The position numbers and the translations under genes are program-made. The notes below the pieces were generated by a model, which worked only from the letters and a program-made list of their open reading frames with translations, had not been told where the DNA came from and searched no databases. Below, piece by piece: positions 1 through 64,000 of a DNA stretch of 64,000 nt. Source of the DNA: Candidatus Poribacteria bacterium (GTDB lineage Bacteria > Poribacteria > WGA-4E > WGA-3G); the NCBI GenBank assembly GCA_012267415.1, contig JAAXGN010000135.1, positions 62,001-126,000 on the forward strand, in the 5' to 3' direction. Numbering within the stretch: the stretch's first letter is position 1; every line of letters starts with the position of its first letter.

Positions 1-1066
1 TTGCGGGGTCAAGTATTAACGTGTTGCCATCTGCGAGGCCACGCGGTCTATTAAGTTCTGTTTTAAGCAGGATATCCACTGAACGCACGATGTAGGAAAT
101 CACCTGTGGTGGTGTGTAGTAGACACCTCGATCAATGCGACGTTGCGGATCGTATTGTGCAAGGAAGGTTTCGTAGAAGTGGATAACCGGGTCTTCAAGT
201 TGGTTGCTGGGAGTGAAAGCTGTCCGGAGCATCTCTGTCGGGACGTTTCTAAGCAGGGTTACGATGTTGTCCAGAATGTAGGTGACGTTCTGTTCTGCTG
301 ACATACCTGCTACGTGCCGATAGAGCCGCGCCAGAAAACGATTTGATTGTGGTAGTGCTTCGGCGGCGGTGTAACGTGAGAAATTGGTTGCATTAGGTAT
401 TGTGCAGCGCGCGGCGAACAACCCGTAAGAAAGCGTCTGTGCATACATATCAGCGAAATCTGCTCTTGTAAGTGTGAAAAGGAGCGTTTCACAAAAGGCA
501 TTATATATGCCATAAGTTTCACTGGTTTCATCTCTGAGTGTTGTTGCGATTTGTGTATTGAGTTCGCGTGTTCGTCTTGCAAGGTATTTTGCGAGCATTT
601 CTGGTGTGCTTATCTGGATGGCATCTTCTTGAAAGTTTTGTAAGAGTGCAGCGAGACCGTCCGTGTTTTCAGTGATCCGTGCAGTATTGATACGTTCCCC
701 ATCTTTATACAACTCAAAATCTATGAAGTTGGTCAGAATGAAGTTATCAAGGTTTTGCTTGAAGCGGTCATTCTGTATCCTTGCTTGTCCGGTGAGATTG
801 TCAAGGTCAGTGCGATAAGCCTCTGCTTCAATATAGCCAATAGGTATCAGTCCTTCCGTGGCAATGTAATCGGGTCGTCCAATCTGGTTTATCTGTCTCG
901 GTTCCAGATGGTATCTTACGTTGGGGCTTTCAAAGCAGTCATCAGTGACATTTTCAAGAAAGGTCTTGAGGATTGGATGCAGGGAGAGTTCATCGGTTGT
1001 GTGAGGATCGTTTCGTGTCTGCTCAATCTGCTGCAGATAATCATCGCAATATGTTTGAAATGACAT
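1..1066 (-). CDS. Type ISP/IIG-like restriction-methyltransferase, N-terminal part (runs off window)
   Basis: The minus-strand frame is open from an ATG at 1066 to the window edge (355 codons, no stop), so the C-terminal part is missing. Residues 60-90 resemble the PD-(D/E)xK nuclease core of type ISP enzymes (PDY at 65-67, then IGYIEAE at 76-82). Residues of about 300-320 carry RGVYYTPPQV, the usual entry to an N6-adenine methylase domain, and the last visible residues LILDPA are the start of the SAM-binding DPA(C/F)GSG motif. The family combines DNA cleavage and adenine methylation in one chain and acts in phage defence. The third nuclease residue reads E (EAE) where relatives normally have K (EAK), so cleavage may be weakened. 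Shorter frames on both strands here are shadows. The family call rests on motifs; the exact subtype is uncertain. Confidence 0.72.
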   Translation of the reverse strand, partial: MSFQTYCDDYLQQIEQTRNDPHTTDELSLHPILKTFLENVTDDCFESPNVRYHLEPRQINQIGRPDYIATEGLIPIGYIEAEAYRTDLDNLTGQARIQNDRFKQNLDNFILTNFIDFELYKDGERINTARITENTDGLAALLQNFQEDAIQISTPEMLAKYLARRTRELNTQIATTLRDETSETYGIYNAFCETLLFTLTRADFADMYAQTLSYGLFAARCTIPNATNFSRYTAAEALPQSNRFLARLYRHVAGMSAEQNVTYILDNIVTLLRNVPTEMLRTAFTPSNQLEDPVIHFYETFLAQYDPQRRIDRGVYYTPPQVISYIVRSVDILLKTELNRPRGLADGNTLILDPA

Positions 1067-1404
1067 AATATCAATTACTCAGTCGGTTTTTTGTGCTTAT
1101 GATTGTCTATTATATGTATTTTTTGCGTATTCGTCAAGTTCAAGTTCTGTTATGAAGCATTTGACAAAACATAAGATATCTGATAACATGTTGTTGCCTG
1201 AGATTACCTCCAAATAATCAATAAAATGAATTCTTATTGATTAGCATGGCTTCTCATACACAAAAAGTCAATATGATAGATCAACGGTAGATCATCACTA
1301 TATTCTCATACAACTGAAGTACTTGAAAATGGCAAACGTATTGACAAAAAAGGGACATTATCAATTAGGAATGGTTTCAGATTCAAACTAAAGAAAGGTA
1401 GAAT
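1067..1404. other. Intergenic region, AT-rich
   Basis: Divergent spacer between the minus-strand restriction gene and the plus-strand oxidoreductase. It is AT-rich and should hold promoters for both. A TTGACA hexamer lies at about 1340-1345, but no convincing -10 follows at normal spacing. No gene or repeat was recognised. Confidence 0.5.
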
Positions 1405-2376
1405 ATGAAAGAAATAAAAATTGGTTTTATCGGTTCGGGAGGAAATGCAAACGGGCACATGAATCGACTTACGGATATGGATGGTGCTAATGTTGTGGCT
1501 ATTTGTGATATTGTTGAAGAGAAGGCACAGCGAGCAGCGGAAAAACATAACGCGGATCCGTATACAGATCATCGTGAAATGTTAGAACGAGATGACTTAG
1601 ACGCAATCTATCTGAGTCTCCCTGTTTTTGTTCACGGACAACCTGAACTGGATGTAATTGAACGCGGTCTACCGTTTTTCGTGGAAAAACCGGTAGCAAT
1701 CAACATGGATATTGCTCGGGAAGTTGAAGCAGCAGTGACAAAAGCAGGTCTGATAACATGTGTCGGTTATCAACTCCGTTATCTCGGTTCCACAAAGATT
1801 ACAAAAGAAATCCTTGCTGGTAAGACGATCAACATGGCTGTCGGAAAATACTGGTGTGGCACTGGACGTGGCAGTCCTGATGGTTGGTTGCGACAGATGA
1901 GCAAATCTGGAGGACAATTGGTTGAACAGGCAACACACACTTTTGACATGATGCGTAACTTCCTTGGCGATGTTGATTCTGTCTATGCGATGCAGGCTAA
2001 TCGTGTGCTGAAACAGATTGATTGTCCTGACAGCAATAGTGTGTCAATTCAGTTTACCAGCGGTGCTGTCGGTTCATTGACAGCTGCCTGGGCATACGGC
2101 GGTGGTTGGGACAATGCAAATGTTATAGATATTCTATATGAAGGGGACCTGCTGAATTGGAATCCTGGAAGGGTCTATTATAAGGAAGATGGTGAATGGG
2201 TAGAAAAAACAGAACCCGGTCCGACCATTGACGAAGTTTTTGTGAATGCAGTACGCAGCGGTGATGCATCTCAAATTCAGAGTCCATACACCGATGCTGT
2301 TAAGACGCTTGAAATATCAATTGCAGCGAATCTATCAGCACAAGAGAATAGACCGGTGGAAGTTTCTTCACTGTAA
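1405..2376 (+). CDS. Gfo/Idh/MocA family oxidoreductase
   Basis: A 323-residue NAD(P)-dependent dehydrogenase of the glucose-fructose oxidoreductase/inositol dehydrogenase family. The N-terminus IGFIGSGGNANGH is the Rossmann dinucleotide-binding loop, and FFVEKPVAIN holds the family EKP motif whose Lys acts in catalysis. The C-terminal alpha/beta domain begins near QATHTFDMMRNFLGD, with His in the position of the family catalytic acid/base. Length is typical. The start is preceded by GAAAGG. The next gene starts 10 bp after the stop and encodes another member of the same family, so the two are probably co-transcribed and act on related sugars or cyclitols. The substrate cannot be read from the sequence. 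Confidence 0.9.
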   Translation: MKEIKIGFIGSGGNANGHMNRLTDMDGANVVAICDIVEEKAQRAAEKHNADPYTDHREMLERDDLDAIYLSLPVFVHGQPELDVIERGLPFFVEKPVAINMDIAREVEAAVTKAGLITCVGYQLRYLGSTKITKEILAGKTINMAVGKYWCGTGRGSPDGWLRQMSKSGGQLVEQATHTFDMMRNFLGDVDSVYAMQANRVLKQIDCPDSNSVSIQFTSGAVGSLTAAWAYGGGWDNANVIDILYEGDLLNWNPGRVYYKEDGEWVEKTEPGPTIDEVFVNAVRSGDASQIQSPYTDAVKTLEISIAANLSAQENRPVEVSSL

Positions 2377-2386
2377 GGTAGCAGAT

Positions 2387-3370
2387 ATGGCAACAAAATA
2401 TCGCGTTGCAATCGTTGGGTGTGGTGGTATTTCACATGCACATGGAAATGCGTGGCGAGATATACCAGAAATTGAGATTGTCGGTGCCTGTGATGAAAAG
2501 ATTGAAGCACTCTCGCGTTTTGCTACAGAATACAGTGTAGAGAACACATACAACGATCTGCGACACATGCTTGAAAAACAGCAACCTGACATCCTTGTAA
2601 TTGCGACGTGGCCCTCAAGTCATCTCAAGAATGTATTGGAAGCAGTTCGCTGTGGTGTTAAGGGAATCCTCGTAGAAAAACCTATCACTGTCAATACATC
2701 ACAACTTCAGCAGATGATTCAGGTAACAGAAGGTGCTGGTATCCTTATGATGGAAGCATTTATGTACCGACACCATCCATTAACACTTGCAGTGAAGGAG
2801 AAAGTTGCGGAAGGTGCAATTGGTGATGTCCGCTATGCACGATCTACGTTCTCAACAGGACTGACAGATAGGACAAATTGGCGGTTAAGAGGAGATCTGG
2901 GTGGGGGTGCAGTCATGGATTTAGGGTGTTACTGTATCAACATCATCCGATACCTGATTGGCAGAGAACCACAGTCCGTTTGGGCAACAGGTAAGTATGA
3001 AGCGATAAATTGTGTGTGGGAAACACTTATTGGAACTTTAGACTTCGGTGATGGTGTCACAGGACAGTTCGATTGCAGTTTTGGTTGGACTTGGCGGGAA
3101 TGTTATGAAATTACTGGTACAGAAGGAACTATCCGTGTTCAGAGTGCTTGGGGAAATAGTGAAGGAGAATCACATTTTACTATAAATGGTGAGACCATCA
3201 ACATTGCAGGGGTTAATCCGTATGCAGCAGAAATCCTCAATCTCTGTGAAGCAGTAGAAAACGGTACTCCTCTCCTCTTACCGATTACAGATGCGCTTGG
3301 TAATATGCGCGTTATTGATGCTCTACATGAATCCGCACATACTGGACAACGTATTAACGTAACGAAATAA
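2387..3370 (+). CDS. Gfo/Idh/MocA family oxidoreductase
   Basis: A 327-residue second member of the family. The chosen ATG at 2387 gives MATKYRVAIVGCGGISHAHG, a proper Rossmann start, and has AAGG eight bases upstream. The longer frame from 2246 would overlap the upstream gene by 131 bp and adds an unrelated leader, so it is rejected. ILVEKPITVN is the EKP motif. The C-terminal domain shows GGGAVMDLGCYCINIIRYL, with Tyr/Cys where the previous paralogue has His, a pattern nearer to the dihydrodiol dehydrogenase/glucose-fructose oxidoreductase branch. It probably forms a two-gene operon with the upstream paralogue. Substrate unknown. Confidence 0.88.
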   Translation: MATKYRVAIVGCGGISHAHGNAWRDIPEIEIVGACDEKIEALSRFATEYSVENTYNDLRHMLEKQQPDILVIATWPSSHLKNVLEAVRCGVKGILVEKPITVNTSQLQQMIQVTEGAGILMMEAFMYRHHPLTLAVKEKVAEGAIGDVRYARSTFSTGLTDRTNWRLRGDLGGGAVMDLGCYCINIIRYLIGREPQSVWATGKYEAINCVWETLIGTLDFGDGVTGQFDCSFGWTWRECYEITGTEGTIRVQSAWGNSEGESHFTINGETINIAGVNPYAAEILNLCEAVENGTPLLLPITDALGNMRVIDALHESAHTGQRINVTK

Positions 3371-3402
3371 CCCGAGGTGCTGAGGCAACTGAAATAGGGG
3401 AA

Positions 3403-3428
3403 CGGCACACGGAGTGTGCTTACTACTA
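3403..3428. repeat. Short palindromic repeat (GTAGTA-headed family)
   Basis: A palindrome CGGCACACGGAGTGTGC followed by TTACTACTA. Its reverse complement matches, with a few changes, the unit at 30437-30462, which sits downstream of another gene. Both belong to a wider set of palindromes headed by GTAG in this window. Confidence 0.5.
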
Positions 3429-3577
3429 TGCAAGCGTTTTTCTTGTAATATAGGTTGAAATGATTTGTCATTCCCGTGTATAATATACCATACAAAACAG
3501 CGAAGTCAAACTTGTCGTATTAAAATTACGTCCTTCTAATTCGCTAAGCATTCTGTTTATAGAGGTATACAGTTGTT

Positions 3578-5908
3578 ATGTTTGAAAAACTAATGAAGTA
3601 CCCGATTGATGTCTTTCGTGAAGGTGATTTCTCGTTTGGCATTCCAATTCCGGGTCTTCTTATCATTGCCTTAATCGCTGCACTGATTGCCGCAACTATT
3701 TGGGCATATAAGAGTGCAAGGGCACGAACCAATCGTTTCTTTCGTGGATTTCTTATTACACTCCGTGCTTTAGTGCTCTGCTTCCTCGCCTTCTGTCTTC
3801 TCAAACCTTTCCTAACTATCTATCAGAACAACCCAGATGATTCTTACCTGTTGGTAATGGTTGACCAATCGAAAAGTATGCAGATAACCGATACTGCGGA
3901 TGAAACATCACGTCTAAATCTGACGAACCGATTACTTTTTGGTGAGAACCCTGAAGCTGGTGATTTAGAGGGTCTAATAGGGGAAATGAATGCCAATCAG
4001 TTTAAGACCCGTTTGTTTGGGTTTGATAGCGATGCGAAAAGGATTCCACTTGAGTTATTGCCAGCAGCTGAAGGTGAAAACACAAATATACCCAAAGCAA
4101 TAAATGATGCACTTGATGATCTACAAGGTATTCCACTCTCTGGTATCGTGTTATTTACCGATGGTGTAGATCGGAGTGGGACAGACATAACAAAATTGGC
4201 GATGCAAGTGCGTGAAAGGAAAGCACCCATTCATACCGTTGGTATCGGTTCGGAAACGGGTATTTCCGATATTGAATTGGTGAAGGTAGATGTACCACGG
4301 TCTGCTGAGGAAGACTATCCAGTTGACATATCAGCCACTGTAAGACGCACGGGAAATGCAAAAAAGGAAGCAACGATCCAACTCATAGAAAATGGTAGAG
4401 TACTTCAGACAGTATCCGTAAATATGCCGCAAGAGACGACAAGGGTCCCGTTAAAATTCACACCGCGTCAACCGGGAACACTGAAGTATGAAGTCCAGGT
4501 ACTAACCGAAACAGATGAGGCGATACCCCAAAATAACAAAAAAACATTCATTTTAAAGGTAATACCCACTAAAAGGGTAAAAATACTCTTTGTTGATACA
4601 CAAAGATATGAATTCAAATTTATACGCCGTGCTTTAGAAGACGATCCAAATATAATCCTGACTGTTCGTTATATTACCAGTCAACAGAGTTTCGGTGGAA
4701 CACAAGATAGATTAGCACAAAAATTCACTTTCTATCCAGATTCTAAAGAAGTTCTATTTGATTACGATGCAATTATCATCGGCAATTTACCAGCATCCGA
4801 ATTCACACAGACACAACTTGAAAACACAGTTGAGTTTGTAAGGACACGCGGTGGCGGCTTTCTGATGTTAGGGGGAACAGATTCATTAGGAAACTCCGAT
4901 GTTAGTGACTCTTATCTCAATACACCGATCGCCGAATTACTCCCCGTTGAATTGGAATTGGGTGATCCGCCTAAAGCACCTTCAGTATACCTGCCTCCTT
5001 CACAGATTCCAATGGTAAAGGGATTCAAAGTGAAACTAACAACTGAAGGTAAGAGCGATCCATTGATGCGATTGGTGGATAATCCAAGTGAGAACACAGA
5101 ACGTTGGGATACACTAACCGAACTGAAAAGTTATAGTAAAGTAAAACGCGCAAAAGCAGGAGCGACAGTCCTTGCTGAACATCCAGATGAGAGGAATGAA
5201 TTTGGTAACCGTATCCTTATCGCTACCCACAACTATAATGCTGGACGCGCTATGGTTTTTACGCCGAACAACTCATGGGTGTGGCAAATGGGTGAAGAGA
5301 GTGATGACGAAAGCCACGCAAGGTTCTGGAGACAGACTGCTAAATGGTTGACGACTGCACCGAAGGCTTCCCTTAAGCTTGATATAGACAAAACTGAATA
5401 CACGTTGAAGGAACCTGTTGTGATAAATGCTACTGCAATGGACGATGACTTTGCATTAACGAATGATGCTAAGTTGCGTGCAATCATCGTAGGAGAAGAT
5501 GGAGTCCGCAAAGAACTTCAACTTGAACAGGAATTGGGAAAAGATGGTCAATATAGTGCAAGATTCATTCCGGGTCGTTATGGAGAATATACGATAACAG
5601 CGACGGGTACACTTGATGGTGAAACCCTCGGTAAACAACAAGCACTTTTTGAAGTCAAACCGTCTTTCGCCGAATTCAGTGATGCAGCACTGAATGTGAA
5701 CCTTCTTACAAACCTCGCTGAAATGAGCGGGGGTAAATACTATCCCATTGAAGAAGCAGGACAGTTGGTAAACCAGATATCACTTGTTGAGAGTGCGACC
5801 TCTGAAATTACGGATGTTGATATATGGGATCTTCCACTGATTTTCGGTCTAATCATTCTGTTCCTTGGTCTGGAGTGGTTTTTGAGAAAACGGGGCGGTT
5901 TAGTTTGA
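3578..5908 (+). CDS. Membrane-anchored VWA-domain protein with glutamine-amidotransferase-like domain
   Basis: A 776-residue protein. Two hydrophobic segments lie near residues 24-46 and 60-82. A von Willebrand A domain follows with an intact MIDAS start DQSKS (Asp96, Ser98, Ser100). Beyond about residue 255 come Ig-like beta regions, then a region from about 345 (KRVKILFVDTQRYEFKFIRR, later TRGGGFLMLGGTDSLG) resembling the class I amidotransferase-like fold found in large VWA membrane proteins. A last membrane segment (LPLIFGLIILFLGLEWFL) is followed by a short positive tail. The order TM-TM-VWA-GATase-like-TM is known from BatA-like and uncharacterised planctomycete proteins. Its role is unknown; metal-dependent protein binding at the outer face of the membrane is the likeliest activity. 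It stands alone, with about 200 bp of spacer upstream. Confidence 0.8.
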   Translation: MFEKLMKYPIDVFREGDFSFGIPIPGLLIIALIAALIAATIWAYKSARARTNRFFRGFLITLRALVLCFLAFCLLKPFLTIYQNNPDDSYLLVMVDQSKSMQITDTADETSRLNLTNRLLFGENPEAGDLEGLIGEMNANQFKTRLFGFDSDAKRIPLELLPAAEGENTNIPKAINDALDDLQGIPLSGIVLFTDGVDRSGTDITKLAMQVRERKAPIHTVGIGSETGISDIELVKVDVPRSAEEDYPVDISATVRRTGNAKKEATIQLIENGRVLQTVSVNMPQETTRVPLKFTPRQPGTLKYEVQVLTETDEAIPQNNKKTFILKVIPTKRVKILFVDTQRYEFKFIRRALEDDPNIILTVRYITSQQSFGGTQDRLAQKFTFYPDSKEVLFDYDAIIIGNLPASEFTQTQLENTVEFVRTRGGGFLMLGGTDSLGNSDVSDSYLNTPIAELLPVELELGDPPKAPSVYLPPSQIPMVKGFKVKLTTEGKSDPLMRLVDNPSENTERWDTLTELKSYSKVKRAKAGATVLAEHPDERNEFGNRILIATHNYNAGRAMVFTPNNSWVWQMGEESDDESHARFWRQTAKWLTTAPKASLKLDIDKTEYTLKEPVVINATAMDDDFALTNDAKLRAIIVGEDGVRKELQLEQELGKDGQYSARFIPGRYGEYTITATGTLDGETLGKQQALFEVKPSFAEFSDAALNVNLLTNLAEMSGGKYYPIEEAGQLVNQISLVESATSEITDVDIWDLPLIFGLIILFLGLEWFLRKRGGLV

Positions 5909-5935
5909 CGTTATTCCTAACGTGAGTTTGATAAA

Positions 5936-5993
5936 TGTAGCGCAAACTTTCCAGTTTGCGAAGATGTGCCACAAACTGAAAGTTTGTGCTACA
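5936..5993. repeat. 58-bp imperfect palindrome, TGTAG-headed repeat family
   Basis: Starts TGTAGCGCAAACT and ends AGTTTGTGCTACA, so the ends are inverted repeats, with an inner inverted pair in each half. The same design recurs at 9493-9549 and 55320-55377. It lies directly before rsmI and may end the upstream transcript or form a structure in the rsmI leader. Confidence 0.75.
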
Positions 5994-6004
5994 ATGAACT
6001 AAAT

Positions 6005-6685
6005 ATGGACAAAACACCTGCTGGTACCCTATTTATCGTCAGCACACCAATAGGAAATTTAGAGGACATAACGTTACGAGCACTCCGTATTCTTAAAGAG
6101 GTGGACCTAATCGCTGCGGAAGATACCCGTAAAACACGTAAATTATTAACACATTATGAAATTAGGACGCCACTCACAAGTTTTTTTGAAGGTAACCAAC
6201 AAAGTAAAACCGAAAAACTGATTGAACGGCTAAAGGATGGAGAATCAATTGCTCTTGTCTCGGATGCAGGAACACCAACGATATCAGACCCCGGATATCC
6301 CCTACTGCGCCAATGTATATCGGATGAAGTGCGGATTGTACCAGTGCCAGGGGTATCCGCTATTCTCGCAGCGGCAGCAGTTTCCGGCTTACCACTCCAC
6401 AACTTCATCTTTGAAGGTTTCCTATCACCAAAATCTGGAAAACGGAAACGACAGTTGACACAACTTGCGAATGAAGAACGCACGTTAATCCTGTTTGAAT
6501 CACCACACCGGATATGTCGTTTCCTGGAGGATGCATTGGAAATCATGGGAGAACGAGAAATCGTCATCACACGTGAACTCACAAAACATTATGAAGAGAT
6601 ATTCCGTGGTAACTTCAAACAGGCACTGGAGAAATTCAGTGCCACCGCACCGCGCGGAGAATTCACTATAGTGATTGGAGTGTGA
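6005..6685 (+). CDS. rsmI: 16S rRNA (cytidine-1402-2'-O)-methyltransferase RsmI
   Basis: A tetrapyrrole-methylase-fold enzyme that 2'-O-methylates C1402 of 16S rRNA. Signature segments are FIVSTPIGNLEDITLRAL at the N-terminus, AAEDTRKTRKLL, ALVSDAGTPTISDPGYPL and VPGVSAILAAAAVSGL. Length from ATG 6005 is 226 residues, slightly shorter than many family members at the C-terminus. An upstream in-frame start at 5966 would place 13 residues inside the palindromic repeat, so 6005 is preferred; no strong ribosome-binding site is seen for either. The stop codon overlaps the GTG start of the next gene (GTGA), which suggests translational coupling. Confidence 0.93.
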   Translation: MDKTPAGTLFIVSTPIGNLEDITLRALRILKEVDLIAAEDTRKTRKLLTHYEIRTPLTSFFEGNQQSKTEKLIERLKDGESIALVSDAGTPTISDPGYPLLRQCISDEVRIVPVPGVSAILAAAAVSGLPLHNFIFEGFLSPKSGKRKRQLTQLANEERTLILFESPHRICRFLEDALEIMGEREIVITRELTKHYEEIFRGNFKQALEKFSATAPRGEFTIVIGV

Positions 6686-7638
6686 CATTGTCTGACGAAA
6701 GACCCAATAGCATCAATAATATCGCTGTAATCGGTGCGGGGTTAATGGGACACGGTATTGCACAAGAATTTGCTTCTGCTGGATTTAGTGTATATCTCCA
6801 CGACATCACAGAGGAACAACTCAATGTAGCATGCATGCTGATAGAACAGAACCTTGCATTGCTTGCTGAACACGATGTTGTTGATAAATCAGACATTCCT
6901 GACACCATGCAGCGTGTAAACACTACTCATGAACTCGCAGCAGCTACTGAGAATGCGGATTTTGTGATTGAAGCAGTCACTGAGAATCTATCATTAAAAC
7001 AACAGATTTTTGAGAAATTAGATAACTTGTGTCAACCACACACGATTCTTGCCAGCAACACAACGGCATTAATGCCGAGTCAGATTGGTGTTAATACAAA
7101 CCGTCAAGATAAAGTGCTCAATGCACACTATTTTAATCCACCCTACTTAATTCCACTCGTTGAGCTTATCCGAAGTCCTGCCACATCAGACGAAACTGTA
7201 TCTATCACCTATAATCTTATGAAATCTATCGGCAAAACACCTGCCATCATTGAGAAAGAGGTGCCCGGTTTTGTTGGACCCCGCTTGCAAGCCGCTCTGA
7301 TACGTGAGGCGTTTGCCATCGTGGAACAAGGCATTGCAAGTGCTGAAACCGTAGACCTTGTAGTTCGCAACAGTTTTGGTAGAAGGCTAAGTGTCGCGGG
7401 TCCGTTTGAAGTATTTGAGCTTGCAGGATGGGATTTAGTACTCGCTGCCTTTGAAGAACTTTACAAAGACTTGAACAGTTCCTCAGAAATCAATCCGCTT
7501 TTAAGAGAGATGGTTGATTCAGACAAACTCGGTGTGAAATCTGGGGAAGGTTTTTATCAGTGGACAGCAGAAAAACAGGAAGTACTCCGCACGCGAATGT
7601 CGCAAGCATTAATTCGCGCTATTCAAGAGGATGAATGA
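6682..7638 (+). CDS. 3-hydroxyacyl-CoA dehydrogenase family protein (lambda-crystallin/gulonate dehydrogenase-like)
   Basis: A 318-residue NAD-dependent dehydrogenase. IAVIGAGLMGHGIAQEFASA is the NAD-binding loop, ASNTTALMPSQI holds the catalytic Ser/Thr region, and HYFNPPYLIPLVELI carries the catalytic His. The FNPPYLIPLVEL wording is closer to lambda-crystallin/L-gulonate 3-dehydrogenase than to 3-hydroxybutyryl-CoA dehydrogenase, which usually has HFFNPAPVMKLVE. The C-terminal helical domain begins at GFVGPRLQAALIREAF. The start is GTG at 6682, sharing bases with the rsmI stop; TTG at 6688 is an alternative. In a neighbourhood rich in sugar dehydrogenases, a sugar-acid substrate is plausible, but acyl-CoA cannot be excluded. 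Confidence 0.82.
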   Translation: MTLSDERPNSINNIAVIGAGLMGHGIAQEFASAGFSVYLHDITEEQLNVACMLIEQNLALLAEHDVVDKSDIPDTMQRVNTTHELAAATENADFVIEAVTENLSLKQQIFEKLDNLCQPHTILASNTTALMPSQIGVNTNRQDKVLNAHYFNPPYLIPLVELIRSPATSDETVSITYNLMKSIGKTPAIIEKEVPGFVGPRLQAALIREAFAIVEQGIASAETVDLVVRNSFGRRLSVAGPFEVFELAGWDLVLAAFEELYKDLNSSSEINPLLREMVDSDKLGVKSGEGFYQWTAEKQEVLRTRMSQALIRAIQEDE

Positions 7639-7721
7639 TGTGCAGCCATCCAATTTTAAAACGTAAGTGCCCCTACTGAGTGGGTTTATATTTTCCTGCT
7701 TAACTCTTACCATCTATCCAC

Positions 7722-8408
7722 ATGTCAAAAAAACACCTGCGTAACTTATGTCTAATCCTCGTTATTTCTATTACAGTCTTCGCTATAATCCTGTATTTTA
7801 ATCAGATTCAGACCCAATTGTCAAATTTTCTTGGTGGGTTTGTCTCGGCATTTAGTAGTATTGAAACAGCACGTGAATACATTGCGGGTTTCGGTATCTT
7901 TGCGCCACTCATCTCAGCTTTACTAATGATTTTTCAAAGTGTCATTGCCCCGTTACCTGCCTTTTTGATTACAATCGCCAATGGTGCTTTATTCGGTTTC
8001 TGGTTGGGTATGTTACTATCCTGGGGTAGTGCAATGTTAGGGGCTGCTTTATGTTTCTATATCGCACGATTTTTTGGCGGTAAACATGTGGCAAAAATCA
8101 TCACGCGACCTGTTGTTGACAAGACAGACGATTTCTTAAGAAAATACGGGAACTATGCTATCCTAATTGCGCGTCTCTTACCTTTTGTACCATTTGATGT
8201 TGTAAGCTACGTAGCAGGGTTAACACGCATGCAATTCATCGGTTTCTGGATTGCAACCGGTATTGGTCAACTGCCAGCAACTGCGGTCTACACTTATGTC
8301 GGTAACAGAATATCAACGAATACAAGATTGATGCTTTACGGTTTCGGTATTGCGATTTCTGTGTCACTTGTAATATGGTTGCTAAAGAATCGGAAATCTA
8401 AGAATTAG
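7722..8408 (+). CDS. TVP38/TMEM64 (VTT-domain) family membrane protein
   Basis: A 228-residue integral membrane protein. After an N-terminal helix (residues 8-25), the VTT/SNARE-associated core runs from about 55 to 200: an amphipathic-plus-TM segment ending APLPAFLITIANGALFG, then WLGMLLSWGSAMLGAALCFYIARFFG, the conserved loop LIARLLPFVPFDVVSYVAGL, and terminal helices. The family (DedA, TVP38, YdjX/YdjZ) includes lipid scramblases and flippases of the inner membrane. Length and motif order are normal. The gene is 83 bp after the previous one and could be read with it. The lipid substrate is unknown. Confidence 0.87.
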   Translation: MSKKHLRNLCLILVISITVFAIILYFNQIQTQLSNFLGGFVSAFSSIETAREYIAGFGIFAPLISALLMIFQSVIAPLPAFLITIANGALFGFWLGMLLSWGSAMLGAALCFYIARFFGGKHVAKIITRPVVDKTDDFLRKYGNYAILIARLLPFVPFDVVSYVAGLTRMQFIGFWIATGIGQLPATAVYTYVGNRISTNTRLMLYGFGIAISVSLVIWLLKNRKSKN

Positions 8409-8432
8409 TGACCGATTACATGCAAAAACCAA

Positions 8433-8461
8433 TTGACATCAGTCTATCTATATTGTAAATT
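8433..8461 (+). promoter_or_regulatory. Predicted sigma-70 promoter for the 8505 oxidoreductase
   Basis: TTGACA at 8433-8438, a 17-bp spacer, then TAAATT at 8456-8461. Transcription would begin near 8468, giving a leader of about 35 nt with an AAGAAGGAAG ribosome-binding site. Spacing is ideal and it sits in the only gap before the gene. Confidence 0.55.
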
Positions 8462-8504
8462 AATGACAAACCGAAATTAACCTATTCAAGAAGGAAGCAA
8501 AAAC

Positions 8505-9476
8505 ATGATTCGGATTGGTGTAATCGGAGTAGGAGGCATGGGTAATTCCCATTGTAACTCACTCCCTAATGTAGAAAACTGTGAATTTGTAGGTGTCGCG
8601 GATTTACGATTGGATGCGGCACAAGCTGTTGCGGAAAAACACAACATTCGTGCATTCCAAGACTATCAGGAACTTTTCCCACTCGTTGACGGGGTCGTCG
8701 TTGCTACGCCTCCCATAGCACACACCCAAGTCGTCGTTGACGCAGCTGAAGCGGGTGTTCACGCCTTCTGTGAAAAACCACTCTCTCTAACGCTTGAGGA
8801 AGCCGACGAGATGATCAATGCAGCCGATAAAGCTGGTACACATATCATGGTTGGACAGGTGCTAAGGTTCTATCCTGTTCACAAACTCGGCAGAAAAATG
8901 GTAGATGCTGGCGACATCGGTGATATTGTATATATAGAAACTGACTATACAGGTCCCTATAATGCCCCAAGGAATCGTCCAGGGAGTTGGTACGGAACCG
9001 TCGGTGGACTATTGGAAAATGGCATCCACAAATCTGACCTTATTAACTGGTTCGGTGGGACAGCACTCACTGTCGCAGCAGAAGTTGGTAGTTTCTCTGG
9101 ACATGATGACTGGGAAGATTATACTGTTTCACTCATACGCTACAATTCAGGAGTAGTCGGCATTCTACGATGGGGTGGTTTTCTCGGTGCACGCGGTACA
9201 AATGAAACAATCATTGACGGCACTGAGGGGTCACTACGACTTGACATGGCTGCTGATTTAGCATATCTCAAAAAACGAGGAGAGAGAGAATGGCAGGAAA
9301 TCGTACCTGACCGCTCAGGACCGACGCATGTTGTTGGAGAACTCTCTCACTTTGTGGAATGCATCCGTGACAATAGGACACCGATGATTGATGGCAGAGG
9401 TGGAAAACACGCTGTCGCAATTGTCTTAGCCACATATCAATCAGCAAGAGAGAAGACAAAAGTAGCGATTACATAA
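8505..9476 (+). CDS. Gfo/Idh/MocA family oxidoreductase
   Basis: A 323-residue NAD(P)-dependent sugar-type dehydrogenase. The N-terminus MIRIGVIGVGGMGNSHCNSL is the Rossmann loop and HAFCEKPLSLTLEEAD contains EKP. The C-terminal domain begins near GTVGGLLENGIHKSDLINWF, where His is the probable catalytic acid/base. AAGAAGG lies at good distance before the ATG. It is monocistronic as far as can be seen, with its own promoter and a palindromic repeat directly downstream. Substrate unknown; it belongs to a different subgroup from the two at 1405-3370. Confidence 0.9.
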   Translation: MIRIGVIGVGGMGNSHCNSLPNVENCEFVGVADLRLDAAQAVAEKHNIRAFQDYQELFPLVDGVVVATPPIAHTQVVVDAAEAGVHAFCEKPLSLTLEEADEMINAADKAGTHIMVGQVLRFYPVHKLGRKMVDAGDIGDIVYIETDYTGPYNAPRNRPGSWYGTVGGLLENGIHKSDLINWFGGTALTVAAEVGSFSGHDDWEDYTVSLIRYNSGVVGILRWGGFLGARGTNETIIDGTEGSLRLDMAADLAYLKKRGEREWQEIVPDRSGPTHVVGELSHFVECIRDNRTPMIDGRGGKHAVAIVLATYQSAREKTKVAIT

Positions 9477-9492
9477 ACAATTAGCCAATATT

Positions 9493-9549
9493 TGTAGAGC
9501 AAACTGTTAGTTTGCGTCTCACAGGCACAATCTGGCAGATTGTGCTACA
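9493..9549. repeat. 57-bp imperfect palindrome, TGTAG-headed repeat family
   Basis: Begins TGTAGAGCAAACTG and ends GATTGTGCTACA, with an inner inverted pair in each half. It is the second copy of the design at 5936-5993 and 55320-55377. It lies between two plus-strand genes and may act as a transcription terminator or mRNA stabiliser. Confidence 0.72.
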
Positions 9550-9591
9550 AGGTGGCAACTTAGGTTACAATTATGTTATTTGAGGAGAAAT

Positions 9592-10170
9592 ATGATGCAA
9601 AAGAGAAAGCGAAATCAACGCGGCTATAGTGTTTATTTCTGTATAGCGTTTATGTTGATTTTGGGGACAATGTTCACTGCTTGTGTAGAGGAACAACAGT
9701 TAGCAGAACAGATTCAAGAAACAACAGATGAAACAGATCAAGAATCTGATGAACCTGCTGTTGCATTACCGGGACTTCCAGAATACGTTGCTGGATATGA
9801 GTCTTGGCTGAAATTAAACAGTGAACCCATTCCACCAGTTCCTGGAGGTGATCCTCACAATGGAACAAAGAACGTCTTTGTCAATAAAGATCGAGAAACC
9901 ATTGCACCAGATGGTGAACAACAGTTCCCATATCCAGATGGTAGCATCGTGGTAAAAGAGGCAACTCGACCCGGTAAGGATTATATAGGACTCATCGCAA
10001 TTATGCGGAAGGTTGAAGGAAGTGACCCTGATCACAACGACTGGGAATTTATTGAGTATTCACGAAGTGAACAGACAGATGACTTTACAGTCCTAGCATC
10101 AGGTAGAACCTGCTGGGGTTGCCATTCACGGATTGAGGATATGGATTATGTTTTTACCGAGCTTGATTGA
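9592..10170 (+). CDS. Cytochrome P460-like lipoprotein
   Basis: A 192-residue exported haem protein. The start ATG at 9592 follows a strong GAGGAG site; the TTG at 9580 overlaps that site and is rejected. An N-terminal positive stretch and hydrophobic segment end in FTAC, a usable lipobox, so the mature protein probably starts at the Cys and is membrane-anchored. The body (LPEYVAGYESW, NVFVNKDRE, YPDGSIVVKEAT) matches cytochrome P460-type domains. Near the C-terminus CWGCH (Cys174, Cys177, His178) is a covalent haem c site. Family members bind a cross-linked P460 haem and oxidise hydroxylamine, or act as c' beta cytochromes. The actual substrate here is unknown. Confidence 0.8.
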   Translation: MMQKRKRNQRGYSVYFCIAFMLILGTMFTACVEEQQLAEQIQETTDETDQESDEPAVALPGLPEYVAGYESWLKLNSEPIPPVPGGDPHNGTKNVFVNKDRETIAPDGEQQFPYPDGSIVVKEATRPGKDYIGLIAIMRKVEGSDPDHNDWEFIEYSRSEQTDDFTVLASGRTCWGCHSRIEDMDYVFTELD

Positions 10171-10214
10171 TTAGGGGTTTCAATCTATTGTAGACAATAG
10201 ATTGAAACCCCTAA
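10171..10214 (+). terminator. Perfect 20-bp hairpin after the cytochrome gene
   Basis: Starting at the base after the stop codon, 10171-10190 and 10195-10214 are exact inverted repeats (stem TTAGGGGTTTCAATCTATTG) around the loop TAGA. The stem is unusually long. It is followed by ATATATA rather than a clear T-run, so it may be a terminator, an mRNA-stabilising hairpin, or the remnant of a palindromic mobile element. Confidence 0.65.
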
Positions 10215-10251
10215 TATATAGTGAACATTGAAAATAATGATACAAAGTCCT

Positions 10252-10367
10252 TGTAGGAGCGATCTCCGAATCGCGACTTAACGTAGGGATAGTACGAAGA
10301 TAGTCGCGATTCGGAGATCGCTCCTACAGGGCAAAAGAGACTGTAGGAGCGATCTCCGAATCGCGAC
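10252..10367. repeat. Three copies of a GTAGGAGCGAT palindromic repeat
   Basis: A 26-bp unit beginning TGTAGGAGCGATCTCC and ending GAATCGCGAC occurs at 10252-10277, inverted at 10303-10328, and directly again at 10342-10367. Each unit is itself partly palindromic, and the first two together form a long hairpin. The copies are almost identical, suggesting recent spread. Confidence 0.85.
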
Positions 10368-10416
10368 CTGCAATAGTATGTTGACTAAGCACTAAAGATG
10401 CTTGATGAAAATGTTG

Positions 10417-11355
10417 TTAGTATGAATACCACAAATAGTTGATATTGAATCGTACATTACCTTCTTCATCAACTATACCATCCATTTGTACCTTTAAATC
10501 TAAAAGTTCTGCGGAATCTGTTGGATAGAAAAACTGAATACCTCTTTGTCCATCGTTTCCGATGAATTGTGCAAAACCTGTTATGTCATCATCCGTTAAT
10601 TGTATACTATTTATTGTAACTACCACATTACTCTTACTAAGGGATGGCGGATTAATTGGTGCTTTTCCTTCTGGATAGTATATCCAGATAAGCCATCCAT
10701 GTCCATCATCACCGCTACTTGTAGGATCATCATTTTTCGGGTCATCATTAGTCGGATCGTTATCGGTTGGGTCATTATTGGTTGGGTCATTATTGGTCGG
10801 GTCATCATTAGTCGGGTCATCATCAGTGGGATCGTCATTAGTCGGGTCATCATCAGTGGGATCGTCATTAGTCGGGTCATCATCCCCGTCATCATCATCA
10901 TTCCCATCATCGTCGTCATCATCTCGGGGAGTTGATGGTCCCCCTTTAGGAGGGTTCGGACCTGTGTCTGTAATTGTCTCAATAATTTCAGTGGTATCCC
11001 CTGGTCTTTCGATTCTGATAATAGGTTTGCCTTCATAGTAGAAGAGATACTGCGTCCTTTCCGGATAAATGTGGATGATAGGTCCGTTGGAATCTATCTT
11101 GTCATTAACATGTGGAATAAGATCAATGCAGGCGGAATCCGTGTCATTGTGAATGCAGTATCTCCCACCCCTATTGGAGGTGATATAATCGTCCCCACCC
11201 GAAGGATTAAGTGCTGAACCTATATTTGAAGCAATCGATCTCGTAGAGGAAGGATCGGAACATCCTGCAGTACTTAAAAAGATAAGTAGGATACTACATA
11301 AGGTTCCGAAAAATAATAGTTGAATTCCCGTCATGGCACGTTGTAAGTTTTCCAC
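10417..11355 (-). CDS. Lipoprotein with Asp-Pro-Thr-Asn repeat linker
   Basis: A 312-residue protein of unknown function. Its signal peptide ends in STAGC, a good lipobox. Residues of about 30-120 form an N-terminal domain (HIYPERTQYLFYYEGKPIIR). A poly-Asp stretch with DDDDDDGNDDDDGDD and about eleven pentapeptides of the form (T/N)(N/D)(N/D)DP follow. The C-terminal domain is beta-rich (GWLIWIYYPEGKAPINPP, then VVVTINSIQL). Both end domains match the next gene, so the two are tandem paralogues and this one has an inserted acidic linker. The DxDxDG-like run could bind calcium. The repeat is coded by near-identical 15-bp units and should vary in length by slippage. No function is assigned. 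Confidence 0.75.
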   Translation of the reverse strand: MENLQRAMTGIQLLFFGTLCSILLIFLSTAGCSDPSSTRSIASNIGSALNPSGGDDYITSNRGGRYCIHNDTDSACIDLIPHVNDKIDSNGPIIHIYPERTQYLFYYEGKPIIRIERPGDTTEIIETITDTGPNPPKGGPSTPRDDDDDDGNDDDDGDDDPTNDDPTDDDPTNDDPTDDDPTNDDPTNNDPTNNDPTDNDPTNDDPKNDDPTSSGDDGHGWLIWIYYPEGKAPINPPSLSKSNVVVTINSIQLTDDDITGFAQFIGNDGQRGIQFFYPTDSAELLDLKVQMDGIVDEEGNVRFNINYLWYSY

Positions 11356-11377
11356 GTATTCCTCCTACCCTTAACGG

Positions 11378-12067
11378 TTATTGTATGGGTTGTAACTTCA
11401 AGATATTCGTATTATCATTGGAGTTAATGTCATTTGCACTGATATGGAATGTTGCTGTATTTCCTGGGATCAACCCTCTAACTTGAACCGTTATCTCTGG
11501 AATCGTGGTTTCAACGGCAAACTGAACGCCATCATCCATCTTCGTCGTTTGGGTAATCCTAAGGTCTTTTTGTGTATTAGTGCCTATGGTTAAACCTTCT
11601 ACGACTCTGACATTCATTGGAGCAGTGGAATATATCTCAATAATCCATCCTTCAGGAATTGGTGCAACATTCAGATTATTTCCGCTTGAGGGTAAATTGA
11701 CTTTACCTTCATCTTCTAATCTCTGCACGAGAGCTGAGGTGTCCATGGTTCTTTTGGCACGTAAAATAGGATTTCCTTGATACTCGAACACATAAGCAAT
11801 GTTCTCTGGATGAACATGAACAGTAGGTGTATAACCTATATCAGAACTGTCAACCTCTATTTTATCCAGATCAAGTTTGACGCAAACAGAATCAAAGCCG
11901 TCTTTAAGGCAGAGGGTATCGTCCCCAATGGCATTGAGGTATGTATCTACGCGGTCAACAGTGATTATTGGTCCCGTATAAGGCACATCGGAGCATCCTG
12001 TTATACCGAAAAGTACGATTAGAATGCTACCGAATAAAGTTAATGGTAGTTGTCTGGTAGTTTTCAT
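11378..12067 (-). CDS. Lipoprotein, paralogue of the downstream repeat lipoprotein
   Basis: A 229-residue protein with a signal peptide ending ITGC (lipobox). The N-terminal region TVHVHPENIAYVFEYQGNPI aligns with HIYPERTQYLFYYEGKPI of the neighbour, and GWIIEIYSTAPMNVR aligns with GWLIWIYYPEGKAPI. The C-terminal half is beta-rich. The gene starts upstream of its paralogue with a 22-bp gap, so the pair is probably one transcript. It lacks the acidic repeat linker and is likely nearer the ancestral form. No known family was recognised; a cell-surface role is inferred from the lipobox. Confidence 0.72.
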   Translation of the reverse strand: MKTTRQLPLTLFGSILIVLFGITGCSDVPYTGPIITVDRVDTYLNAIGDDTLCLKDGFDSVCVKLDLDKIEVDSSDIGYTPTVHVHPENIAYVFEYQGNPILRAKRTMDTSALVQRLEDEGKVNLPSSGNNLNVAPIPEGWIIEIYSTAPMNVRVVEGLTIGTNTQKDLRITQTTKMDDGVQFAVETTIPEITVQVRGLIPGNTATFHISANDINSNDNTNILKLQPIQ

Positions 12068-12276
12068 CGCTTCAAATTTTCCTTTTTGATTTGAACGTCC
12101 TAATATTGGAACTATAATTTATATAAAATTCGTAATTTATTAAACGAATTTAGATTGATGTTTGTTACATAATACAGTATTATTGACTGTAGAATTGAGA
12201 CTTTGGATTGAGAATATAAATCGTAACATTCTCAGGAAGGCTGCATGACACTCTGAAGATAAAGGAGTGAAAATAG

Positions 12277-12570
12277 ATGGTTAGATTTCTGATATATCTG
12301 TTTGATTACAGAGGTAGAGTAGGACGATTGGACTGGTGGGTATTGAGACTTGCTGCAATTTTCGGGGTTGCTTTCGCTGGTGTTTTGCTGTCTATTTTCT
12401 TAGGAGAAAATACCATTTACATTGCAGGATGTGCATGTCTCTGGTTGCAAATATCTTTTACTGTTAGAAGATTACATGACAGAAACATGTCTGGATGGTG
12501 GATACTGCTGTATTGGGTTCCTTTCTTTATACTTATTGTTTGTGGATGTTTGGAGAGGAACACAAGGTAA
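12277..12570 (+). CDS. DUF805 family membrane protein
   Basis: A 97-residue inner-membrane protein. FDYRGRVGRLDWWVLRL at the N-terminus and SFTVRRLHDRNMSGWWILL in the middle are hallmarks of DUF805 (YhaH-like) proteins; three to four hydrophobic segments are visible. It is slightly shorter than most members. AAAGGAGTG precedes the ATG. The family's molecular function is unknown. It stands alone between two minus-strand genes. Confidence 0.85.
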   Translation: MVRFLIYLFDYRGRVGRLDWWVLRLAAIFGVAFAGVLLSIFLGENTIYIAGCACLWLQISFTVRRLHDRNMSGWWILLYWVPFFILIVCGCLERNTR

Positions 12571-12663
12571 AAACAGATACGGATAAACCTAAATATTGAA
12601 ATTTGGCTTCATTTCTAACGGTCGGTAATGAGAGAAAACTGGAAACCATACGTATCAGTTAAC

Positions 12664-13632
12664 TCAGACTTGCATTATTTCTGCAATTATAGCATTCGTC
12701 TGTAATCCTAATTCCCCAGTACATCGGATCGGTTCACCAGTTCTAATGTGATTAATAAAATCCTCTACAAGTCCAGTGTGTGTATGCGGTAAAGGTGTTT
12801 GTGGTAACGCCTTCACACCATCAGATTTGGTTTCAAGCGTCAGATTCGCTGAATTCAACGGTGAACACCTTAGACGCCCCTTCGTACCGTATACCTCAAC
12901 ATCGTCGATCCCAATCCCCACATTCCAGTTGATATTTGCAACAGCATGTGCACCACTTTCAAAACGTAGAGTAAACACTGCAGAATCGTCAACGGCAACA
13001 TCTAAATGCACAGTCTCTGCAAATCCTCTTACGGATACTACATCTCCCAACAGATACTGCAATAGACTGATACGATGGCTACCGATATCCATCAAAACAC
13101 CACCACCACTTATTTCAGGATTAATACGCCAATTCCTCAAATCTTGACGATTCGGATTGTAATATGATGTACAGTTGATACGTGCAAGCACTACATCACC
13201 GATTACATCTTCATCCATCAGTGTCTTCATTTGCACGACATTCGGATAGTGATTTCGGTAGTAAGCGAGCATCAAGGTAATACCTGCTTCACTACAGGCA
13301 TCAACCATCTGTTTACACTCGCTAACAGACATTGCCATCGGTTTTTCACAGAGGATGTGTTTACCTGCTCGGGCAGCACGGACAGTCTGTTCACAGTGAA
13401 GATTTGGTGGTGTTGCGATATAAATCGCATTGATTTCATCATCCGACAGGAGTTTTTCTACATCTGTATAGGCACGTTTTGCACCATGTCTTTCAGCGAA
13501 ATCTTCTGCTTTTGCTTGATCCCGTCGCATCACTGCAATGAGTTCTGAATCATCAACGGAATATAAAGGTGGACCGCCTTTATGTTCAGCGACATTACCG
13601 CAGCCGAGTATACCCCATCTAAGAACAGCCAT
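12664..13632 (-). CDS. Gfo/Idh/MocA family oxidoreductase
   Basis: A 322-residue NAD(P)-dependent dehydrogenase. ATG at 13632 gives MAVLRWGILGCGNVAEHKGG, with AAAGGA at good distance; the ATG at 13650 adds six residues and has no better site. HILCEKPMAMSVSECKQM is the EKP motif. The C-terminal domain starts at SGGGVLMDIGSHRISLLQYLL with His in the catalytic position. It is the fourth member of the family in 14 kb and is not close to the others in wording. It is convergent with the DUF805 gene and appears monocistronic. Substrate unknown. Confidence 0.9.
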   Translation of the reverse strand: MAVLRWGILGCGNVAEHKGGPPLYSVDDSELIAVMRRDQAKAEDFAERHGAKRAYTDVEKLLSDDEINAIYIATPPNLHCEQTVRAARAGKHILCEKPMAMSVSECKQMVDACSEAGITLMLAYYRNHYPNVVQMKTLMDEDVIGDVVLARINCTSYYNPNRQDLRNWRINPEISGGGVLMDIGSHRISLLQYLLGDVVSVRGFAETVHLDVAVDDSAVFTLRFESGAHAVANINWNVGIGIDDVEVYGTKGRLRCSPLNSANLTLETKSDGVKALPQTPLPHTHTGLVEDFINHIRTGEPIRCTGELGLQTNAIIAEIMQV

Positions 13633-13902
13633 GATTTGTAATCCTTTCATTTACGTAAGTACAGTAAAGAGCATTTGGAAGATATCAAGCGTGCAGTGAA
13701 AACCGCAATTGTTGATTCCCCTTATAATCCCGCTAATAGGTTCTTGCGATATTGGGAACGGTAGTATCGTATTTCTATTGAGTGTCCGTTCCCATTGCCG
13801 ATCGTTTTATACCTGCCATGCGATGATAATAAACATATTCACTGATAAGCGATTATATCTGATTTTCTCTTAAAAATGCAAGGTATATTACAGAAAAGGG
13901 GG

Positions 13903-14320
13903 GTGTAAAGTTTTTGGTATGACGTCATGATGAACGTCATACTGCACAAAAAAGTATCTGCTCAGAATTTGGCGTTATCAAACCGTAGCACTATGACGAT
14001 GTTTGATGAGCGGAGAGGGTATTGATGGAAAATGTTTTTGAAAGGAATGTGTAAAGTTTTTGGCATGATCACCACTTCTAACATGAAATTTAGTAATAAA
14101 TATCCTTCGGATGTGTAAAGTTTTTGTAGAAACACATGAGAAAGAAGGGAGTTAGGTTTCTGAAAACGTCAAACCCTAGAGGGGCGAAAGGTATATCAGG
14201 TTAGGGAATTAGATACACACGTTCTATACACCTTTCGCACCGCTGGGGCTTGGGCTTTTTGTTATTCACACGTTCTTATCCTGCAAATCCTATAATCCAG
14301 TAAATCCTGGTTCAGATTAT
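13903..14320. repeat. Composite repeat block A
   Basis: Contains GTGTAAAGTTTTTGG at 13903-13917 and 14049-14063 and a shortened copy at 14113. Two opposite palindromic units follow, around 14173-14197 (CTAGAGGGGCGAAAGGTATA) and 14224-14252. The tail 14264-14320 matches 62740-62796 at most positions. The second block (62740-63154) carries the same components in a different order. Confidence 0.65.
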
Positions 14321-14330
14321 GAAATTACAC

Positions 14331-14359
14331 TTGACAAATGTCAAAATATAAGTTATTAT
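14331..14359 (+). promoter_or_regulatory. Strong predicted sigma-70 promoter
   Basis: TTGACA at 14331-14336, exactly 17 bp, then TATTAT at 14354-14359. It points to the redoxin-cytochrome gene at 14706, but the start would lie about 340 nt upstream of that ATG. The long AT-rich leader may be regulatory or contain an unrecognised RNA. Confidence 0.5.
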
Positions 14360-14705
14360 ATAACTAACATAAAGTTAATAGGGAGCATGCAATGCAAATT
14401 CGTAAAATATCAACTGTTTCAATTTGGCCTTCAATCGCAAAAAACGTAAATTATATTTGACAATATACTTCTTATAGTTTGGCAGATAAAAAAAATTCGC
14501 ATAGTCGATAAAATAGCCTATAAATACCTTACACAGACTGGATTAACAGACAATTTATCAATGTTACGGACTGTACGAGATTCGTTACGAATTCGTAACT
14601 TTTTTGCAAAAGTCAAATGTCAAGTAAAATGGACGAAAACACAAAGTGATAAAGAACTTTTATATAATTCAAACATAACATCCTTCTCAACACTTTCATA
14701 CTACA

Positions 14706-16487
14706 ATGCAATATATGCCACTCAGAACTATACTCTTCATTCTCATTCTGTTACTACCAATCTCAGCATCTGCACAAGATGATTATACGATACCGAAGAA
14801 ACACCGGGTAATTCAAGAAACATTCACTGACTCAAGCACTGTCCAAGTTGACACTAAAATAAACAGCATAGACTTTACGGCACTAAATGGAACGACATAT
14901 CGTTTGGACAATCTCTTGAAGCAGGGACCTGTCGTATTCGTATTTCTATCGGCTGAATGTCCAGTAGCACAGCGATACGCCATGCGGCTGAAAAGGATGC
15001 ATGCAGAATATCAGGAACAAGGCGTCACTATTGTAGGTGTGTATTCCAACGAAAATGATTCAGTTGAGGATATAAGATCATATCTCGCGAAGGCAGAATA
15101 CACGTTCCCAATCGTGAAAGATACGGATGGAAGTTTAGCACGTCATCTCGGCGCGACGATGACACCGCAAGCACACCTAATAGATACCGCAGCTATCCTT
15201 CGCTATCGGGGTCCGATTGATGATAATCGCTATGTAACACGCGTGAAGCATGCATACTTGAAAGATGCACTGAGAGCAGTGCTTGAAGGTAAACCTGTCC
15301 CCGTGAAAGAGACACCTGCATTCGGTTGCACGATTCACCTTCCCGATCTACCTACACAAACTGAAATAAATCACAGTGAACACATCGCTCCAATTATGCA
15401 GAAGCATTGTCAGTCTTGTCATCAGACTGATGGAATTGCTTCCTTTACATTGACTGGTTATGAAGATGTGAAATTGTATGCAGATAAAATCGTTGAACAG
15501 ATACAGGGACGATTGATGCCACCCTGGCGAGCTGCTTCTGATCATGGGGATTTTAAGAATGAACGTAGACTCACGGACAACGAAATTGATTTGATAGCAA
15601 AGTGGGTGAAAGAAGGTGCAGCTTCTGGAAAAATAATTAAAGATCCAGAAACGATTCAATCACCAAAAACTTGGACACTGGGCCAACCCGATGTTGTGAA
15701 AGAGATACCTGTTGTATTAAAAAAACTAACTGTAGGAAAACACGCCTCTATCACCGTCTCCATTAACACAGATTTTGACGAAGACCTTTATATACGTGCA
15801 GTTGACTTTCAATCAAATAATTGGAAATCAGTACGGCGTATAATTGCGAGTATCGGTTCCGAGGCAAAATTAATAGGAAATAATAGAACAGAACAAAAAG
15901 ATGTCCATAAAACAGTGAATACGCCTGACTTAAGAATCGGTATTTGGAGACCAGGTATTCATCCAACAGTTCTTCCTGATAAAGTTGGTCACCTACTACC
16001 AAAGGGTGGAACAATAACGCTCAATCTACTCTATCAAGGCACAGATCGTGAGGAGCAGGAAATCTTGAAAATCGGACTTTATCTCTCTGATACACCAGGT
16101 ACAATTCGCACCTACAAGACCACACTAATGAATAGAGAGGATACAAGAAAAGGCAAAGATAATTCAGATGATCAGAAGAACGGTTTTTCTCATCATTTTC
16201 AGGAGGATGCCTATGTATTTGCAGTAGAACCTATAAGGGTTGCAAGCGAACATGAACTAAAGGTGGTTGCCACTACACCGATAGGTGAACGTATAAAGAT
16301 GATATGGCTTAAAGAATCTCAGATATATATATTGGATGAATGGCACGACATCTACCATTACCGCGAACCCGTTTTTTTACCAGCTGGGACGCGATTAGAC
16401 TATGAATTTGTGGGTGATACTAAAACTAAACAAAACCCAATTGTGCTGCATTTCTATTTTACGAAAGCATCTGGATTTGTAGAATGA
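14706..16487 (+). CDS. Secreted redoxin-cytochrome c fusion protein
   Basis: A 593-residue protein exported by a Sec signal peptide (hydrophobic run then ISASAQ, cut near residue 24). Residues of about 48-195 form a thioredoxin-like redoxin domain (IDFTALNGTTYRLDN, FLSAECPVAQRY, IVKDTDGSLARHLGA) with one peroxidatic-type Cys85 instead of CxxC. A planctomycete-type cytochrome c segment follows: HIAPIMQKHCQSCHQTDG with haem-binding Cys235, Cys238, His239 and the distal LMPPWRAASDHG. The C-terminal 270 residues are beta-rich and resemble the copper monooxygenase-like domain often found after this pair in Planctomycetes and Acidobacteria. The protein probably handles redox equivalents in the periplasm. 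ATG at 14715 is an alternative start; neither has a clear ribosome-binding site. Confidence 0.85.
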   Translation: MQYMPLRTILFILILLLPISASAQDDYTIPKKHRVIQETFTDSSTVQVDTKINSIDFTALNGTTYRLDNLLKQGPVVFVFLSAECPVAQRYAMRLKRMHAEYQEQGVTIVGVYSNENDSVEDIRSYLAKAEYTFPIVKDTDGSLARHLGATMTPQAHLIDTAAILRYRGPIDDNRYVTRVKHAYLKDALRAVLEGKPVPVKETPAFGCTIHLPDLPTQTEINHSEHIAPIMQKHCQSCHQTDGIASFTLTGYEDVKLYADKIVEQIQGRLMPPWRAASDHGDFKNERRLTDNEIDLIAKWVKEGAASGKIIKDPETIQSPKTWTLGQPDVVKEIPVVLKKLTVGKHASITVSINTDFDEDLYIRAVDFQSNNWKSVRRIIASIGSEAKLIGNNRTEQKDVHKTVNTPDLRIGIWRPGIHPTVLPDKVGHLLPKGGTITLNLLYQGTDREEQEILKIGLYLSDTPGTIRTYKTTLMNREDTRKGKDNSDDQKNGFSHHFQEDAYVFAVEPIRVASEHELKVVATTPIGERIKMIWLKESQIYILDEWHDIYHYREPVFLPAGTRLDYEFVGDTKTKQNPIVLHFYFTKASGFVE

Positions 16488-16515
16488 CTTCACATACCCT
16501 CCACATACATTCACG

Positions 16516-16544
16516 TTGAAAAACATCACAATATGTGGTAAAAT
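16516..16544 (+). promoter_or_regulatory. Predicted sigma-70 promoter for the sugar epimerase
   Basis: TTGAAA at 16516-16521, 17 bp, TAAAAT at 16539-16544. Transcription would start near 16551, just before the AAGGAG ribosome-binding site of the gene at 16580. Confidence 0.5.
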
Positions 16545-16579
16545 ACGGATAAATTTGAAGATAAGGAGAACGAAATAAA

Positions 16580-17431
16580 ATGCCGAAGTTTGGTGTAAAT
16601 CTATTACTATGGGCAGATAAATTTGACAAAGAGACTGCAGACTTAATTCCACAGGTCGCAGAGATGGGTTTTGATGGGGTTGAAATACCCATCTTTGATC
16701 CAGAAACGGTGGACATACCGTATACGCAATCTATATTAAAGGATACAGGATTAGAAACTATCGGTTGTAATATCATGGCAGGTGACCGAAATCCGATTGA
16801 TGAAGACCCTGCTATAAGAGAAAACGGTGTCAACTATCTCAAACGGACAATTGAAGTTATTGCCGAATTAGGAGCAGATACACTCGTTGGACCGATGTAT
16901 AGCGCGGTCGGTAAATTGGTGGGGCGTGGTAGAAATGAACAGGAGTGGGATTGGTGTGTTGAAGGTTTACAAGATGTTGCCGAATTTGGTGGTAAACATG
17001 GCGTAACACTTGCCAGTGAACCCCTCAATCGCTTTGAAACCTATTTCGTAAATATCGCAGAAGACGCAGTGAAACTCTGTCAAGCAGTTGATAGTCCATA
17101 CTTCAAAGTCCATCTTGATACTTTTCACATGAATATAGAGGAAAAGAATCAGGCAGATGCCATAATGAATACGGGTGATTATTTGCATCACATGCATTGC
17201 TGTGAGAATGACAGAGGAACGCCAGGAACTGGTCTGGTTGATTGGGATGGCGTTTTCGGTGCGCTTGCGAAAGTGAACTATGACAGATGGTTGGTGATCG
17301 AATCTTTTACACCTGCTGTAAAGGAAATAGCAGCAGCGACATGTATCTGGCGCGATATCGCGCCGAGTGCAGAGAGTCTTGCCACGGATGGACTCGCATT
17401 TCTCAAACAGAAAGCGGACGAATATCTTTAG
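16580..17431 (+). CDS. D-tagatose/D-psicose 3-epimerase-type sugar isomerase
   Basis: A 283-residue TIM-barrel enzyme of the xylose-isomerase-like superfamily. The four metal ligands of ketose 3-epimerases are visible at Glu147 (ASEPLNRFE), Asp180 (HLDTFHMNIEE), His206 (HHMHCCENDRG) and Glu241 (VIESF). Each is shifted by exactly five from the classical 152/185/211/246 set as I recall it, and HCCENDRGTPGTGLVDW matches the family loop. It should interconvert ketohexoses at C3 with a divalent metal in the cytosol; the preferred sugar is not readable. AAGGAG precedes the ATG. The large peptidase gene follows 32 bp later with its own strong ribosome-binding site. Confidence 0.88.
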   Translation: MPKFGVNLLLWADKFDKETADLIPQVAEMGFDGVEIPIFDPETVDIPYTQSILKDTGLETIGCNIMAGDRNPIDEDPAIRENGVNYLKRTIEVIAELGADTLVGPMYSAVGKLVGRGRNEQEWDWCVEGLQDVAEFGGKHGVTLASEPLNRFETYFVNIAEDAVKLCQAVDSPYFKVHLDTFHMNIEEKNQADAIMNTGDYLHHMHCCENDRGTPGTGLVDWDGVFGALAKVNYDRWLVIESFTPAVKEIAAATCIWRDIAPSAESLATDGLAFLKQKADEYL

Positions 17432-17463
17432 AGGGTTTTTGAGGACAATCAGGAGGAACTGAG

Positions 17464-20454
17464 ATGCAATTGAATAGGAATTTATCCGTGCTTTGCGCGA
17501 TAATTTTCACTCTTTTTTTCTTCTCTCTAATTGGTTATGCAGAACTACCAAATGCAACGGAGAGTGAAACTGAGACGAAGAAGATAGAAGAGAGCAGGTT
17601 ACTCACAAATGTACGTCAACTTACTTATGAGGGTAAAAGGGCAGGTGAAGGTTATTTTTCTGAGGATGGAAACTCGCTTATTTTTCAAAGTGAACGTGAA
17701 AAAGACAATCCTTTCTACCAGATTTATATATTGGACCTGCTGACCGGTGAGTTCCATCGTGTTTCCCCTGGTGTAGGGAAAACAACTTGTGCATTCTTCC
17801 GTCCGGGAACTGAAGAAGTACTATTCGCTTCTACACATCACGATACGTTTGCACAAGCTAAACAGCTCGAGGAGTTTGAACTTCGCGCATCAGGAAAAGA
17901 ACGACGTTATAGCTGGGATTACGATGTAACCATGGACATCTTTTCTGCTAATCGTGACGGAAGCAATCTCAAACAATTAACAGATGCTGAAGGATATGAT
18001 GCAGAAGGGTCCTATTCACCTGATGGTAAATACATCGTTTTCTGTTCTTTACGAGATGCCTATCCGAAGATCGATCTAACGCCGAAACAACTAAAACAGT
18101 ATGAGATAGATCCTTCCTATTTTGGTGAAATCTATATTATGGATGCAGACGGGTCAAATCAGAAACGTCTCACTGATTCACCCGGATATGATGGGGGTCC
18201 CTTTTTTACGCCTGATGGACAGCACATCGTGTGGAGACACTTTTCAGATGATGGAAAAACCGCAGACATTTACACCATGCGTATAGACGGATCGGGGGTA
18301 ACACGACTGACCAACTTTGAGAGTATGTCGTGGGCTCCATTCTTCCATCCAAGTGGTGCTTATGTCATATTTTCTTCAAACAAACTCGGTTTTGCCAACT
18401 TTGAACTCTTTATCGTTGACTCAATGGGTAGACACGAACCTATTCAGGTTACTTCAACAGATGGATTTGATGGTCTTCCTGTCTTCTCACCTGATGGGAG
18501 TCGTTTGTGTTGGACATCCAATCGCAACAATCAGAAGCAATCACAACTCTATCTGGCAACTTGGAATCATGAAGCTGCTTTAGAAGCGATCTCCCTATCT
18601 CCCAGAAGTAGCATCACCAGAATCTCTGAACCGATAGGGCAACAGATAGATGCAGATCTGGATTTTACTGATTTCGTTGATGATAACAAAACTACCATTC
18701 AGCGACATGTTGAGTTTCTTGCTGACGATGCATTAGAAGGCAGAATGTCAGGTTCTGAAGGTTCAAAACGCGCGGCGGAGTACATCGTTGAAGAATTTAC
18801 GAAACTCGGTCTGCAGCCTGCTGGGGAAGAGGGTGACTTCTTCCAAACTTTCGAATTCAATGCTGGCAGCCAGCTCATTCCTGATAAGAACCATTTCGAC
18901 ATAACACGTAAGACGCACGGTACAGACGTGCCGCTTAAATTCATGGTAGAGGATGATTTTTTACCCTTCTCATTTTCAAGCAATGGTGATGTTGAGGGTG
19001 AAGTTGTTTTCATTGGCTACGGTTTACACGCACCTAATGATACGAATTTAGGCTATGATTCTTACGACGGTATAGATGTGAAGGATAAGATCGTTGTTGC
19101 GCTGCGCTATGTTCCAGAAGCTGTCAAAGGTGAACGACAACAGCAATTAATTCAACATGCAGGTATCCGCTATAAAGCCGTGCGAGCAAAGGAAAAAGGG
19201 GCAAAAGCATTTTTAACAGTTGCTGGACCGAATTCTCAGAACGCTGGTAAAGTAATACCACTGAGTTTTCACAGCGGCAGTGCTGATGCTGGTATCATCT
19301 CCTGTTCTATTTCCGATACAATTGCCAATGTACTATTCTCACAAGCCGGTAAAGACCTTAAGGATGTACAGACTGGTCTTGACGATGAGAATCCACACTT
19401 CGTTGGACATTTTCCTATCCCCAATGTCAAAATTAGAATATCAGCAGGGGTTAAAAAGATTAAGAAGACAGACAATAACGTTCTTGCGAAACTTCCGCCA
19501 ACCAATCCAACGGATGTTAGTGAATATATCATCGTCGGTGGACATTATGACCATATAGGATTCGGGGAAGTGGGTTCACTTGCAAAAGGTGAAGAGAAGA
19601 ATAAAATCCATAACGGAGCTGATGACAATGCTTCAGGTACTGCAATCGTTCTAAAACTTGCAGAGATGTTCAGTGCTGACCATAAAAACCATCCGGAGAA
19701 GTTCAAACGTGGAATCATCTTTGCGCTATGGTCCGGTGAAGAACTCGGTCTTATCGGTTCAACACATTTTGTCAATGATCCAACACTCCCTTTAGAAAGT
19801 GTTGCAGCCTACGTTAACTTTGATATGGTTGGACGGCTTCGTGACAATAAACTCGTTCTTCAAGGAATAGGTTCATCACCCATCTGGACAAAGATCATAG
19901 AAAAAAGGAACGTACTCGTCGGTCTTAATCTTTCACTAAAAGCAGACCCGTATATGCCGACTGACGTCACAGCTTTCTATCCTAAGAATGTCCCTGTTCT
20001 CAGTTTCTTCACCGGATTACACAACGACTATAACCGTCCTTCAGATGACCCTGAAACGTTGAACTATGCTGGCATGGAACGTATAACCAGCTTGGCGTAC
20101 GGGATGGTATCTGACCTAATTAGTGCTGATGAACGTCCAGAATATCTGAAGGTTGAACGTAACGCACCTGAGCAGGGAAGTCGCGCTTCAATGCGTGCAT
20201 ATTTGGGGACAATTCCAGATTATACAACCGAAGATGCTGGGGTAAAACTATCTGGTGTTGTAGGTGGCGGTCCAGCAGAAAAAGCTGGATTGAAAGGTGG
20301 AGATGTTATCATAGAATTTGGCACTAAGAAGATTGAGAATATATATGACCTCACTGATGCACTTTCTGCAGCCAAGGTTGGTGAACCCGTTGATGTGGTT
20401 GTGATGCGTGATGGGAAACAAGTAAAGTTGAAAGTTACCCCCGTAGCAAGGTAA
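17464..20454 (+). CDS. Secreted TolB-like propeller, M28 metallopeptidase and PDZ fusion
   Basis: A 996-residue protein behind a Sec signal peptide (residues 1-26). Residues of about 50-390 carry six to seven PD40/TolB-like propeller blades (EGSYSPDGKYIVFCS, GPFFTPDGQHIVWRH, LPVFSPDGSRLCWTS). Residues of about 410-900 are an M28 aminopeptidase with an interposed protease-associated segment; zinc-site residues are His694, Asp720, Glu759/Glu760, Asp787 and His853, all present. The C-terminal 85 residues form a PDZ domain (GVVGGGPAEKAGLKGGDVII). It should be an active periplasmic or surface peptidase with substrate-gating domains at both ends. A strong AGGAGG site precedes the start and a bidirectional terminator follows. 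Confidence 0.92.
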   Translation: MQLNRNLSVLCAIIFTLFFFSLIGYAELPNATESETETKKIEESRLLTNVRQLTYEGKRAGEGYFSEDGNSLIFQSEREKDNPFYQIYILDLLTGEFHRVSPGVGKTTCAFFRPGTEEVLFASTHHDTFAQAKQLEEFELRASGKERRYSWDYDVTMDIFSANRDGSNLKQLTDAEGYDAEGSYSPDGKYIVFCSLRDAYPKIDLTPKQLKQYEIDPSYFGEIYIMDADGSNQKRLTDSPGYDGGPFFTPDGQHIVWRHFSDDGKTADIYTMRIDGSGVTRLTNFESMSWAPFFHPSGAYVIFSSNKLGFANFELFIVDSMGRHEPIQVTSTDGFDGLPVFSPDGSRLCWTSNRNNQKQSQLYLATWNHEAALEAISLSPRSSITRISEPIGQQIDADLDFTDFVDDNKTTIQRHVEFLADDALEGRMSGSEGSKRAAEYIVEEFTKLGLQPAGEEGDFFQTFEFNAGSQLIPDKNHFDITRKTHGTDVPLKFMVEDDFLPFSFSSNGDVEGEVVFIGYGLHAPNDTNLGYDSYDGIDVKDKIVVALRYVPEAVKGERQQQLIQHAGIRYKAVRAKEKGAKAFLTVAGPNSQNAGKVIPLSFHSGSADAGIISCSISDTIANVLFSQAGKDLKDVQTGLDDENPHFVGHFPIPNVKIRISAGVKKIKKTDNNVLAKLPPTNPTDVSEYIIVGGHYDHIGFGEVGSLAKGEEKNKIHNGADDNASGTAIVLKLAEMFSADHKNHPEKFKRGIIFALWSGEELGLIGSTHFVNDPTLPLESVAAYVNFDMVGRLRDNKLVLQGIGSSPIWTKIIEKRNVLVGLNLSLKADPYMPTDVTAFYPKNVPVLSFFTGLHNDYNRPSDDPETLNYAGMERITSLAYGMVSDLISADERPEYLKVERNAPEQGSRASMRAYLGTIPDYTTEDAGVKLSGVVGGGPAEKAGLKGGDVIIEFGTKKIENIYDLTDALSAAKVGEPVDVVVMRDGKQVKLKVTPVAR

Positions 20455-20470
20455 AACAAAACTGTGATAT

Positions 20471-20510
20471 TAAGAAAAAAGCACCATCAGATGATGGTGC
20501 TTTTTTCTTA
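20471..20510. terminator. Bidirectional Rho-independent terminator
   Basis: An 18-bp perfect stem (TAAGAAAAAAGCACCATC at 20471-20488, complement at 20493-20510) with loop AGAT, A-rich on the left and T-rich on the right. It serves both the peptidase gene ending at 20454 and the convergent binding-protein gene ending at 20527. Confidence 0.93.
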
Positions 20511-20526
20511 AGCGTTCAAGACAAAT

Positions 20527-21690
20527 CTATTGACTACCGAGCGGTTGCAAGGAACCATCCTTCACTACTTCAAGAACAACAATCTGTTCATAGACTGCCT
20601 CACCGTTCGGGTCAAAAGAAAATGAACCTAAGACTGTATCAAAATCCATCGTTGCTGCCAAAGCATCGCGAATATCTGCTGCATCAGTTGAATCTGCTTG
20701 TCTAATCGCATTTGCCAGTATATTCAGACTTGCGTACGCTTGGGCAGCCCAAGGACTCGGGATGGATCCATGTTTATCCATATAACTTTTGACAAAAGCT
20801 TGATTTTTTGGACTGTCATCAAGTTCTGACCACCCCGCAAAAGCGATTGCATTCTCAGCTGCAGCACCTACTTCACCTACTTCTACTTTTGTCAAATCAG
20901 GAACAATCAGCCTTGAAGAGACACCTAATGCATCTGCTTGCTCGATAATTTGTACCATCTGAGTTGACAGAGCAGCGACAAAGACTACATCAGGAGCCAT
21001 GCTATTAATGTTCATTAATTGTGTCATAAAGTCGGTATCGGTTGTTGCGAACGCTTCCGTAGCCAATATGTCAACATTTGCTGTGCCTAACGCGGTTGTC
21101 AGCTCATCTTTTACACTTGTAGAGTAGGTATCAGTACTATCATAGATAATTGCTGCACTTTGATATTGCAGTGCTGCATGCGTTTGCATCACTCCCTTTG
21201 GTATAAGGATGTTTGTGGCTAAACCTGCGCGGAATGCATAGTCGCCGACCTCACCACTTAAACCTGCAGCAGAAGAAATCGGACTGAAAGCAACAACACC
21301 AGCCTCTTGTGCAATCGGAAAAGCTTCTCTAAGATGGGTTGAAATGCCAACACCAACTATGGCAGGGATACCTTGATCCACCAAAAACTGAACTGCCTCC
21401 TTAGCACCGTCTACTGTACTCTTGTTGTCATATACGAAGAACTTAAAGTTGACACCATACATTCTCTGTTCTTCTCGTGCTAATTCAAGCCCGCGAAACA
21501 TTGGGTCCCCATAGGGTTCGGCATTATCTCCAGTTCTTGCAAGAGCGATACCGATAGTTACATCTATGATATCAACGGGTTCCGTTTCACCAGGAGGTAT
21601 AACACTCGTCATCCTTTCGCAACCTGAAAGACCTACAACTAAAAATGCTATTGCCACTAAGGCAAAAAGTGAAACATTTCTTATTCTCAT
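20527..21690 (-). CDS. ABC transporter substrate-binding lipoprotein, branched-chain amino acid type
   Basis: A 387-residue LivK/Leu-Ile-Val-binding-type protein. The signal peptide ends in LSGC, a strict lipobox, so it is anchored to the membrane. The periplasmic-binding fold (type I) shows IGIALARTGDNAEPYG, GVNFKFFVYDNKST, VQFLVDQGIPAIVGVGIS and a C-terminal GSFSFDPNGEAVYEQIVVLEV. The ribosome-binding site AAGAGGAG precedes the ATG. No permease or ATPase gene is near, so it is an orphan component; the ligand may be an amino acid, amide or related small molecule. It is convergent with the peptidase gene across a shared terminator. Confidence 0.9.
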   Translation of the reverse strand: MRIRNVSLFALVAIAFLVVGLSGCERMTSVIPPGETEPVDIIDVTIGIALARTGDNAEPYGDPMFRGLELAREEQRMYGVNFKFFVYDNKSTVDGAKEAVQFLVDQGIPAIVGVGISTHLREAFPIAQEAGVVAFSPISSAAGLSGEVGDYAFRAGLATNILIPKGVMQTHAALQYQSAAIIYDSTDTYSTSVKDELTTALGTANVDILATEAFATTDTDFMTQLMNINSMAPDVVFVAALSTQMVQIIEQADALGVSSRLIVPDLTKVEVGEVGAAAENAIAFAGWSELDDSPKNQAFVKSYMDKHGSIPSPWAAQAYASLNILANAIRQADSTDAADIRDALAATMDFDTVLGSFSFDPNGEAVYEQIVVLEVVKDGSLQPLGSQ

Positions 21691-21838
21691 TAATCAATCT
21701 CCTCTTTGTAATTACAAATTCATAATTTATTCAAACCTTTAACTTAAGGATTGGTATAGAATATTCTATGTAAATTATCACATAATTACGGGTCAGTGTC
21801 AAATTAAAAAGAGATGTAACTAATTCACTTGACAAAGT

Positions 21839-21868
21839 GTTTAATTATATGTTAAAATTAGAATTGTT
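21839..21868 (+). promoter_or_regulatory. Predicted sigma-70 promoter of the tRNA-Ser(UGA) gene
   Basis: TTGACA at 21839-21844 and TAAAAT at 21863-21868 (18-bp spacing), placing a start near 21875, just upstream of the tRNA at 21883. Confidence 0.55.
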
Positions 21869-21882
21869 AATTTGTGAATCAT

Positions 21883-21970
21883 GGTGGGATGGCTGAGTGG
21901 ACGAAGGCGGCGGTCTTGAAAACCGTTGTGGCGCAAGTCACCGTGGGTTCGAATCCTACTCCCACCGCCA
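21883..21970 (+). tRNA. tRNA-Ser(UGA)
   Basis: Type II tRNA with acceptor GGTGGGA/TCCCACC, discriminator G, encoded CCA, anticodon loop CTTGAAA (anticodon TGA), long variable arm TGTGGCGCAAGTCACC and T-arm GTGGGTTCGAATCCTAC. All stems pair. Confidence 0.97.
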
Positions 21971-21978
21971 CACAATAT

Positions 21979-22063
21979 GGAGAGGTGCAGGAGTGGTTGA
22001 ACTGGACTGCCTGCTAAGCAGTTATGGCGAAAGCCATCGTGGGTTCGAATCCCACCCTCTCCG
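21979..22063 (+). tRNA. tRNA-Ser(GCU)
   Basis: Acceptor GGAGAGG/CCTCTCC, discriminator G, anticodon loop CTGCTAA (anticodon GCT), long variable arm, T-arm GTGGGTTCGAATCCCAC. CCA is not encoded. It lies 8 bp after the previous tRNA, so the two are probably one transcript. Confidence 0.96.
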
Positions 22064-22165
22064 TTTTTGACTTTTAAATACAGAAAAACAATATGAACAA
22101 TATGTTCGGTTCAGTGTCTTAATACGCAAGATTAATCAGATTTTCCTATAGAATGTGCATAAGAT

Positions 22166-22239
22166 GCGCCTGTAGCTCAGTGGATTAGAGCATCTGACTA
22201 CGGATCAGAAGGCCGGGGGTTCGAATCCTCTCAGGCGCT
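22166..22239 (+). tRNA. tRNA-Arg(ACG)
   Basis: Acceptor GCGCCTG/CAGGCGC, D-arm GCTCAGTGGATTAGAGC, anticodon loop CTACGGA (anticodon ACG), variable loop and T-arm normal; CCA not encoded. A34 of this tRNA is the standard bacterial substrate of the deaminase TadA, whose gene begins 43 bp downstream. Confidence 0.95.
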
Positions 22240-22281
22240 TTAAAACTTTGTGAACAATCAAAACCGCAGGTTTGAAGAACA

Positions 22282-22761
22282 GTGTCAATCACCTTACCAT
22301 CCAAGCCAATTGCAAACGATGATGTCTCTTGGATGGGAAAGGCACTTGAATTAGCACGACAAGCTACAGAGATAGGTGAGGTACCAGTTGGTGCAGTCGT
22401 TATAAAGGAAGGAAACCTTGTTGCTGCTGCGCATAACCTTCGTGAACAGTCGGGAAATCCTGTTGCACATGCTGAAATGCTCGCAATTCAGTCAGCAGCG
22501 AAGAAACTCGGCAACTGGCGATTGACAGAAACAACATTATATGTTACGCTGGAGCCGTGTCCAATGTGTGCTGGTGCAATTATTCTCGCACGTATTCCAA
22601 GAGTTGTTTTTGGTGCCGCAGACCCAAAAAGTGGTGCTGCTGGATCACTTTACAACATTGTTCAAGATGAAAGACTCAATCATAAAGTAGAACTGTTAAG
22701 CGGCGTCTGTGCCGAAGAAAGTAGTGCACTTTTGCGAACTTTTTTTGAGAATAGACGTTAA
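22282..22761 (+). CDS. tadA: tRNA adenosine(34) deaminase TadA
   Basis: A 159-residue zinc deaminase that converts A34 to inosine in tRNA-Arg(ACG), letting it read CGU, CGC and CGA. HAE (His63, Glu65) provides one zinc ligand and the proton shuttle; PCPMC (Cys93, Cys96) gives the other ligands. Flanking segments GEVPVGAVVI, ESGNPVAHAE-like NPVAHAEMLAI, TLYVTLEPCPMC and VFGAADPKSGAAGSL are typical. The start is GTG at 22282, giving a slightly long N-terminus; the conserved part begins near residue 16. Its substrate tRNA gene lies directly upstream, and expression may be linked. Confidence 0.95.
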   Translation: MSITLPSKPIANDDVSWMGKALELARQATEIGEVPVGAVVIKEGNLVAAAHNLREQSGNPVAHAEMLAIQSAAKKLGNWRLTETTLYVTLEPCPMCAGAIILARIPRVVFGAADPKSGAAGSLYNIVQDERLNHKVELLSGVCAEESSALLRTFFENRR

Positions 22762-22770
22762 AGAATATAA

Positions 22771-22858
22771 GGAGAGATGCAGGAGTGGTTGAACTGGACA
22801 GTCTCGAAAACTGTTGTGGCGCAAGTCACCGTGGGTTCGAATCCCACTCTCTCCGCCA
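22771..22858 (+). tRNA. tRNA-Ser(CGA)
   Basis: Acceptor GGAGAGA/TCTCTCC, discriminator G, encoded CCA, anticodon loop CTCGAAA (anticodon CGA). The variable arm TGTGGCGCAAGTCACC is identical to that of tRNA-Ser(UGA), suggesting duplication followed by an anticodon change. It begins 10 bp after the tadA stop. Confidence 0.96.
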
Positions 22859-22963
22859 TCTTGTTACGAAGATGTGTAGTAGAGCAAGCTTAGTCGCAAT
22901 TCAGATATCGTTACAAACTTTTTGATACAAACTTTTGAATTGATTGGAGAAAATGATATTGTT

Positions 22964-23036
22964 GGGGCAGTAGCTCAGTTGGGAGAGCGTATCCCTCGCA
23001 CGGATGAGGTCACGGGTTCAAATCCCGTCTGCTCCA
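22964..23036 (+). tRNA. tRNA-Ala(CGC)
   Basis: Acceptor GGGGCAG/CTGCTCC, which includes the G3-U70 wobble pair that defines alanine identity, discriminator A, anticodon loop CTCGCAC (anticodon CGC, codon GCG), T-arm ACGGGTTCAAATCCCGT. CCA not encoded. The anticodon stem has one G-T pair. Confidence 0.92.
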
Positions 23037-23052
23037 TACTGATGAACTTTTC

Positions 23053-23144
23053 GGAGAGATGCAGGAGCTGGCTGAACTGGCATGACTGGAAATCATGTGT
23101 GCTGTTATGCAGTACCGTGGGTTCGAATCCCACTCTCTCCGCCA
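23053..23144 (+). tRNA. tRNA-Ser(GGA)
   Basis: Acceptor GGAGAGA/TCTCTCC, discriminator G, encoded CCA, anticodon stem CATGA/TCATG around loop CTGGAAA (anticodon GGA), long variable arm. With the three other serine tRNAs it completes the four anticodons needed for all six serine codons within 1.3 kb. Confidence 0.96.
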
Positions 23145-23233
23145 TCTTGTTATGAAAAACATCGGTCTTGCGTTATATTGATGTATGTTGTGCTAAACCG
23201 ACGGTTTCAAATATGATAAATAGTTTTACGACT

Positions 23234-23505
23234 TGGCTATGCTAAGTGGGGAGGTAGCGGTGCCCTGTATCTGCAATCCGCTATAGCAGAACTGAATTCC
23301 GAGTAGGCGGCCTGTCTTTGTGGGGTCTGTCCTAAGCACGTAGCGTTGATAGTTGGGTCTTGAGCAACGAGAGTTTATTAAACCCCGTCAGATCCGGAAG
23401 GAAGCAGCGGTAGATAAGTTTTCTCGTGTGACGCAAGGTAGCCTGACTTGAGCTAACGACTTAAGCAACGCCCGGAAAGGCTTGTCAACACTGGGTGCAT
23501 AGCCA
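23234..23505 (+). ncRNA. ffs: Large-type bacterial SRP RNA (with Alu domain)
   Basis: About 272 nt. The ends pair perfectly over 9 bp (TGGCTATGC at 23234-23242 with GCATAGCCA at 23497-23505). The 5' part GGAGGTAGCGGTGCCCTGTA and CAATCCGCTATAGCA matches the Alu-domain segment of long SRP RNAs such as those of Firmicutes and Thermus. The conserved domain IV loop GATCCGGAAGGAAGCAGC, bound by Ffh, is at 23391-23408. It sits just upstream of dnaX, a common bacterial order. Exact ends are approximate by a few bases. Confidence 0.93.
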
Positions 23506-23567
23506 TTTTCTCAGAAAAAACCGATTTGTGAATAGAATGGAATACACACCTGTCTAAGGTTTTAAAC

Positions 23568-25346
23568 ATGTCTTATGAAGTTTTCGCTCAGAAATGGCGA
23601 CCTCAATTCTTTCGCGATGTCGTTGGACAGGTTCATGTGACGACAACGATACAGAATCAAATCAAGTCCAACCGACTGGGGCATGCTTATCTTTTTCGGG
23701 GACCCCGAGGTACTGGAAAGACTACAGTCGCACGACTGTTCGCAAAAGCAGTCAACTGCCTAAAACCTACACAAGAAACCGACTTTGATCAGTCAATAAC
23801 AGGTGAACCCTGCAATGCGTGTGATGCGTGCAAGCAGATTACACAAGGCAGATCTTTTGATGTGATTGAGATGGACGCTGCATCCAACCGGGGCATTGAC
23901 ACGATCCGTGACCTGCGTGAAAACGTCAAACTCTCACCTGCCGCCTATAAATATAAAGTCTACATAATTGATGAAGTCCACATGCTCACACCGGAGGGGT
24001 TCAATGCGCTGCTCAAGACACTTGAAGAACCCCCTTCACATGTGATTTTCATCATGGCGACTACAGAACATTCCAAAATACCGAAAACTATTGTATCGCG
24101 TTGCCAAGATTTTGATTTTCGTAACCTCTCCTCAGAACAAATTATTTCCCGACTACAACTTATTGCCTCCGATGAAGGGATTTCTGCTGACAATGAGGTC
24201 CTATCGCTTATTGCACGTCAATCTGAGGGGTGTCTTCGTGATGCAGAAAACCTACTTGAGCGACTCGTTTCATCTAATGCAAAAGAACTGACAATCGAAA
24301 ACGTTGAGGAGACATTAGGATTAGGGTCAAGTTTCCTGCTCAACGAACTTTCAGAGTCCATTATCAAACAGAACCTTACTTCAGGTCTGCAGACATTAAA
24401 CAAGCTATCCAGACAGGGAATGGATTTGGTATTGTGTCTAAATCAACTTATCTCCTATTTTCGCGACCTGCGTCTACTCGCTATTGACAACCAACTCGGA
24501 GAACTCATTCAAGCACCATCCTCTGAACTCCCAACATTGAAAGAGAAAGCACAAGAAATCTCTGTTGAACGGCTATCACGGATCATAAGAATACTCATGC
24601 ATGCTAACAGAGATATCAAAGAATACGGTTACGTTCAATTACAACTTGAGAGCGCGTTGGTACAAATAAATGCTATTAAAGAGGGTATTAAACTTGACGA
24701 GATTGTTAATAAACTTATTGAAATTGAGCAGAAGATAGGAAGCATTGAAACAACATCACAATCGAGACATGCTGATACAGAAGGAAGCCAGCATATTCCT
24801 CAGAACGTAGTAGAACAAGGTGTGACTGAGCCATTATTTTCGCAGATTCAGGAGACACCTATTACGCAGTCTGAAGAAATACACGCACATGGCGGGAGTG
24901 TTGATTCCCCACCTATAAAATCTATTCCTGAAGTTGAACTGAAGTCCACTAATACTGTTGAAAGTAGTCCTGATGAACTATCTGATATTTGGAACGAGGT
25001 GAAATCCCGACTACCAGCAATGTTAAATCATGGGGTGTTCCAAAATGCAGTCCCAAGTTTTGATGGAAAAGACCATGTAAGAATCTCTTGTCCTTTAGGA
25101 AAATTTTCCATTGCTGATGAGGATGCCAGAAAAGAAATCACACAAATATTTTCTGAAGTCATCGGTAGACAGGTTAACATTGAACTTGTAAAAACAGAAA
25201 TAATTCCAAAAGCGGTAGAGACCTTAGAACCATCTGATGTAGAAATTAAGACTACACCTTCTATGCGGAAACGTCAAGCAGAGAAAGATGAACAGATTAG
25301 ACCTGTTCTGGAAATGTTTGACGCAAGAATATTAGAAACCAAATAA
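23568..25346 (+). CDS. dnaX: DNA polymerase III subunits gamma/tau
   Basis: A 592-residue clamp-loader ATPase. FAQKWRPQFFRDVVGQ opens the protein, GPRGTGKTT is Walker A, a zinc module is formed by Cys residues in CNACDACKQ and the upstream Cys of the repair loop, IIDEVHML is Walker B, and ATTEHSKIPKTIVSRCQDF contains sensor 1 and the arginine finger. Domain III and a tau-like tail with an Asp/Glu-rich linker follow. Full length is normal for tau; no programmed frameshift site was identified by eye. It begins an SRP RNA-dnaX-ybaB-recR cluster. Confidence 0.97.
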   Translation: MSYEVFAQKWRPQFFRDVVGQVHVTTTIQNQIKSNRLGHAYLFRGPRGTGKTTVARLFAKAVNCLKPTQETDFDQSITGEPCNACDACKQITQGRSFDVIEMDAASNRGIDTIRDLRENVKLSPAAYKYKVYIIDEVHMLTPEGFNALLKTLEEPPSHVIFIMATTEHSKIPKTIVSRCQDFDFRNLSSEQIISRLQLIASDEGISADNEVLSLIARQSEGCLRDAENLLERLVSSNAKELTIENVEETLGLGSSFLLNELSESIIKQNLTSGLQTLNKLSRQGMDLVLCLNQLISYFRDLRLLAIDNQLGELIQAPSSELPTLKEKAQEISVERLSRIIRILMHANRDIKEYGYVQLQLESALVQINAIKEGIKLDEIVNKLIEIEQKIGSIETTSQSRHADTEGSQHIPQNVVEQGVTEPLFSQIQETPITQSEEIHAHGGSVDSPPIKSIPEVELKSTNTVESSPDELSDIWNEVKSRLPAMLNHGVFQNAVPSFDGKDHVRISCPLGKFSIADEDARKEITQIFSEVIGRQVNIELVKTEIIPKAVETLEPSDVEIKTTPSMRKRQAEKDEQIRPVLEMFDARILETK

Positions 25347-25391
25347 GGAGATATTCCGGTTCTCACACGGGAATTGGAACCATTTATAACT

Positions 25392-25700
25392 ATGAAAATG
25401 AATGACTTGATGAAGCAAGCACAGCAGATGCAGAAACGTATGCTCGAAATCAGAGAAGAACTTGCAAACCAGACTGTTGAGGCAACCGTCGGGGGTGGCA
25501 TGGTAACAGCAGTTGTCAACGGACAACAGGAGCTTGTTTCACTTCGCATTACACCGGAAGTCGTGGATCCCGACGATACAGAGATGCTTGAAGACCTTCT
25601 TGTCTCAGTAGTGAATCAAGCGTTACAACAATCTCAAGAATTGATGTCTGACGAGATGAGTAAACTCACCGGCAATTTCAAGATTCCGGGACTTCCATAA
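25392..25700 (+). CDS. YbaB/EbfC family nucleoid-associated protein
   Basis: A 102-residue DNA-binding protein. MKMNDLMKQAQQMQKRMLEI is the typical N-terminal helix, followed by the central sheet (VEATVGGGMVTAVVNGQQEL) and the C-terminal helix. It forms dimers that bind DNA in many bacteria and always travels with dnaX and recR, as here. The ATG at 25392 (or 25398) is preferred over the TTG at 25374, because family members begin just before the DLMKQA helix. Confidence 0.93.
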   Translation: MKMNDLMKQAQQMQKRMLEIREELANQTVEATVGGGMVTAVVNGQQELVSLRITPEVVDPDDTEMLEDLLVSVVNQALQQSQELMSDEMSKLTGNFKIPGLP

Positions 25701-25782
25701 CGACAGTTCCATATTGCCAGCATATTGACAGACTGAATGTCTGATGCTCAAGGTGATTTCTGTCACTTCAACAGGCAAAAAC

Positions 25783-26382
25783 ATGCAAGGGTATCCTCAA
25801 CCTTTGGAGCGGTTAATCATGCAGCTCCAAAAACTTCCAACGGTTGGTCCAAAGACCGCTCAACGTTTAGCTTTTTTTATGCTAACACTTCCGGATTTTG
25901 AGACAAACCAGATTGCAGAAGCGATCATGGAAGTTAAAAAACACTTGTCAGATTGCAATATCTGTGGTACTATCACAGATATAAATCCATGCCATATCTG
26001 CTCAAACCCAAGACGTGATCAACAGATAATTTGTGTCGTTGAACAATCAGATGACCTTTGGGCAATAGAACGCACAGAGACACACAAAGGTCTATATCAT
26101 GTCTTGGGTGGTGTTCTGTCACCATTAGACGGCATAGGACCGGATTCCTTGAGAATGAGCGATCTGTTCAAACGCGTTCACAATAATAACGTGAAAGAAG
26201 TAATACTTGCTACCAACTGGGACACTGAAGGTCAGGCAACGGCACTCTTCCTAACACAGCAATTAGAAAAGTACCCTGTATCTGTAACAAGAATAGCCTA
26301 CGGTATCCCCGTTGGTGGCGATTTGGAGTATATTGACGAAGTCACACTTGCGAAGGCTCTTGAAGGCAGGCGCGCAATGTAA
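25783..26382 (+). CDS. recR: Recombination mediator protein RecR
   Basis: A 199-residue protein acting with RecO and RecF in loading RecA on gapped DNA. YPQPLERLIMQLQKLPTVGPKTAQRLAF carries the helix-hairpin-helix, CNICGTITDINPCHIC is the Cys4 zinc finger, and ICVVEQSDDLWAIERT with VLGGVLSPLDGIGPD is the Toprim domain. The start at 25783 fits the family, which begins a few residues before the YPEPL motif; the ATG at 25744 would add 13 residues. The gene follows ybaB by about 80 bp. Confidence 0.95.
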   Translation: MQGYPQPLERLIMQLQKLPTVGPKTAQRLAFFMLTLPDFETNQIAEAIMEVKKHLSDCNICGTITDINPCHICSNPRRDQQIICVVEQSDDLWAIERTETHKGLYHVLGGVLSPLDGIGPDSLRMSDLFKRVHNNNVKEVILATNWDTEGQATALFLTQQLEKYPVSVTRIAYGIPVGGDLEYIDEVTLAKALEGRRAM

Positions 26383-26417
26383 TACACTTTTGACATATTT
26401 ATTTTGAGGAAGCCTCC

Positions 26418-27359
26418 ATGAAACTATCACAATTGACTTCTATTTTTTTCATATTAAGCTGCTGTATGTTATCTTTGCATGCAACTGCACAGAACAATGT
26501 TGTTGACAAGAATCAGTTGACTACATTTGACAGCAACAATGCTTTTGCAATCTTGAAAAAGCAGTGTGAATTCGGGCCCCGTCCTCCCGGTTCAGAAGCG
26601 CATATAAAAACAAGGGATTACCTCTCTACAGAACTAAAAAAATATACCGATGCTGTTTCACTACAACCTTTCACATCTGAGGTAGATACAGTTGGGAATC
26701 CACAACAACGTATAACGCTGCACATGAACAACATCATTGCAGAATTTGGCAGTCGTCATAGTGAAACACTCTTGTTAGCAGCGCATTGGGACACGCGTCC
26801 GTGTGCTGATAAAGAACCGGATAAAGAGGTGCAACTTAATCCGATACTTGGGGCAAACGATGGTGCTTCGGGTGTAGCAGTTTTACTTGAAATCGCTCGT
26901 ATCCTCAAATTGAAGCCACCCCCAAGAAGAATTGTAATAGTTCTGTTTGATGGAGAGGATTACGGAAAGTCAACAGACCAGATGTTCCTCGGGTCACGTT
27001 ACTTTGCAAAGAATATGGGAAAATGGAAACCTGATTACGGAATCCTGTTGGATATGATTGGAGATAAGGACTTAGAGATACCTATTGAACAGTACTCTTG
27101 GGTCGCAAACCGTGAATATACAGACTCAATCTGGAAACGTGCAATAGAATTAGGATTAGCACCATTCCAACGTAGAATAGGTCCTGCGATTATGGATGAC
27201 CATGTGCCTTTGATTGAGGTAGGTATACCGATGGTCAATATCATTGACTTTGATTATCCGTACTGGCATACACTTGAGGATACAGTGGATAAATGTAGTC
27301 CAAAGAGTTTGGAAATTGTTGGGACGCTTGTGCTAAATATTATCTATGAGGGTCTATAG
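26418..27359 (+). CDS. Secreted M28-family peptidase/glutaminyl cyclase-like protein
   Basis: A 313-residue protein with a Sec signal peptide (residues 1-25, ending ATAQ). Its zinc hydrolase core resembles glutaminyl-peptide cyclotransferases: EFGPRPPGSEAH near the N-terminus, LLLAAHWDTRP, LGANDGASGVAVLLE (Asp ligand), VLFDGEDYG (Glu), IMDDHVPLIEVGIPMVNIIDF and YWHTLEDTVDKCS (His). It most likely modifies N-terminal glutamine or cleaves peptides in the periplasm. AGGAAG precedes the ATG. It lies between recR and mnmG on the same strand but is functionally unrelated to them. Confidence 0.87.
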   Translation: MKLSQLTSIFFILSCCMLSLHATAQNNVVDKNQLTTFDSNNAFAILKKQCEFGPRPPGSEAHIKTRDYLSTELKKYTDAVSLQPFTSEVDTVGNPQQRITLHMNNIIAEFGSRHSETLLLAAHWDTRPCADKEPDKEVQLNPILGANDGASGVAVLLEIARILKLKPPPRRIVIVLFDGEDYGKSTDQMFLGSRYFAKNMGKWKPDYGILLDMIGDKDLEIPIEQYSWVANREYTDSIWKRAIELGLAPFQRRIGPAIMDDHVPLIEVGIPMVNIIDFDYPYWHTLEDTVDKCSPKSLEIVGTLVLNIIYEGL

Positions 27360-27389
27360 TAGAATTCCCAGCAATGAGGTGAAGGCACC

Positions 27390-29264
27390 ATGAATACATA
27401 TCAGAAACATTATGATGTCATTGTAGTAGGTGCGGGTCATGCAGGATGTGAAGCAGCTCTTGCTGCTGCACGCATGGGTTGTAATACCCTCATCGTGACC
27501 ATTAACCTTGATACGATAGCAAAAATGTCATGTAATCCTGCTATTGGCGGTCTGGCGAAGGGACACCTCGTAAAGGAAATTGATGCACTCGGTGGGGAGA
27601 TGGCAAAGAACATAGACAAAACCGGAATTCAATTCCGACGATTGAATACCAAAAAGGGACCCGCTGTTAGATCAAGTCGCGCACAAGCCGATAAGAAAGC
27701 ATATCAGGATCAGATGAAACAGGTTTTGGAGAAACAGGAAAAACTTGATATAAAACAGGTTCTGGTGGAAGAATTACTCGTCGAAAATGGAAAATGTGTC
27801 GGTATTAAGAGTCAAACACAGACTGCATATTATGCAGATACCGTTATCCTGACAACCGGTACTTTCTTGAGAGGTACAGTACATATCGGAGATGTATCGT
27901 ATAGTGCTGGCAGAGCAGGAGAATCCTCTGCCGAAAAACTATCAGAAAGTTTCCTGAAATTAGGTTTTGAAATCGGTAGACTTAAGACAGGTACTCCACC
28001 GCGTGTAAATGCACACACCATTGATGTTAGTAAAATGGAAATACAACCCGGTGATGACAATCCACTTCCCTTCTCATTCTCTACTGAACAGATTACACAG
28101 ACACAAGTACCATGTTATCTTACCTATACCAACGAAAAAACCCACAAGGTAATTCGCAACAATCTGCATCGTTCAGCGATGTATAGTGGCAGAATCGTTG
28201 GTATCGGTCCCCGCTACTGTCCATCTATAGAGGATAAGGTTGTCCGTTTTGCAGAAAAAACGGAGCATCAGGTGTTCGTTGAACCTGAAGGTATAGATAC
28301 AGATGAGATTTACCTAAACGGCATCTCAGCAAGTCTTCCTGAAGATGTACAGGTAGATATGGTGCATAGCATAAAAGGATTAGAAGCTGCAGAGATTATG
28401 CGTTTTGGCTATGCAGTGGAATATGATTTTGCACCTGCAACACAACTTCATCCTACTCTTGAAACCAAAAAAGTACCTGGACTCTATTTTGCTGGACAAC
28501 TCAACGGTACAACCGGTTACGAGGAAGCCGCCGCACAAGGACTGATGGCAGGAATCAATGCTGCCTTAAAGGTAAAAGGTCAGGAACCACTCATTCTTGA
28601 CAGGTCACAAGCATACATCGCTGTTCTAATTGATGATCTGGTCTCATTAGATATTCGTGAACCGTATCGTATGTTTACATCTCGTGCTGAATATAGGTTA
28701 ACATTGCGGGAAGATAATGCCGATCTCCGATTGACGGACATTGGAAGGAATATTGGCTTGGTAGATGATAAAGCATACAGAAGATTCAAAAAGAAAGAAA
28801 ACGCTATCAAATCTGAACTCAGACGTTTGGATGAAACCCGTCTAACACCGAATGCAGTTACAATAGAGAAGCTGCGAAGTATAGTGGAAACCGGTGAGCT
28901 AAAGCAGCCGACGTTATTAGCTGACTTACTCAAACGTCCAGAACTTAGCTATGAGCACATTTCTCGCTTAGCACCAACTACCGATTTGCTATCCCCAACT
29001 GTTACCGAACAGGTGGAGATACAGATAAAATATGACGGTTATATTCAACGGCAACAGAGACAGATAAATCAGTTCAAAAAACTGGAGAACCTGCGAATTC
29101 CAGATACTTTTGACTATGTAGATGTACGCGGTTTGAAAACGGAAGCACGTGAAAAACTCGAGAAAATTCGTCCAGCATCCATTGGACAGGCATCTCGGCT
29201 TCCTGGTGTTTCTCCAGCAGATATTTCAATACTTATGGTGATGCTACATCAGCATGGTCGGTAG
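27390..29264 (+). CDS. mnmG: tRNA uridine-5-carboxymethylaminomethyl modification enzyme MnmG
   Basis: A 624-residue FAD enzyme that with MnmE modifies U34 in tRNAs reading NNA/NNG codons. DVIVVGAGHAGCEAALAAAR is the FAD-binding start; CNPAIGGLAKGHLVKEIDALGG, RFGYAVEYDF and GTTGYEEAAAQGLMAGINAA are the MnmG signatures, and the C-terminal tRNA-binding helices end at ISILMVMLHQH. Length is typical. GAGGTGAAGG lies upstream of the ATG. rsmG follows 59 bp later, the classical gidA-gidB order. Confidence 0.97.
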   Translation: MNTYQKHYDVIVVGAGHAGCEAALAAARMGCNTLIVTINLDTIAKMSCNPAIGGLAKGHLVKEIDALGGEMAKNIDKTGIQFRRLNTKKGPAVRSSRAQADKKAYQDQMKQVLEKQEKLDIKQVLVEELLVENGKCVGIKSQTQTAYYADTVILTTGTFLRGTVHIGDVSYSAGRAGESSAEKLSESFLKLGFEIGRLKTGTPPRVNAHTIDVSKMEIQPGDDNPLPFSFSTEQITQTQVPCYLTYTNEKTHKVIRNNLHRSAMYSGRIVGIGPRYCPSIEDKVVRFAEKTEHQVFVEPEGIDTDEIYLNGISASLPEDVQVDMVHSIKGLEAAEIMRFGYAVEYDFAPATQLHPTLETKKVPGLYFAGQLNGTTGYEEAAAQGLMAGINAALKVKGQEPLILDRSQAYIAVLIDDLVSLDIREPYRMFTSRAEYRLTLREDNADLRLTDIGRNIGLVDDKAYRRFKKKENAIKSELRRLDETRLTPNAVTIEKLRSIVETGELKQPTLLADLLKRPELSYEHISRLAPTTDLLSPTVTEQVEIQIKYDGYIQRQQRQINQFKKLENLRIPDTFDYVDVRGLKTEAREKLEKIRPASIGQASRLPGVSPADISILMVMLHQHGR

Positions 29265-29323
29265 AGTGGTATAGTGCCAGGACATAAATTAGGATATAGA
29301 TTTGGCGAATTTAGATGTAAGAT

Positions 29324-29998
29324 ATGGAGGAACAGTTCTGTCAACTACTTGAGAATGAATTCTCTCGATATAGATTTCCTTTGGATACAAGGCAGATTGA
29401 ACAGTTAACGATATATCGGACAGAATTGCAGCGATGGAACACACATACAAACCTAACAGCAATTACTGAAGATTCTGAAATCATCTATAGACATTTTCTT
29501 GATTCTGTAAGCGTTCTGAATCATTGCAATATCCGGACAGGAGATTCTGTCGTTGATATTGGTACAGGAGCAGGATTTCCAGGAATTGTACTAAAAATAT
29601 ATATTCCAGATATCAAACTAACCCTTATTGAAGTATCTCATAAGAAAGTAGCATTTCTTAGATTCTTGATTTCTCAGTTAGGGTTTGATAGTTCCATTAA
29701 GGTCTGTGCAGAACGTGCTGAAATCTGTGCACAAGATGATCAATTTGTGAATTCCTATGATTGGGTTTTGACACGATACATCACATCTCTTGATAAGTCT
29801 GTCAAATACTGTGTACCGATGCTAAAAACAACCGGTCGATGGATAGCATATAAATCCAAGGAGACAGATCGAGAGATTCAACAGAGTAAAGATACATTGA
29901 AGGAGTTTGGGGTAGAAATTAGAAACGTGCATAAATCCAACATTACGCACCTTAATCGTTCATATATCGTAATAAGTCGTACTGATATTGGGAATTAG
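29324..29998 (+). CDS. rsmG: 16S rRNA (guanine-527-N7)-methyltransferase RsmG
   Basis: A 224-residue SAM-dependent methyltransferase for G527 of 16S rRNA. NLTAITEDSEIIYRHFLDSV and VVDIGTGAGFPGIVLKI (SAM-binding motif I) are clear family segments, followed by LTLIEVSHKKVAFLRFL and the DWVLTRYITSL region; many homologues have VTARA here, so this one is somewhat divergent. TATGGAGGAAC overlaps the start region, and the ATG at 29324 is accepted. It follows mnmG. Confidence 0.93.
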   Translation: MEEQFCQLLENEFSRYRFPLDTRQIEQLTIYRTELQRWNTHTNLTAITEDSEIIYRHFLDSVSVLNHCNIRTGDSVVDIGTGAGFPGIVLKIYIPDIKLTLIEVSHKKVAFLRFLISQLGFDSSIKVCAERAEICAQDDQFVNSYDWVLTRYITSLDKSVKYCVPMLKTTGRWIAYKSKETDREIQQSKDTLKEFGVEIRNVHKSNITHLNRSYIVISRTDIGN

Positions 29999-30088
29999 CG
30001 TAATAGTAATACTACTTTACACCTCTTATCGCATCTAATATACACTAAAAATGTTAGAGATAGCATCCCAGTCAAGGAGATTTATGGA

Positions 30089-30424
30089 ATGTTTGATACT
30101 ACTACATTTGCAGAAAACAAAGCGATTGTCCATGTCAATGGAAAAATAATAGGCAATACAGTAACACAGTTCCGAGATGAAATAGAACAGCAACTGCAGG
30201 ACGGGAACAATAACCTGATAATAGATCTCACTGATGTCCCACTCCTTGACAGTACAGCACTTGGTGTCATTATAATTACATTTCAAGTATTACAAAAATC
30301 GGGTGGTAAATTAGTCTTATTAAATCCACAGAAAGCTGTGAGTAGCGTACTGGAGGTAACACGACTTACATCAATTTTAGAGGTCTACGAATCAGAAGAA
30401 GCTGCGCGAAACGCATTTTCATAA
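30089..30424 (+). CDS. STAS-domain anti-sigma factor antagonist
   Basis: A 111-residue SpoIIAA/RsbV-like protein. The four-strand STAS core is visible (AIVHVNGKIIG, NLIIDLTDVPLLDSTALGVI), with Ser55 in LLDSTALG as the phosphorylation site used in partner switching. When unphosphorylated, such proteins bind the kinase/anti-sigma partner and free its target. It opens a signalling block in which a histidine kinase, a response regulator-phosphatase, an RsbW-like kinase and a second STAS protein follow on the same strand. Confidence 0.9.
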   Translation: MFDTTTFAENKAIVHVNGKIIGNTVTQFRDEIEQQLQDGNNNLIIDLTDVPLLDSTALGVIIITFQVLQKSGGKLVLLNPQKAVSSVLEVTRLTSILEVYESEEAARNAFS

Positions 30425-30436
30425 GTGATATATTAA

Positions 30437-30462
30437 TAGTAGTAGGCACTCTCCGAGTGCCG
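30437..30462. repeat. Short palindromic repeat (GTAGTA-headed family)
   Basis: TAGTAGTA followed by the palindrome GGCACTCTCCGAGTGCC. It matches the reverse complement of 3403-3428 and lies just after the STAS gene. Confidence 0.55.
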
Positions 30463-30506
30463 TCTCTTCTGACAAAATATTTACACACCCAAATGGAGTG
30501 TAAGAA

Positions 30507-33062
30507 ATGTCAGCAAAATATAACAACGGCAAAAAACCTGTGAAACGTTCTTGGTTTAAGTTGAGATTGCGGGGACAACAGGTTGTCTTATTTCTACTTG
30601 TTTCACTTACGCCACTATTAATCGTCGCATTGACCATCAGGATAATTGGAGAAAATGCACTAAAGAGCAGCGTGGGAGATGGTTTAGTTCAGTTAGCACG
30701 AGAAAAACTCTATCGTATAGACCGCTCAATATCGGAAAGAATTGAAAAAATCCGAGCTGAACTACCAAATTTACGATCAGCAATCGCTACTTCAAATAGT
30801 GCTGACACAGACTTGGAAGTCTACAAGGATGTAAATAGTCACTTGGAGGATAGCCTACGTCTGTTAGAAGCTTATGCAGGTAGCGGAAATAGGAGAAGGG
30901 GTTATAGGGCAGAGGTAACTATCACAAACGTTAGCGGAAATGTTCTAAGTTCAAACAGACGCGATTTAGGTTTCAGTTCAAGACGGACATCCACATTTCA
31001 GATAAAAAACGTCAAAAACGAAACATGGTGGAAAAATACAAACGATAATGGAAAGGGTAAACAATTCATTGAAGATGTTAGATACAATGCCGAACAACGT
31101 GTATACATTTTGCCTGTTTCCTTCCCTATCTACAACCAGAGTACAAACAGACGCCCCTCTAACACAAGTAACCGTAGACCGTCTAATAATAATGAAGGAA
31201 CAGCACAAGGAAACAGGAATCAATCAGACAACAGTGACAGAAAATTAATCGGTCTCATCAGGACAATTCTTATCTTACCAGAAATTGCAAGTATTGTCGC
31301 ACCACGACCCGGTATGGAGAAAACTTTTACAATCTTGACATCTGAATCCGGACGAATGATAGCCACCTCTCCAGACAGTGGTTATATAGTAGATGATAAC
31401 ATAGATATTGAACGTGCTGCTGCCAGAGCAATTGTTGAAGCGAAACGGGGATCAGAAGGAAACTACTACGGTTATGAGGCAGCAGGAGAAACTGACAGGA
31501 ACAATGAATCACGAGTTTATGGATGGGCAAGGACACTTAAGACTTTCCGAACGCCTTGGAAAACCAGCCAAAATTTCAGCAACTGGATCGTTTTTGTGTC
31601 ATATCCAAGTTCTAAGGCATTTGCAGGTGTTGTCAAACTGAATCAATATGTCTTATTGGTTACAATACTATCTTGTGTAATAGTAATACCTGTCGCTTAT
31701 GTTGCAGCAAAACGCATCTCACTACCTGTGATGCAACTCGCTGAAACAGCAAAACGTATCGGACAGGAGGCAAATAACGTAATTCAGGATAATACTGAAC
31801 AAGCACGAAAACAGATAGTAAATATGCAGTGGTTGCAAGATGAAGAATCAGATAACATTGCTATTGATAGCAAGAATGAAGTCGGGGTATTAGCTGAAGA
31901 ATTCAACGATATGCACCGCAATTTGAAAATTGCTGTTGAAAAACTGATTAACGCAGAACAGCAGATGACAACTATCGTTGATTGTCTCAGTGAAGGTCTG
32001 ATTGTTGTTGATACGAACGATAAAATTCTATACTTCAATCCAGCCGCGAAGTACCTACTAAACTATAACGAGACAGTTGAATTCCCGGAACGGTTTACTG
32101 AACTAATCAGGACTACAGACCTAACTGTATTAGCAAATGTTTATGGAAAAGACTCGCGGACGACCGTAGAAATCAATTTGGATCAAGAAGATGAAAATCG
32201 TGTCTTACGTGTCGTTACAAGTCAGTTTGAATCAATTGATGTGAATACAAATGGGGAAGATGCAACAGCAGAAAACGGGAACCTCACCGGCATGATATAT
32301 GTTTTTGATGATATAACGCGAGAACATGAAATTGACAGAATGAAATCTGATTTCGTAGCACTAGTTTCACACGAATTACGTACGCCATTGACCTCAATCA
32401 TCGGCTTTATTTCGCTGGTACTGGATGGCAAAGTTGGAAAAATAAATAATAAGCAAGAACAGAGCCTTACCAGAGCACATCGCCAGTCTCGAAGACTTGC
32501 AACGATGATTAACGATCTTCTCGATATTTCACGTATTGAAGCAGGACGTATTGTGATGAAACTGGAACCTGTTGAGATGGTTGAAATCGCACAACAACGT
32601 CTGGAAGAACTGAAACCGCAAGCCGATGAAAAAGAGATCTTATTGGATTTAAACGCGCCATCTGATTTACCCAATCTTACAGGAGACACAGAACGTATCG
32701 GACAGATTCTAACGAACCTAATCGGAAATGCAATCAAATTTACACCTACTCACGGTAAAGTATCTGTCAGAATGTCGCGTAAGGAATGTCCAGTTGAATT
32801 GGATCACACGATAGATGAAAACGATGGTGTCCATGTTGAGGTGATTGACACCGGACCTGGAATACCTGAACAAGAACGAGAGAACGTATTTGATAAGTTT
32901 CAACAACTGGGAAACGTCCAGACACGAGAACAAGGCGGAACAGGATTAGGACTTTCAATCGCACGCGGATTTGTAGAAGCACATAAAGGCACAATTTGGG
33001 TAGATACCGGTGAAAATGGCAATGGTTGCAACTTTCAATTCTGGATTCCGTTAATTTCATAG
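30507..33062 (+). CDS. Membrane sensor histidine kinase (extracellular sensor, HAMP, PAS, HisKA, HATPase)
   Basis: An 851-residue two-component kinase. TM1 lies at about residues 27-47; a large outer domain of the Cache type runs to about 375, interrupted by a low-complexity Asn/Arg/Ser stretch (around 210-245); TM2 is at about 376-400. HAMP follows, then a PAS domain (about 485-575, MTTIVDCLSEGLIVVD). The HisKA box ALVSHELRTPLTSIIGF has phospho-acceptor His622. The HATPase domain shows N box QILTNLIGNAIKFT, VIDTGPGIP and GGTGLGLSIARG. It probably phosphorylates the response regulator at 33249. Start ATG at 30507 follows GGAG. Confidence 0.93.
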   Translation: MSAKYNNGKKPVKRSWFKLRLRGQQVVLFLLVSLTPLLIVALTIRIIGENALKSSVGDGLVQLAREKLYRIDRSISERIEKIRAELPNLRSAIATSNSADTDLEVYKDVNSHLEDSLRLLEAYAGSGNRRRGYRAEVTITNVSGNVLSSNRRDLGFSSRRTSTFQIKNVKNETWWKNTNDNGKGKQFIEDVRYNAEQRVYILPVSFPIYNQSTNRRPSNTSNRRPSNNNEGTAQGNRNQSDNSDRKLIGLIRTILILPEIASIVAPRPGMEKTFTILTSESGRMIATSPDSGYIVDDNIDIERAAARAIVEAKRGSEGNYYGYEAAGETDRNNESRVYGWARTLKTFRTPWKTSQNFSNWIVFVSYPSSKAFAGVVKLNQYVLLVTILSCVIVIPVAYVAAKRISLPVMQLAETAKRIGQEANNVIQDNTEQARKQIVNMQWLQDEESDNIAIDSKNEVGVLAEEFNDMHRNLKIAVEKLINAEQQMTTIVDCLSEGLIVVDTNDKILYFNPAAKYLLNYNETVEFPERFTELIRTTDLTVLANVYGKDSRTTVEINLDQEDENRVLRVVTSQFESIDVNTNGEDATAENGNLTGMIYVFDDITREHEIDRMKSDFVALVSHELRTPLTSIIGFISLVLDGKVGKINNKQEQSLTRAHRQSRRLATMINDLLDISRIEAGRIVMKLEPVEMVEIAQQRLEELKPQADEKEILLDLNAPSDLPNLTGDTERIGQILTNLIGNAIKFTPTHGKVSVRMSRKECPVELDHTIDENDGVHVEVIDTGPGIPEQERENVFDKFQQLGNVQTREQGGTGLGLSIARGFVEAHKGTIWVDTGENGNGCNFQFWIPLIS

Positions 33063-33099
33063 AACCGGGACATAAACGCAGGGAATGAACAGCACGATA

Positions 33100-33207
33100 T
33101 TATGGTGAAATTTGAAAATAATTATACACTTACCCACTCTGGTAGGTGCGATTTCCTAATCACACCGTTGTGAACTGTATAAAAAAATCATATTCTACCA
33201 TATTATG
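33100..33207. repeat. About 110-bp intergenic element, copy 1
   Basis: Shares ordered segments with 35092-35225: TATGGTGAAATTTGAAAATA, then TACAC, GGTAGGTGCGATTTCCT, GTTG(T)GAACTGTATAAA and CATATTCTACCATATTATG. It sits between the histidine kinase and response regulator genes; copy 2 sits before the second STAS gene. It may carry a promoter or processing site common to the block. Confidence 0.7.
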
Positions 33208-33248
33208 AGAGCAACCTAATGCACAATTTCACTGATTAAAATAAGGTT

Positions 33249-34499
33249 ATGGATATGTCAGAAACAGTATATGTATCAAAAGTCAATTCATCAACAGAAA
33301 CGATTTTAGTCGTAGATGACGATACAGATATCCTGGCACTATTGGAGATGAGTCTTACATCCGATGGTTTTAATGTAATAACAGCAAGTGACGGCATGGA
33401 AGGTCTGGAACGAGCGAAAACCGATCTTCCAGATCTGATTTTACTTGATGTGATGATGCCATACATGGATGGATTACAGGTTATAGAAAAACTTAAATCG
33501 GATAGTGACACAAGCTCCATTCCTGTACTGTGGATAACGGCAAAATCCCAAACCGAGGATAAGTTGAAAGGACTTGAAACGGGGGGAGACGACTATATCA
33601 CTAAACCATTTGACCTAAGAGAAGTATCCGCAAGAATCAATGCTGTCTTAGGTAGAACGCGTCCCGTAAAATACATCAATCCATTGATCAGTGCTATGGG
33701 TGAAGGTTTTAGTGAAGAAGGTGTAGCTGAACTCGGTTCACATCTACAAGCAGCCGCAGAGATTCAGATGAAGCTGCTGCCCGATAAACCGCCAGTCTAT
33801 CCAGGTTTCGAATTTGCTACAATGTTCCGAAGTTCAACATCGGTTTCAGGCGACTTATACGACTTTATTCCGCTAAGTGAAACACGAATTGGTGTCGTAT
33901 TAGGGGATGTAAAAGGTCATGGGATTCCAGCAGCGTTACTGATGGTAATGATCCAGACTGCTTCCCGTCTGCTGTGTAACGAAACGGACAGTCCCTCAAC
34001 AGTGCTAAAACGCATCAACACATTGCTGTTCCACAATACTGACTTGGAACAATTTGCAACAATGGTTTACGGTATATTAGAATTAGACACGGGGCTGTTC
34101 ACTTATGCAAACGGTGGACACTGTCCACCAATTCACCTCATATCAGGAAAAGATAAGACAGGCACACCTAATCACAACCGGCCAAAGGTCGCGTTACTTG
34201 AAACAGGTGGGATGTTAATTGGAGCATTTGATATTGCAACTTTTTCATCGGATACATGTCAACTTTCTCCGGGAGATGTACTTATTCTCTACACTGATGG
34301 TGTGACCGAAACCGAAGGCGTAAAACCCAACGACTTTTATGGTGAAGACCGTCTAATTGAATGTCTCTCAAAGAATTTAAACCAATCGGCAGAAACCTTA
34401 TGTGAAGTTCTTCAATCGGACCTGCTGGACTTTAGCGGAACAACACAACTGAAAGATGATCGTGCTGTAGTTGTAATAAAACGAACAGAAGTCAACTAA
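33249..34499 (+). CDS. Response regulator with PP2C-type (RsbU/SpoIIE) phosphatase output
   Basis: A 416-residue protein. The receiver domain (residues 18-135) has acidic pocket VVDDD, phospho-acceptor Asp67 (LILLDVMMPYMDG), and the Lys of DDYITKPFD. A linker leads to a PP2C serine phosphatase (about 175-410) with SVSGDLYDFIPL, VLGDVKGHGIPAAL and LYTDGVTETEGV supplying the metal-binding Asp residues. The protein should dephosphorylate a STAS antagonist when the receiver is phosphorylated, linking the histidine kinase to the partner switch. ATG at 33249 or 33255 is possible. Confidence 0.93.
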   Translation: MDMSETVYVSKVNSSTETILVVDDDTDILALLEMSLTSDGFNVITASDGMEGLERAKTDLPDLILLDVMMPYMDGLQVIEKLKSDSDTSSIPVLWITAKSQTEDKLKGLETGGDDYITKPFDLREVSARINAVLGRTRPVKYINPLISAMGEGFSEEGVAELGSHLQAAAEIQMKLLPDKPPVYPGFEFATMFRSSTSVSGDLYDFIPLSETRIGVVLGDVKGHGIPAALLMVMIQTASRLLCNETDSPSTVLKRINTLLFHNTDLEQFATMVYGILELDTGLFTYANGGHCPPIHLISGKDKTGTPNHNRPKVALLETGGMLIGAFDIATFSSDTCQLSPGDVLILYTDGVTETEGVKPNDFYGEDRLIECLSKNLNQSAETLCEVLQSDLLDFSGTTQLKDDRAVVVIKRTEVN

Positions 34500-34639
34500 A
34501 CGCATCATGGAAACAAAAAATCGCTGGATGCGGAAATCAGAAATAAGCGAATAGTGTGACGAGACTTCTCAGTTCGGTTTCAGAATGGATTGATCCAATA
34601 AAGCACACACATTGTATTCTCAAGGAAGGAGCATAACAA

Positions 34640-35068
34640 GTGGATGAGAAACAACAATTGAGAATCTCACTTACTCTCTCAAGTTCAATGCAGTTGATTT
34701 ATCTACTTGACACTGTCATCAGCGATATTCTGAAAGAGATGGAGTTTGATGAAGAAGCGCAAGAACATGTGAACCTTGCTGTCATTGAAGCGGGTACAAA
34801 CGCAATCAAACATGGTAATAAAGAGGATATTGATAAAACTGCAACTTTTGAATTCATCATTGACGATGAGAAACTTACGATCATCATTACGGATGAAGGT
34901 GAAGGTTTTGAACGTGAAGAGGTCGCAAATCCACTTGATCCTGAGAACCTATTAAAGGACAGTGGCAGAGGACTTTTCCTGATGGAAGCCTGTATGGATG
35001 AAGTGGCATACTCGGAGAACGGTACCATTGTCAAAATGGTCAAATTGAGGAATAGTCCCAGTCCATGA
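34640..35068 (+). CDS. RsbW-like serine kinase/anti-sigma factor
   Basis: A 142-residue GHKL ATP-binding protein. The N box LAVIEAGTNAIKHGN, G1 box DEGEGFE and G2 box SGRGLFLMEACMDEV are intact. Such kinases phosphorylate STAS antagonists and, when free, sequester a sigma factor or other target. The start is GTG at 34640, preceded by AAGGAAGGAG. No group-3 type sigma factor gene (sigB-like) is adjacent, so the final target is not evident. Confidence 0.9.
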   Translation: MDEKQQLRISLTLSSSMQLIYLLDTVISDILKEMEFDEEAQEHVNLAVIEAGTNAIKHGNKEDIDKTATFEFIIDDEKLTIIITDEGEGFEREEVANPLDPENLLKDSGRGLFLMEACMDEVAYSENGTIVKMVKLRNSPSP

Positions 35069-35091
35069 ACGACCAAACAGAATTCTGCACA

Positions 35092-35225
35092 TTTATGGTG
35101 AATTTTGAAAATATCTACACACTTCATACCCGGTAGGTGCGATATCCTTATCAATGCAGAATGCCAAACGCGCATTCTGCCGTTGTTGACTGTATAAATA
35201 ATTCCATATTCTATCATATATGGTA
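35092..35225. repeat. About 135-bp intergenic element, copy 2
   Basis: Matches copy 1 at 33100-33207 in order and orientation, with an extra hairpin inserted (GCAGAATGCCAAACGCG and its complement around 35156-35180). A similar hairpin CAGAATACCAAACGG stands at 44402-44424, so the insertion is a separate small repeat. Confidence 0.68.
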
Positions 35226-35303
35226 AAATAATCTGAAGATCAATAGATCACAACAGTTTATTGTCTGAAATTGAAAACTATATGATTCGCGGAAGGAGTA
35301 TTG

Positions 35304-35648
35304 ATGCAAATTAATCTACGCCATAAAGGCAGCGTAACAATATTGGATATTGAGGGAAACCTTGTTGGACCAAATACTATCGCACTAAAAAACATCATTG
35401 ATGACCAAATACGTTCAGCAGATGGTGAACCTGTCTATATGATTCTAAATATGGAACGTGTGCAGATGATGGATAGTTCAGGATTGGGAGTCATCGTTGC
35501 AGCCTATGCATCAATACAACGCAACAAAGGTAGAGTAGTCTTACTTAATATCGGAGGAAATATCAGAAGTCTCATTATAATGGCAAAACTTGTAACGATA
35601 TTTGACCGATATGATACGGAAGCAGAAGCCATTGCAAGTTTCCTCTAA
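35304..35648 (+). CDS. STAS-domain anti-sigma factor antagonist
   Basis: A 114-residue protein with the STAS fold (VTILDIEGNLVGPNT, VYMILNMERVQMMDSSGLGV); Ser58 in MMDSSGLG is the probable phosphorylation site. GGAAGGAG is placed correctly for the ATG at 35304 rather than the TTG at 35301. It follows the RsbW-like kinase gene, its likely partner. The next gene starts 37 bp after it, or overlaps it if a longer start is used. Confidence 0.9.
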   Translation: MQINLRHKGSVTILDIEGNLVGPNTIALKNIIDDQIRSADGEPVYMILNMERVQMMDSSGLGVIVAAYASIQRNKGRVVLLNIGGNIRSLIIMAKLVTIFDRYDTEAEAIASFL

Positions 35649-35685
35649 ACAGGAAATCAAAACATTCACAGCAGGACACAACAGA

Positions 35686-36453
35686 ATGGAACAGAATATA
35701 GAAACGCTACGTACATCGGATATAGAAGAGGAGAGCATCGGTTTATGGCACAATTGTCCACAATGTCGTAATGTGTCTTTTCGCGGTGAATTAGAACGGA
35801 ATGGATACATCTGTCCGAAATGTAAAGTACTGTTCCCGCTATCTATTGAAAATCGTATAAGACTCCTTCTCGGTGAACTATCCTCCGAAATTGATGATAT
35901 GAATATCAATGAGAACGAAGATACTGAATGCGATGTCCTAACAATTGTAGAAACCGTTGATGAATACCCCGTGAGTCTGTTTGTTCTAAACCCAGACTCT
36001 CCCCTTTTGAAAAAGCATCTCACGGTGTTTTCTGATGCAATAGAGAATGCTCTAACAGACTCAATCCCATTTCTCTCCGTTTTTACAGCAAGTCCAATTG
36101 AGACAGAAGTGTCCTTTGCTGATATAGTGCCATTGTTACTAAAGTTAGAGACGTTAGCGGAGCAGACGATACCACACTTGACCGTGCTAACAGAAACAGA
36201 CAGAAGAAAACTGACAACACACCTACCTGTAGGAGAAATCATTATAGCTGAGTGCACTTCCCAATCGGATAATGCCGCACGATTTCATCCGCAACCAGCA
36301 TTACATGCACCTGAAGAACAACTCCTACCTGAAAAAAGTCGAGATTCTAACCTAAGTGTTCCTGATATCAGTATTGATTGTTATGTACCACGTCCTGAGA
36401 TACATGAAGTTTTAGTGCGATTTTTAAGATTTTTCGCATTTACCACACAATAA
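35686..36453 (+). CDS. Degenerate AccD-like protein (acetyl-CoA carboxylase beta homologue without catalytic motifs)
   Basis: A 255-residue protein from ATG 35686 (an ATG at 35602 would overlap the STAS gene by 47 bp). GLWHNCPQC and ELERNGYICPKC reproduce the AccD zinc ribbon with Cys24, Cys27, Cys43 and Cys46, followed by ENRIRLLLGE. Later segments align in order with the AccD carboxyltransferase core: AIENALTDSIPFLSVFTAS, KLETLAEQTIPHLTVLTE, VGEIIIAE and the end VPRPEIHEVLVRFLRFF. The glycine-rich elements that hold acetyl-CoA and biotin in AccD (GGSMGS, SGGARMQEG, GGVSAS) are replaced by unrelated residues. It is therefore unlikely to be a carboxyltransferase. Its place after a partner-switching block suggests a signalling or scaffold role, which is inference. 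Confidence 0.72.
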   Translation: MEQNIETLRTSDIEEESIGLWHNCPQCRNVSFRGELERNGYICPKCKVLFPLSIENRIRLLLGELSSEIDDMNINENEDTECDVLTIVETVDEYPVSLFVLNPDSPLLKKHLTVFSDAIENALTDSIPFLSVFTASPIETEVSFADIVPLLLKLETLAEQTIPHLTVLTETDRRKLTTHLPVGEIIIAECTSQSDNAARFHPQPALHAPEEQLLPEKSRDSNLSVPDISIDCYVPRPEIHEVLVRFLRFFAFTTQ

Positions 36454-36484
36454 TCAAGAAATATCTATACAAAAGGGTGTATCT

Positions 36485-37711
36485 ATGGATCGTAAAAAAC
36501 TATCACATGAATTCAAGGAACATTTCGGGGATACTCCGGACTTCATTGCATCTGCGCCAGGAAGAGTCAACCTAATAGGTGAACATACTGACTATAATGA
36601 TGGTTTTGTTTTTCCTGTTGCCATTGACAGGTATATCCATATCGTTGGCAGTAAACGTAACGATAGACAAGTTCACCTTCATGCTTTAGATGTTAATGAA
36701 ACATGCCAATTCAGTCTTGACACAGATGCAGATACCAATCTTCCTGTTTGGAGTAACTATCTTAGGGGTGTTGCACACCTTCTACAAGACCTTGTTTTGA
36801 AGGATCTCGGTCTTATGCTAAATGGTATGTCTGCGTTGATAACAGGAGATGTACCGATTGGATCAGGTTTAAGTTCCTCCGCTGCACTTGAAGTCGCTTC
36901 AGTACTCTCTTTTCTAAGTGTATGTGGCTTGGTGGTAAACGATACAAGTATAGATTCAGATCATGCGGTAGAATCGCTTGATATTCCTGCGACTAAGTTG
37001 GCAGCATTATGTCAACGTGCAGAAAATGAATACGCGGGCGTGAACTGTGGCATCATGGACCCAACCATATCACTATTAGGAAAATCAGATCATGCACTCT
37101 TTTTAGATTGTCGTTCCTTAGAATACAAACATGTTCCGCTCTATCTTAAGGATACACTACTTGTAATCTGCAACACAAACGTCAAACGGGAGCTTGCTTC
37201 TTCAGAATATAATAAGAGAAGGGCAGAATGTGAAAAAGGTGTTGAGATACTTCAGAAATGGAAACCTGATATATCCTCGTTACGAGATGTAACGTTGAAT
37301 GACCTAAAAAAGTATGAAGCAGAACTTCCACACATCACACAAAAAAGGTGTAGGTATGTGGTTGAAGAAAACGCACGTGTGGAAAATGCTGTATCTGCAC
37401 TCACAAGAGAGGATTTAGACACCTTCGGACATCTAATGAACGCTTCACACAAAGGATTGCGAGATGATTATGAAGTGAGTTGCCATGAATTAGATATTCT
37501 GACAGAGATTGCTCAGAATACGGATGGTGTCCTAGGCGCAAGAATGACAGGAGCAGGTTTTGGCGGATGTACTGTGAACTTAGTTAAGAAAGACTCAGTA
37601 GACCAGTTCAGTGAACGCGTTATGACAGAATATCCGAAACGTACTAAAATTGACCCAGATATCTACGTATGTAACATTGGAGACGGGGCACGAATCAGGT
37701 GGAACATATAG
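36485..37711 (+). CDS. galK: Galactokinase
   Basis: A 408-residue GHMP kinase that makes galactose-1-phosphate in the Leloir pathway. The galactokinase signature GRVNLIGEHTDYNDGFVFP stands near residue 25, the ATP-binding loop GSGLSSSAALEVASV in the middle, and GARMTGAGFGGCTVNLV near the C-terminus. GVNCGIMDP contains the catalytic Asp region. Length is normal. AAAGGGTGT precedes the ATG. The ROK kinase gene starts 6 bp after the stop, so the two sugar kinases are probably co-expressed. Confidence 0.94.
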   Translation: MDRKKLSHEFKEHFGDTPDFIASAPGRVNLIGEHTDYNDGFVFPVAIDRYIHIVGSKRNDRQVHLHALDVNETCQFSLDTDADTNLPVWSNYLRGVAHLLQDLVLKDLGLMLNGMSALITGDVPIGSGLSSSAALEVASVLSFLSVCGLVVNDTSIDSDHAVESLDIPATKLAALCQRAENEYAGVNCGIMDPTISLLGKSDHALFLDCRSLEYKHVPLYLKDTLLVICNTNVKRELASSEYNKRRAECEKGVEILQKWKPDISSLRDVTLNDLKKYEAELPHITQKRCRYVVEENARVENAVSALTREDLDTFGHLMNASHKGLRDDYEVSCHELDILTEIAQNTDGVLGARMTGAGFGGCTVNLVKKDSVDQFSERVMTEYPKRTKIDPDIYVCNIGDGARIRWNI

Positions 37712-37717
37712 GACTAA

Positions 37718-38719
37718 ATGAAATATAGGAAATACAGTATCGGAATTGATCTCGGAGGAACTGACATAAAAGCCGGCTTGTTAGCAGAAAATGGCACACT
37801 TTCCTGTCGCACGGTTATTTCCACACATGTGAATGAAGGTGCAAGAGCAATAGCCAAAAGAATCGCTGGTGTAATTAAACAGGTCATTTCGTATGCAGAG
37901 GAAACCGACCAACCGATTGTTAGCAGTCAGCAGATCATCGGTATCGGTTTAGGATCACCAGGCCTCATTATAGCAGAGAGTGGAATTGTCCACTTCTCAC
38001 CGAATTTCCCAGGTTGGTATGATATTCCGTTGTTGGATTACGTCAATGAAGCGTTAAAAAATGAAGCAGGACAGGAAATAGATATTCCCCTCTATATTGA
38101 CAATGATGTGAATGTCATGGTATTAGGAGAATTGCACCACGGTGCTGGTGTCGGCTTTGACAACATTGTTGGACTAACAATCGGCACAGGGGTTGGGGGC
38201 GGTGTCGTCATAGACAAAAAAGTGTATCACGGCAGCTGGAATACAGCAGGTGAATTGGGACATACGATTGTTAAACCCGATGGACGTAAATGTGGATGTG
38301 GAAACAGGGGTTGTCTTGAAGCGTATGCCGGCGCAAGACATATCGTTGAAAGAACACAGCAACAAATTGTCTCCGGCAGAAAAACTGTCATGAATCCTGA
38401 CCAATTGACACCAAAAAAGATCGCGGACGCTGCATCAGCAGGCGACGAACTGGCACGTGAGATATTTTCAGAAACTGGAAAACTCATCGGTGTAGCATTA
38501 ACTTCTATCGCACATATACTTAATCCGCAGATTGCAGTTATCGGGGGTGGTATTTCCGCTGCAGGGGAGGAATTGCTCTTTCAACACATTCGTAAAGAAT
38601 TCAGCAAACGTACTATGGACATACCCGGTAAAATGCAAATTGTACCAGCAAAATTAGGCAATGATGCTGGACTTGTTGGTGCAGCAATGTTGGCATATAC
38701 CCACAAAAGAAAGGTTTAG
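37718..38719 (+). CDS. ROK family sugar kinase (glucokinase-like)
   Basis: A 333-residue protein. IGIDLGGTDIKAGLL is the phosphate-binding loop, IDNDVNVMVLGELHHGAG contains the catalytic Asp, and ELGHTIVKPDG with CGCGNRGCLEAYAGA forms the ROK zinc site (His plus three Cys). A second ATP-binding segment is IAVIGGGISAAG. No N-terminal helix-turn-helix is present, so it is a kinase rather than a repressor; glucose is the most likely substrate. It is coupled to galK. Confidence 0.92.
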   Translation: MKYRKYSIGIDLGGTDIKAGLLAENGTLSCRTVISTHVNEGARAIAKRIAGVIKQVISYAEETDQPIVSSQQIIGIGLGSPGLIIAESGIVHFSPNFPGWYDIPLLDYVNEALKNEAGQEIDIPLYIDNDVNVMVLGELHHGAGVGFDNIVGLTIGTGVGGGVVIDKKVYHGSWNTAGELGHTIVKPDGRKCGCGNRGCLEAYAGARHIVERTQQQIVSGRKTVMNPDQLTPKKIADAASAGDELAREIFSETGKLIGVALTSIAHILNPQIAVIGGGISAAGEELLFQHIRKEFSKRTMDIPGKMQIVPAKLGNDAGLVGAAMLAYTHKRKV

Positions 38720-38735
38720 AGGACGGACGATAAAA

Positions 38736-39410
38736 ATGGATACCAGCAAAAAAACACAATATAATAGCATGAAGAATACACTAATATGGAAACGGAGCAG
38801 TTACATAATTATCTTGTTAGTGCTGACGACATCAATTGTTGGATGTGGCAAACTACGGAATTTTACAAATAATCTGATCCGACCAGAACGAATTGTTCCC
38901 GTCTTTGATCCCAATGCAACAATTACACCGCAGTCAGGGACCGTGATCTATGAAAAAAATGGAATCGTTGTTATGGTAGTTCCGCTCCATGACATAAAAA
39001 ACGTTGATGCATTTGGGGTTCTTATCCACAACCGCACCGGTCATTGGATCAGTTTTGAAAAGGATAAGTTCTGGATGCAAGATCAAGCAGGTAATATCGT
39101 AAAACAACTCAGTAGGGCTCAGCAAGCATTTCATATAAAAAAGAACGACAAGCCGAAATTTCCTCCTGAGTTCGCATCAGAAGTATTCCGTTGGGATAGA
39201 ACAATTTCCATACAAGGTGACCACGCCGTTTTACCCTCTGAGGACATGAAGAAAACAAATGTTATGCCAAAAAGAACTTTACGTTTCCCAATATACTTTC
39301 CAAAACGAAGCCTAAAATCCAAAAATCTACGTATTGTTATTCCAGGTGTGACAAGTGAATTCAATGAACAACAAACCACGTTCACTTTTAGATTTAGAGT
39401 CCAGCGATAA
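38736..39410 (+). CDS. Lipoprotein of unknown function
   Basis: A 224-residue protein. From ATG 38736 (after AGAGGACGG) the N-terminus has a positive region, a hydrophobic run and the lipobox SIVGC; the longer frame from 38661 lies within the ROK gene and is rejected. The ATG at 38766 is another possible start. The mature part is mainly beta (VVMVVPLHDIKNVDAFGVLI, RTLRFPIYFPKRSLKSKN) and looks like a single immunoglobulin-like domain. No named family recognised. Confidence 0.7.
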   Translation: MDTSKKTQYNSMKNTLIWKRSSYIIILLVLTTSIVGCGKLRNFTNNLIRPERIVPVFDPNATITPQSGTVIYEKNGIVVMVVPLHDIKNVDAFGVLIHNRTGHWISFEKDKFWMQDQAGNIVKQLSRAQQAFHIKKNDKPKFPPEFASEVFRWDRTISIQGDHAVLPSEDMKKTNVMPKRTLRFPIYFPKRSLKSKNLRIVIPGVTSEFNEQQTTFTFRFRVQR

Positions 39411-39486
39411 TAAAGTCCAGTTAGTGCTGCTTTGGTTTCTCGACGTTTGTTTTTTCAGTTATTCCTCATATTACGCTAAATGGACA

Positions 39487-40512
39487 TTGAAAAAGTTAAC
39501 GCACCGTGGATTCACTCTCATACTTGTCTTTCTCCTCGGTTTAGTGAGTTGTGTTGTACCAGAACCTAACGGTATAGATTCGTCTCGTCCCCCCATCGCA
39601 CCCAATCTGGACATTGTTCCATCCAACCGAGAAAGATCAGCACCCCCAATTTTAGGTGTCCAATATACGAAAACAATAGGCAGAACAGGTCAAGGACCTG
39701 CAGAATTTTTGATGCCTATGGGGTTAGCACTCGATGCCTATCAACAACTATACGTAGCGGACGCTGGAAACAACAGGATACAAGTTGTAGACACTGATGG
39801 ATTCTTCATGACTGAATACGGAAGTTATGGATGGCGCGAGGGTGAGTTTGATTTTCCAAATGATGTCGCACTTAACTTAGATACGCTTTTTGTAGCAGAT
39901 ACAGGAAATGACAGAATTCAGTACTGTAATCTGGTGAATCGCATCTTTTACCCACTCATAACAACTCTCAAGAAGTATGAGTTTGATAGTCCAGAGGGGA
40001 TAGATGTTGGCAAAAACGGAGACGTCTACGCAATTGATACGCACAATCACCGATGGCTCCAGTTTACCAGAAACCTCACACCTGTGTTTGCTATGGGGAG
40101 CTTCGGTAGCAGTCGCGAACAGTTCTGGAATCCGACTGACATTGTTGTGAATTCCCATAATACAGTTTTTGTTGTAGATTCTGGCAATAATAGCATCAAG
40201 AGTTACGATTTCAGTGGGAATCCTATTCACTTCTGGGGTGAAGAAGGCAACGCACTTGGACAATTCCGAAATCCGAAACGCATCGCGTTGGACAGATGGA
40301 ATTACCTCTACATCACTGACAGCGGTAATCGTAGAATTCAGATCTTCACACCAGAAGGAAAGGCAATTTTAGAATTCTCTGCTAAGTCATTGCTAAATCC
40401 TTGTGGGATCGCTGTGTCAACGAAAGGTAAAGTCTATGTAAGTGATATGGACGCGGGTGATATAAAGGTATTCCGTGTCATATACAAAAAAGATGCAGAG
40501 AAAACAGAATGA
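39487..40512 (+). CDS. NHL-repeat beta-propeller lipoprotein
   Basis: A 341-residue protein. TTG at 39487 gives a compact lipoprotein signal ending LVSC; the ATG at 39355 is in frame but overlaps the previous gene by 56 bp and adds a second hydrophobic stretch. The mature protein holds six NHL blades, for example GLALDAYQQLYVADAGNNRI, DVALNLDTLFVADTGNDRI, DIVVNSHNTVFVVDSGNNSI and RIALDRWNYLYITDSGNRRI, enough for one closed propeller. Such surface propellers bind peptides or sugars, or act as lyases; no catalytic site is evident. Confidence 0.85.
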   Translation: MKKLTHRGFTLILVFLLGLVSCVVPEPNGIDSSRPPIAPNLDIVPSNRERSAPPILGVQYTKTIGRTGQGPAEFLMPMGLALDAYQQLYVADAGNNRIQVVDTDGFFMTEYGSYGWREGEFDFPNDVALNLDTLFVADTGNDRIQYCNLVNRIFYPLITTLKKYEFDSPEGIDVGKNGDVYAIDTHNHRWLQFTRNLTPVFAMGSFGSSREQFWNPTDIVVNSHNTVFVVDSGNNSIKSYDFSGNPIHFWGEEGNALGQFRNPKRIALDRWNYLYITDSGNRRIQIFTPEGKAILEFSAKSLLNPCGIAVSTKGKVYVSDMDAGDIKVFRVIYKKDAEKTE

Positions 40513-40525
40513 GTTACACAGAAAT

Positions 40526-40583
40526 CGTTTGTAGTAGGGCAATTCATTGCCCGTCGTTTGTAGTAGGGCAATTCATTGCCCGT
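40526..40583. repeat. Two tandem 29-bp palindromic repeat units
   Basis: The unit CGTTTGTAGTAGGGCAATTC plus ATTGCCCGT occurs twice without spacer (40526-40554, 40555-40583), each with the palindrome GGGCAATTCATTGCCC. A related inverted unit lies on the far side of the next gene (44358-44385). Confidence 0.85.
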
Positions 40584-40635
40584 CAATGGATGGCAAGATT
40601 GACAAGAATCCAACTTTTCATACTCTCTTTTTTTT

Positions 40636-43600
40636 TTGCTTTCTACGCAACTATTCTATTTGACCATTGCAGATGCTCAAGATGAAACGCAAGAGTCTAT
40701 ATCTTTACTGGAATTGCCAACCTTTTCTGTGATTGAGAAGACAGAGACAATTCAATTAGAAAGAGAAAAAAATGAATGGACACTTAAATATACACCTGTG
40801 TTCCCGAATAGTGAAGAAATTACAACAACAGGGCAGCTACTGGTTAGGGAAAAAGACTATCAAATTGAATATTCAACCGGATTGATCAAATTTGAGGAAT
40901 CCGTCTTCAGCAAAATGAATGGGCAGGAAGTTTCTACATTCAGGATTACTTACCGTGCAATCCCATTCACTTTGTTGAAAACCTATAAACGAGAACTCTT
41001 TGGAACACCACTTGAGCAACTACCTGAAGAAACACAGAGAAAAGACGGTCCAATTGATGGAACCAGTCAGAGACCGACTTTACCAACCACATCCACGACA
41101 CCACCCACTTCACAGTTAGAGTATTCAGGCAGCCGGACTTTTGGTATATCTGTCGGTAGTGGTCGCGCGTTATCTCAAAATCAGGAATTTCGCATTAATG
41201 TGCGAGGTAACGTCTCAGATAACATTGAAGTACTAGCAATGCTTTCTGACCAAGACTTGCCTATCCAACCGGAAGGTATGACAGAGGATATTCAGGATAT
41301 CAATCAGAAACTCATCCGTATCATGCATCCGCGGGTCGTAGGAACATTGGGAGATTTTGATGCATCACTTGGACCCTCTGAGTTTATCTTTTTTCCCCGT
41401 GCTTTAGAAGGTGTTAAGGTAGAAGGTGATTACGAAAATGTGAAATTCCATTTCATACCGAGTGCACTGCCGAAAGGACAATCCACAAGTAAAGTAATTC
41501 GCGGTGAGGAAGGTCGCAGTGAATACCGTCTTGATGTGAATAACCAGTTTGTTATTGTGAAAGCAGGAAGTGAGATCGTCTGGTTAAACGGTGAGAAAAT
41601 GCGGCGCGGAGAAAACAATGATTACATCATTCGCGAGTATGGTGATCCAATAATCGAATTCAATAACAGACATCTGATTACCAGTAATGATGTTATCCGT
41701 GTTGACTTTCAATATATTCCAGAAGATCGCACATATCAACAGAACCTATACGGTATCAATAATGTCTTTGTCTTCCCAGGAGAATGGTTATCACTCGGTG
41801 CTTCTTACGCAGTGGAAGCAGATATAGACGATCCTGACCAAGCGTTAGTCCTTTTTGATGACGAAAGTCTGGCAGCCTTGCGACAAAACAGGTTAGACCC
41901 AGAAGATGATGGAACACTACTTACACCACCACAGAAGCATACGGTGTGGGGACTTGAAAGCCGATTGAATATGGGTGAAAAAACTTGGATGAACGGTGAA
42001 CTCGCCTTCAGTGCAATAGACAAAAACACATACTCTCATGTGGATAGAAAAGAGACAAGCCAAGCGTGGAAACTAATCGGTTATACGGGATGGGATATAC
42101 CGACAGGAACAGAAAAACTACGTCCTAAACTCATTGCCAACATGGATGTACGTGCTTTGGATGCTGACTTTCTACCCGTCGGTGCATCCAGTAGTAACCG
42201 CAATCGTGCCCGATACGGCACACAATATGCTACAGAAGGTTTTGAGGATGCTATTCTATTGAATCCAAATACAATGACAGACACATCCGATGAAAGAACC
42301 CTAAATCTTGACATTAAGCTGTTGCCATTTCCGTGGTTACAATTCAATGGAGGAGGTGGTAGAACACTTGAGACAGCAACAGATGTACAGAAAACACAGC
42401 GCACTAACATTAACTGGGGAGCAAGCTTCTCACCACGTGCAAGAAGCAGCAGTAACTCATTTGGCACAACACCTCTAAGGGAAAACATACTTAGACCATC
42501 ATCTCAATATCAGTTAGACACTATTCAGAAACCGATCCCAACTACCACCAAAAATATTAACGGGGAAACTTCAAAACTCACACAAACATCTCTATTGCAA
42601 AAGTTACCGAATCTTCGCTGGAATGATTACCGAAGCACTTCCGTTTTGACTCTGAGTAACGAAACCAAAAATATTACCGGGCAAGAAAACTATCAAAAGT
42701 CAAGACAGGAGGGAAGTATATCTTACTATCTTTCACCATTCGAGTTCGTAGGTACATTCAATCGGTTCAACGCAACTGATGATTTCAGTGCTGCGCGTAA
42801 CCGAAGACGTAATCGGTCATCTGGAAGTATCAATTTGGTCAATTTCAAATGGGTTTCCGTTCAATCAAGCTACGAACTTGAACACGCTTATGCTAAAGAA
42901 CCTTTATTGACTGTTGATGATGAAAGTCTCGGAATCTCTGATTGGATGCGATCCACAACAGCACGCACATGGAAGGTAGGTCTCTTTTCACAGCAACGGC
43001 AATGGGTGAACGTACGAACAAACATATCTCGTCGTATGGTAAAGGCACATTCAGAATTGGGAACAGATTCTACGACACAGTTAGCAGACATGAATATTCA
43101 ATTGACACCGTTTAATCGTGCGATTGATGCTGAAGTAACATATCAATTGGACAAAAAACTAACGACACAACGTCGCGAGATATACACTGATCTTCACCCA
43201 CTAACAGGACACAGAATCCAACCCGGTGAAGGATACTACGTCAGATTGGATGATTTACGTTATGTAGAAGATCCTGAGGAAGGAACGTTCATCAAGATAT
43301 ATCAGAATGTGGGAGATAAACCCACTACTGCGGTCGATGCAACATTCCAACTCCGTATTCAACCCCGTCAGTTCCTTGCGCGACGCAGTCGCAATCGACA
43401 AAATATCAATAGGACAAGACTCGACAGTAGAGACCCTGGTGTATCGGCAACGCGTTCAGCAAGAGAGCAAATAAAAAATGAAAGCACGTTGTCACCTTTT
43501 ACATGGTTTCTGAATGCACTGAACGTGCAAACACGGTTATGGGTAACTGAGGAACAACAGGCGGAAGATTCCCTTTCTCTCTATCTGCTGAGGAGTCTAC

Positions 43601-44325
43601 AAGAAACACAGACGCTTTTTGGCAGAATAAACCAACGTCATCGTATGGAGTTCTCACCTTCGCCACAGTTTAGTTTTGAAGTCAATCGACACAGTGGTCG
43701 TTCTCTCAACAAACGTATAAACACCCAAGAACGTCATCGGAATCATAGAACGTGGGAGGTGGGTTTTTCAGTTAATCCTACACTCAAGCTCTCTGTGGGA
43801 GCAAATTGGGAGCAACGTCGTGAAACAGAAAAATATAGCCAACTCAATATCGCAGATGTGGGTACCGTTTCCAATCCAGAAGACAACGACTTACCGCCAA
43901 CACCTATCTCTAACCTTCGTCAATTTGAGCAGACAACTGAACTGAACTGTCAGTATGAATTAAACCGTGCAATTCGATGGCGTGGAATAGCAGGATACAG
44001 CCGAACCATTGATATAGAACAACTTTCCGATGAGGATGATGCCAAGACACGTACCTTCTCACTGACAAATAGTATCACATATAGTATTATCGGTAAGGGG
44101 CGCGTTGAAGTTAACCACAAACTCGGTTATGGTAGGAACGATGGTGGTGTGCCATTCGCACAATACTACTTTTATGAAGGCATCAGTCATGAAGTCCGTG
44201 CTACTGCCGATTATAGATTACGTAAGTTCACCGACCTGCTATTTCGTCTGAATTACCGCCTGCTTTCTACAGAGCAACGGAAACCTGAACACCGTTTAGA
44301 GATGACAGTCAGCGCGGAGCTATAA
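40636..44325 (+). CDS. Giant outer-membrane beta-barrel surface protein (SprA-like N-terminus)
   Basis: A 1229-residue frame. The N-terminal domain has the motif LLVREKDYQIEYSTGLIKF, as in SprA-type proteins; then a region GSRTFGISVGSGRALSQNQE with GNVSDNIEVLAMLSDQDLP. The remaining 800 residues alternate polar and aromatic residues as in long beta-barrels, ending in an amphipathic strand (RLEMTVSAEL). A real start codon is missing in frame: TTG 40636 is only the first possible. An ATG at 40590 in another frame begins a perfect signal peptide (MARLTRIQLFILSFFF) that enters a run of ten T at 40628-40637; removing one T joins it to LLSTQLFYLTIADAQ and gives 1244 residues. The gene may thus be off-phase in this copy, or the run is miscalled. 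Confidence 0.78.
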   Translation: MLSTQLFYLTIADAQDETQESISLLELPTFSVIEKTETIQLEREKNEWTLKYTPVFPNSEEITTTGQLLVREKDYQIEYSTGLIKFEESVFSKMNGQEVSTFRITYRAIPFTLLKTYKRELFGTPLEQLPEETQRKDGPIDGTSQRPTLPTTSTTPPTSQLEYSGSRTFGISVGSGRALSQNQEFRINVRGNVSDNIEVLAMLSDQDLPIQPEGMTEDIQDINQKLIRIMHPRVVGTLGDFDASLGPSEFIFFPRALEGVKVEGDYENVKFHFIPSALPKGQSTSKVIRGEEGRSEYRLDVNNQFVIVKAGSEIVWLNGEKMRRGENNDYIIREYGDPIIEFNNRHLITSNDVIRVDFQYIPEDRTYQQNLYGINNVFVFPGEWLSLGASYAVEADIDDPDQALVLFDDESLAALRQNRLDPEDDGTLLTPPQKHTVWGLESRLNMGEKTWMNGELAFSAIDKNTYSHVDRKETSQAWKLIGYTGWDIPTGTEKLRPKLIANMDVRALDADFLPVGASSSNRNRARYGTQYATEGFEDAILLNPNTMTDTSDERTLNLDIKLLPFPWLQFNGGGGRTLETATDVQKTQRTNINWGASFSPRARSSSNSFGTTPLRENILRPSSQYQLDTIQKPIPTTTKNINGETSKLTQTSLLQKLPNLRWNDYRSTSVLTLSNETKNITGQENYQKSRQEGSISYYLSPFEFVGTFNRFNATDDFSAARNRRRNRSSGSINLVNFKWVSVQSSYELEHAYAKEPLLTVDDESLGISDWMRSTTARTWKVGLFSQQRQWVNVRTNISRRMVKAHSELGTDSTTQLADMNIQLTPFNRAIDAEVTYQLDKKLTTQRREIYTDLHPLTGHRIQPGEGYYVRLDDLRYVEDPEEGTFIKIYQNVGDKPTTAVDATFQLRIQPRQFLARRSRNRQNINRTRLDSRDPGVSATRSAREQIKNESTLSPFTWFLNALNVQTRLWVTEEQQAEDSLSLYLLRSLQETQTLFGRINQRHRMEFSPSPQFSFEVNRHSGRSLNKRINTQERHRNHRTWEVGFSVNPTLKLSVGANWEQRRETEKYSQLNIADVGTVSNPEDNDLPPTPISNLRQFEQTTELNCQYELNRAIRWRGIAGYSRTIDIEQLSDEDDAKTRTFSLTNSITYSIIGKGRVEVNHKLGYGRNDGGVPFAQYYFYEGISHEVRATADYRLRKFTDLLFRLNYRLLSTEQRKPEHRLEMTVSAEL

Positions 44326-44343
44326 ATGAAGATTAAGATTTAA

Positions 44344-44455
44344 ATTGGGTAATGTCTCGACGGGCAATAAATTGCCCTACTACGAACACGCCCGTTTAAT
44401 TCAGAATACCAAACGGTATTCTGACAGGCAATTCAGTGCCCGTTGATTACCCAAA
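44344..44455. repeat. Composite palindromic element after the barrel gene
   Basis: Bounded by TTGGGTAAT (44345-44353) and ATTACCCAA (about 44446-44454) in inverted orientation. Inside are an inverted GGGCAATAAATTGCCC unit, the hairpin CAGAATACCAAACGG with its complement, and a third GGCAATTCAGTGCCCG unit. It lies in the convergent gap between the barrel gene and the first sigma-propeller gene. Confidence 0.65.
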
Positions 44456-44506
44456 GTATTTTTAGTCTTCATAAATAACTCTCACACAAAAAGGAACATG
44501 ATACTG

Positions 44507-47500
44507 TCATTCTTCAAGTATGTAGTGAAGCATTTCATTGTGTGCTGTCCCCACATAGATTGTGTCTCCCGAAACAGCAAGAGATGTCACACTTTCTGGC
44601 GTATTTGAAACAACCTGTTTCCAACTCCCGTTTTCTAATCTGTAAATTCCAGAATGCTCTGTAACACCGTATAACACAGATTTATCCACAGCTAAATGCT
44701 CCATAATAAGGTTTACGTCTTCCGAATCAGTGACGGTAAACCAATTCCTACCCTCATCTGTTCTAATGATACCTGCGTCTGTTGCAACATAGGCTTTCAT
44801 GCCATCTACCACAATATCTTTAAAGGTGTTTACATGAAATGGTAGAGCCGGTGTTAGGTCAGTCCAGTTATTCCCCTTATCAAAAGATACGACAAGGTGT
44901 CCATCTCGCTTCCCAACGTAGACAGTGTCCCCTGAGACAGCAAGTATAAGGTCTTTCCTTATTGTATCTAAAGTCAATTCCACGGTTTCCTCCAATCCAG
45001 TGTCATACCATTCTGTTTCACCCGGCATCCAGCGGAAGAGTTTGAAATTATATTCCATGTAGAATGTATCATTACCTATTGCAAATGGACCCCAAAAACC
45101 ACGCCAAAAGAGATCAAGAATTGCTCTTCTTGTATCAAGCCTGTTAAGTTGATCCATTTCATTTAGTTGTTTAAAGAATTGTTCGGCACCATAGGAATTC
45201 TCTTTTGCCTTTTTTTCATTTTCCTGCATTAGAATCTCATTGTGGAATCCTGCATATTTAATATCCTGATAGAAGATTGCCATTATGCTTCCATCAATTA
45301 TAGGAATCTCCTGAACTGGCACCAGCGTTTTATCATCTTGTGATACGCGATAGATCTTTGCTTTTTGTATCCCGTCATTATCTCCTCCTTTAGCATAAAT
45401 GTCTCCATTAGATTTTACTATATGTGTAATAGTCGGTTGCTTCGTCCCAAAGTCCGTATTCTGTGTTAAATCCATCTGAATATTCTGCCACGAATTACCG
45501 CTGTCTTCAGTCAGTGCTATCTCTCCAGCAGGTCTCTTAAAGGTGTTGCCATACCGGGCAAATAAAGTAGGATGCAAACCTTTTTCTTTATCGATACCTC
45601 TATGGACAATTATATCTGCAATTGAACTTCGCTCTCTCTCTTGAGGAATATTTACTTTAAGCCATGTATTACCTTGATCCGTTGAACGATGTAGACCGTC
45701 CTGACCTTCAACATAAAATAGGGATTCGTTGAGTGCTACAGCAGGTGAAAAATAATCTTTTGAAAAAGCCGATGACGGTGGCAACCATGTGTCTCCCCCA
45801 TCAGTAGACCGAACCATACCTTGTGCAATCGCTATAAGCGTTTCACCCGCAGCAAGAAGCGTAATTCTTGGTGGCGGCCATGCTTCATGTGACCAAGTGT
45901 CTTTAGGCGTTATATCTGTCCAGGAGTCTCCAAGGTCAACAGATCTGTATATCCTCCAAGCACCCTCCAGTCCCCTGTCAACAAACCCCGGTCTTCCCAT
46001 TGCCTCAAAACTGAACTCTGTGGCAACATATAATTTTTCTTCAGCTGCTGCAAGTGAGCGAATATTCACTAACGCAGAATCTGGTAGATTCAGACGTTCC
46101 CAACTGTCACCATTCAAACGAAAGAGACCGTATTCTGTTCCAGCAAACAGAATGTTTTGGAATTCTATTAATGTAACCAATCTCTCATTCAACCCATCAT
46201 TCATTACCTTCCAGGTTTTTCCATCATCTTCAGTTCGAAATATCCCATCACCAAGAGCCACATAGAGTGCCTGCTCAGTACCAACTATGGTATTCGGTGG
46301 TCCATCATCATCATTCCACTTATGTACTAAGTCCCATGTTCTGCCATTGTTCGTTGATGCAAAGAGATCCCTAGCTGCCAATATGTAAAGAGTATTCTTC
46401 CACTTTCCCATGGGTGATACTGTCGCCCAAACAGCTGCAAATGAACTCACATCACACAAAAATTGCCATTCTGTACCATCGGGGGGATATTTATACAAAT
46501 TTAGTTTTTCTCCAAGTGCGTAAATTTCACCTTCAGGGGTAGCAAGTAGGTTAAAAACTGGACTTCCATTGATAGGGGTTTCCGATATCCATTGCTGTTT
46601 TCTTTTGGATACATCAACACCATTGTCTTGTGCGGCAGCAAATAATACATCCTCCTGTTTCTGCCCATTAATGTTATTGCTATTTGATACATTTGCTCTT
46701 CCAATCTGATTTCGCGTATCTGCAGCTTTTTCTAAATTAAGCACAAGAGACGAATCGACAAATTCAATCTTCGTTTCAGCTTGAGCATCCAGGCTATAGG
46801 GTTTCTGGAAATGTGCTAAGAACTGACTGCCAATTCCAAGCATTAAAGCAATTATCACTGCACTTGAAGCAGCAACTATCCACGGGACGATTGGCTTGCT
46901 GCCAGGTGGGGTAGGTTTAAGATGAGATACTTCTCGCATGATGTTATCTGTTATGTTCGGTGAAATCTGAAAGTGTTCAAGAGCTTCTCTAATCATAGGT
47001 TCCTCCTTTTGCAATCGTTTCTGCGCTCTACGCAGACGGCTACGAACTGTATTTGCTGATACACCTAAAAAGGTTCCGATTTCAAAACTGGACATCTCAC
47101 TGAAGTAATGTAGCGTGATGACTGTGCGTTCACTCTCTGGCAGTTTAGCAAGGAGTTGTTTTACAACATCACGTTGTGTTTCTTCGTAGATCCTTTGCTT
47201 TTCTTCAACGACATATTGTGAATAAGCGGTTTCTTGACGCTGTGTACTTTTTGTCTCATCAAAAGGAATCGTCGGCAAACGCTTTTTTCGTTGCCATGCA
47301 ATGCAGCGACGTGATGCACTCACATATAACCAGCTTGCAAAACTCTGAGGTTTCTTCAACGATCCTAATTTCTGATAGGCTTTTAGAAAAACGTCCTGTG
47401 TTAACTCTTCCGCGATGTGGAAATCCTCAATTTTTCGCCAAACCAATGCGTGAACGGCTTTTTTATATCTGTTCACAAGTTCAGTGAAAGCTGTTTCATC

Positions 47501-47545
47501 ACCATCAAGCGTGAGACGAATAAGTTCAGCATCGTTCTTTTTCAT
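44507..47545 (-). CDS. ECF sigma factor - transmembrane - beta-propeller fusion (paralogue 1)
   Basis: A 1012-residue protein. Residues 5-95 are sigma-70 region 2 (HIAEELTQDVFLKAYQKLGS) and 113-190 are region 4 (LPESERTVITLHYFSEMSS, IGTFLGVSANTVRSRLRRA). After a linker, one membrane helix starts at Trp222 (WIVAASSAVIIALMLGIGSQ). The remaining ~700 residues form a propeller with at least seven Asp boxes (STNNGRTW, TEDDGKTW, SVDLGDSW, STDGGDTW, STDQGNTW, TEDSGNSW, SFDKGNNW). By the positive-inside rule the sigma part is cytosolic and the propeller is outside. No zinc-binding anti-sigma motif (HxxxCxxC) is seen. GGAGG precedes the ATG and a conserved ECF-type promoter lies 26 bp further upstream. 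Confidence 0.9.
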   Translation of the reverse strand: MKKNDAELIRLTLDGDETAFTELVNRYKKAVHALVWRKIEDFHIAEELTQDVFLKAYQKLGSLKKPQSFASWLYVSASRRCIAWQRKKRLPTIPFDETKSTQRQETAYSQYVVEEKQRIYEETQRDVVKQLLAKLPESERTVITLHYFSEMSSFEIGTFLGVSANTVRSRLRRAQKRLQKEEPMIREALEHFQISPNITDNIMREVSHLKPTPPGSKPIVPWIVAASSAVIIALMLGIGSQFLAHFQKPYSLDAQAETKIEFVDSSLVLNLEKAADTRNQIGRANVSNSNNINGQKQEDVLFAAAQDNGVDVSKRKQQWISETPINGSPVFNLLATPEGEIYALGEKLNLYKYPPDGTEWQFLCDVSSFAAVWATVSPMGKWKNTLYILAARDLFASTNNGRTWDLVHKWNDDDGPPNTIVGTEQALYVALGDGIFRTEDDGKTWKVMNDGLNERLVTLIEFQNILFAGTEYGLFRLNGDSWERLNLPDSALVNIRSLAAAEEKLYVATEFSFEAMGRPGFVDRGLEGAWRIYRSVDLGDSWTDITPKDTWSHEAWPPPRITLLAAGETLIAIAQGMVRSTDGGDTWLPPSSAFSKDYFSPAVALNESLFYVEGQDGLHRSTDQGNTWLKVNIPQERERSSIADIIVHRGIDKEKGLHPTLFARYGNTFKRPAGEIALTEDSGNSWQNIQMDLTQNTDFGTKQPTITHIVKSNGDIYAKGGDNDGIQKAKIYRVSQDDKTLVPVQEIPIIDGSIMAIFYQDIKYAGFHNEILMQENEKKAKENSYGAEQFFKQLNEMDQLNRLDTRRAILDLFWRGFWGPFAIGNDTFYMEYNFKLFRWMPGETEWYDTGLEETVELTLDTIRKDLILAVSGDTVYVGKRDGHLVVSFDKGNNWTDLTPALPFHVNTFKDIVVDGMKAYVATDAGIIRTDEGRNWFTVTDSEDVNLIMEHLAVDKSVLYGVTEHSGIYRLENGSWKQVVSNTPESVTSLAVSGDTIYVGTAHNEMLHYILEE

Positions 47546-47570
47546 GAATTACCTCCGTGCGACATATACT

Positions 47571-47598
47571 GACGCGACTTACAAGTAAAACTGGTGCA
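47571..47598 (-). promoter_or_regulatory. Conserved ECF-type promoter of sigma-propeller gene 1
   Basis: On the minus strand: TGCACCA (47598-47592), 17-bp spacer, then CGTC (47574-47571) within GTCGCGTCAGTATA. The layout matches ECF promoters (-35 TGCAACC-like, -10 CGTC). The distance from CGTC to the ATG is 26 bp, the same as in paralogue 2. Confidence 0.8.
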
Positions 47599-47673
47599 TA
47601 ATTCTCAAAAAAAAATCAGTTTACGAGAAAGAAATATTGAGTCTCAATAGGTGGAAAACAGGTTTTACTTGTT

Positions 47674-47805
47674 CAGGACTTACGCGTTCCCCCTTGATAA
47701 GGGGGGTTAGGGGGGTTAAAAAGTCGTTATTTCAATGATATTTTAGTGATTTAACCCCTAAATTCCCCTTATCAGGGGAATTTAAGAGAAACTGCGTAAG
47801 TCCTG
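47674..47805. mobile_element. MITE-like element with 12-bp terminal inverted repeats and TTGTT duplication
   Basis: The ends CAGGACTTACGC (47674-47685) and GCGTAAGTCCTG (47794-47805) are exact inverted repeats. The element is flanked on both sides by TTGTT (47669-47673 and 47806-47810), a probable target-site duplication. The 132-bp interior has no coding capacity but contains a large hairpin around TTCCCCCTTGATAAGGGGGG and its partner. The GGACTTACGC end resembles terminal repeats of some cyanobacterial insertion sequences as I recall them. Confidence 0.85.
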
Positions 47806-47849
47806 TTGTTAAATGGAGGAAGGATTACCGTAGCCTGACTGACTTGTTA

Positions 47850-49712
47850 CTACTCTAACTGACTCATATCCCATAGACTGATCGTGCCATCATCACCACC
47901 AATGACGAGAACCTTACCATCCGATATGAAGGTCAATCCTATTGTTTGGTTTCGATTGCCTTGAAAGGCTCCTAACAGCTCACCTGATTTTACATCAACA
48001 AGACTGATCGTACCAGTAGAATCACCAGCAACCAGAGTTTTCATATCAGGTGTTAAGGTAGCATTTATAATGACCGGCCCCAGTCCTTTACGTGATCCCA
48101 ACTGTGTGCCTGTCTCAACGTCCCAAAGATAGATGTTCTGTGTGCGACCTGCGACGATGAGTGTTTTGCTGTCAGCACTGAAATTGATGCTTGAGACTAC
48201 ACGCCAGGCTTCACGTAAATTGTGTTTGAACACACCAGTCTCAATGTCCAATATCCGTACAAATAGATATTTGCTGCTAAACGCGATTGTTCTGCCATCG
48301 GGACTATAGGTGAGATGTGAGATATTAGCATCATTCGTGTCAAAGGTTTGCATCAACGCAGCATTTTGCGCGTTCCAAAGTCGTATTTTGCCATCTACGC
48401 TTGCTGTCGCGATTGTGTTACCATCTGGACTGAAAGTGATCTCTCCGATAAGTGCTTCGGTTCTTTCAAAACTGGATATCATCTCTTCAGTTTCAGCATC
48501 CCATGTGAAGATACTGTCCCATCGTGCCGTTGCTATCATACTACCGAGTGGGTGTAATGCAATTTTATTGACATCCATGATCGCATTGAACACCTTTATA
48601 TTCTTGCCCGTTGTGGTATCCCACAGACCGATGACCTTGTCATGCGTGAGGGCGGCGATAGTTTTACCATCTCCACTGATGTCGTATCCGTTCAGTTCTC
48701 CGACATGATTGTGATCTACATGGAGTTCTCTACCAGCGGCGATGTTCCATATCCGAAGGGAACCGTCTGTGCTACCGCTTGCGATAGTTCGGAAGTCTGG
48801 ACTGAAGGAGATCGCCGTTATTTTATGCTTGTGTCCTATAAGCGTTTTCATGGGACGACCCGTATCTGTTTCCCACAGATGAATAGTACCATCAACACAA
48901 CCGCCAGCGATGATGCTACCGTCAGGACTAAAAACGATTTTGTTAACCGCTCTCATTTCTCCTTTCAGAACAAGGGACAGGTTACCGTTGTTTATATCCC
49001 ATATATGGATGTGTCCACTCTCACTTCCGCTTGCGACAGTGTTCCCGTCTGGACTGAAGAGAACACAATTCACTTCACCTCTGTTTACTTGGAATTGGTG
49101 CAGTATTTCTTTCGTAGTAATCTCAGTTATCACGACGTTCCCGATGATATTACTACTTGCATATATAGGTTTGGTAGGATGGATATCAACTGTCTTGTAT
49201 AATCTCTGGTCCGGTGGCCCCATCTCCACAGTTGTCAATACCTCCTGTTCTTTGATCCTAATAGTTGTGATGCCACCCCGGACATCTAAAGCCATGATTG
49301 TTTTTCCAGTCTGATCAATGGCAATCACTAAGGGAACAATATGAGAACCCCTTGCATGCGCTACCATCCTATTTTTTCTCAGTGTTTTTGCATCCCAAGT
49401 ATTAATTTCACCATCAACATCTAAACTTACGAGTGTGTTCCCATCGGATGTCATGTCAAGGTCAGTGACGTCATCTGAATGTTTGGTCGGCAATATGTTG
49501 GTCTTATAAGTCTGTGTGTCGTATATCCAGATCCCGTTTGATGTGGCAACTGCAAGTTGTTCCCCATCTGCAACGTAGGCGATATCGTTGATCATCCCTC
49601 TACCGATCTGAGTGATTAACCCATCAGGACGATTCTGTTGGGCATCAATCTGCGATGATATGAGAAGAAGAGTGGGGATTAAGAGTACCAGAGTATGTAT
49701 TGATGTTTTCAT
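47850..49712 (-). CDS. Secreted WD40-repeat beta-propeller protein
   Basis: A 620-residue protein with a Sec signal peptide (residues 1-25, ending IDAQ). The rest is about fourteen WD40 blades, enough for two seven-bladed propellers, with repeated phrases such as IVFSPDGSIIAGGCVDGTIHLW, ISFSPDFRTIASGSTDGSLRIW and ITFSPDGNTIATASVDGKIRLW. There is no catalytic motif, so it is a binding scaffold, presumably in the periplasm. It is closely similar to the next gene and lies between sigma-propeller genes 1 and 2 on the same strand, which hints at a shared role. The ECF-type promoter of the sigma genes is not found before it. Confidence 0.9.
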   Translation of the reverse strand: MKTSIHTLVLLIPTLLLISSQIDAQQNRPDGLITQIGRGMINDIAYVADGEQLAVATSNGIWIYDTQTYKTNILPTKHSDDVTDLDMTSDGNTLVSLDVDGEINTWDAKTLRKNRMVAHARGSHIVPLVIAIDQTGKTIMALDVRGGITTIRIKEQEVLTTVEMGPPDQRLYKTVDIHPTKPIYASSNIIGNVVITEITTKEILHQFQVNRGEVNCVLFSPDGNTVASGSESGHIHIWDINNGNLSLVLKGEMRAVNKIVFSPDGSIIAGGCVDGTIHLWETDTGRPMKTLIGHKHKITAISFSPDFRTIASGSTDGSLRIWNIAAGRELHVDHNHVGELNGYDISGDGKTIAALTHDKVIGLWDTTTGKNIKVFNAIMDVNKIALHPLGSMIATARWDSIFTWDAETEEMISSFERTEALIGEITFSPDGNTIATASVDGKIRLWNAQNAALMQTFDTNDANISHLTYSPDGRTIAFSSKYLFVRILDIETGVFKHNLREAWRVVSSINFSADSKTLIVAGRTQNIYLWDVETGTQLGSRKGLGPVIINATLTPDMKTLVAGDSTGTISLVDVKSGELLGAFQGNRNQTIGLTFISDGKVLVIGGDDGTISLWDMSQLE

Positions 49713-49794
49713 GGTTCAGATCTATGTTGGATATTTAGGTATATTATACACTAAATCTCAATTTATCTGAACCAAGTTTTTTTGGAGACCACTA

Positions 49795-51674
49795 CTACTG
49801 ATTATCATCCCATAAGATGATCACACCATCGCTGCTACGACTGACGATGGTATCGCCTGTAGAAGCGATTGACACGGACCTTATTCCATCTTTGCGCCCG
49901 ATTAATTCATCTTTGCGCCCGATTAATTCGGTTCCTGAACCCGTAGTAACGTCTACAAGAGAAATGTATCCCCAAGCATCTCCCACTGCAATCATATTCG
50001 GATTAGGAGTGAACGTCATACTTGAGATGTAAGGATTGATTAACTCTAGAATCTTTATCAGTTCACCCGTTTTGAGATCCCAGAGATAGACGTGTGAACC
50101 GGCAGCTGTTACGAGCATTTTGCTGTCAGCACTCATGCTGATGCTTGCAATTCGTCTTGTAACCCGTGTTTCATGTCTTAGAATGTACTTTAACTCGCCT
50201 GTTTCAACGTTCCACAGACGTGCGTCCATATCATTACTTAGCAAAGCGATTGTCTTACCATCGGAACTATAGATGAGACTGTTAATTGTCTCAAGATTTG
50301 TGTCAATAATGCGGTTTAGTTCTGTCGTATCAGCATTCCAGATATGTATCTTACCATCCCTACTTGCGCTTACGATAAACTTACCATCGGAACTATATAC
50401 AACATGATTGACAGGAGTAGTATGTCCTTCATAGACATTCACTTTTTCTCCTGTCTCAGTGTCCCATATACTAACGGTATTGTTGGTAGTCCTGATTGCG
50501 AATGTGTGTCCATTAGGATGTATGGCACAATCTAAGAGACCTTTCAATTCCTTATCACTGTGTACTTTGCGAGTTTTACCAGTCTCGGTGTCCCATATAC
50601 TGACGACACCACCTTTGCTGTACGCCAAGATTGTCTTGCCATTCCTTGTGACATCAAACCTTCTGAAGTTTCCCAGATGTTCGTGATAGGTGTGTCGTGT
50701 TTTGCCTGATGTGATATCCCAAATATGTAGATTACCGTCAAGGCTGCCACTTGCGATCGTGCGTAAATCAGGACTAAAAGCGAGTGCAGTGATTTTTTTG
50801 GCATGTCCTCTTAGAACTTTGAAAAATTCACCTGTATCAACAAACCAAAGGTGAATAGTGCCATCATCGCAACCCCCTGCTATTATGTTGTCATCAGGAC
50901 TGAAAGCGATCTTATTTACTGCTGTCATTTCACCTTTCAAAACGCGAATGCGTTTTCCCGTCTTCGGATCCCAAATACGTATGCTTCCGTCTTTGTGTCC
51001 ACTTGCCAATCTATTGCCATCTGAGCTGAAAGCGACGTTGTTTATTGGCAGGTTATGTCCAACCAATTCGTGTATACGTTTCGCTGAAAACGCATCCCAT
51101 ACAATAGTCTCTTTATTTATACCACCCGTTGTCAGTATATCTCCTGTCGGATCCAAGTCAAGTGATGTATAGGACTCAGGATGGGGAAACACATTTTTAA
51201 TTCCGTAGATTACTTTTATTTCTCCCGTTTTCGCATCAAATATAGTTATCGCACCGCCGAAATTTAGTGTAGCAATGATATCGCCACCCTCATTTAATCC
51301 AAGGGATACTGTTTTAGTGCCAATGTCAATGAACGAGATGTGTTGCATAGATTGCATAGTGTTTGCATCCCAAATGAACACTATACCGTCCGCATCTCCG
51401 GTAGCAAGTGTGTTTCCATCCCCGCTTATTTCAATTGCGGTTACTACATGTACATGATCATTTAGTCGCGCGACCGTTTGATATGTAATTGCGTCATAGA
51501 CCAGATCCCTTCTGAACTTGCAACTGCGATCTGTGTGCCTTCAGCGATATAGACTAAACCATTGATAGTACCTTTGCCGAGACGGATGGGTTGTCTTGCT
51601 GGTAGTGCATCATTGACGATGCTGACTGTAGATACGAATAGAAGTAAGAGTAGTATGTATTTTCGCGTTTGCAT
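49795..51674 (-). pseudogene. Secreted WD40-repeat protein, split by a single-base deletion
   Basis: The N-terminal part (51674-51462) has a signal peptide and GTINGLVYIAEGTQIAVASSEGIW, matching the start of the WD40 paralogue. The frame then breaks next to 51500/51501: the paralogue continues GIWIYD, while here the bases read TGG-TC-TAT-GAC, one base short. After the shift the frame continues YDAITYQTVARLNDHVHVVT and runs through the WD40 blades to the stop at 49795 (528 residues from the first ATG of that frame, at 51381). Adding one base gives 626 residues, equal in size to the 620-residue neighbour. It is either a recent pseudogene or a sequencing error. A 21-bp tandem duplication (49889-49930) repeats IGRKDEL near the C-terminus. 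Confidence 0.88.
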
Positions 51675-51772
51675 GAGTTCTTACCTTTAATTGTGAATCA
51701 GGAATCAGTTTTTATAAATTGAATCGGACCATAGCAATTGTCTGATCCAAGATTATCAGAATGTTCTCCTAA

Positions 51773-54700
51773 CTATTCTTCAAGTGTGTAGTGCAACATC
51801 TCATTATATTCTGTGCCAATATAGATTGTGTCGCCAGATACTGCAAGCGATGTCACACTTTCTGGCGTGTTTGAAACAACCTGTTGCCAATTCCCGTCTT
51901 CTAATCGGTAAATACCGGTTTGCTGTGTAATACCATATAAGATACTGTTATCAACGGTTATGTGTTCCATAACAAGATTAGTACCTGTTGCATCCATGAT
52001 GGTATGCCAACTTCTTCCATCATCCGTCCGTATGATACCGGCATCCGTGGCGACATAAACAGTAGAACCATCTACAATAATATCTTTGAATGTTCCCACT
52101 GTAAAGGGTAGTGCTGACGTGAGATCCGTCCAGTTATGTCCTCTATCAAAAGACACGACAAGGTGTCCATCTCTTTTGCCGGCGTAGACAGTGTCACCTG
52201 AAACCGCGAGTTTGAGATCTTTTCTTGGAAAACCCGTATCAATTTCCGTCGTTTCTTCCAAACCTGTATCATACCATTTTGCTTCACCATTCGTCCATCT
52301 AAAGAGCTTGAAGTTGTATTCCATATAGATCGTATCATTACTTACTGCAAACGGTCCCAAAAGCCCGCGTGTAAAGAGATGTGATTTTAGCATTCTTGCG
52401 TAAGCAGCGTTAGGTTGCTTTTCATCTAACTCTGTTAACTGTTTGAAAAACTGTTCAGCACCAAATGGCATTTCTTTGATTTTCTTTTCGTGTTCCAGTG
52501 CTAAATCCTTAGGAAACTGTTTCTGTATCTGACGCACATAATGAAAATGCAATAAGCCTTCATCAAATAGCGGAATATCTTGCATAGGTACAAGTTTACC
52601 GTTAACTCGTGATATACGATATACCTTTGTTCCTCCTACATTTAATAGCGTCCCACCTTTTGCATAAATGACACCATCAGATTTTACGATGTGCGAAATA
52701 CTGGGTTGTGTTTTTCTACTACGTTCAGTCATCGGTTCTATTTCCATTTGAATAGATTGCCAAGACTTACCATTGTTACTTGTTTCTACTATCTCTCCAG
52801 AGAATCTGCCAAGATTATTCGGAAATCTGGCATATATAGTCGGTTTGATATGCTGTTTACTGTTTTCCCCAAACACAATAAGGTCTTCTATAGGACTTAT
52901 TTTCTTTGCTTGAGGAATGTTGACCATATTCCATGATACACCGTCATCGGTGGAACGATGTAAACCACCCTTCCCTCCGATATAAAAAACTTGATTATTT
53001 TGGGTGAGAGCTGGCGAAGAATAGTGCTTATTCATTGATGATGGTGATAACCATGTGTCTCCAGCATCAGTGGAACGCACCATACCATTTTCCATCGCAA
53101 TAAGTGTTTCACCTGCTGCTAAGAGTGTGAGCTCGGGTGGTGCAGCTTTCTGGGGCCACGCATTATTCGGTGTAATATCTTTCCACGTGTTACCAACGTC
53201 AGTCGATCTATATATCCACCAACCGCGCACCTTCCCTTGGAAGACAGGAGTAGGATCCCCTATTGCCTCAAAGCTAAATGCTGTGGCAACATATAACTTC
53301 TTACCAGCTGTCGCTATTGATAGGATTCTTCCAACGGCTGGATCAGGCAGTTCTACGCGTTCCCAAAGGTCTCTCCTAAGGCGAAAAAGTCCATTGTCAG
53401 TGGCAGCAAATAGGACGTTCTGAAATTTTATAATTGAGATCGGATTTCCATTCATACCATCAATCATTTCTATCCATGTTTTACCATTATCTTCAGACCG
53501 CAAAACACCGGAACCAAACACGACATAGAGTGCCTGTTCAGTAGGATAGATAATATTTATACCATATCGTTCTTCCCATGTATAGATTAACTCCCACGTC
53601 TTTCCGTCATCTGTTGAAGCAAATAGTTCGTTATCGGGTAAAATGTAGAGCGTGTTTTTCCACTTTGCTATAGGGAAGGATGGCGACCATGCAGTTGGCA
53701 ACGACTCAACATTGCATAGATATTGCCACTCGCTACCATCAGCCGGTAATTTGAAAATATGCATTTCATCGTTATGTGCATAGAGTTCACCTTCGGGTGT
53801 CGCATGCAGGTATGACACGGAACTACCCTTGATGGGTGTAGCAGGAATCCACTGCTGTTCGGGGGTAGAGTCATCTACACCATCGTTATGTGCGGCAGCA
53901 AATGATACATTTTCCTGTTTCTGTCCATTATTGTTGTTATTTACTAATGCATTTGCTCTTCCAACCTGATTTCGCGTATCCGGTTGAAACGCCAAATTTA
54001 GCACAAGATGCGAATCGACAAGCTCAACTGCCGTTTCAGCTTGAGCATCCAGACTATAAGGTTTCTGGTAATGTGCTAAAAACTGACTTCCAATTCCAAG
54101 CATCAGAATAATAAGAACTGCACTTGAAGCGGCAACAATCCACGAGATAATTGGTTTGCTGCCGGATGGGGTAGGTTTAATATGAGATACTTCTCTCATG
54201 ATGTTATCTGTTAGGTTAGGCGAAATCTGAAAATGTTCAAGTGCTTCTCTAATCATAGGTTCCTCCTGTTGCAATCGTTGCAGTGCTCTACGCAGACGAC
54301 TCCGAATCGTATTTGCTGATACACCTAAAAAGGCACCGATTTCAAAACTGGACATCTCACTGAAGTAATGTAGGGTGAGGACTGTGCGTTCACTCTCTGG
54401 CAGTTTAGCAAGTAATTTTTTGACAACATCGCGTTGCGCTTCCTCGGATACACGTTGGTTCTCATTAACAACAAACTGTGAGTAAGTTGTATCTTCATCC
54501 TGCACTTCACTTGTATCCTCCAAAGACTTCATCGGTAAACGCTTTTTGCGATGCCATGCAAGACAGCGACGTGATGCACTTACATATAACCAACTGGCAA
54601 AACTCTGTGGTTTCTTTATTGAACCCAATTGATTGTAAGCATGCAAAAAGACATCTTGTGTAATCTCCTCAGCGATGTGAAAATCACCTATTTTTCGCCA

Positions 54701-54805
54701 GACTAATGCATGAACCGCACTGCGATACTTTTCCACAAGTTTCGCAAAAGCAGTGTCGTCACCATCAAGCGTGAGATGAATAAGCTCAATATCGTTGTTT
54801 TTCAT
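51773..54805 (-). CDS. ECF sigma factor - transmembrane - beta-propeller fusion (paralogue 2)
   Basis: A 1010-residue protein, nearest to paralogue 1. Sigma region 2 (HIAEEITQDVFLHAYNQLGS) and region 4 (ERTVLTLHYFSEMSSFEIG, VSANTIRSRLRRALQRL) are intact. The membrane helix again starts at Trp222 (WIVAASSAVLIILMLGIGSQ). The outer part carries Asp boxes such as STDDGKTW, SEDNGKTW, STDVGNTW, STDAGDTW, STDDGVSW, SNNGKSW and SFDRGHNW. The C-terminus SVTSLAVSGDTIYIGTEYNE is shared with all paralogues. It is transcribed towards the broken WD40 gene, which begins 98 bp after its stop. The sequence between the helix and the propeller is the most variable, consistent with different sensing properties. 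Confidence 0.9.
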   Translation of the reverse strand: MKNNDIELIHLTLDGDDTAFAKLVEKYRSAVHALVWRKIGDFHIAEEITQDVFLHAYNQLGSIKKPQSFASWLYVSASRRCLAWHRKKRLPMKSLEDTSEVQDEDTTYSQFVVNENQRVSEEAQRDVVKKLLAKLPESERTVLTLHYFSEMSSFEIGAFLGVSANTIRSRLRRALQRLQQEEPMIREALEHFQISPNLTDNIMREVSHIKPTPSGSKPIISWIVAASSAVLIILMLGIGSQFLAHYQKPYSLDAQAETAVELVDSHLVLNLAFQPDTRNQVGRANALVNNNNNGQKQENVSFAAAHNDGVDDSTPEQQWIPATPIKGSSVSYLHATPEGELYAHNDEMHIFKLPADGSEWQYLCNVESLPTAWSPSFPIAKWKNTLYILPDNELFASTDDGKTWELIYTWEERYGINIIYPTEQALYVVFGSGVLRSEDNGKTWIEMIDGMNGNPISIIKFQNVLFAATDNGLFRLRRDLWERVELPDPAVGRILSIATAGKKLYVATAFSFEAIGDPTPVFQGKVRGWWIYRSTDVGNTWKDITPNNAWPQKAAPPELTLLAAGETLIAMENGMVRSTDAGDTWLSPSSMNKHYSSPALTQNNQVFYIGGKGGLHRSTDDGVSWNMVNIPQAKKISPIEDLIVFGENSKQHIKPTIYARFPNNLGRFSGEIVETSNNGKSWQSIQMEIEPMTERSRKTQPSISHIVKSDGVIYAKGGTLLNVGGTKVYRISRVNGKLVPMQDIPLFDEGLLHFHYVRQIQKQFPKDLALEHEKKIKEMPFGAEQFFKQLTELDEKQPNAAYARMLKSHLFTRGLLGPFAVSNDTIYMEYNFKLFRWTNGEAKWYDTGLEETTEIDTGFPRKDLKLAVSGDTVYAGKRDGHLVVSFDRGHNWTDLTSALPFTVGTFKDIIVDGSTVYVATDAGIIRTDDGRSWHTIMDATGTNLVMEHITVDNSILYGITQQTGIYRLEDGNWQQVVSNTPESVTSLAVSGDTIYIGTEYNEMLHYTLEE

Positions 54806-54830
54806 GATCTGTCTCCATACTACGTATAGT

Positions 54831-54858
54831 GACGCGACTTAGGTGCAAAACTGGTGCA
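54831..54858 (-). promoter_or_regulatory. Conserved ECF-type promoter of sigma-propeller gene 2
   Basis: Minus strand: TGCACCA (54858-54852), 17-bp spacer, CGTC (54834-54831) in AAGTCGCGTCACTATA. Position relative to the ATG at 54805 is identical to gene 1 (26 bp). Confidence 0.8.
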
Positions 54859-55065
54859 TAATTCTGCGAAATGAGATGATCTAAATTTGAGTAGAAGTAT
54901 CTGCTAATAGCATTTCTAATTGATACCTTCTGTTTATTGTAGCACAATCTCTTAGTTTATGCCTTTCTCCGTTTCATATCTAACAGTCGGTTATGAGCAA
55001 TACCTTCATCAATTGGAACGTAGTCCATGGTGTGAATTTTAGATGATCGAACCCACAAAAACGAT

Positions 55066-55090
55066 CGTAGGGGCGGGGTCACCCCGCCCG
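55066..55090. repeat. GTAG-headed palindrome, GC-rich type
   Basis: CGTAG followed by the near-perfect palindrome GGGCGGGGTCACCCCGCCC. Its G+C content is far above its surroundings, and it shares the GTAG head with the other repeat families of the window. Confidence 0.7.
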
Positions 55091-55319
55091 AATATTACCG
55101 GTTTCACCGCACACATATTACCTCATTTTCTACGCACGGTACTTTACGCGGGAAATGACAGGGTACGTAGCACAATCAAGGATGAATGTGCTACAGACTG
55201 ATAAAATCTCATTCTAAGCACGGAATTATCCGCGTAGTAAAACATTTCGTTTATAGTAAAATACAAAAACAAATGCACACTTTTGGTCCGTTGGACTTAA
55301 CCGACAGACTTGACCGTGC

Positions 55320-55377
55320 TGTAGCATAAACTTTTAGTTTGTGCAGTCGTGTACGCAAACTAAAAGTTTACGCTACA
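55320..55377. repeat. 58-bp imperfect palindrome, TGTAG-headed repeat family
   Basis: Begins TGTAGCATAAACTTTTAG and ends AAAAGTTTACGCTACA, the third copy of the design at 5936-5993 and 9493-9549. The inner part differs, but the ends and the two-hairpin layout are kept. Confidence 0.75.
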
Positions 55378-55404
55378 ATCGTGTGCAAGTAATTATAGAT
55401 TTTA

Positions 55405-55455
55405 CCATAAAAAGCAGACCCTTCATGCTTGTATGAACACACAAACATGAAGGGT
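55405..55455 (-). terminator. Probable terminator of sigma-propeller gene 3
   Basis: Read on the minus strand, ACCCTTCATG (55455-55446) pairs with CATGAAGGGT (55427-55418) around an 18-nt loop, followed by CTGCTTTTTA. It lies 46 bp after the stop at 55502. Confidence 0.65.
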
Positions 55456-55501
55456 TATGAAGTTTGACACAGTCGATACCGATTACTCAAGATTCGTCTG
55501 T

Positions 55502-58500
55502 CTACTCAACAACATAGTGGAGCATACCACGTTTCATTGTGGCTACATATAGTGTATTTTCATCAACAGCAAAAGATGTCACTCTTTCAGGTGTTTCTGA
55601 TACAATTTGTTCCCAAGTGCCATTCACCAAGAGATAAACACCAGTTTTATCAGTCATTCCATACAGCCTTCTTCCATCAACAGCCAAGTATTCCATGACG
55701 AGTTCTGTTCCCTCTGCATCCGTGATAACATCCCACTGTGTTCCATTGTTTGACACCGCTACACCGGCATCCGTTGCTACATATATTTTGGATCCAACGA
55801 ACTTTATGTCCTTGTACGCAATAACCGGAAACGGTAATCTTTCTGTGATGTCTGTCCAATTATCTCCTCTATCATAAGATACAAGAAGGTGTCCATCCCG
55901 TTTGCCAACGTAGACAGTATCACCCGAAACAGCAAGTTTGAGATTATACAAAACCCTAAACTTTTCCAATGCTTGTCCTTTTGGCGCACCAGCGGGAGCT
56001 AAACCAGCGGGTAGATACCTTCCATCAGGCAATCTGACAGTAAGACCAATCGTCTCTTCCACACCCGTATCAAACAATTCTCTTTCACCTTGTGTCCATC
56101 GGAAGAGCTTGAAGTTGTATTCTAAATAGAATGTATCATCGCTTATTGCAAATGGACCGTTTAAGCCTCTCTCTATGAGGTCACGTTGAACCATAAAAAT
56201 TTGGCCTGGAAAATCTCCTTGTCCCAAATTTGCTACTTTTCCCCGTGCTAATTCCACTAATTCTTTGAAAAATTGGTCTGCTCCGATAGCATCTTCTTTT
56301 AATTCCTCAAGAAGCGACTCATCTGATGATTTTAATGGATTAGTTATACTCCGTTTTAACTTCAGTGAATATGAGCTGGAGTCCAAGATTGGAAAACCTT
56401 GAATACGTAACAGCGAATTACCATCTTCAGATATCTTATACAGATCAACTTCCTTTTCAACGTCATATCCACTACCACCTTTAGCATAAAGTCCTTCATC
56501 AGCGACTATTATACCAAGAATCTCCGGTTGGTCCTCCCTTAAGGGTGCTGTCATTGGAACTTCCAGTTCTATAGAATGCCAAGACTTACCTCTGTCCGTA
56601 GTTTTGACGAGTGATCTCCAAGACTTTGCATAGACTGCTGAAACTCTCTCTTGCACATTCTCAATTCCATCATACACAATTAACTTATCTATGATACTCC
56701 TTGAAAACTTCCTACGTGCTGGTATTTCGATACGTTCCCATGTTTTTCCACCATCTTTGGATCTTTGAAATCCATCACCACCAACATAAATGATACGGTC
56801 GTTTAGTACCACAGCAGGTGAGGAGTAGAAATTCATTGAAGGTGAAGCATTCGGTTTCACTGGCGGCAGCCACGATTCTCCACCATCAGTTGACATTACC
56901 ATGCCCTTCTCCATTAGTAGCAGGTTCTCTCCAGCAGCAATAAGCTTAATACCCGGGGGATATCCTTTAATGGGCCAAGCATTTGTCGGTGTTATATCTT
57001 TCCACGTATTCCCCAGATCAGTTGAGCGAAATACCCACCATGTCCGTTGAAGCCCCCTTGATGCTGCTCGAGGATCAAAATCTTCTAAAATTGCCATAGC
57101 ATATAGACGATTCTTGGAACCAACGAGTGAAATAACAAGGACAGATTCAGGTATTGGAAACGTTAACTTTTGCCAACCATCAACATTGCCTCGATATAAA
57201 TCTGTTCCTGATGTAACAAATGCTGTATCTTGTAAGACTGTTATAGAGTTGGGGACATCTGGTAATTCATCACGCATGTCCTTCCATGTCTTCCCTTGAT
57301 CCTCTGAACGGTAAGCTGCATCTGGGTAAACAAGATAGAAAGATTGTTCCGTTAACACCAGATCCTGTGCTTCCCAATCCCTTCCACCAGCAGGTATTTC
57401 CCATTTATATACCAAGTTCCATGTTTCTCCATCATCTTTAGAGGCATAGAATTCATTATGCCACACCATATATAGAATACCGTTCCATTCCGCAATAAGT
57501 GATACAGGATCCGTAAAATTATCTTTTATAGAATTCATATCATTGATATGTTCCCAACTTTCACCATCGCTACCCAATTTGTAGAGGTGTCCACCCGTGG
57601 ATAACGTATAAAGTTCCCCTTCAGGGGTCGCAAGTAATTCACTTGGAAAAGCGAATGCTTGGCGTTCAGGTTCAACCCACTCCCTCTGAGGCACTGAAAT
57701 GTCTTCACCTTCTGTTTCTCCATCAGCCAACAAAACTTCATCTGGATTCTGTCCGCTGTTGTCATTTTCACCCATTGCATTTGCATTTCCAAACTGATTC
57801 TGCTTATCCGTTTGTGTATCAAGGTTTAGAACTATAGGTGCATCAATAAGCTCAACCGCCATCTCTGACTGAGCATCGAAACTATACGGTTTCTGAAAAT
57901 AAGCTAAGAACTGACTCCCTACACCCAACATCAGCAGAATCAGAACAGCACTTGAAGCTGCGACTGCCCACGGGATTATGGGTTTGCTGGTTGGTGCAGC
58001 AGGTTTAATACGGGAAACTCTCGTTAGTATATTGTCAGTAAGGTTTGGTGAAATCTGGAAGTGTTCGAGTGCTTCTCTAATCATGTGTTCCTCCTTCTGT
58101 AAACGGTTTCGCGCACGTTGTAATCGACTTTTGATCGTTCCTGCAGACACACCTATAAACTTGCTTATCTCTTCAACAGTCATCTCACCGAGATAGTGAA
58201 GTGTCATCACAGTACGTTCACTCTCTTTAAGTTTTGCCAATAATTTTTTGACGACCTCACGGTGTGTATCAGCATCAGTTTTTGCGCGTTCTTCTACGAC
58301 ATGTTGTGAGTATAGGTCTTTATCCTGCATCATAATTTCTTCGTCTTCTAACGGTTGCGTCTGTATCCGTTTTTTACGGTGCCATGTTGCACATAAATTC
58401 GCTGTTATTACATAGAGCCACCCAGAAAACAGATTCGGATCTTTCAGCGAGTGCAGTTCTTGAAATACTTTCAGGAATGCATCCTGTGTAATCTCTTCAG

Positions 58501-58633
58501 CGATTTGGAAATCTCCAACTTTCCGCCATGCAAGCGCGTGAACCTGTTTCTTGTAGCAATTCACAAGTTCTTCAAATGCCGATTCATCGCCAGCGAGAAT
58601 CTTTTTGATAAGGTCCGTATCTGTGTTACGCAT
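55502..58633 (-). CDS. ECF sigma factor - transmembrane - beta-propeller fusion (paralogue 3)
   Basis: A 1043-residue protein. The ATG at 58633 puts the membrane-helix Trp at residue 222, exactly as in paralogues 1 and 2, while the ATG at 58681 lies only two bases from the -10 element, so 58633 is chosen. Sigma region 2 (QIAEEITQDAFLKVFQELHS) and region 4 (ERTVMTLHYLGEMTVEEIS, VSAGTIKSRLQRARNRL) are complete. Asp boxes include SKDDGETW, SEDQGKTW, STDLGNTW, STDGGESW, SKDGGKTW and SYDRGDNW. It has an insertion of about 25 residues (LPDGRYLPAGLAPAGAPKGQ) before the last blades that the others lack. Sequence divergence suggests an older duplication than the pair 1/2. Confidence 0.9.
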   Translation of the reverse strand: MRNTDTDLIKKILAGDESAFEELVNCYKKQVHALAWRKVGDFQIAEEITQDAFLKVFQELHSLKDPNLFSGWLYVITANLCATWHRKKRIQTQPLEDEEIMMQDKDLYSQHVVEERAKTDADTHREVVKKLLAKLKESERTVMTLHYLGEMTVEEISKFIGVSAGTIKSRLQRARNRLQKEEHMIREALEHFQISPNLTDNILTRVSRIKPAAPTSKPIIPWAVAASSAVLILLMLGVGSQFLAYFQKPYSFDAQSEMAVELIDAPIVLNLDTQTDKQNQFGNANAMGENDNSGQNPDEVLLADGETEGEDISVPQREWVEPERQAFAFPSELLATPEGELYTLSTGGHLYKLGSDGESWEHINDMNSIKDNFTDPVSLIAEWNGILYMVWHNEFYASKDDGETWNLVYKWEIPAGGRDWEAQDLVLTEQSFYLVYPDAAYRSEDQGKTWKDMRDELPDVPNSITVLQDTAFVTSGTDLYRGNVDGWQKLTFPIPESVLVISLVGSKNRLYAMAILEDFDPRAASRGLQRTWWVFRSTDLGNTWKDITPTNAWPIKGYPPGIKLIAAGENLLLMEKGMVMSTDGGESWLPPVKPNASPSMNFYSSPAVVLNDRIIYVGGDGFQRSKDGGKTWERIEIPARRKFSRSIIDKLIVYDGIENVQERVSAVYAKSWRSLVKTTDRGKSWHSIELEVPMTAPLREDQPEILGIIVADEGLYAKGGSGYDVEKEVDLYKISEDGNSLLRIQGFPILDSSSYSLKLKRSITNPLKSSDESLLEELKEDAIGADQFFKELVELARGKVANLGQGDFPGQIFMVQRDLIERGLNGPFAISDDTFYLEYNFKLFRWTQGERELFDTGVEETIGLTVRLPDGRYLPAGLAPAGAPKGQALEKFRVLYNLKLAVSGDTVYVGKRDGHLLVSYDRGDNWTDITERLPFPVIAYKDIKFVGSKIYVATDAGVAVSNNGTQWDVITDAEGTELVMEYLAVDGRRLYGMTDKTGVYLLVNGTWEQIVSETPERVTSFAVDENTLYVATMKRGMLHYVVE

Positions 58634-58682
58634 AGAGTCACTCCAAAAACAATTAGGATGAACTATCCTATCATAACACAAT

Positions 58683-58710
58683 GACGCAACTTATGCACAA
58701 AACGGTTGCA
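58683..58710 (-). promoter_or_regulatory. Conserved ECF-type promoter of sigma-propeller gene 3
   Basis: Minus strand: TGCAACC (58710-58704), 17-bp spacer, CGTC (58686-58683) in AAGTTGCGTCATTGTG. The -35 is the canonical TGCAACC. CGTC lies 50 bp upstream of the ATG at 58633. Confidence 0.8.
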
Positions 58711-58836
58711 TAATTCTGCACATCTTGTGCTGCTTTTAATAGTAAACTGTCTATTCTTACATTGTAGTTAGTGTTGAGTGAAGCTAAACCTATAAGTGTA
58801 AACTTAAGGATTTTTTTCCATGCAGAACATCTCCCA

Positions 58837-59000
58837 AGTCCCGTAGGGACGATATGTTTATAGATAAACGTTGACAGACACCTCTTTAGTCCCGTAGGGA
58901 CGATATGTTTATGTTATTGCTTAATTTTACACATATCGTCCCTACGGGACTAAAAGTCTGGTGTTCAATCAATCTATAAACATATCGTCCCTACGGGACT
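58837..59000. repeat. Four REP-like units GTCCCGTAGGGACGATATG, two in each orientation
   Basis: Direct units at 58837-58863 and 58888-58912, inverted units at 58931-58951 and 58974-59000. Each has the palindromic core GTCCCGTAGGGAC followed by GATATGTTTAT. The head-to-head arrangement can fold into large hairpins. No REP-associated transposase gene is in the window. Confidence 0.88.
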
Positions 59001-59170
59001 GAGGTTACTATTGGATTGGATTTATCTTCATAAATTGATGCTTATGGTGCAACAAGGAAACGCACCTACAGGATTGGACAGATGGGTATAATTCCTCTTA
59101 AATTCACGACTATGGTGACAATAGTTCTACACATCCTGAAAGTCGGTAATGAGAGAAAATCTAATAGAAA

Positions 59171-59179
59171 TGGTATAAT
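59171..59179 (+). promoter_or_regulatory. Extended -10 promoter of the small gene at 59225
   Basis: TGGTATAAT, a perfect TATAAT at 59174-59179 with the TGn extension; no clear -35. Transcription would start near 59186, about 40 nt before the ATG. Confidence 0.5.
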
Positions 59180-59224
59180 TAGAAGTTGATAAACTATCAA
59201 GAATATGTTAGCATTTGAGTTAAA

Positions 59225-59449
59225 ATGAACAAGAAAGACAACCAAATTCCACAATTTGCACTATGCTTTAACAACGAAGGTTATACCGCATCTCTTGAAG
59301 TAGGCAAATTCTATCGTGTCATTCCTGATGAAGAAGCAGCGGAGCACGGTTATATTCGCGTAATTGATGAAAGCGGTGAAGACTATGCTTATACGACTAA
59401 TAGGTTTCACTTCGTTCAGTTACCGATTGAAGTTGCCATCTATAGTTGA
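59225..59449 (+). CDS. Small conserved protein of unknown function
   Basis: A 74-residue soluble protein (FALCFNNEGYTASLEVGKFYRVIPDEEAAEHGYIRVIDESGEDY). The pattern of a small beta-barrel-like domain with an IRVIDESGEDYAY motif resembles short conserved proteins seen in cyanobacteria and other phyla, so I take it as a real gene. It is the only plus-strand gene inside the sigma-propeller cluster and has its own extended -10 promoter. Function unknown. Confidence 0.72.
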   Translation: MNKKDNQIPQFALCFNNEGYTASLEVGKFYRVIPDEEAAEHGYIRVIDESGEDYAYTTNRFHFVQLPIEVAIYS

Positions 59450-59528
59450 AAGGGCACTGTTAGCCATCAGACAGACTTATGAATTCAACGACACCAAAGC
59501 GGGTTAACAAAGACTCCGTAGACCAGAA

Positions 59529-62500
59529 CTACTCAACAAGATTGTAATGCAACACCCCATCATGCAGTGTACCAACATATATGATACTTCCATCTACAGC
59601 GAGTGAGGTTACATTTGCGGGTATCTTTAAAACAACACGTTGCCATGTACCGTTTTCTAAACGATAGATGCCTGTGTCTTTGGTAACACCGTATAAGACA
59701 GAACGATCAATAGCCAAATGTTCCATAACCAAGTTCGTATCTGCTGCATCCGTAACGGTGATCCAACTTCTCCCATCATCCGTTTTTATGATACCCGCGT
59801 CGGTTGCGATGTAGGCAGTCGATCCATCTATGATTATATCTTTAAATGTCTTTACAGGAAATGGCAGTGCTGGTGTAATGTCAATCCAATTCGTACCATT
59901 ATCAAAGGAGACGACAAGATGTCCATCCCGTTTACCAACGTACACTGTCTCACCTGATACCCCAAGTTGGAGATCTTTGAATGCTACTTCCAAAGTCAAT
60001 TCAGTCGTTTCTTCAATTCCGACGGGTTCCCATCTTCTTTGTCCTGTTTTCCAACGGAAGAGCATATAGTTGTATTCCATGAAGAAGGTATCACCACTGA
60101 CTGCAAAGGGACCCGTACGGAACGCTAATTGCATATAGACATCCGGCTGTTTAGGATCCCATTCTGCCATCTGTCTAAAGAATTCAATAGCACCAGAAGC
60201 GACCTCTTGTAGTTGTTGTGCATCGGGTTTTTCCGATGTCTGCAATGCTTGCATCCTCAAATCTGACCATTTGTGATATAACGCACTTAAGTCATATCTT
60301 GGCACGCCTACAATCGGTGTTAAAGTAACGCCATCTTCTGCAGAAATACGATATAATCCGATTTCTCCATGTCCAAGTCGATCTCCCCCTTTAGCATAGA
60401 CTGCATCACTATATTTGAAAAAATGTGTAATGTCAGGCTGTTCTGATCGAGCAGGATTATCCATGCGTATTCCCTCTTTGACTTTATGCCAAGTCTTGCC
60501 TTGATTGTTGGTGCTATTCAATTTTTTACCCGATCTTGCATAAAGAATCGTAGGGGTATTCATGGATCTATTCTTGGGTTTAAAAGCAAGAAGATCATCA
60601 ATCCTGCTAACCCCACTGATATTTACTTTGTACCATGTCTTTCCACTATCAGTAGAGCGATGTAAACCGTCATCACTACTAACATAAAACTCACTGTCAT
60701 TTACAACAGCGACGACATCTACATCACCACTCATTGTAGGTGTAGTCCCAGGTGCCTGAACAGGTTGCCAAGTATCTCCACTATCAGTAGAGCGAACCAT
60801 ACCTTTCTCCATTACCATAACCGTCTCACCAGCAGCAACAAGCTTAACATGCGGGGGCCAACCATTTAGAGACCAAGCGTTTGTCGGTGTTATATCCGTC
60901 CAAGACCTACCCAAATCTGTTGATCTAAATATCCACCATGAACGCTGCAGTCCGCGGGATATCAAACGCGGATCTGACTCTGTATCACTTAATTCTGCAG
61001 CAACATATAACATGTCATTCGTTACAGCGACTGAACGAATCCCGCCAATATTCTCAGGAAAGTCTACACTTTTCCACGCATCAGCCTCTAAACGATAGAG
61101 ACCATTGTCAGTACCGACGAATATAGTGTCCTGTATTTCAACGATAGACCGGATGGAATCTAATGGCCTGTTAAGTGATAACCCGGTGTTTAGATCTTCC
61201 CATGTCTTTCCTTCGTCTTTGGACCTTACAATTCCACTCTCAAAAGCGATATAGAACGCTGACTCTGTCAATAACATTCCTTCTGCATACCAGTCTTGTT
61301 CCCAGGCATGACGCAATTTCCATGTCTTACCGTCATCTGTTGAAGTAAAAAGTTCATGAGAGGGGACAAAGTAAAGTGTATTCTTCCATCTGGCAAATGG
61401 TGAGTTACCACCGAAACCGGTATTCAAGTTGATAATGTCAAAAAGATGCTGCCAACTGCTGCCATCCTCAGACAATTTGAAGATACTTGGATTAGGTCCA
61501 CCCATAACGTAGAGTTCACCATCAGCAGTTGAAAACATGCTATTTACCCTACTACCCTCTAATGGTTCAGACTTAATCCATTGCTGTTCGGTTTCAGGAG
61601 TGTTTTCTCCATTCTCCTGTGCGGACAGTGCTGAAACGCCATCTGGTTTCTGTCCAGTATTTTCATTTCCTTCAGGTTCTCTTATACTACCAATCCGGTT
61701 TTGCACATCTGGTTTTATCTCAAAATTCTGGACGATAGGTGCGTTAATAAGTTCAACGGACATTTCTGTCTGAGAATCTAAACTGTAAGGTTTCTGAAAG
61801 TGTGATAGGAACTGACTCCCTATCCCAAGCATTAACATAATCAATACTGCACCTGTTGCTGCAGCGATCCACGGGACAAACGGTTTGCTGCCAGATGGTG
61901 TTGTGGGATTTATCCGCGAAATTTCCTGCATGATATTCTTCGTGAGAGTCGGTGTGATTTGGTAGTTCTCTAAAGCTTCTCGGATCATGTTTTCCTCCTT
62001 TTTTAGAAACTGTCTCGCGCGATAGAGTCTATTCTTTATCGCGCTAACCGAGACTCCTAAAAACCTGCTTATCTCTTCATACGTCATTCCCCCGAGGTAG
62101 TATAAGGTTATGACCGTGCGGTCACCTTCCTGTAACTTTGCAAGCAACTTTTTCACGACTTCGCGTCGTGCTTCTGCCGATGTCCGTTCCCTTTCCTGAA
62201 TGACATAGTGGGAATATGTTTCTTTGTCCACTTCTGAACTGCTTGTATCATCCAGCGACTGTGTCTGCAGACGTTTCTTGCGCAGCCAAGCTTTGCAATT
62301 GTTCGCTGTTATTACATAGAGCCAACTCTCAAAAGAGTGTGGTTTCTTGAGTGATGACAGTTTATTGTATGCTTTCAGGAATGTATCCTGCGTTATCTCC
62401 TCTGCGATATGGAAATCTCCAATTTTCCGCCACGCAAGCGCGTGGACAGACTTCTTATACTTTTCCATAAGTGTAGAGAAAGCAGAATCATCACCGTCAA

Positions 62501-62537
62501 TCACACGTTGAATAAGTTCAGCATCAGGATTATTCAT
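59529..62537 (-). CDS. ECF sigma factor - transmembrane - beta-propeller fusion (paralogue 4)
   Basis: A 1002-residue protein. Sigma region 2 (HIAEEITQDTFLKAYNKLSS) and region 4 (DRTVITLYYLGGMTYEEIS, VSVSAIKNRLYRARQFL) are complete; the membrane helix starts at Trp223 (WIAAATGAVLIMLMLGIGSQ). Outside, Asp boxes include STDDGKTW, SKDEGKTW, STDLGRSW, STDSGDTW, STDSGKTW, NNQGKTW and SFDNGTNW. The conserved C-terminus reads NVTSLAVDGSIIYVGTLHDG. It differs most from the others in the promoter -35 (TGAGACT) and in region 4 helix 2, so its promoter preference may have drifted. No gene for a separate anti-sigma factor lies nearby. Confidence 0.9.
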   Translation of the reverse strand: MNNPDAELIQRVIDGDDSAFSTLMEKYKKSVHALAWRKIGDFHIAEEITQDTFLKAYNKLSSLKKPHSFESWLYVITANNCKAWLRKKRLQTQSLDDTSSSEVDKETYSHYVIQERERTSAEARREVVKKLLAKLQEGDRTVITLYYLGGMTYEEISRFLGVSVSAIKNRLYRARQFLKKEENMIREALENYQITPTLTKNIMQEISRINPTTPSGSKPFVPWIAAATGAVLIMLMLGIGSQFLSHFQKPYSLDSQTEMSVELINAPIVQNFEIKPDVQNRIGSIREPEGNENTGQKPDGVSALSAQENGENTPETEQQWIKSEPLEGSRVNSMFSTADGELYVMGGPNPSIFKLSEDGSSWQHLFDIINLNTGFGGNSPFARWKNTLYFVPSHELFTSTDDGKTWKLRHAWEQDWYAEGMLLTESAFYIAFESGIVRSKDEGKTWEDLNTGLSLNRPLDSIRSIVEIQDTIFVGTDNGLYRLEADAWKSVDFPENIGGIRSVAVTNDMLYVAAELSDTESDPRLISRGLQRSWWIFRSTDLGRSWTDITPTNAWSLNGWPPHVKLVAAGETVMVMEKGMVRSTDSGDTWQPVQAPGTTPTMSGDVDVVAVVNDSEFYVSSDDGLHRSTDSGKTWYKVNISGVSRIDDLLAFKPKNRSMNTPTILYARSGKKLNSTNNQGKTWHKVKEGIRMDNPARSEQPDITHFFKYSDAVYAKGGDRLGHGEIGLYRISAEDGVTLTPIVGVPRYDLSALYHKWSDLRMQALQTSEKPDAQQLQEVASGAIEFFRQMAEWDPKQPDVYMQLAFRTGPFAVSGDTFFMEYNYMLFRWKTGQRRWEPVGIEETTELTLEVAFKDLQLGVSGETVYVGKRDGHLVVSFDNGTNWIDITPALPFPVKTFKDIIIDGSTAYIATDAGIIKTDDGRSWITVTDAADTNLVMEHLAIDRSVLYGVTKDTGIYRLENGTWQRVVLKIPANVTSLAVDGSIIYVGTLHDGVLHYNLVE

Positions 62538-62584
62538 CGGTTACCTCTGTAAGGGACATTCATTTATTCACATCAACATATAGT

Positions 62585-62611
62585 GACGCGACTTGCAGAA
62601 AAAAAGTCTCA
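62585..62611 (-). promoter_or_regulatory. Conserved ECF-type promoter of sigma-propeller gene 4
   Basis: Minus strand: TGAGACT (62611-62605), 16-bp spacer, CGTC (62588-62585) in CAAGTCGCGTCACTATAT. The -10 region is identical to genes 1 and 2; the -35 is diverged. Confidence 0.72.
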
Positions 62612-63244
62612 TAATTTTGAGAAAAAAGTAGAGAATCTTCTTAGCCTGAACACAATGTAAGGAAATTTGAGTTTACTGGATAGCACTATTTCATCAAGTC
62701 TTGTAATGAATACTACCATACCCGTTTGATATTCACAACAACCCTCTTATCCTGAAAATCCTATAATCCTGAAAATCCTGGTTCAGACAAGTAAACATAA
62801 CTTTGCATACGGGTGTGTAAAGTTTTTGGCAAAAATGGTCAGAAAAATCCCAAGCACCAGCGGTGCGAAAGGTGTATAGAATATGTGAAAAACAAAATCT
62901 CAAGCACCAGCGGTGCGAAAGGTATATAGAATATGTGTTTTTAATTTCGTGCCATGATATACCTCTCGCCCCTCTGGGGCTTATTCTGGTAATATCAACG
63001 TTTTCTATACACCTTTCGCCCCTCTGGGGCTTGACGTTTTACAGAAAACTACTTCTCTCCTTACTCATGTGCTTCTACAAGAACTAGACACATCAGAAAC
63101 ATGTTCATTACTAAGTTTCATGCTAGAAGGATGATTATGCCAAAAACTTTACACACTCTTTACATACCACACATAAAACATATTTGCTTAAGTCCTAAAT
63201 CTGTGGTAACATAATAAAAAAGTTGATTTGAGGTATTAATAAAA
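62612..63244. other. Intergenic region with composite repeat block B
   Basis: Divergent gap between sigma-propeller gene 4 and asd. It is filled largely by repeats (62740-63154); no gene was recognised. The asd promoter should lie in 63155-63230 but no clear -35/-10 pair was found. Confidence 0.6.
62740..63154. repeat. Composite repeat block B
   Basis: In order: a segment matching 14264-14320 (62740-62796), GTGTAAAGTTTTTGG (62815-62829), two direct units with core AGCACCAGCGGTGCGAAAGG (from 62850 and 62910), two inverted units with CGCCCCTCTGGGGCTT (about 62966-62983 and 63018-63033), and an inverted CCAAAAACTTTACAC (63140-63154). The GTGTAAAG motifs thus bracket the palindromic units. Confidence 0.78.
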
Positions 63245-64000
63245 ATGCATGAGAGTTATCGTGTTGCAATTGTCGGCGCAACAGGAGCAGTTGGCAACAC
63301 TATGTTGGGATTATTGGAGGAACGTACATTTCCTGTTGGTAGTCTAAAATTGTTGGCATCACATAGGTCAGCAGGTGAAATACTTACCTTCAAAGGTGCA
63401 CATATTGAGATTGAGGAGTTGACACACGACTCCTTTGAGGACATAGATTTAGTCTTTTCCTCTGCAGGAGCATCTGTCAGTCGTGAGTTTATTCCAACCG
63501 CAATAGAAAAAGGTGCGTTGGTAATTGATAACACAAGCGCATTCCGCATGCACGATGACATCCCATTGGTTGTCCCAGAAGTTAATATGGATGCTGCACA
63601 AAAACATAACGGTCTTATCGCAAACCCAAACTGTTCAACAATTCAGATGATGGTCGCTTTAAAACCGATATATGATGCTGTCGGTATTAAGAGAATCGTA
63701 GTTTCAACATATCAGAGCGTGTCTGGTAAAAGCGGACAAGCAGTGAACGAGCTTGTTCTGCAGACAACCGAAGCATTGGAAGGGAAACCTATAACACTTG
63801 ATCGCTTTCCCCATCAGATGGCGTTTAATGTTGCTTTTGATTGGACCTTCACTGATAGTGGCGACAATGAAGAAGAACTGAAGATGATCAAAGAGACCCA
63901 TAAAATACTCTCTGACGATTCTATCGGTGTTTCAGCGACTACCGTCCGCGTCCCTGTCTTCTTTGCACATTCTGAATCTATAAACGTTGAAACAAAAGAG
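63245..64000 (+). CDS. asd: Aspartate-semialdehyde dehydrogenase, N-terminal part (runs off window)
   Basis: An open frame of 252 codons from ATG 63245 to the window edge. VAIVGATGAVGNTMLGLLEE is the NADP-binding start, VFSSAGASVSREF and VIDNTSAFRM follow, and NPNCST holds the catalytic Cys130. YQSVSGKSGQAVNEL is the family segment after it. The enzyme reduces aspartyl phosphate on the way to lysine, threonine, methionine and diaminopimelate. About 80-90 residues should be missing at the C-terminus. GAGG lies 11 bp before the ATG. Confidence 0.95.
   Translation, partial: MHESYRVAIVGATGAVGNTMLGLLEERTFPVGSLKLLASHRSAGEILTFKGAHIEIEELTHDSFEDIDLVFSSAGASVSREFIPTAIEKGALVIDNTSAFRMHDDIPLVVPEVNMDAAQKHNGLIANPNCSTIQMMVALKPIYDAVGIKRIVVSTYQSVSGKSGQAVNELVLQTTEALEGKPITLDRFPHQMAFNVAFDWTFTDSGDNEEELKMIKETHKILSDDSIGVSATTVRVPVFFAHSESINVETKE

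Follow-up and report, generated by a model that had tools for sequence, protein, structure and literature searches.

Membrane-tethered fusions of ECF sigma factors are themselves already known. In IutY of Pseudomonas putida (ECF243), as portrayed in the relevant part of PMC8999054, an ECF sigma factor is followed by a membrane anchor and an outer part within one protein, the C-terminus is a fused membrane-bound anti-sigma factor of an iron-carrier system, and activation through cleavage by Prc and RseP has been shown. The same part of that source describes ECF52 (SCO4117) and ECF48/ECF53 of Actinobacteria, whose C-terminal extensions hold one to two membrane helices, with an outer carbohydrate-binding domain in ECF52 and a zinc-finger anti-sigma domain between the sigma part and the helix; its account of these groups does not mention arrays of dozens per genome. 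ECF57 and other WD40-bearing ECF sigma factors of Planctomycetes carry a propeller-type C-terminal extension (PMC8999054, PMC8567305), and the WD40 extension of ECF57 is read as a protein-interaction module in the passage of PMC8999054 on this group. Finally, the RsgI anti-sigma factors of Clostridium thermocellum form a paralogous membrane-anchored set that senses differing substrates and is cut by RseP, according to the portion of PMC12203970 that treats them.

Here we describe four proteins of Candidatus Poribacteria, P0001–P0004, encoded within a stretch of 64,000 nucleotides (the window). As in IutY and ECF52/48/53, the sigma part precedes a membrane anchor, here one helix; unlike in IutY, the outer part is an Asp-box propeller. 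As with RsgI, the set is paralogous, but it is the sigma factor itself that is anchored. New here are an ECF promoter just upstream of the genes and its covariation with each gene's own sigma residues. Judging by titles, abstract openings and term counts, we found no published description of these fusions, and no literature pairing ECF sigma factors with Poribacteria; an account of the abundant WD40 and LRR domains of Poribacteria lacks the word sigma in the part that concerns us (PMC3909097).

Architecture of the four proteins

The initial annotation had described four uninterrupted frames on one strand, each running from sigma regions 2 and 4 through one helix into an Asp-box propeller, and open frames, Pfam and hydrophobicity agree on this (Table 1). 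The open frames, all on the minus strand, span 44507–47545, 51773–54805, 55502–58681 and 59529–62537. For P0003 the ATG at 58633 is the most probable start, not the TTG at 58681, because the end of a promoter-like site, at 58681, lies 47 nt upstream of that ATG, as spaced in relatives.

Table 1 Features of the four fusion genes and their neighbours, in window positions
Feature	Position	Strand	Basis or remark
P0001, tethered ECF sigma factor with Asp-box propeller, 1012 aa	44507..47545	-	open frame, Pfam, hydrophobicity
P0001 membrane helix, residues 219-237	46835..46891	-	hydrophobicity
P0001 sigma regions 2 and 4, residues 1-182	47000..47545	-	Pfam
P0001 ECF-type promoter, ATGCACCA-N15-CGCGTCAG	47569..47599	-	ends 23 nt before ATG
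P0005, WD40 protein with signal-peptide-like N-terminus	47850..49712	-	Pfam
P0006, WD40 protein 3' of P0002	49795..51381	-	signal-peptide-like N-terminus (ATG near 51675) in other frame
P0002, architecture as P0001, 1010 aa	51773..54805	-	open frame, Pfam, hydrophobicity
P0002 membrane helix	54095..54151	-	hydrophobicity
P0002 sigma regions 2 and 4	54260..54805	-	Pfam
P0002 ECF-type promoter, ATGCACCA-N15-CGCGTCAC	54829..54859	-	ends 23 nt before ATG
P0003, architecture as P0001	55502..58633	-	probable inner-ATG start by promoter position; frame open from TTG 58681
P0003 membrane helix	57923..57979	-	hydrophobicity
P0003 sigma regions 2 and 4	58088..58633	-	Pfam
P0003 ECF-type promoter, ATGCAACC-N15-TGCGTCAT	58681..58711	-	ends 47 nt before ATG
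P0004, architecture as P0001, 1002 aa	59529..62537	-	open frame, Pfam, hydrophobicity
P0004 tether module, residues 183-280	61698..61991	-	juxtamembrane stretch, helix and post-helix QKPYSLD..E..VE
P0004 membrane helix, residues 221-239	61821..61877	-	hydrophobicity; AF2 helix 222-236, low confidence
P0004 sigma regions 2 and 4	61992..62537	-	Pfam, sigmaE alignment, AF2 model
P0004 ECF-type promoter, ATGAGACT-N14-CGCGTCAC	62583..62612	-	ends 45 nt before ATG

All four proteins score above cut-off for Sigma70_r2, Sigma70_r4, Sigma70_r4_2 and TIGR02937 (sigma70-ECF), and the closest PDB relatives of the sigma part are SigW, sigmaE and AlgU. The outer part, of about 675–720 residues, matches Sortilin-Vps10 and DUF6242 above cut-off in all four and PSII_BNR and BNR/BNR_6 in some, with 7 Asp-boxes per protein by a relaxed pattern and 4–6 by a strict one. 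These are Asp-box-type models and not WD40, so this trait of ECF57 is absent. In addition, ECF57 is described as having two conserved cysteines that could link sigma2 and sigma4, whereas the window proteins have no sigma4 cysteine; their sigma parts contain only Cys81, plus Cys26 in P0003.

Structure prediction, which the initial annotation had proposed, was informative for one end of P0004: in the AF2 model the sigma2 part fits sigmaE region 2, including the -10 strand (4lup, rmsd 1.4, 90 columns), but confidence is low for the juxtamembrane part and the helix. The top Foldseek matches of the model are BT4673/BT4663-type hybrid two-component sensors and GH74 xyloglucanases (E ~1e-17 to 1e-12), neither of which has a sigma factor. 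The propeller part drives these matches, and with TM-scores of ~0.2 and rmsd of ~19–29 the modelled likeness would extend only to the repeat fold.

Unlike ECF52/48/53, P0001–P0004 contain no zf-HC2 domain by Pfam, nor do they contain a FecR-like domain at E up to 0.01. As had been anticipated, there is also no adjoining anti-sigma partner of the zf-HC2 type: all four zf-HC2 matches in the genome adjoin short ECF genes. P0005 and P0006, on the same strand, encode WD40 proteins; P0006 could possibly be co-transcribed with P0002, and P0005 may be linked to the sigma genes.

A conserved tether with its propeller predicted outside

Each window protein has a single hydrophobic segment at residues 219–239 (235–253 in P0003 by TTG numbering; KD mean 2.1–2.4), and Trp223 (P0004 numbering) is invariant across a 12-sequence alignment. 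Such a helix is present in 155 of the 168 fusions examined, starting at residues 219–225 with a mean KD of 2.23, although its uniformity among the 126 relatives' proteins is partly selection, because these were chosen by similarity to P0004. Lysine and arginine are more frequent in the 20 residues before the helix than in the 20 after it in 131 of these 155 proteins, equally frequent in 23 and less frequent in 1. This charge bias supports the topology originally suggested, with the sigma part predicted inside and the propeller outside (N-in, C-out). The tether is conserved on both membrane sides, and similarity of the post-helix segment is nearly independent of outer type (0.48 within types, 0.45 between).

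We also considered whether the C-terminal domain might be a cytoplasmic partner-binding platform, as for the WD40-bearing ECF57, and the hydrophobic stretch no true anchor. Of the 42 fusions analysed from the window's genome, 13 lack the helix, including two Asp-box sigma-propeller proteins (L019), and therefore the outer part can also be cytoplasmic; the interpretation of the ECF57 extensions noted above points the same way. For the family at large this reading is very unlikely, given the hydrophobicity of the stretch, its fixed position and the N-in charge bias.

A profile of the tether (residues 183–280, with P0004 as its first row) extended the comparison across genomes, as the initial annotation had recommended, and matched 67 of 84 genomes of the phylum and every one of the 58 from the family to which the window belongs. 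It has 37 matches in the window's genome and up to 60 scored matches per genome. The designation as four paralogues is thus correct for the window and too narrow for the genome.

Own promoters and their covariation with the sigma domain

AAC-type -35 and CGT-type -10 sites precede all four window genes; such elements and positive autoregulation are common ECF traits according to the part of PMC8103513 that covers them, and by their promoters P0001–P0004 would be autoregulated. In P0004 the -35 element is GAGAC, not GCAAC. Because P0001 and P0002 have identical -35 elements and almost identical -10 elements, the four genes represent three promoter classes, and this, together with the 37 tether matches, speaks against the earlier equation of four copies with four signals. 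When a matrix built from 18 sites of the window's genome is applied to relatives, 116 of their 126 genes score above 99% of the null within 120 nt upstream, against 3 of 126 for intragenic sequence. In the opposite direction, with the matrix trained on the relatives, 15 of the 42 fusions of the window's genome fail to rise above 95% of the null.

Whole-genome searches returned almost only the family's own promoters. The pattern ATGCAMCN{13,20}GCGTCA has 10 exact matches (1 in the reversed control), of which 7 lie directly 5' of fusion genes, 1 before an unextended sigma member of the same clade and 2 elsewhere. Allowing up to 3 mismatches in a 20-position pattern gives 8 matches (control 0), 7 directly 5' of fusion genes and 1 heading a short gene run that ends in a fusion gene. 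Both genome matches of the P0004-class pattern are upstream of fusion genes (the second, C151, in L014). A third pattern, with a badly chosen gap, gave 13 matches versus 20 in the reversed control and was discarded. These exact and mismatch patterns revealed no wider regulon beyond the one short gene run, which weighs against the receptor reading set out below. Weaker sites precede non-sigma genes in the fetched own-genome loci (for example L030_5471 and L028_4672); they are intermixed with intragenic sites, and we therefore do not claim further targets.

Covariation was assessed over the 140 genes with a promoter call (28 of 168 lacked one and were excluded) and 285 variable columns. The best of the 285 columns are residue 169 for both -34 and -33, residue 153 for -30, residue 86 for -13 and residue 83 for -15, and they keep this rank when the sigma tree omits these regions. 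The P values come from simple parsimony on one tree, with no correction for the 285 columns. The link between -15 and residue 83 is the weakest of the four, and -32, -12 and -8 have no convincing contact over the 140 genes. Because the pattern behind the calls prescribes G at -35 and C at -10, the invariance of these two bases is uninformative. In sigmaE, S172 contacts base -34 and Y156 lies at -30, as reported in the pertinent part of PMC6713349; by alignment these are residues 169 and 153 here. Since upstream promoter bases covary with residues of the gene's own sigma domain, the tethered domains evidently read their own promoters, and the supposition of a competent sigma domain gains from this.

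Exchange of outer domains and selection

Outer parts of the Asp-box, WD40, LRR, lectin-like and M16-like kinds all occur within a single sigma-tether clade, the WD40 kind in sibling fusions elsewhere in the window's genome. On the own-genome sigma tree the outer label requires 9 changes for Asp-box and 8 for WD40, and well-supported branches force at least 7 and at least 6 of these. Promoter, sigma part and tether thus appear to form a common output module whose outer domain has been swapped many times. A second sigma tree (121 Asp-box, 19 other) gave 13 outer-type changes, which we set aside as its genes were chosen by P0004 similarity. In a peptide-based contig scan, which reaches close relatives only, three Poribacteria loci matched at full length and two Bacteroidetes loci in the sigma part only; among plasmids, a WD40 sibling used as query returned WD40 proteins, with no record covering 80% of its length.

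Some outer parts resemble a neighbouring exported protein: 11 of 13 WD40 parts (5.45 expected, P 0.0098) and 4 of 13 'other' parts (0.19 expected, 0/20000 shuffles), in a test that omitted two sigma-less tether relics and the window genes before 38000. The propeller might accordingly be the product and the sigma factor a dedicated transcription unit, with constitutive cleavage, export of the propeller and a sigma factor that keeps the gene on. The likeness reaches 64% over 405 aa in L018 and 29% over 432 aa in L024, where the neighbours start with signal-peptide-like stretches; the lack of other promoter targets in the pattern searches fits too, as do split sigma-tether and propeller frames (L026, G009). 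We nevertheless regard this reading as distinctly unlikely: the anchor itself is conserved, and for the Asp-box kind none of 16 cases has a homologue encoded on its own within the fetched neighbourhood, so that the notion of every outer domain copying an exported neighbour holds for some kinds and fails for this one. Among 56 non-sigma frames in the loci of relatives, two are similar to the Asp-box outer part, each apparently a fragment of a split fusion.

Split frames (L026, L020, L099) and sigma-less tether relics (L033:5135-6874, L034:8145-9068) might also suggest a self-spreading family of recent, non-functional duplicates with decaying members. This reading, already disfavoured, is scarcely credible: in 9 pairwise comparisons, 8 involving window genes, dN/dS is 0.05–0.20 for the sigma part and 0.16–0.39 for the outer part, both parts thus being under purifying selection; moreover, sigma and promoter covary and full-length copies occur in many genomes.

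Discussion

The reading that we favour, and hold to be rather probable, is that these proteins are one-protein transmembrane sigma receptors. The ECF sigma domain would be held in the cytoplasm by one membrane helix, and the external propeller would serve for sensing or docking. A signal would let the sigma domain act, most likely through regulated proteolysis of the RseP type within the helix or close to it, and the sigma factor would then transcribe its own gene from the promoter directly upstream, so that a triggered receptor would make more of itself. The scheme draws on architecture, charge-based topology, purifying selection, own promoter, covariation and outer-domain exchange, all read from sequence; we infer a sensing role for the propeller, a ligand, an inactive tethered state and a cleavage that releases the sigma factor.

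Release by RseP-type cleavage is plausible. The genome encodes an RseP-like protease of housekeeping type beside dxr, which says little about release because 14 of 14 control genomes also have one. Alternatively, the sigma factor may be active while anchored, as in ToxR-like regulators, with the propeller altering dimerisation or sigma exposure, polymerase recruited to the membrane and no cleavage. The conservation of the tether on both membrane sides would suit such a mechanism, as would own promoters a short way from the gene for the anchored protein and the lack of any sign of cleavage in the sequence analyses here. Set against it are the tethered precedents, which PMC8999054, in the part that discusses them, presents as proteolysis-activated (shown for IutY, supported for ECF52), and the hindrance that initiation far from the membrane would probably meet. 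We judge it unlikely.

More speculatively, and in our estimate with the odds clearly against it, the array may consist of self-amplifying, mutually distinguishable receptors, with the own gene and co-transcribed neighbours as the main or only target, promoter classes that insulate and a winner-takes-all choice. If so, the cell would commit to large amounts of the engaged receptor, and exchangeable outer domains would renew what is sensed.

On the receptor reading, a single gene combines receptor, transcription factor and reporter promoter. Every such gene is therefore open to testing in a laboratory host even where its regulon is not known, and one can ask there whether an anchor is enough to keep a sigma factor inactive when no anti-sigma domain is recognisable. 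The 140 natural sigma-promoter pairs, among them the GAGAC -35 class, are a ready set for the ECF specificity code. Should the receptor reading hold, transmembrane sigma factors would be as widely deployed in one lineage as two-component systems are in other bacteria.

Sigma factor fusions form a large family

The four minus-strand fusion genes (P0001–P0004, ECF sigma regions 2 and 4, a membrane helix and an Asp-box propeller) lie in a metagenome-assembled genome of 5.46 Mb in 170 contigs, 97.6% complete; its 5.29% contamination is a point against the reading offered below. The four reading frames described by the initial annotation proved real, and a domain search found sigma regions 2 and 4 intact in each, as it had claimed. 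In every protein one hydrophobic segment lies close to residue 220, and a relaxed pattern gives seven Asp-boxes; the start of P0003 is most likely 58633. Nine pairwise comparisons indicate purifying selection on both the sigma half and the outer half, and the nearest named relatives of full-length P0004 are in Candidatus Poribacteria genomes (89, 79 and 48% identity). Downstream of P0002, the WD40 gene P0006 (49795–51680) has a signal-peptide-like start out of frame with the rest, reflecting either a frameshift or an assembly error.

The same annotation spoke of four paralogues: four are indeed present in the window, but the family is no quartet. Sigma70_r2 has 65 matches in the genome, and a census with a profile of the window sigma domains, run on the window and 40 further stretches holding most, not all, of these loci, gave 56 frames with a sigma domain, of which 42 exceed 300 residues. 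In an IQ-TREE sigma-domain tree, 38 of the 42 fusions and one unextended member form one branch (support 99/99), separate from ordinary ECFs, whereas the remaining four fusions group in a different sigma clade. The outer parts are Asp-box (16), WD40 (13), LRR with GHL15 (L016), C-type lectin (L024), M16_C (L018) or FtsZ (two), the rest having no clear match, and they are dispersed across this tree (nine changes for Asp-box, eight for WD40). A helix is present in 29 of the 42; two Asp-box fusions are among the 13 that lack it, which counts against a uniform reading of the family, as does the occurrence of split and sigma-less members (Table).

The tether (P0004 residues 183–280) comprises a juxtamembrane stretch, the helix and a post-helix segment, consensus QkPYslda.sE..vEivdapiVln, and is alike irrespective of the outer part (among the 29 helix fusions, mean pairwise post-helix identity is 0.48 for pairs sharing an outer type and 0.45 for pairs that differ in it). 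A profile built from 17 tethers matches in 67 of 84 phylum genomes: all 58 of the window's family, with at least 1593 matches (median 23, range 1 to at least 60 per genome, up to 60 candidates being scored in each), and 9 of 26 elsewhere, with 18 matches. Since five genomes with matches consist of one contig each, misassembly does not account for these proteins. Positive charge around the helix favours sigma inside in 131 of 155 cases, with 23 equal and one opposite.

Sigma domains matched to their own promoters

An ECF-type site precedes all four window genes, ending 23, 23, 47 and 45 nt from the start (P0001–P0004). Among 126 genes from 29 relatives, picked by resemblance to P0004, a matrix from this genome found sites in the 120 nt upstream above the 99% null in 116 and the 95% null in 118, against 3 and 6 inside the same genes; with the matrix drawn from the window's genome and orthologues among the genes tested, this test is not wholly independent. 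In reverse, a matrix from 118 relatives' sites placed 22 of the 42 own fusions above the 99% null and 27 above 95%. Of 14 short ECFs, 1 passed the 99% null, namely the unextended member of the fusion sigma clade, and 2 passed 95%. The 15 fusions with no site above the 95% null count against the reading offered below. A whole-genome pattern scan placed fusion-type sites almost only upstream of fusion genes, and promoter patterns across the genome revealed no regulon beyond them, a further point against that reading. An exported-type protein at L025 may be co-regulated with the sigma fusion there. Between P0003 and P0004 (about 58820–58963) lies a repeated palindrome-like stretch around CGTCCCTACGGGAC, and stretches like it precede genes at L028 and L031.

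Promoter and sigma domain also covary. We compared 285 variable columns in the 140 of 168 genes with a promoter call (118 relatives, 22 own). Bases −34 and −33 both pair best with residue 169 (S accompanies C-34/A-33 and N accompanies A-34/G-33), base −30 with 153 (Y-T, V-C, S-A), base −13 with 86 (R-C in 125 genes, S-A in 12, with three exceptions) and base −15 with 83. On a sigma-part codon tree leaving out residues 76–91 and 145–177, residue changes fell on branches with a base change in 5 of 7 cases for 169 and −34 (P 9e-9), 6 of 7 for 86 and −13 (P 8e-11), 7 of 21 for 153 and −30 (P 2e-7) and 8 of 24 for 83 and −15 (P 3e-4). By alignment, 169 and 153 correspond to sigmaE S172 and Y156, located at −34 and −30 in the SigW/sigmaE structures (PMC6713349). 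Residues 83 and 86 lie within the sigma2 part facing the −10 element, and probably contact it; in an AlphaFold model of residues 1–275, the predicted sigma2 part matches sigmaE region 2 with the −10 strand (4lup; rmsd 1.4, 90 columns). The −35 core needs 45 changes when the tree is built from the region beyond residue 185, and 14 on the sigma tree. This fits promoter and sigma moving together and recombining with outer parts, although errors in the trees and gene sets that differ slightly (133 and 140) contribute to the difference.

Other fusions and neighbours

Near-full-query matches to the sigma–FtsZ fusion occur in at least 32 of 35 window-family genomes searched; in 23 genomes outside the family, only the FtsZ part was found among the matches listed. 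No stand-alone partner of the Asp-box outer part lies near any of the 16 Asp-box fusions, also a point against the reading offered below. At four other loci the fusion looks like a sigma factor with the neighbouring protein duplicated onto it.

Table. Fusion variants, neighbours and a promoter-like site (L-numbers, stretches of the same genome outside the window; L099, from relative genome G009)
Feature	Location	Strand	Remark
Sigma joined directly to Asp-box propeller	L019:1694-4471	−	no membrane helix
Sigma joined directly to Asp-box propeller	L019:4764-7568	−	no membrane helix
Sigma–tether and propeller in adjacent frames, 415 + 544 aa	L026:1605-4511	−	split or broken fusion
Sigma–tether and propeller in adjacent frames, about 298 + 712 aa	L099 (single-contig genome)		split or broken fusion
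Sigma-less tether proteins	L033:5135-6874, L034:8145-9068	+	relics or anchors reused alone
Sigma and tubulin/FtsZ GTPase domain, one frame	L028:16060-17286	+	PF00091 E 4e-42; no membrane helix
Sigma and tubulin/FtsZ GTPase domain, one frame	L039:2032-3849	−	PF00091 E 3.5e-34; no membrane helix
Non-sigma neighbour resembling C-terminal part of adjacent fusion	L018:538-1842	+	64% identity
Non-sigma neighbour resembling C-terminal part of adjacent fusion	L024:4155-5549	+	29% identity
Non-sigma neighbour resembling C-terminal part of adjacent fusion	L025:4588-5397	−	35% identity
Non-sigma neighbour resembling C-terminal part of adjacent fusion	L017:3223-3807	+	49% identity
ECF-type site like the fusions' own	L025:6369-6399	−	upstream of two-gene run, then sigma fusion

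Relation to known systems and possible mechanism

By all tests made, the window proteins are ECF sigma factors. By analogy, their mechanism may be like that of IutY and ECF52, but they are not members of those groups because the anti-sigma domain is absent, and in their cysteines and in WD40 they depart from ECF57 (literature used for comparison: PMC8999054, PMC8103513, PMC4598750, PMC6713349, PMC8567305, PMC3909097 and PMC12203970).

The outer part would receive a signal, and cleavage would then free sigma; possibly, sigma is instead active while anchored, without cleavage. As to release by cleavage, the genome encodes an RseP-like protease, beside a gene that we take from its sequence to be dxr. 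Ordinary ECF/zf-HC2 pairs are present elsewhere, and both systems therefore coexist in one genome. What the sequence comparisons show for the family is a conserved sigma domain, predicted to be anchored and to face the inside, and matched to its own promoter.
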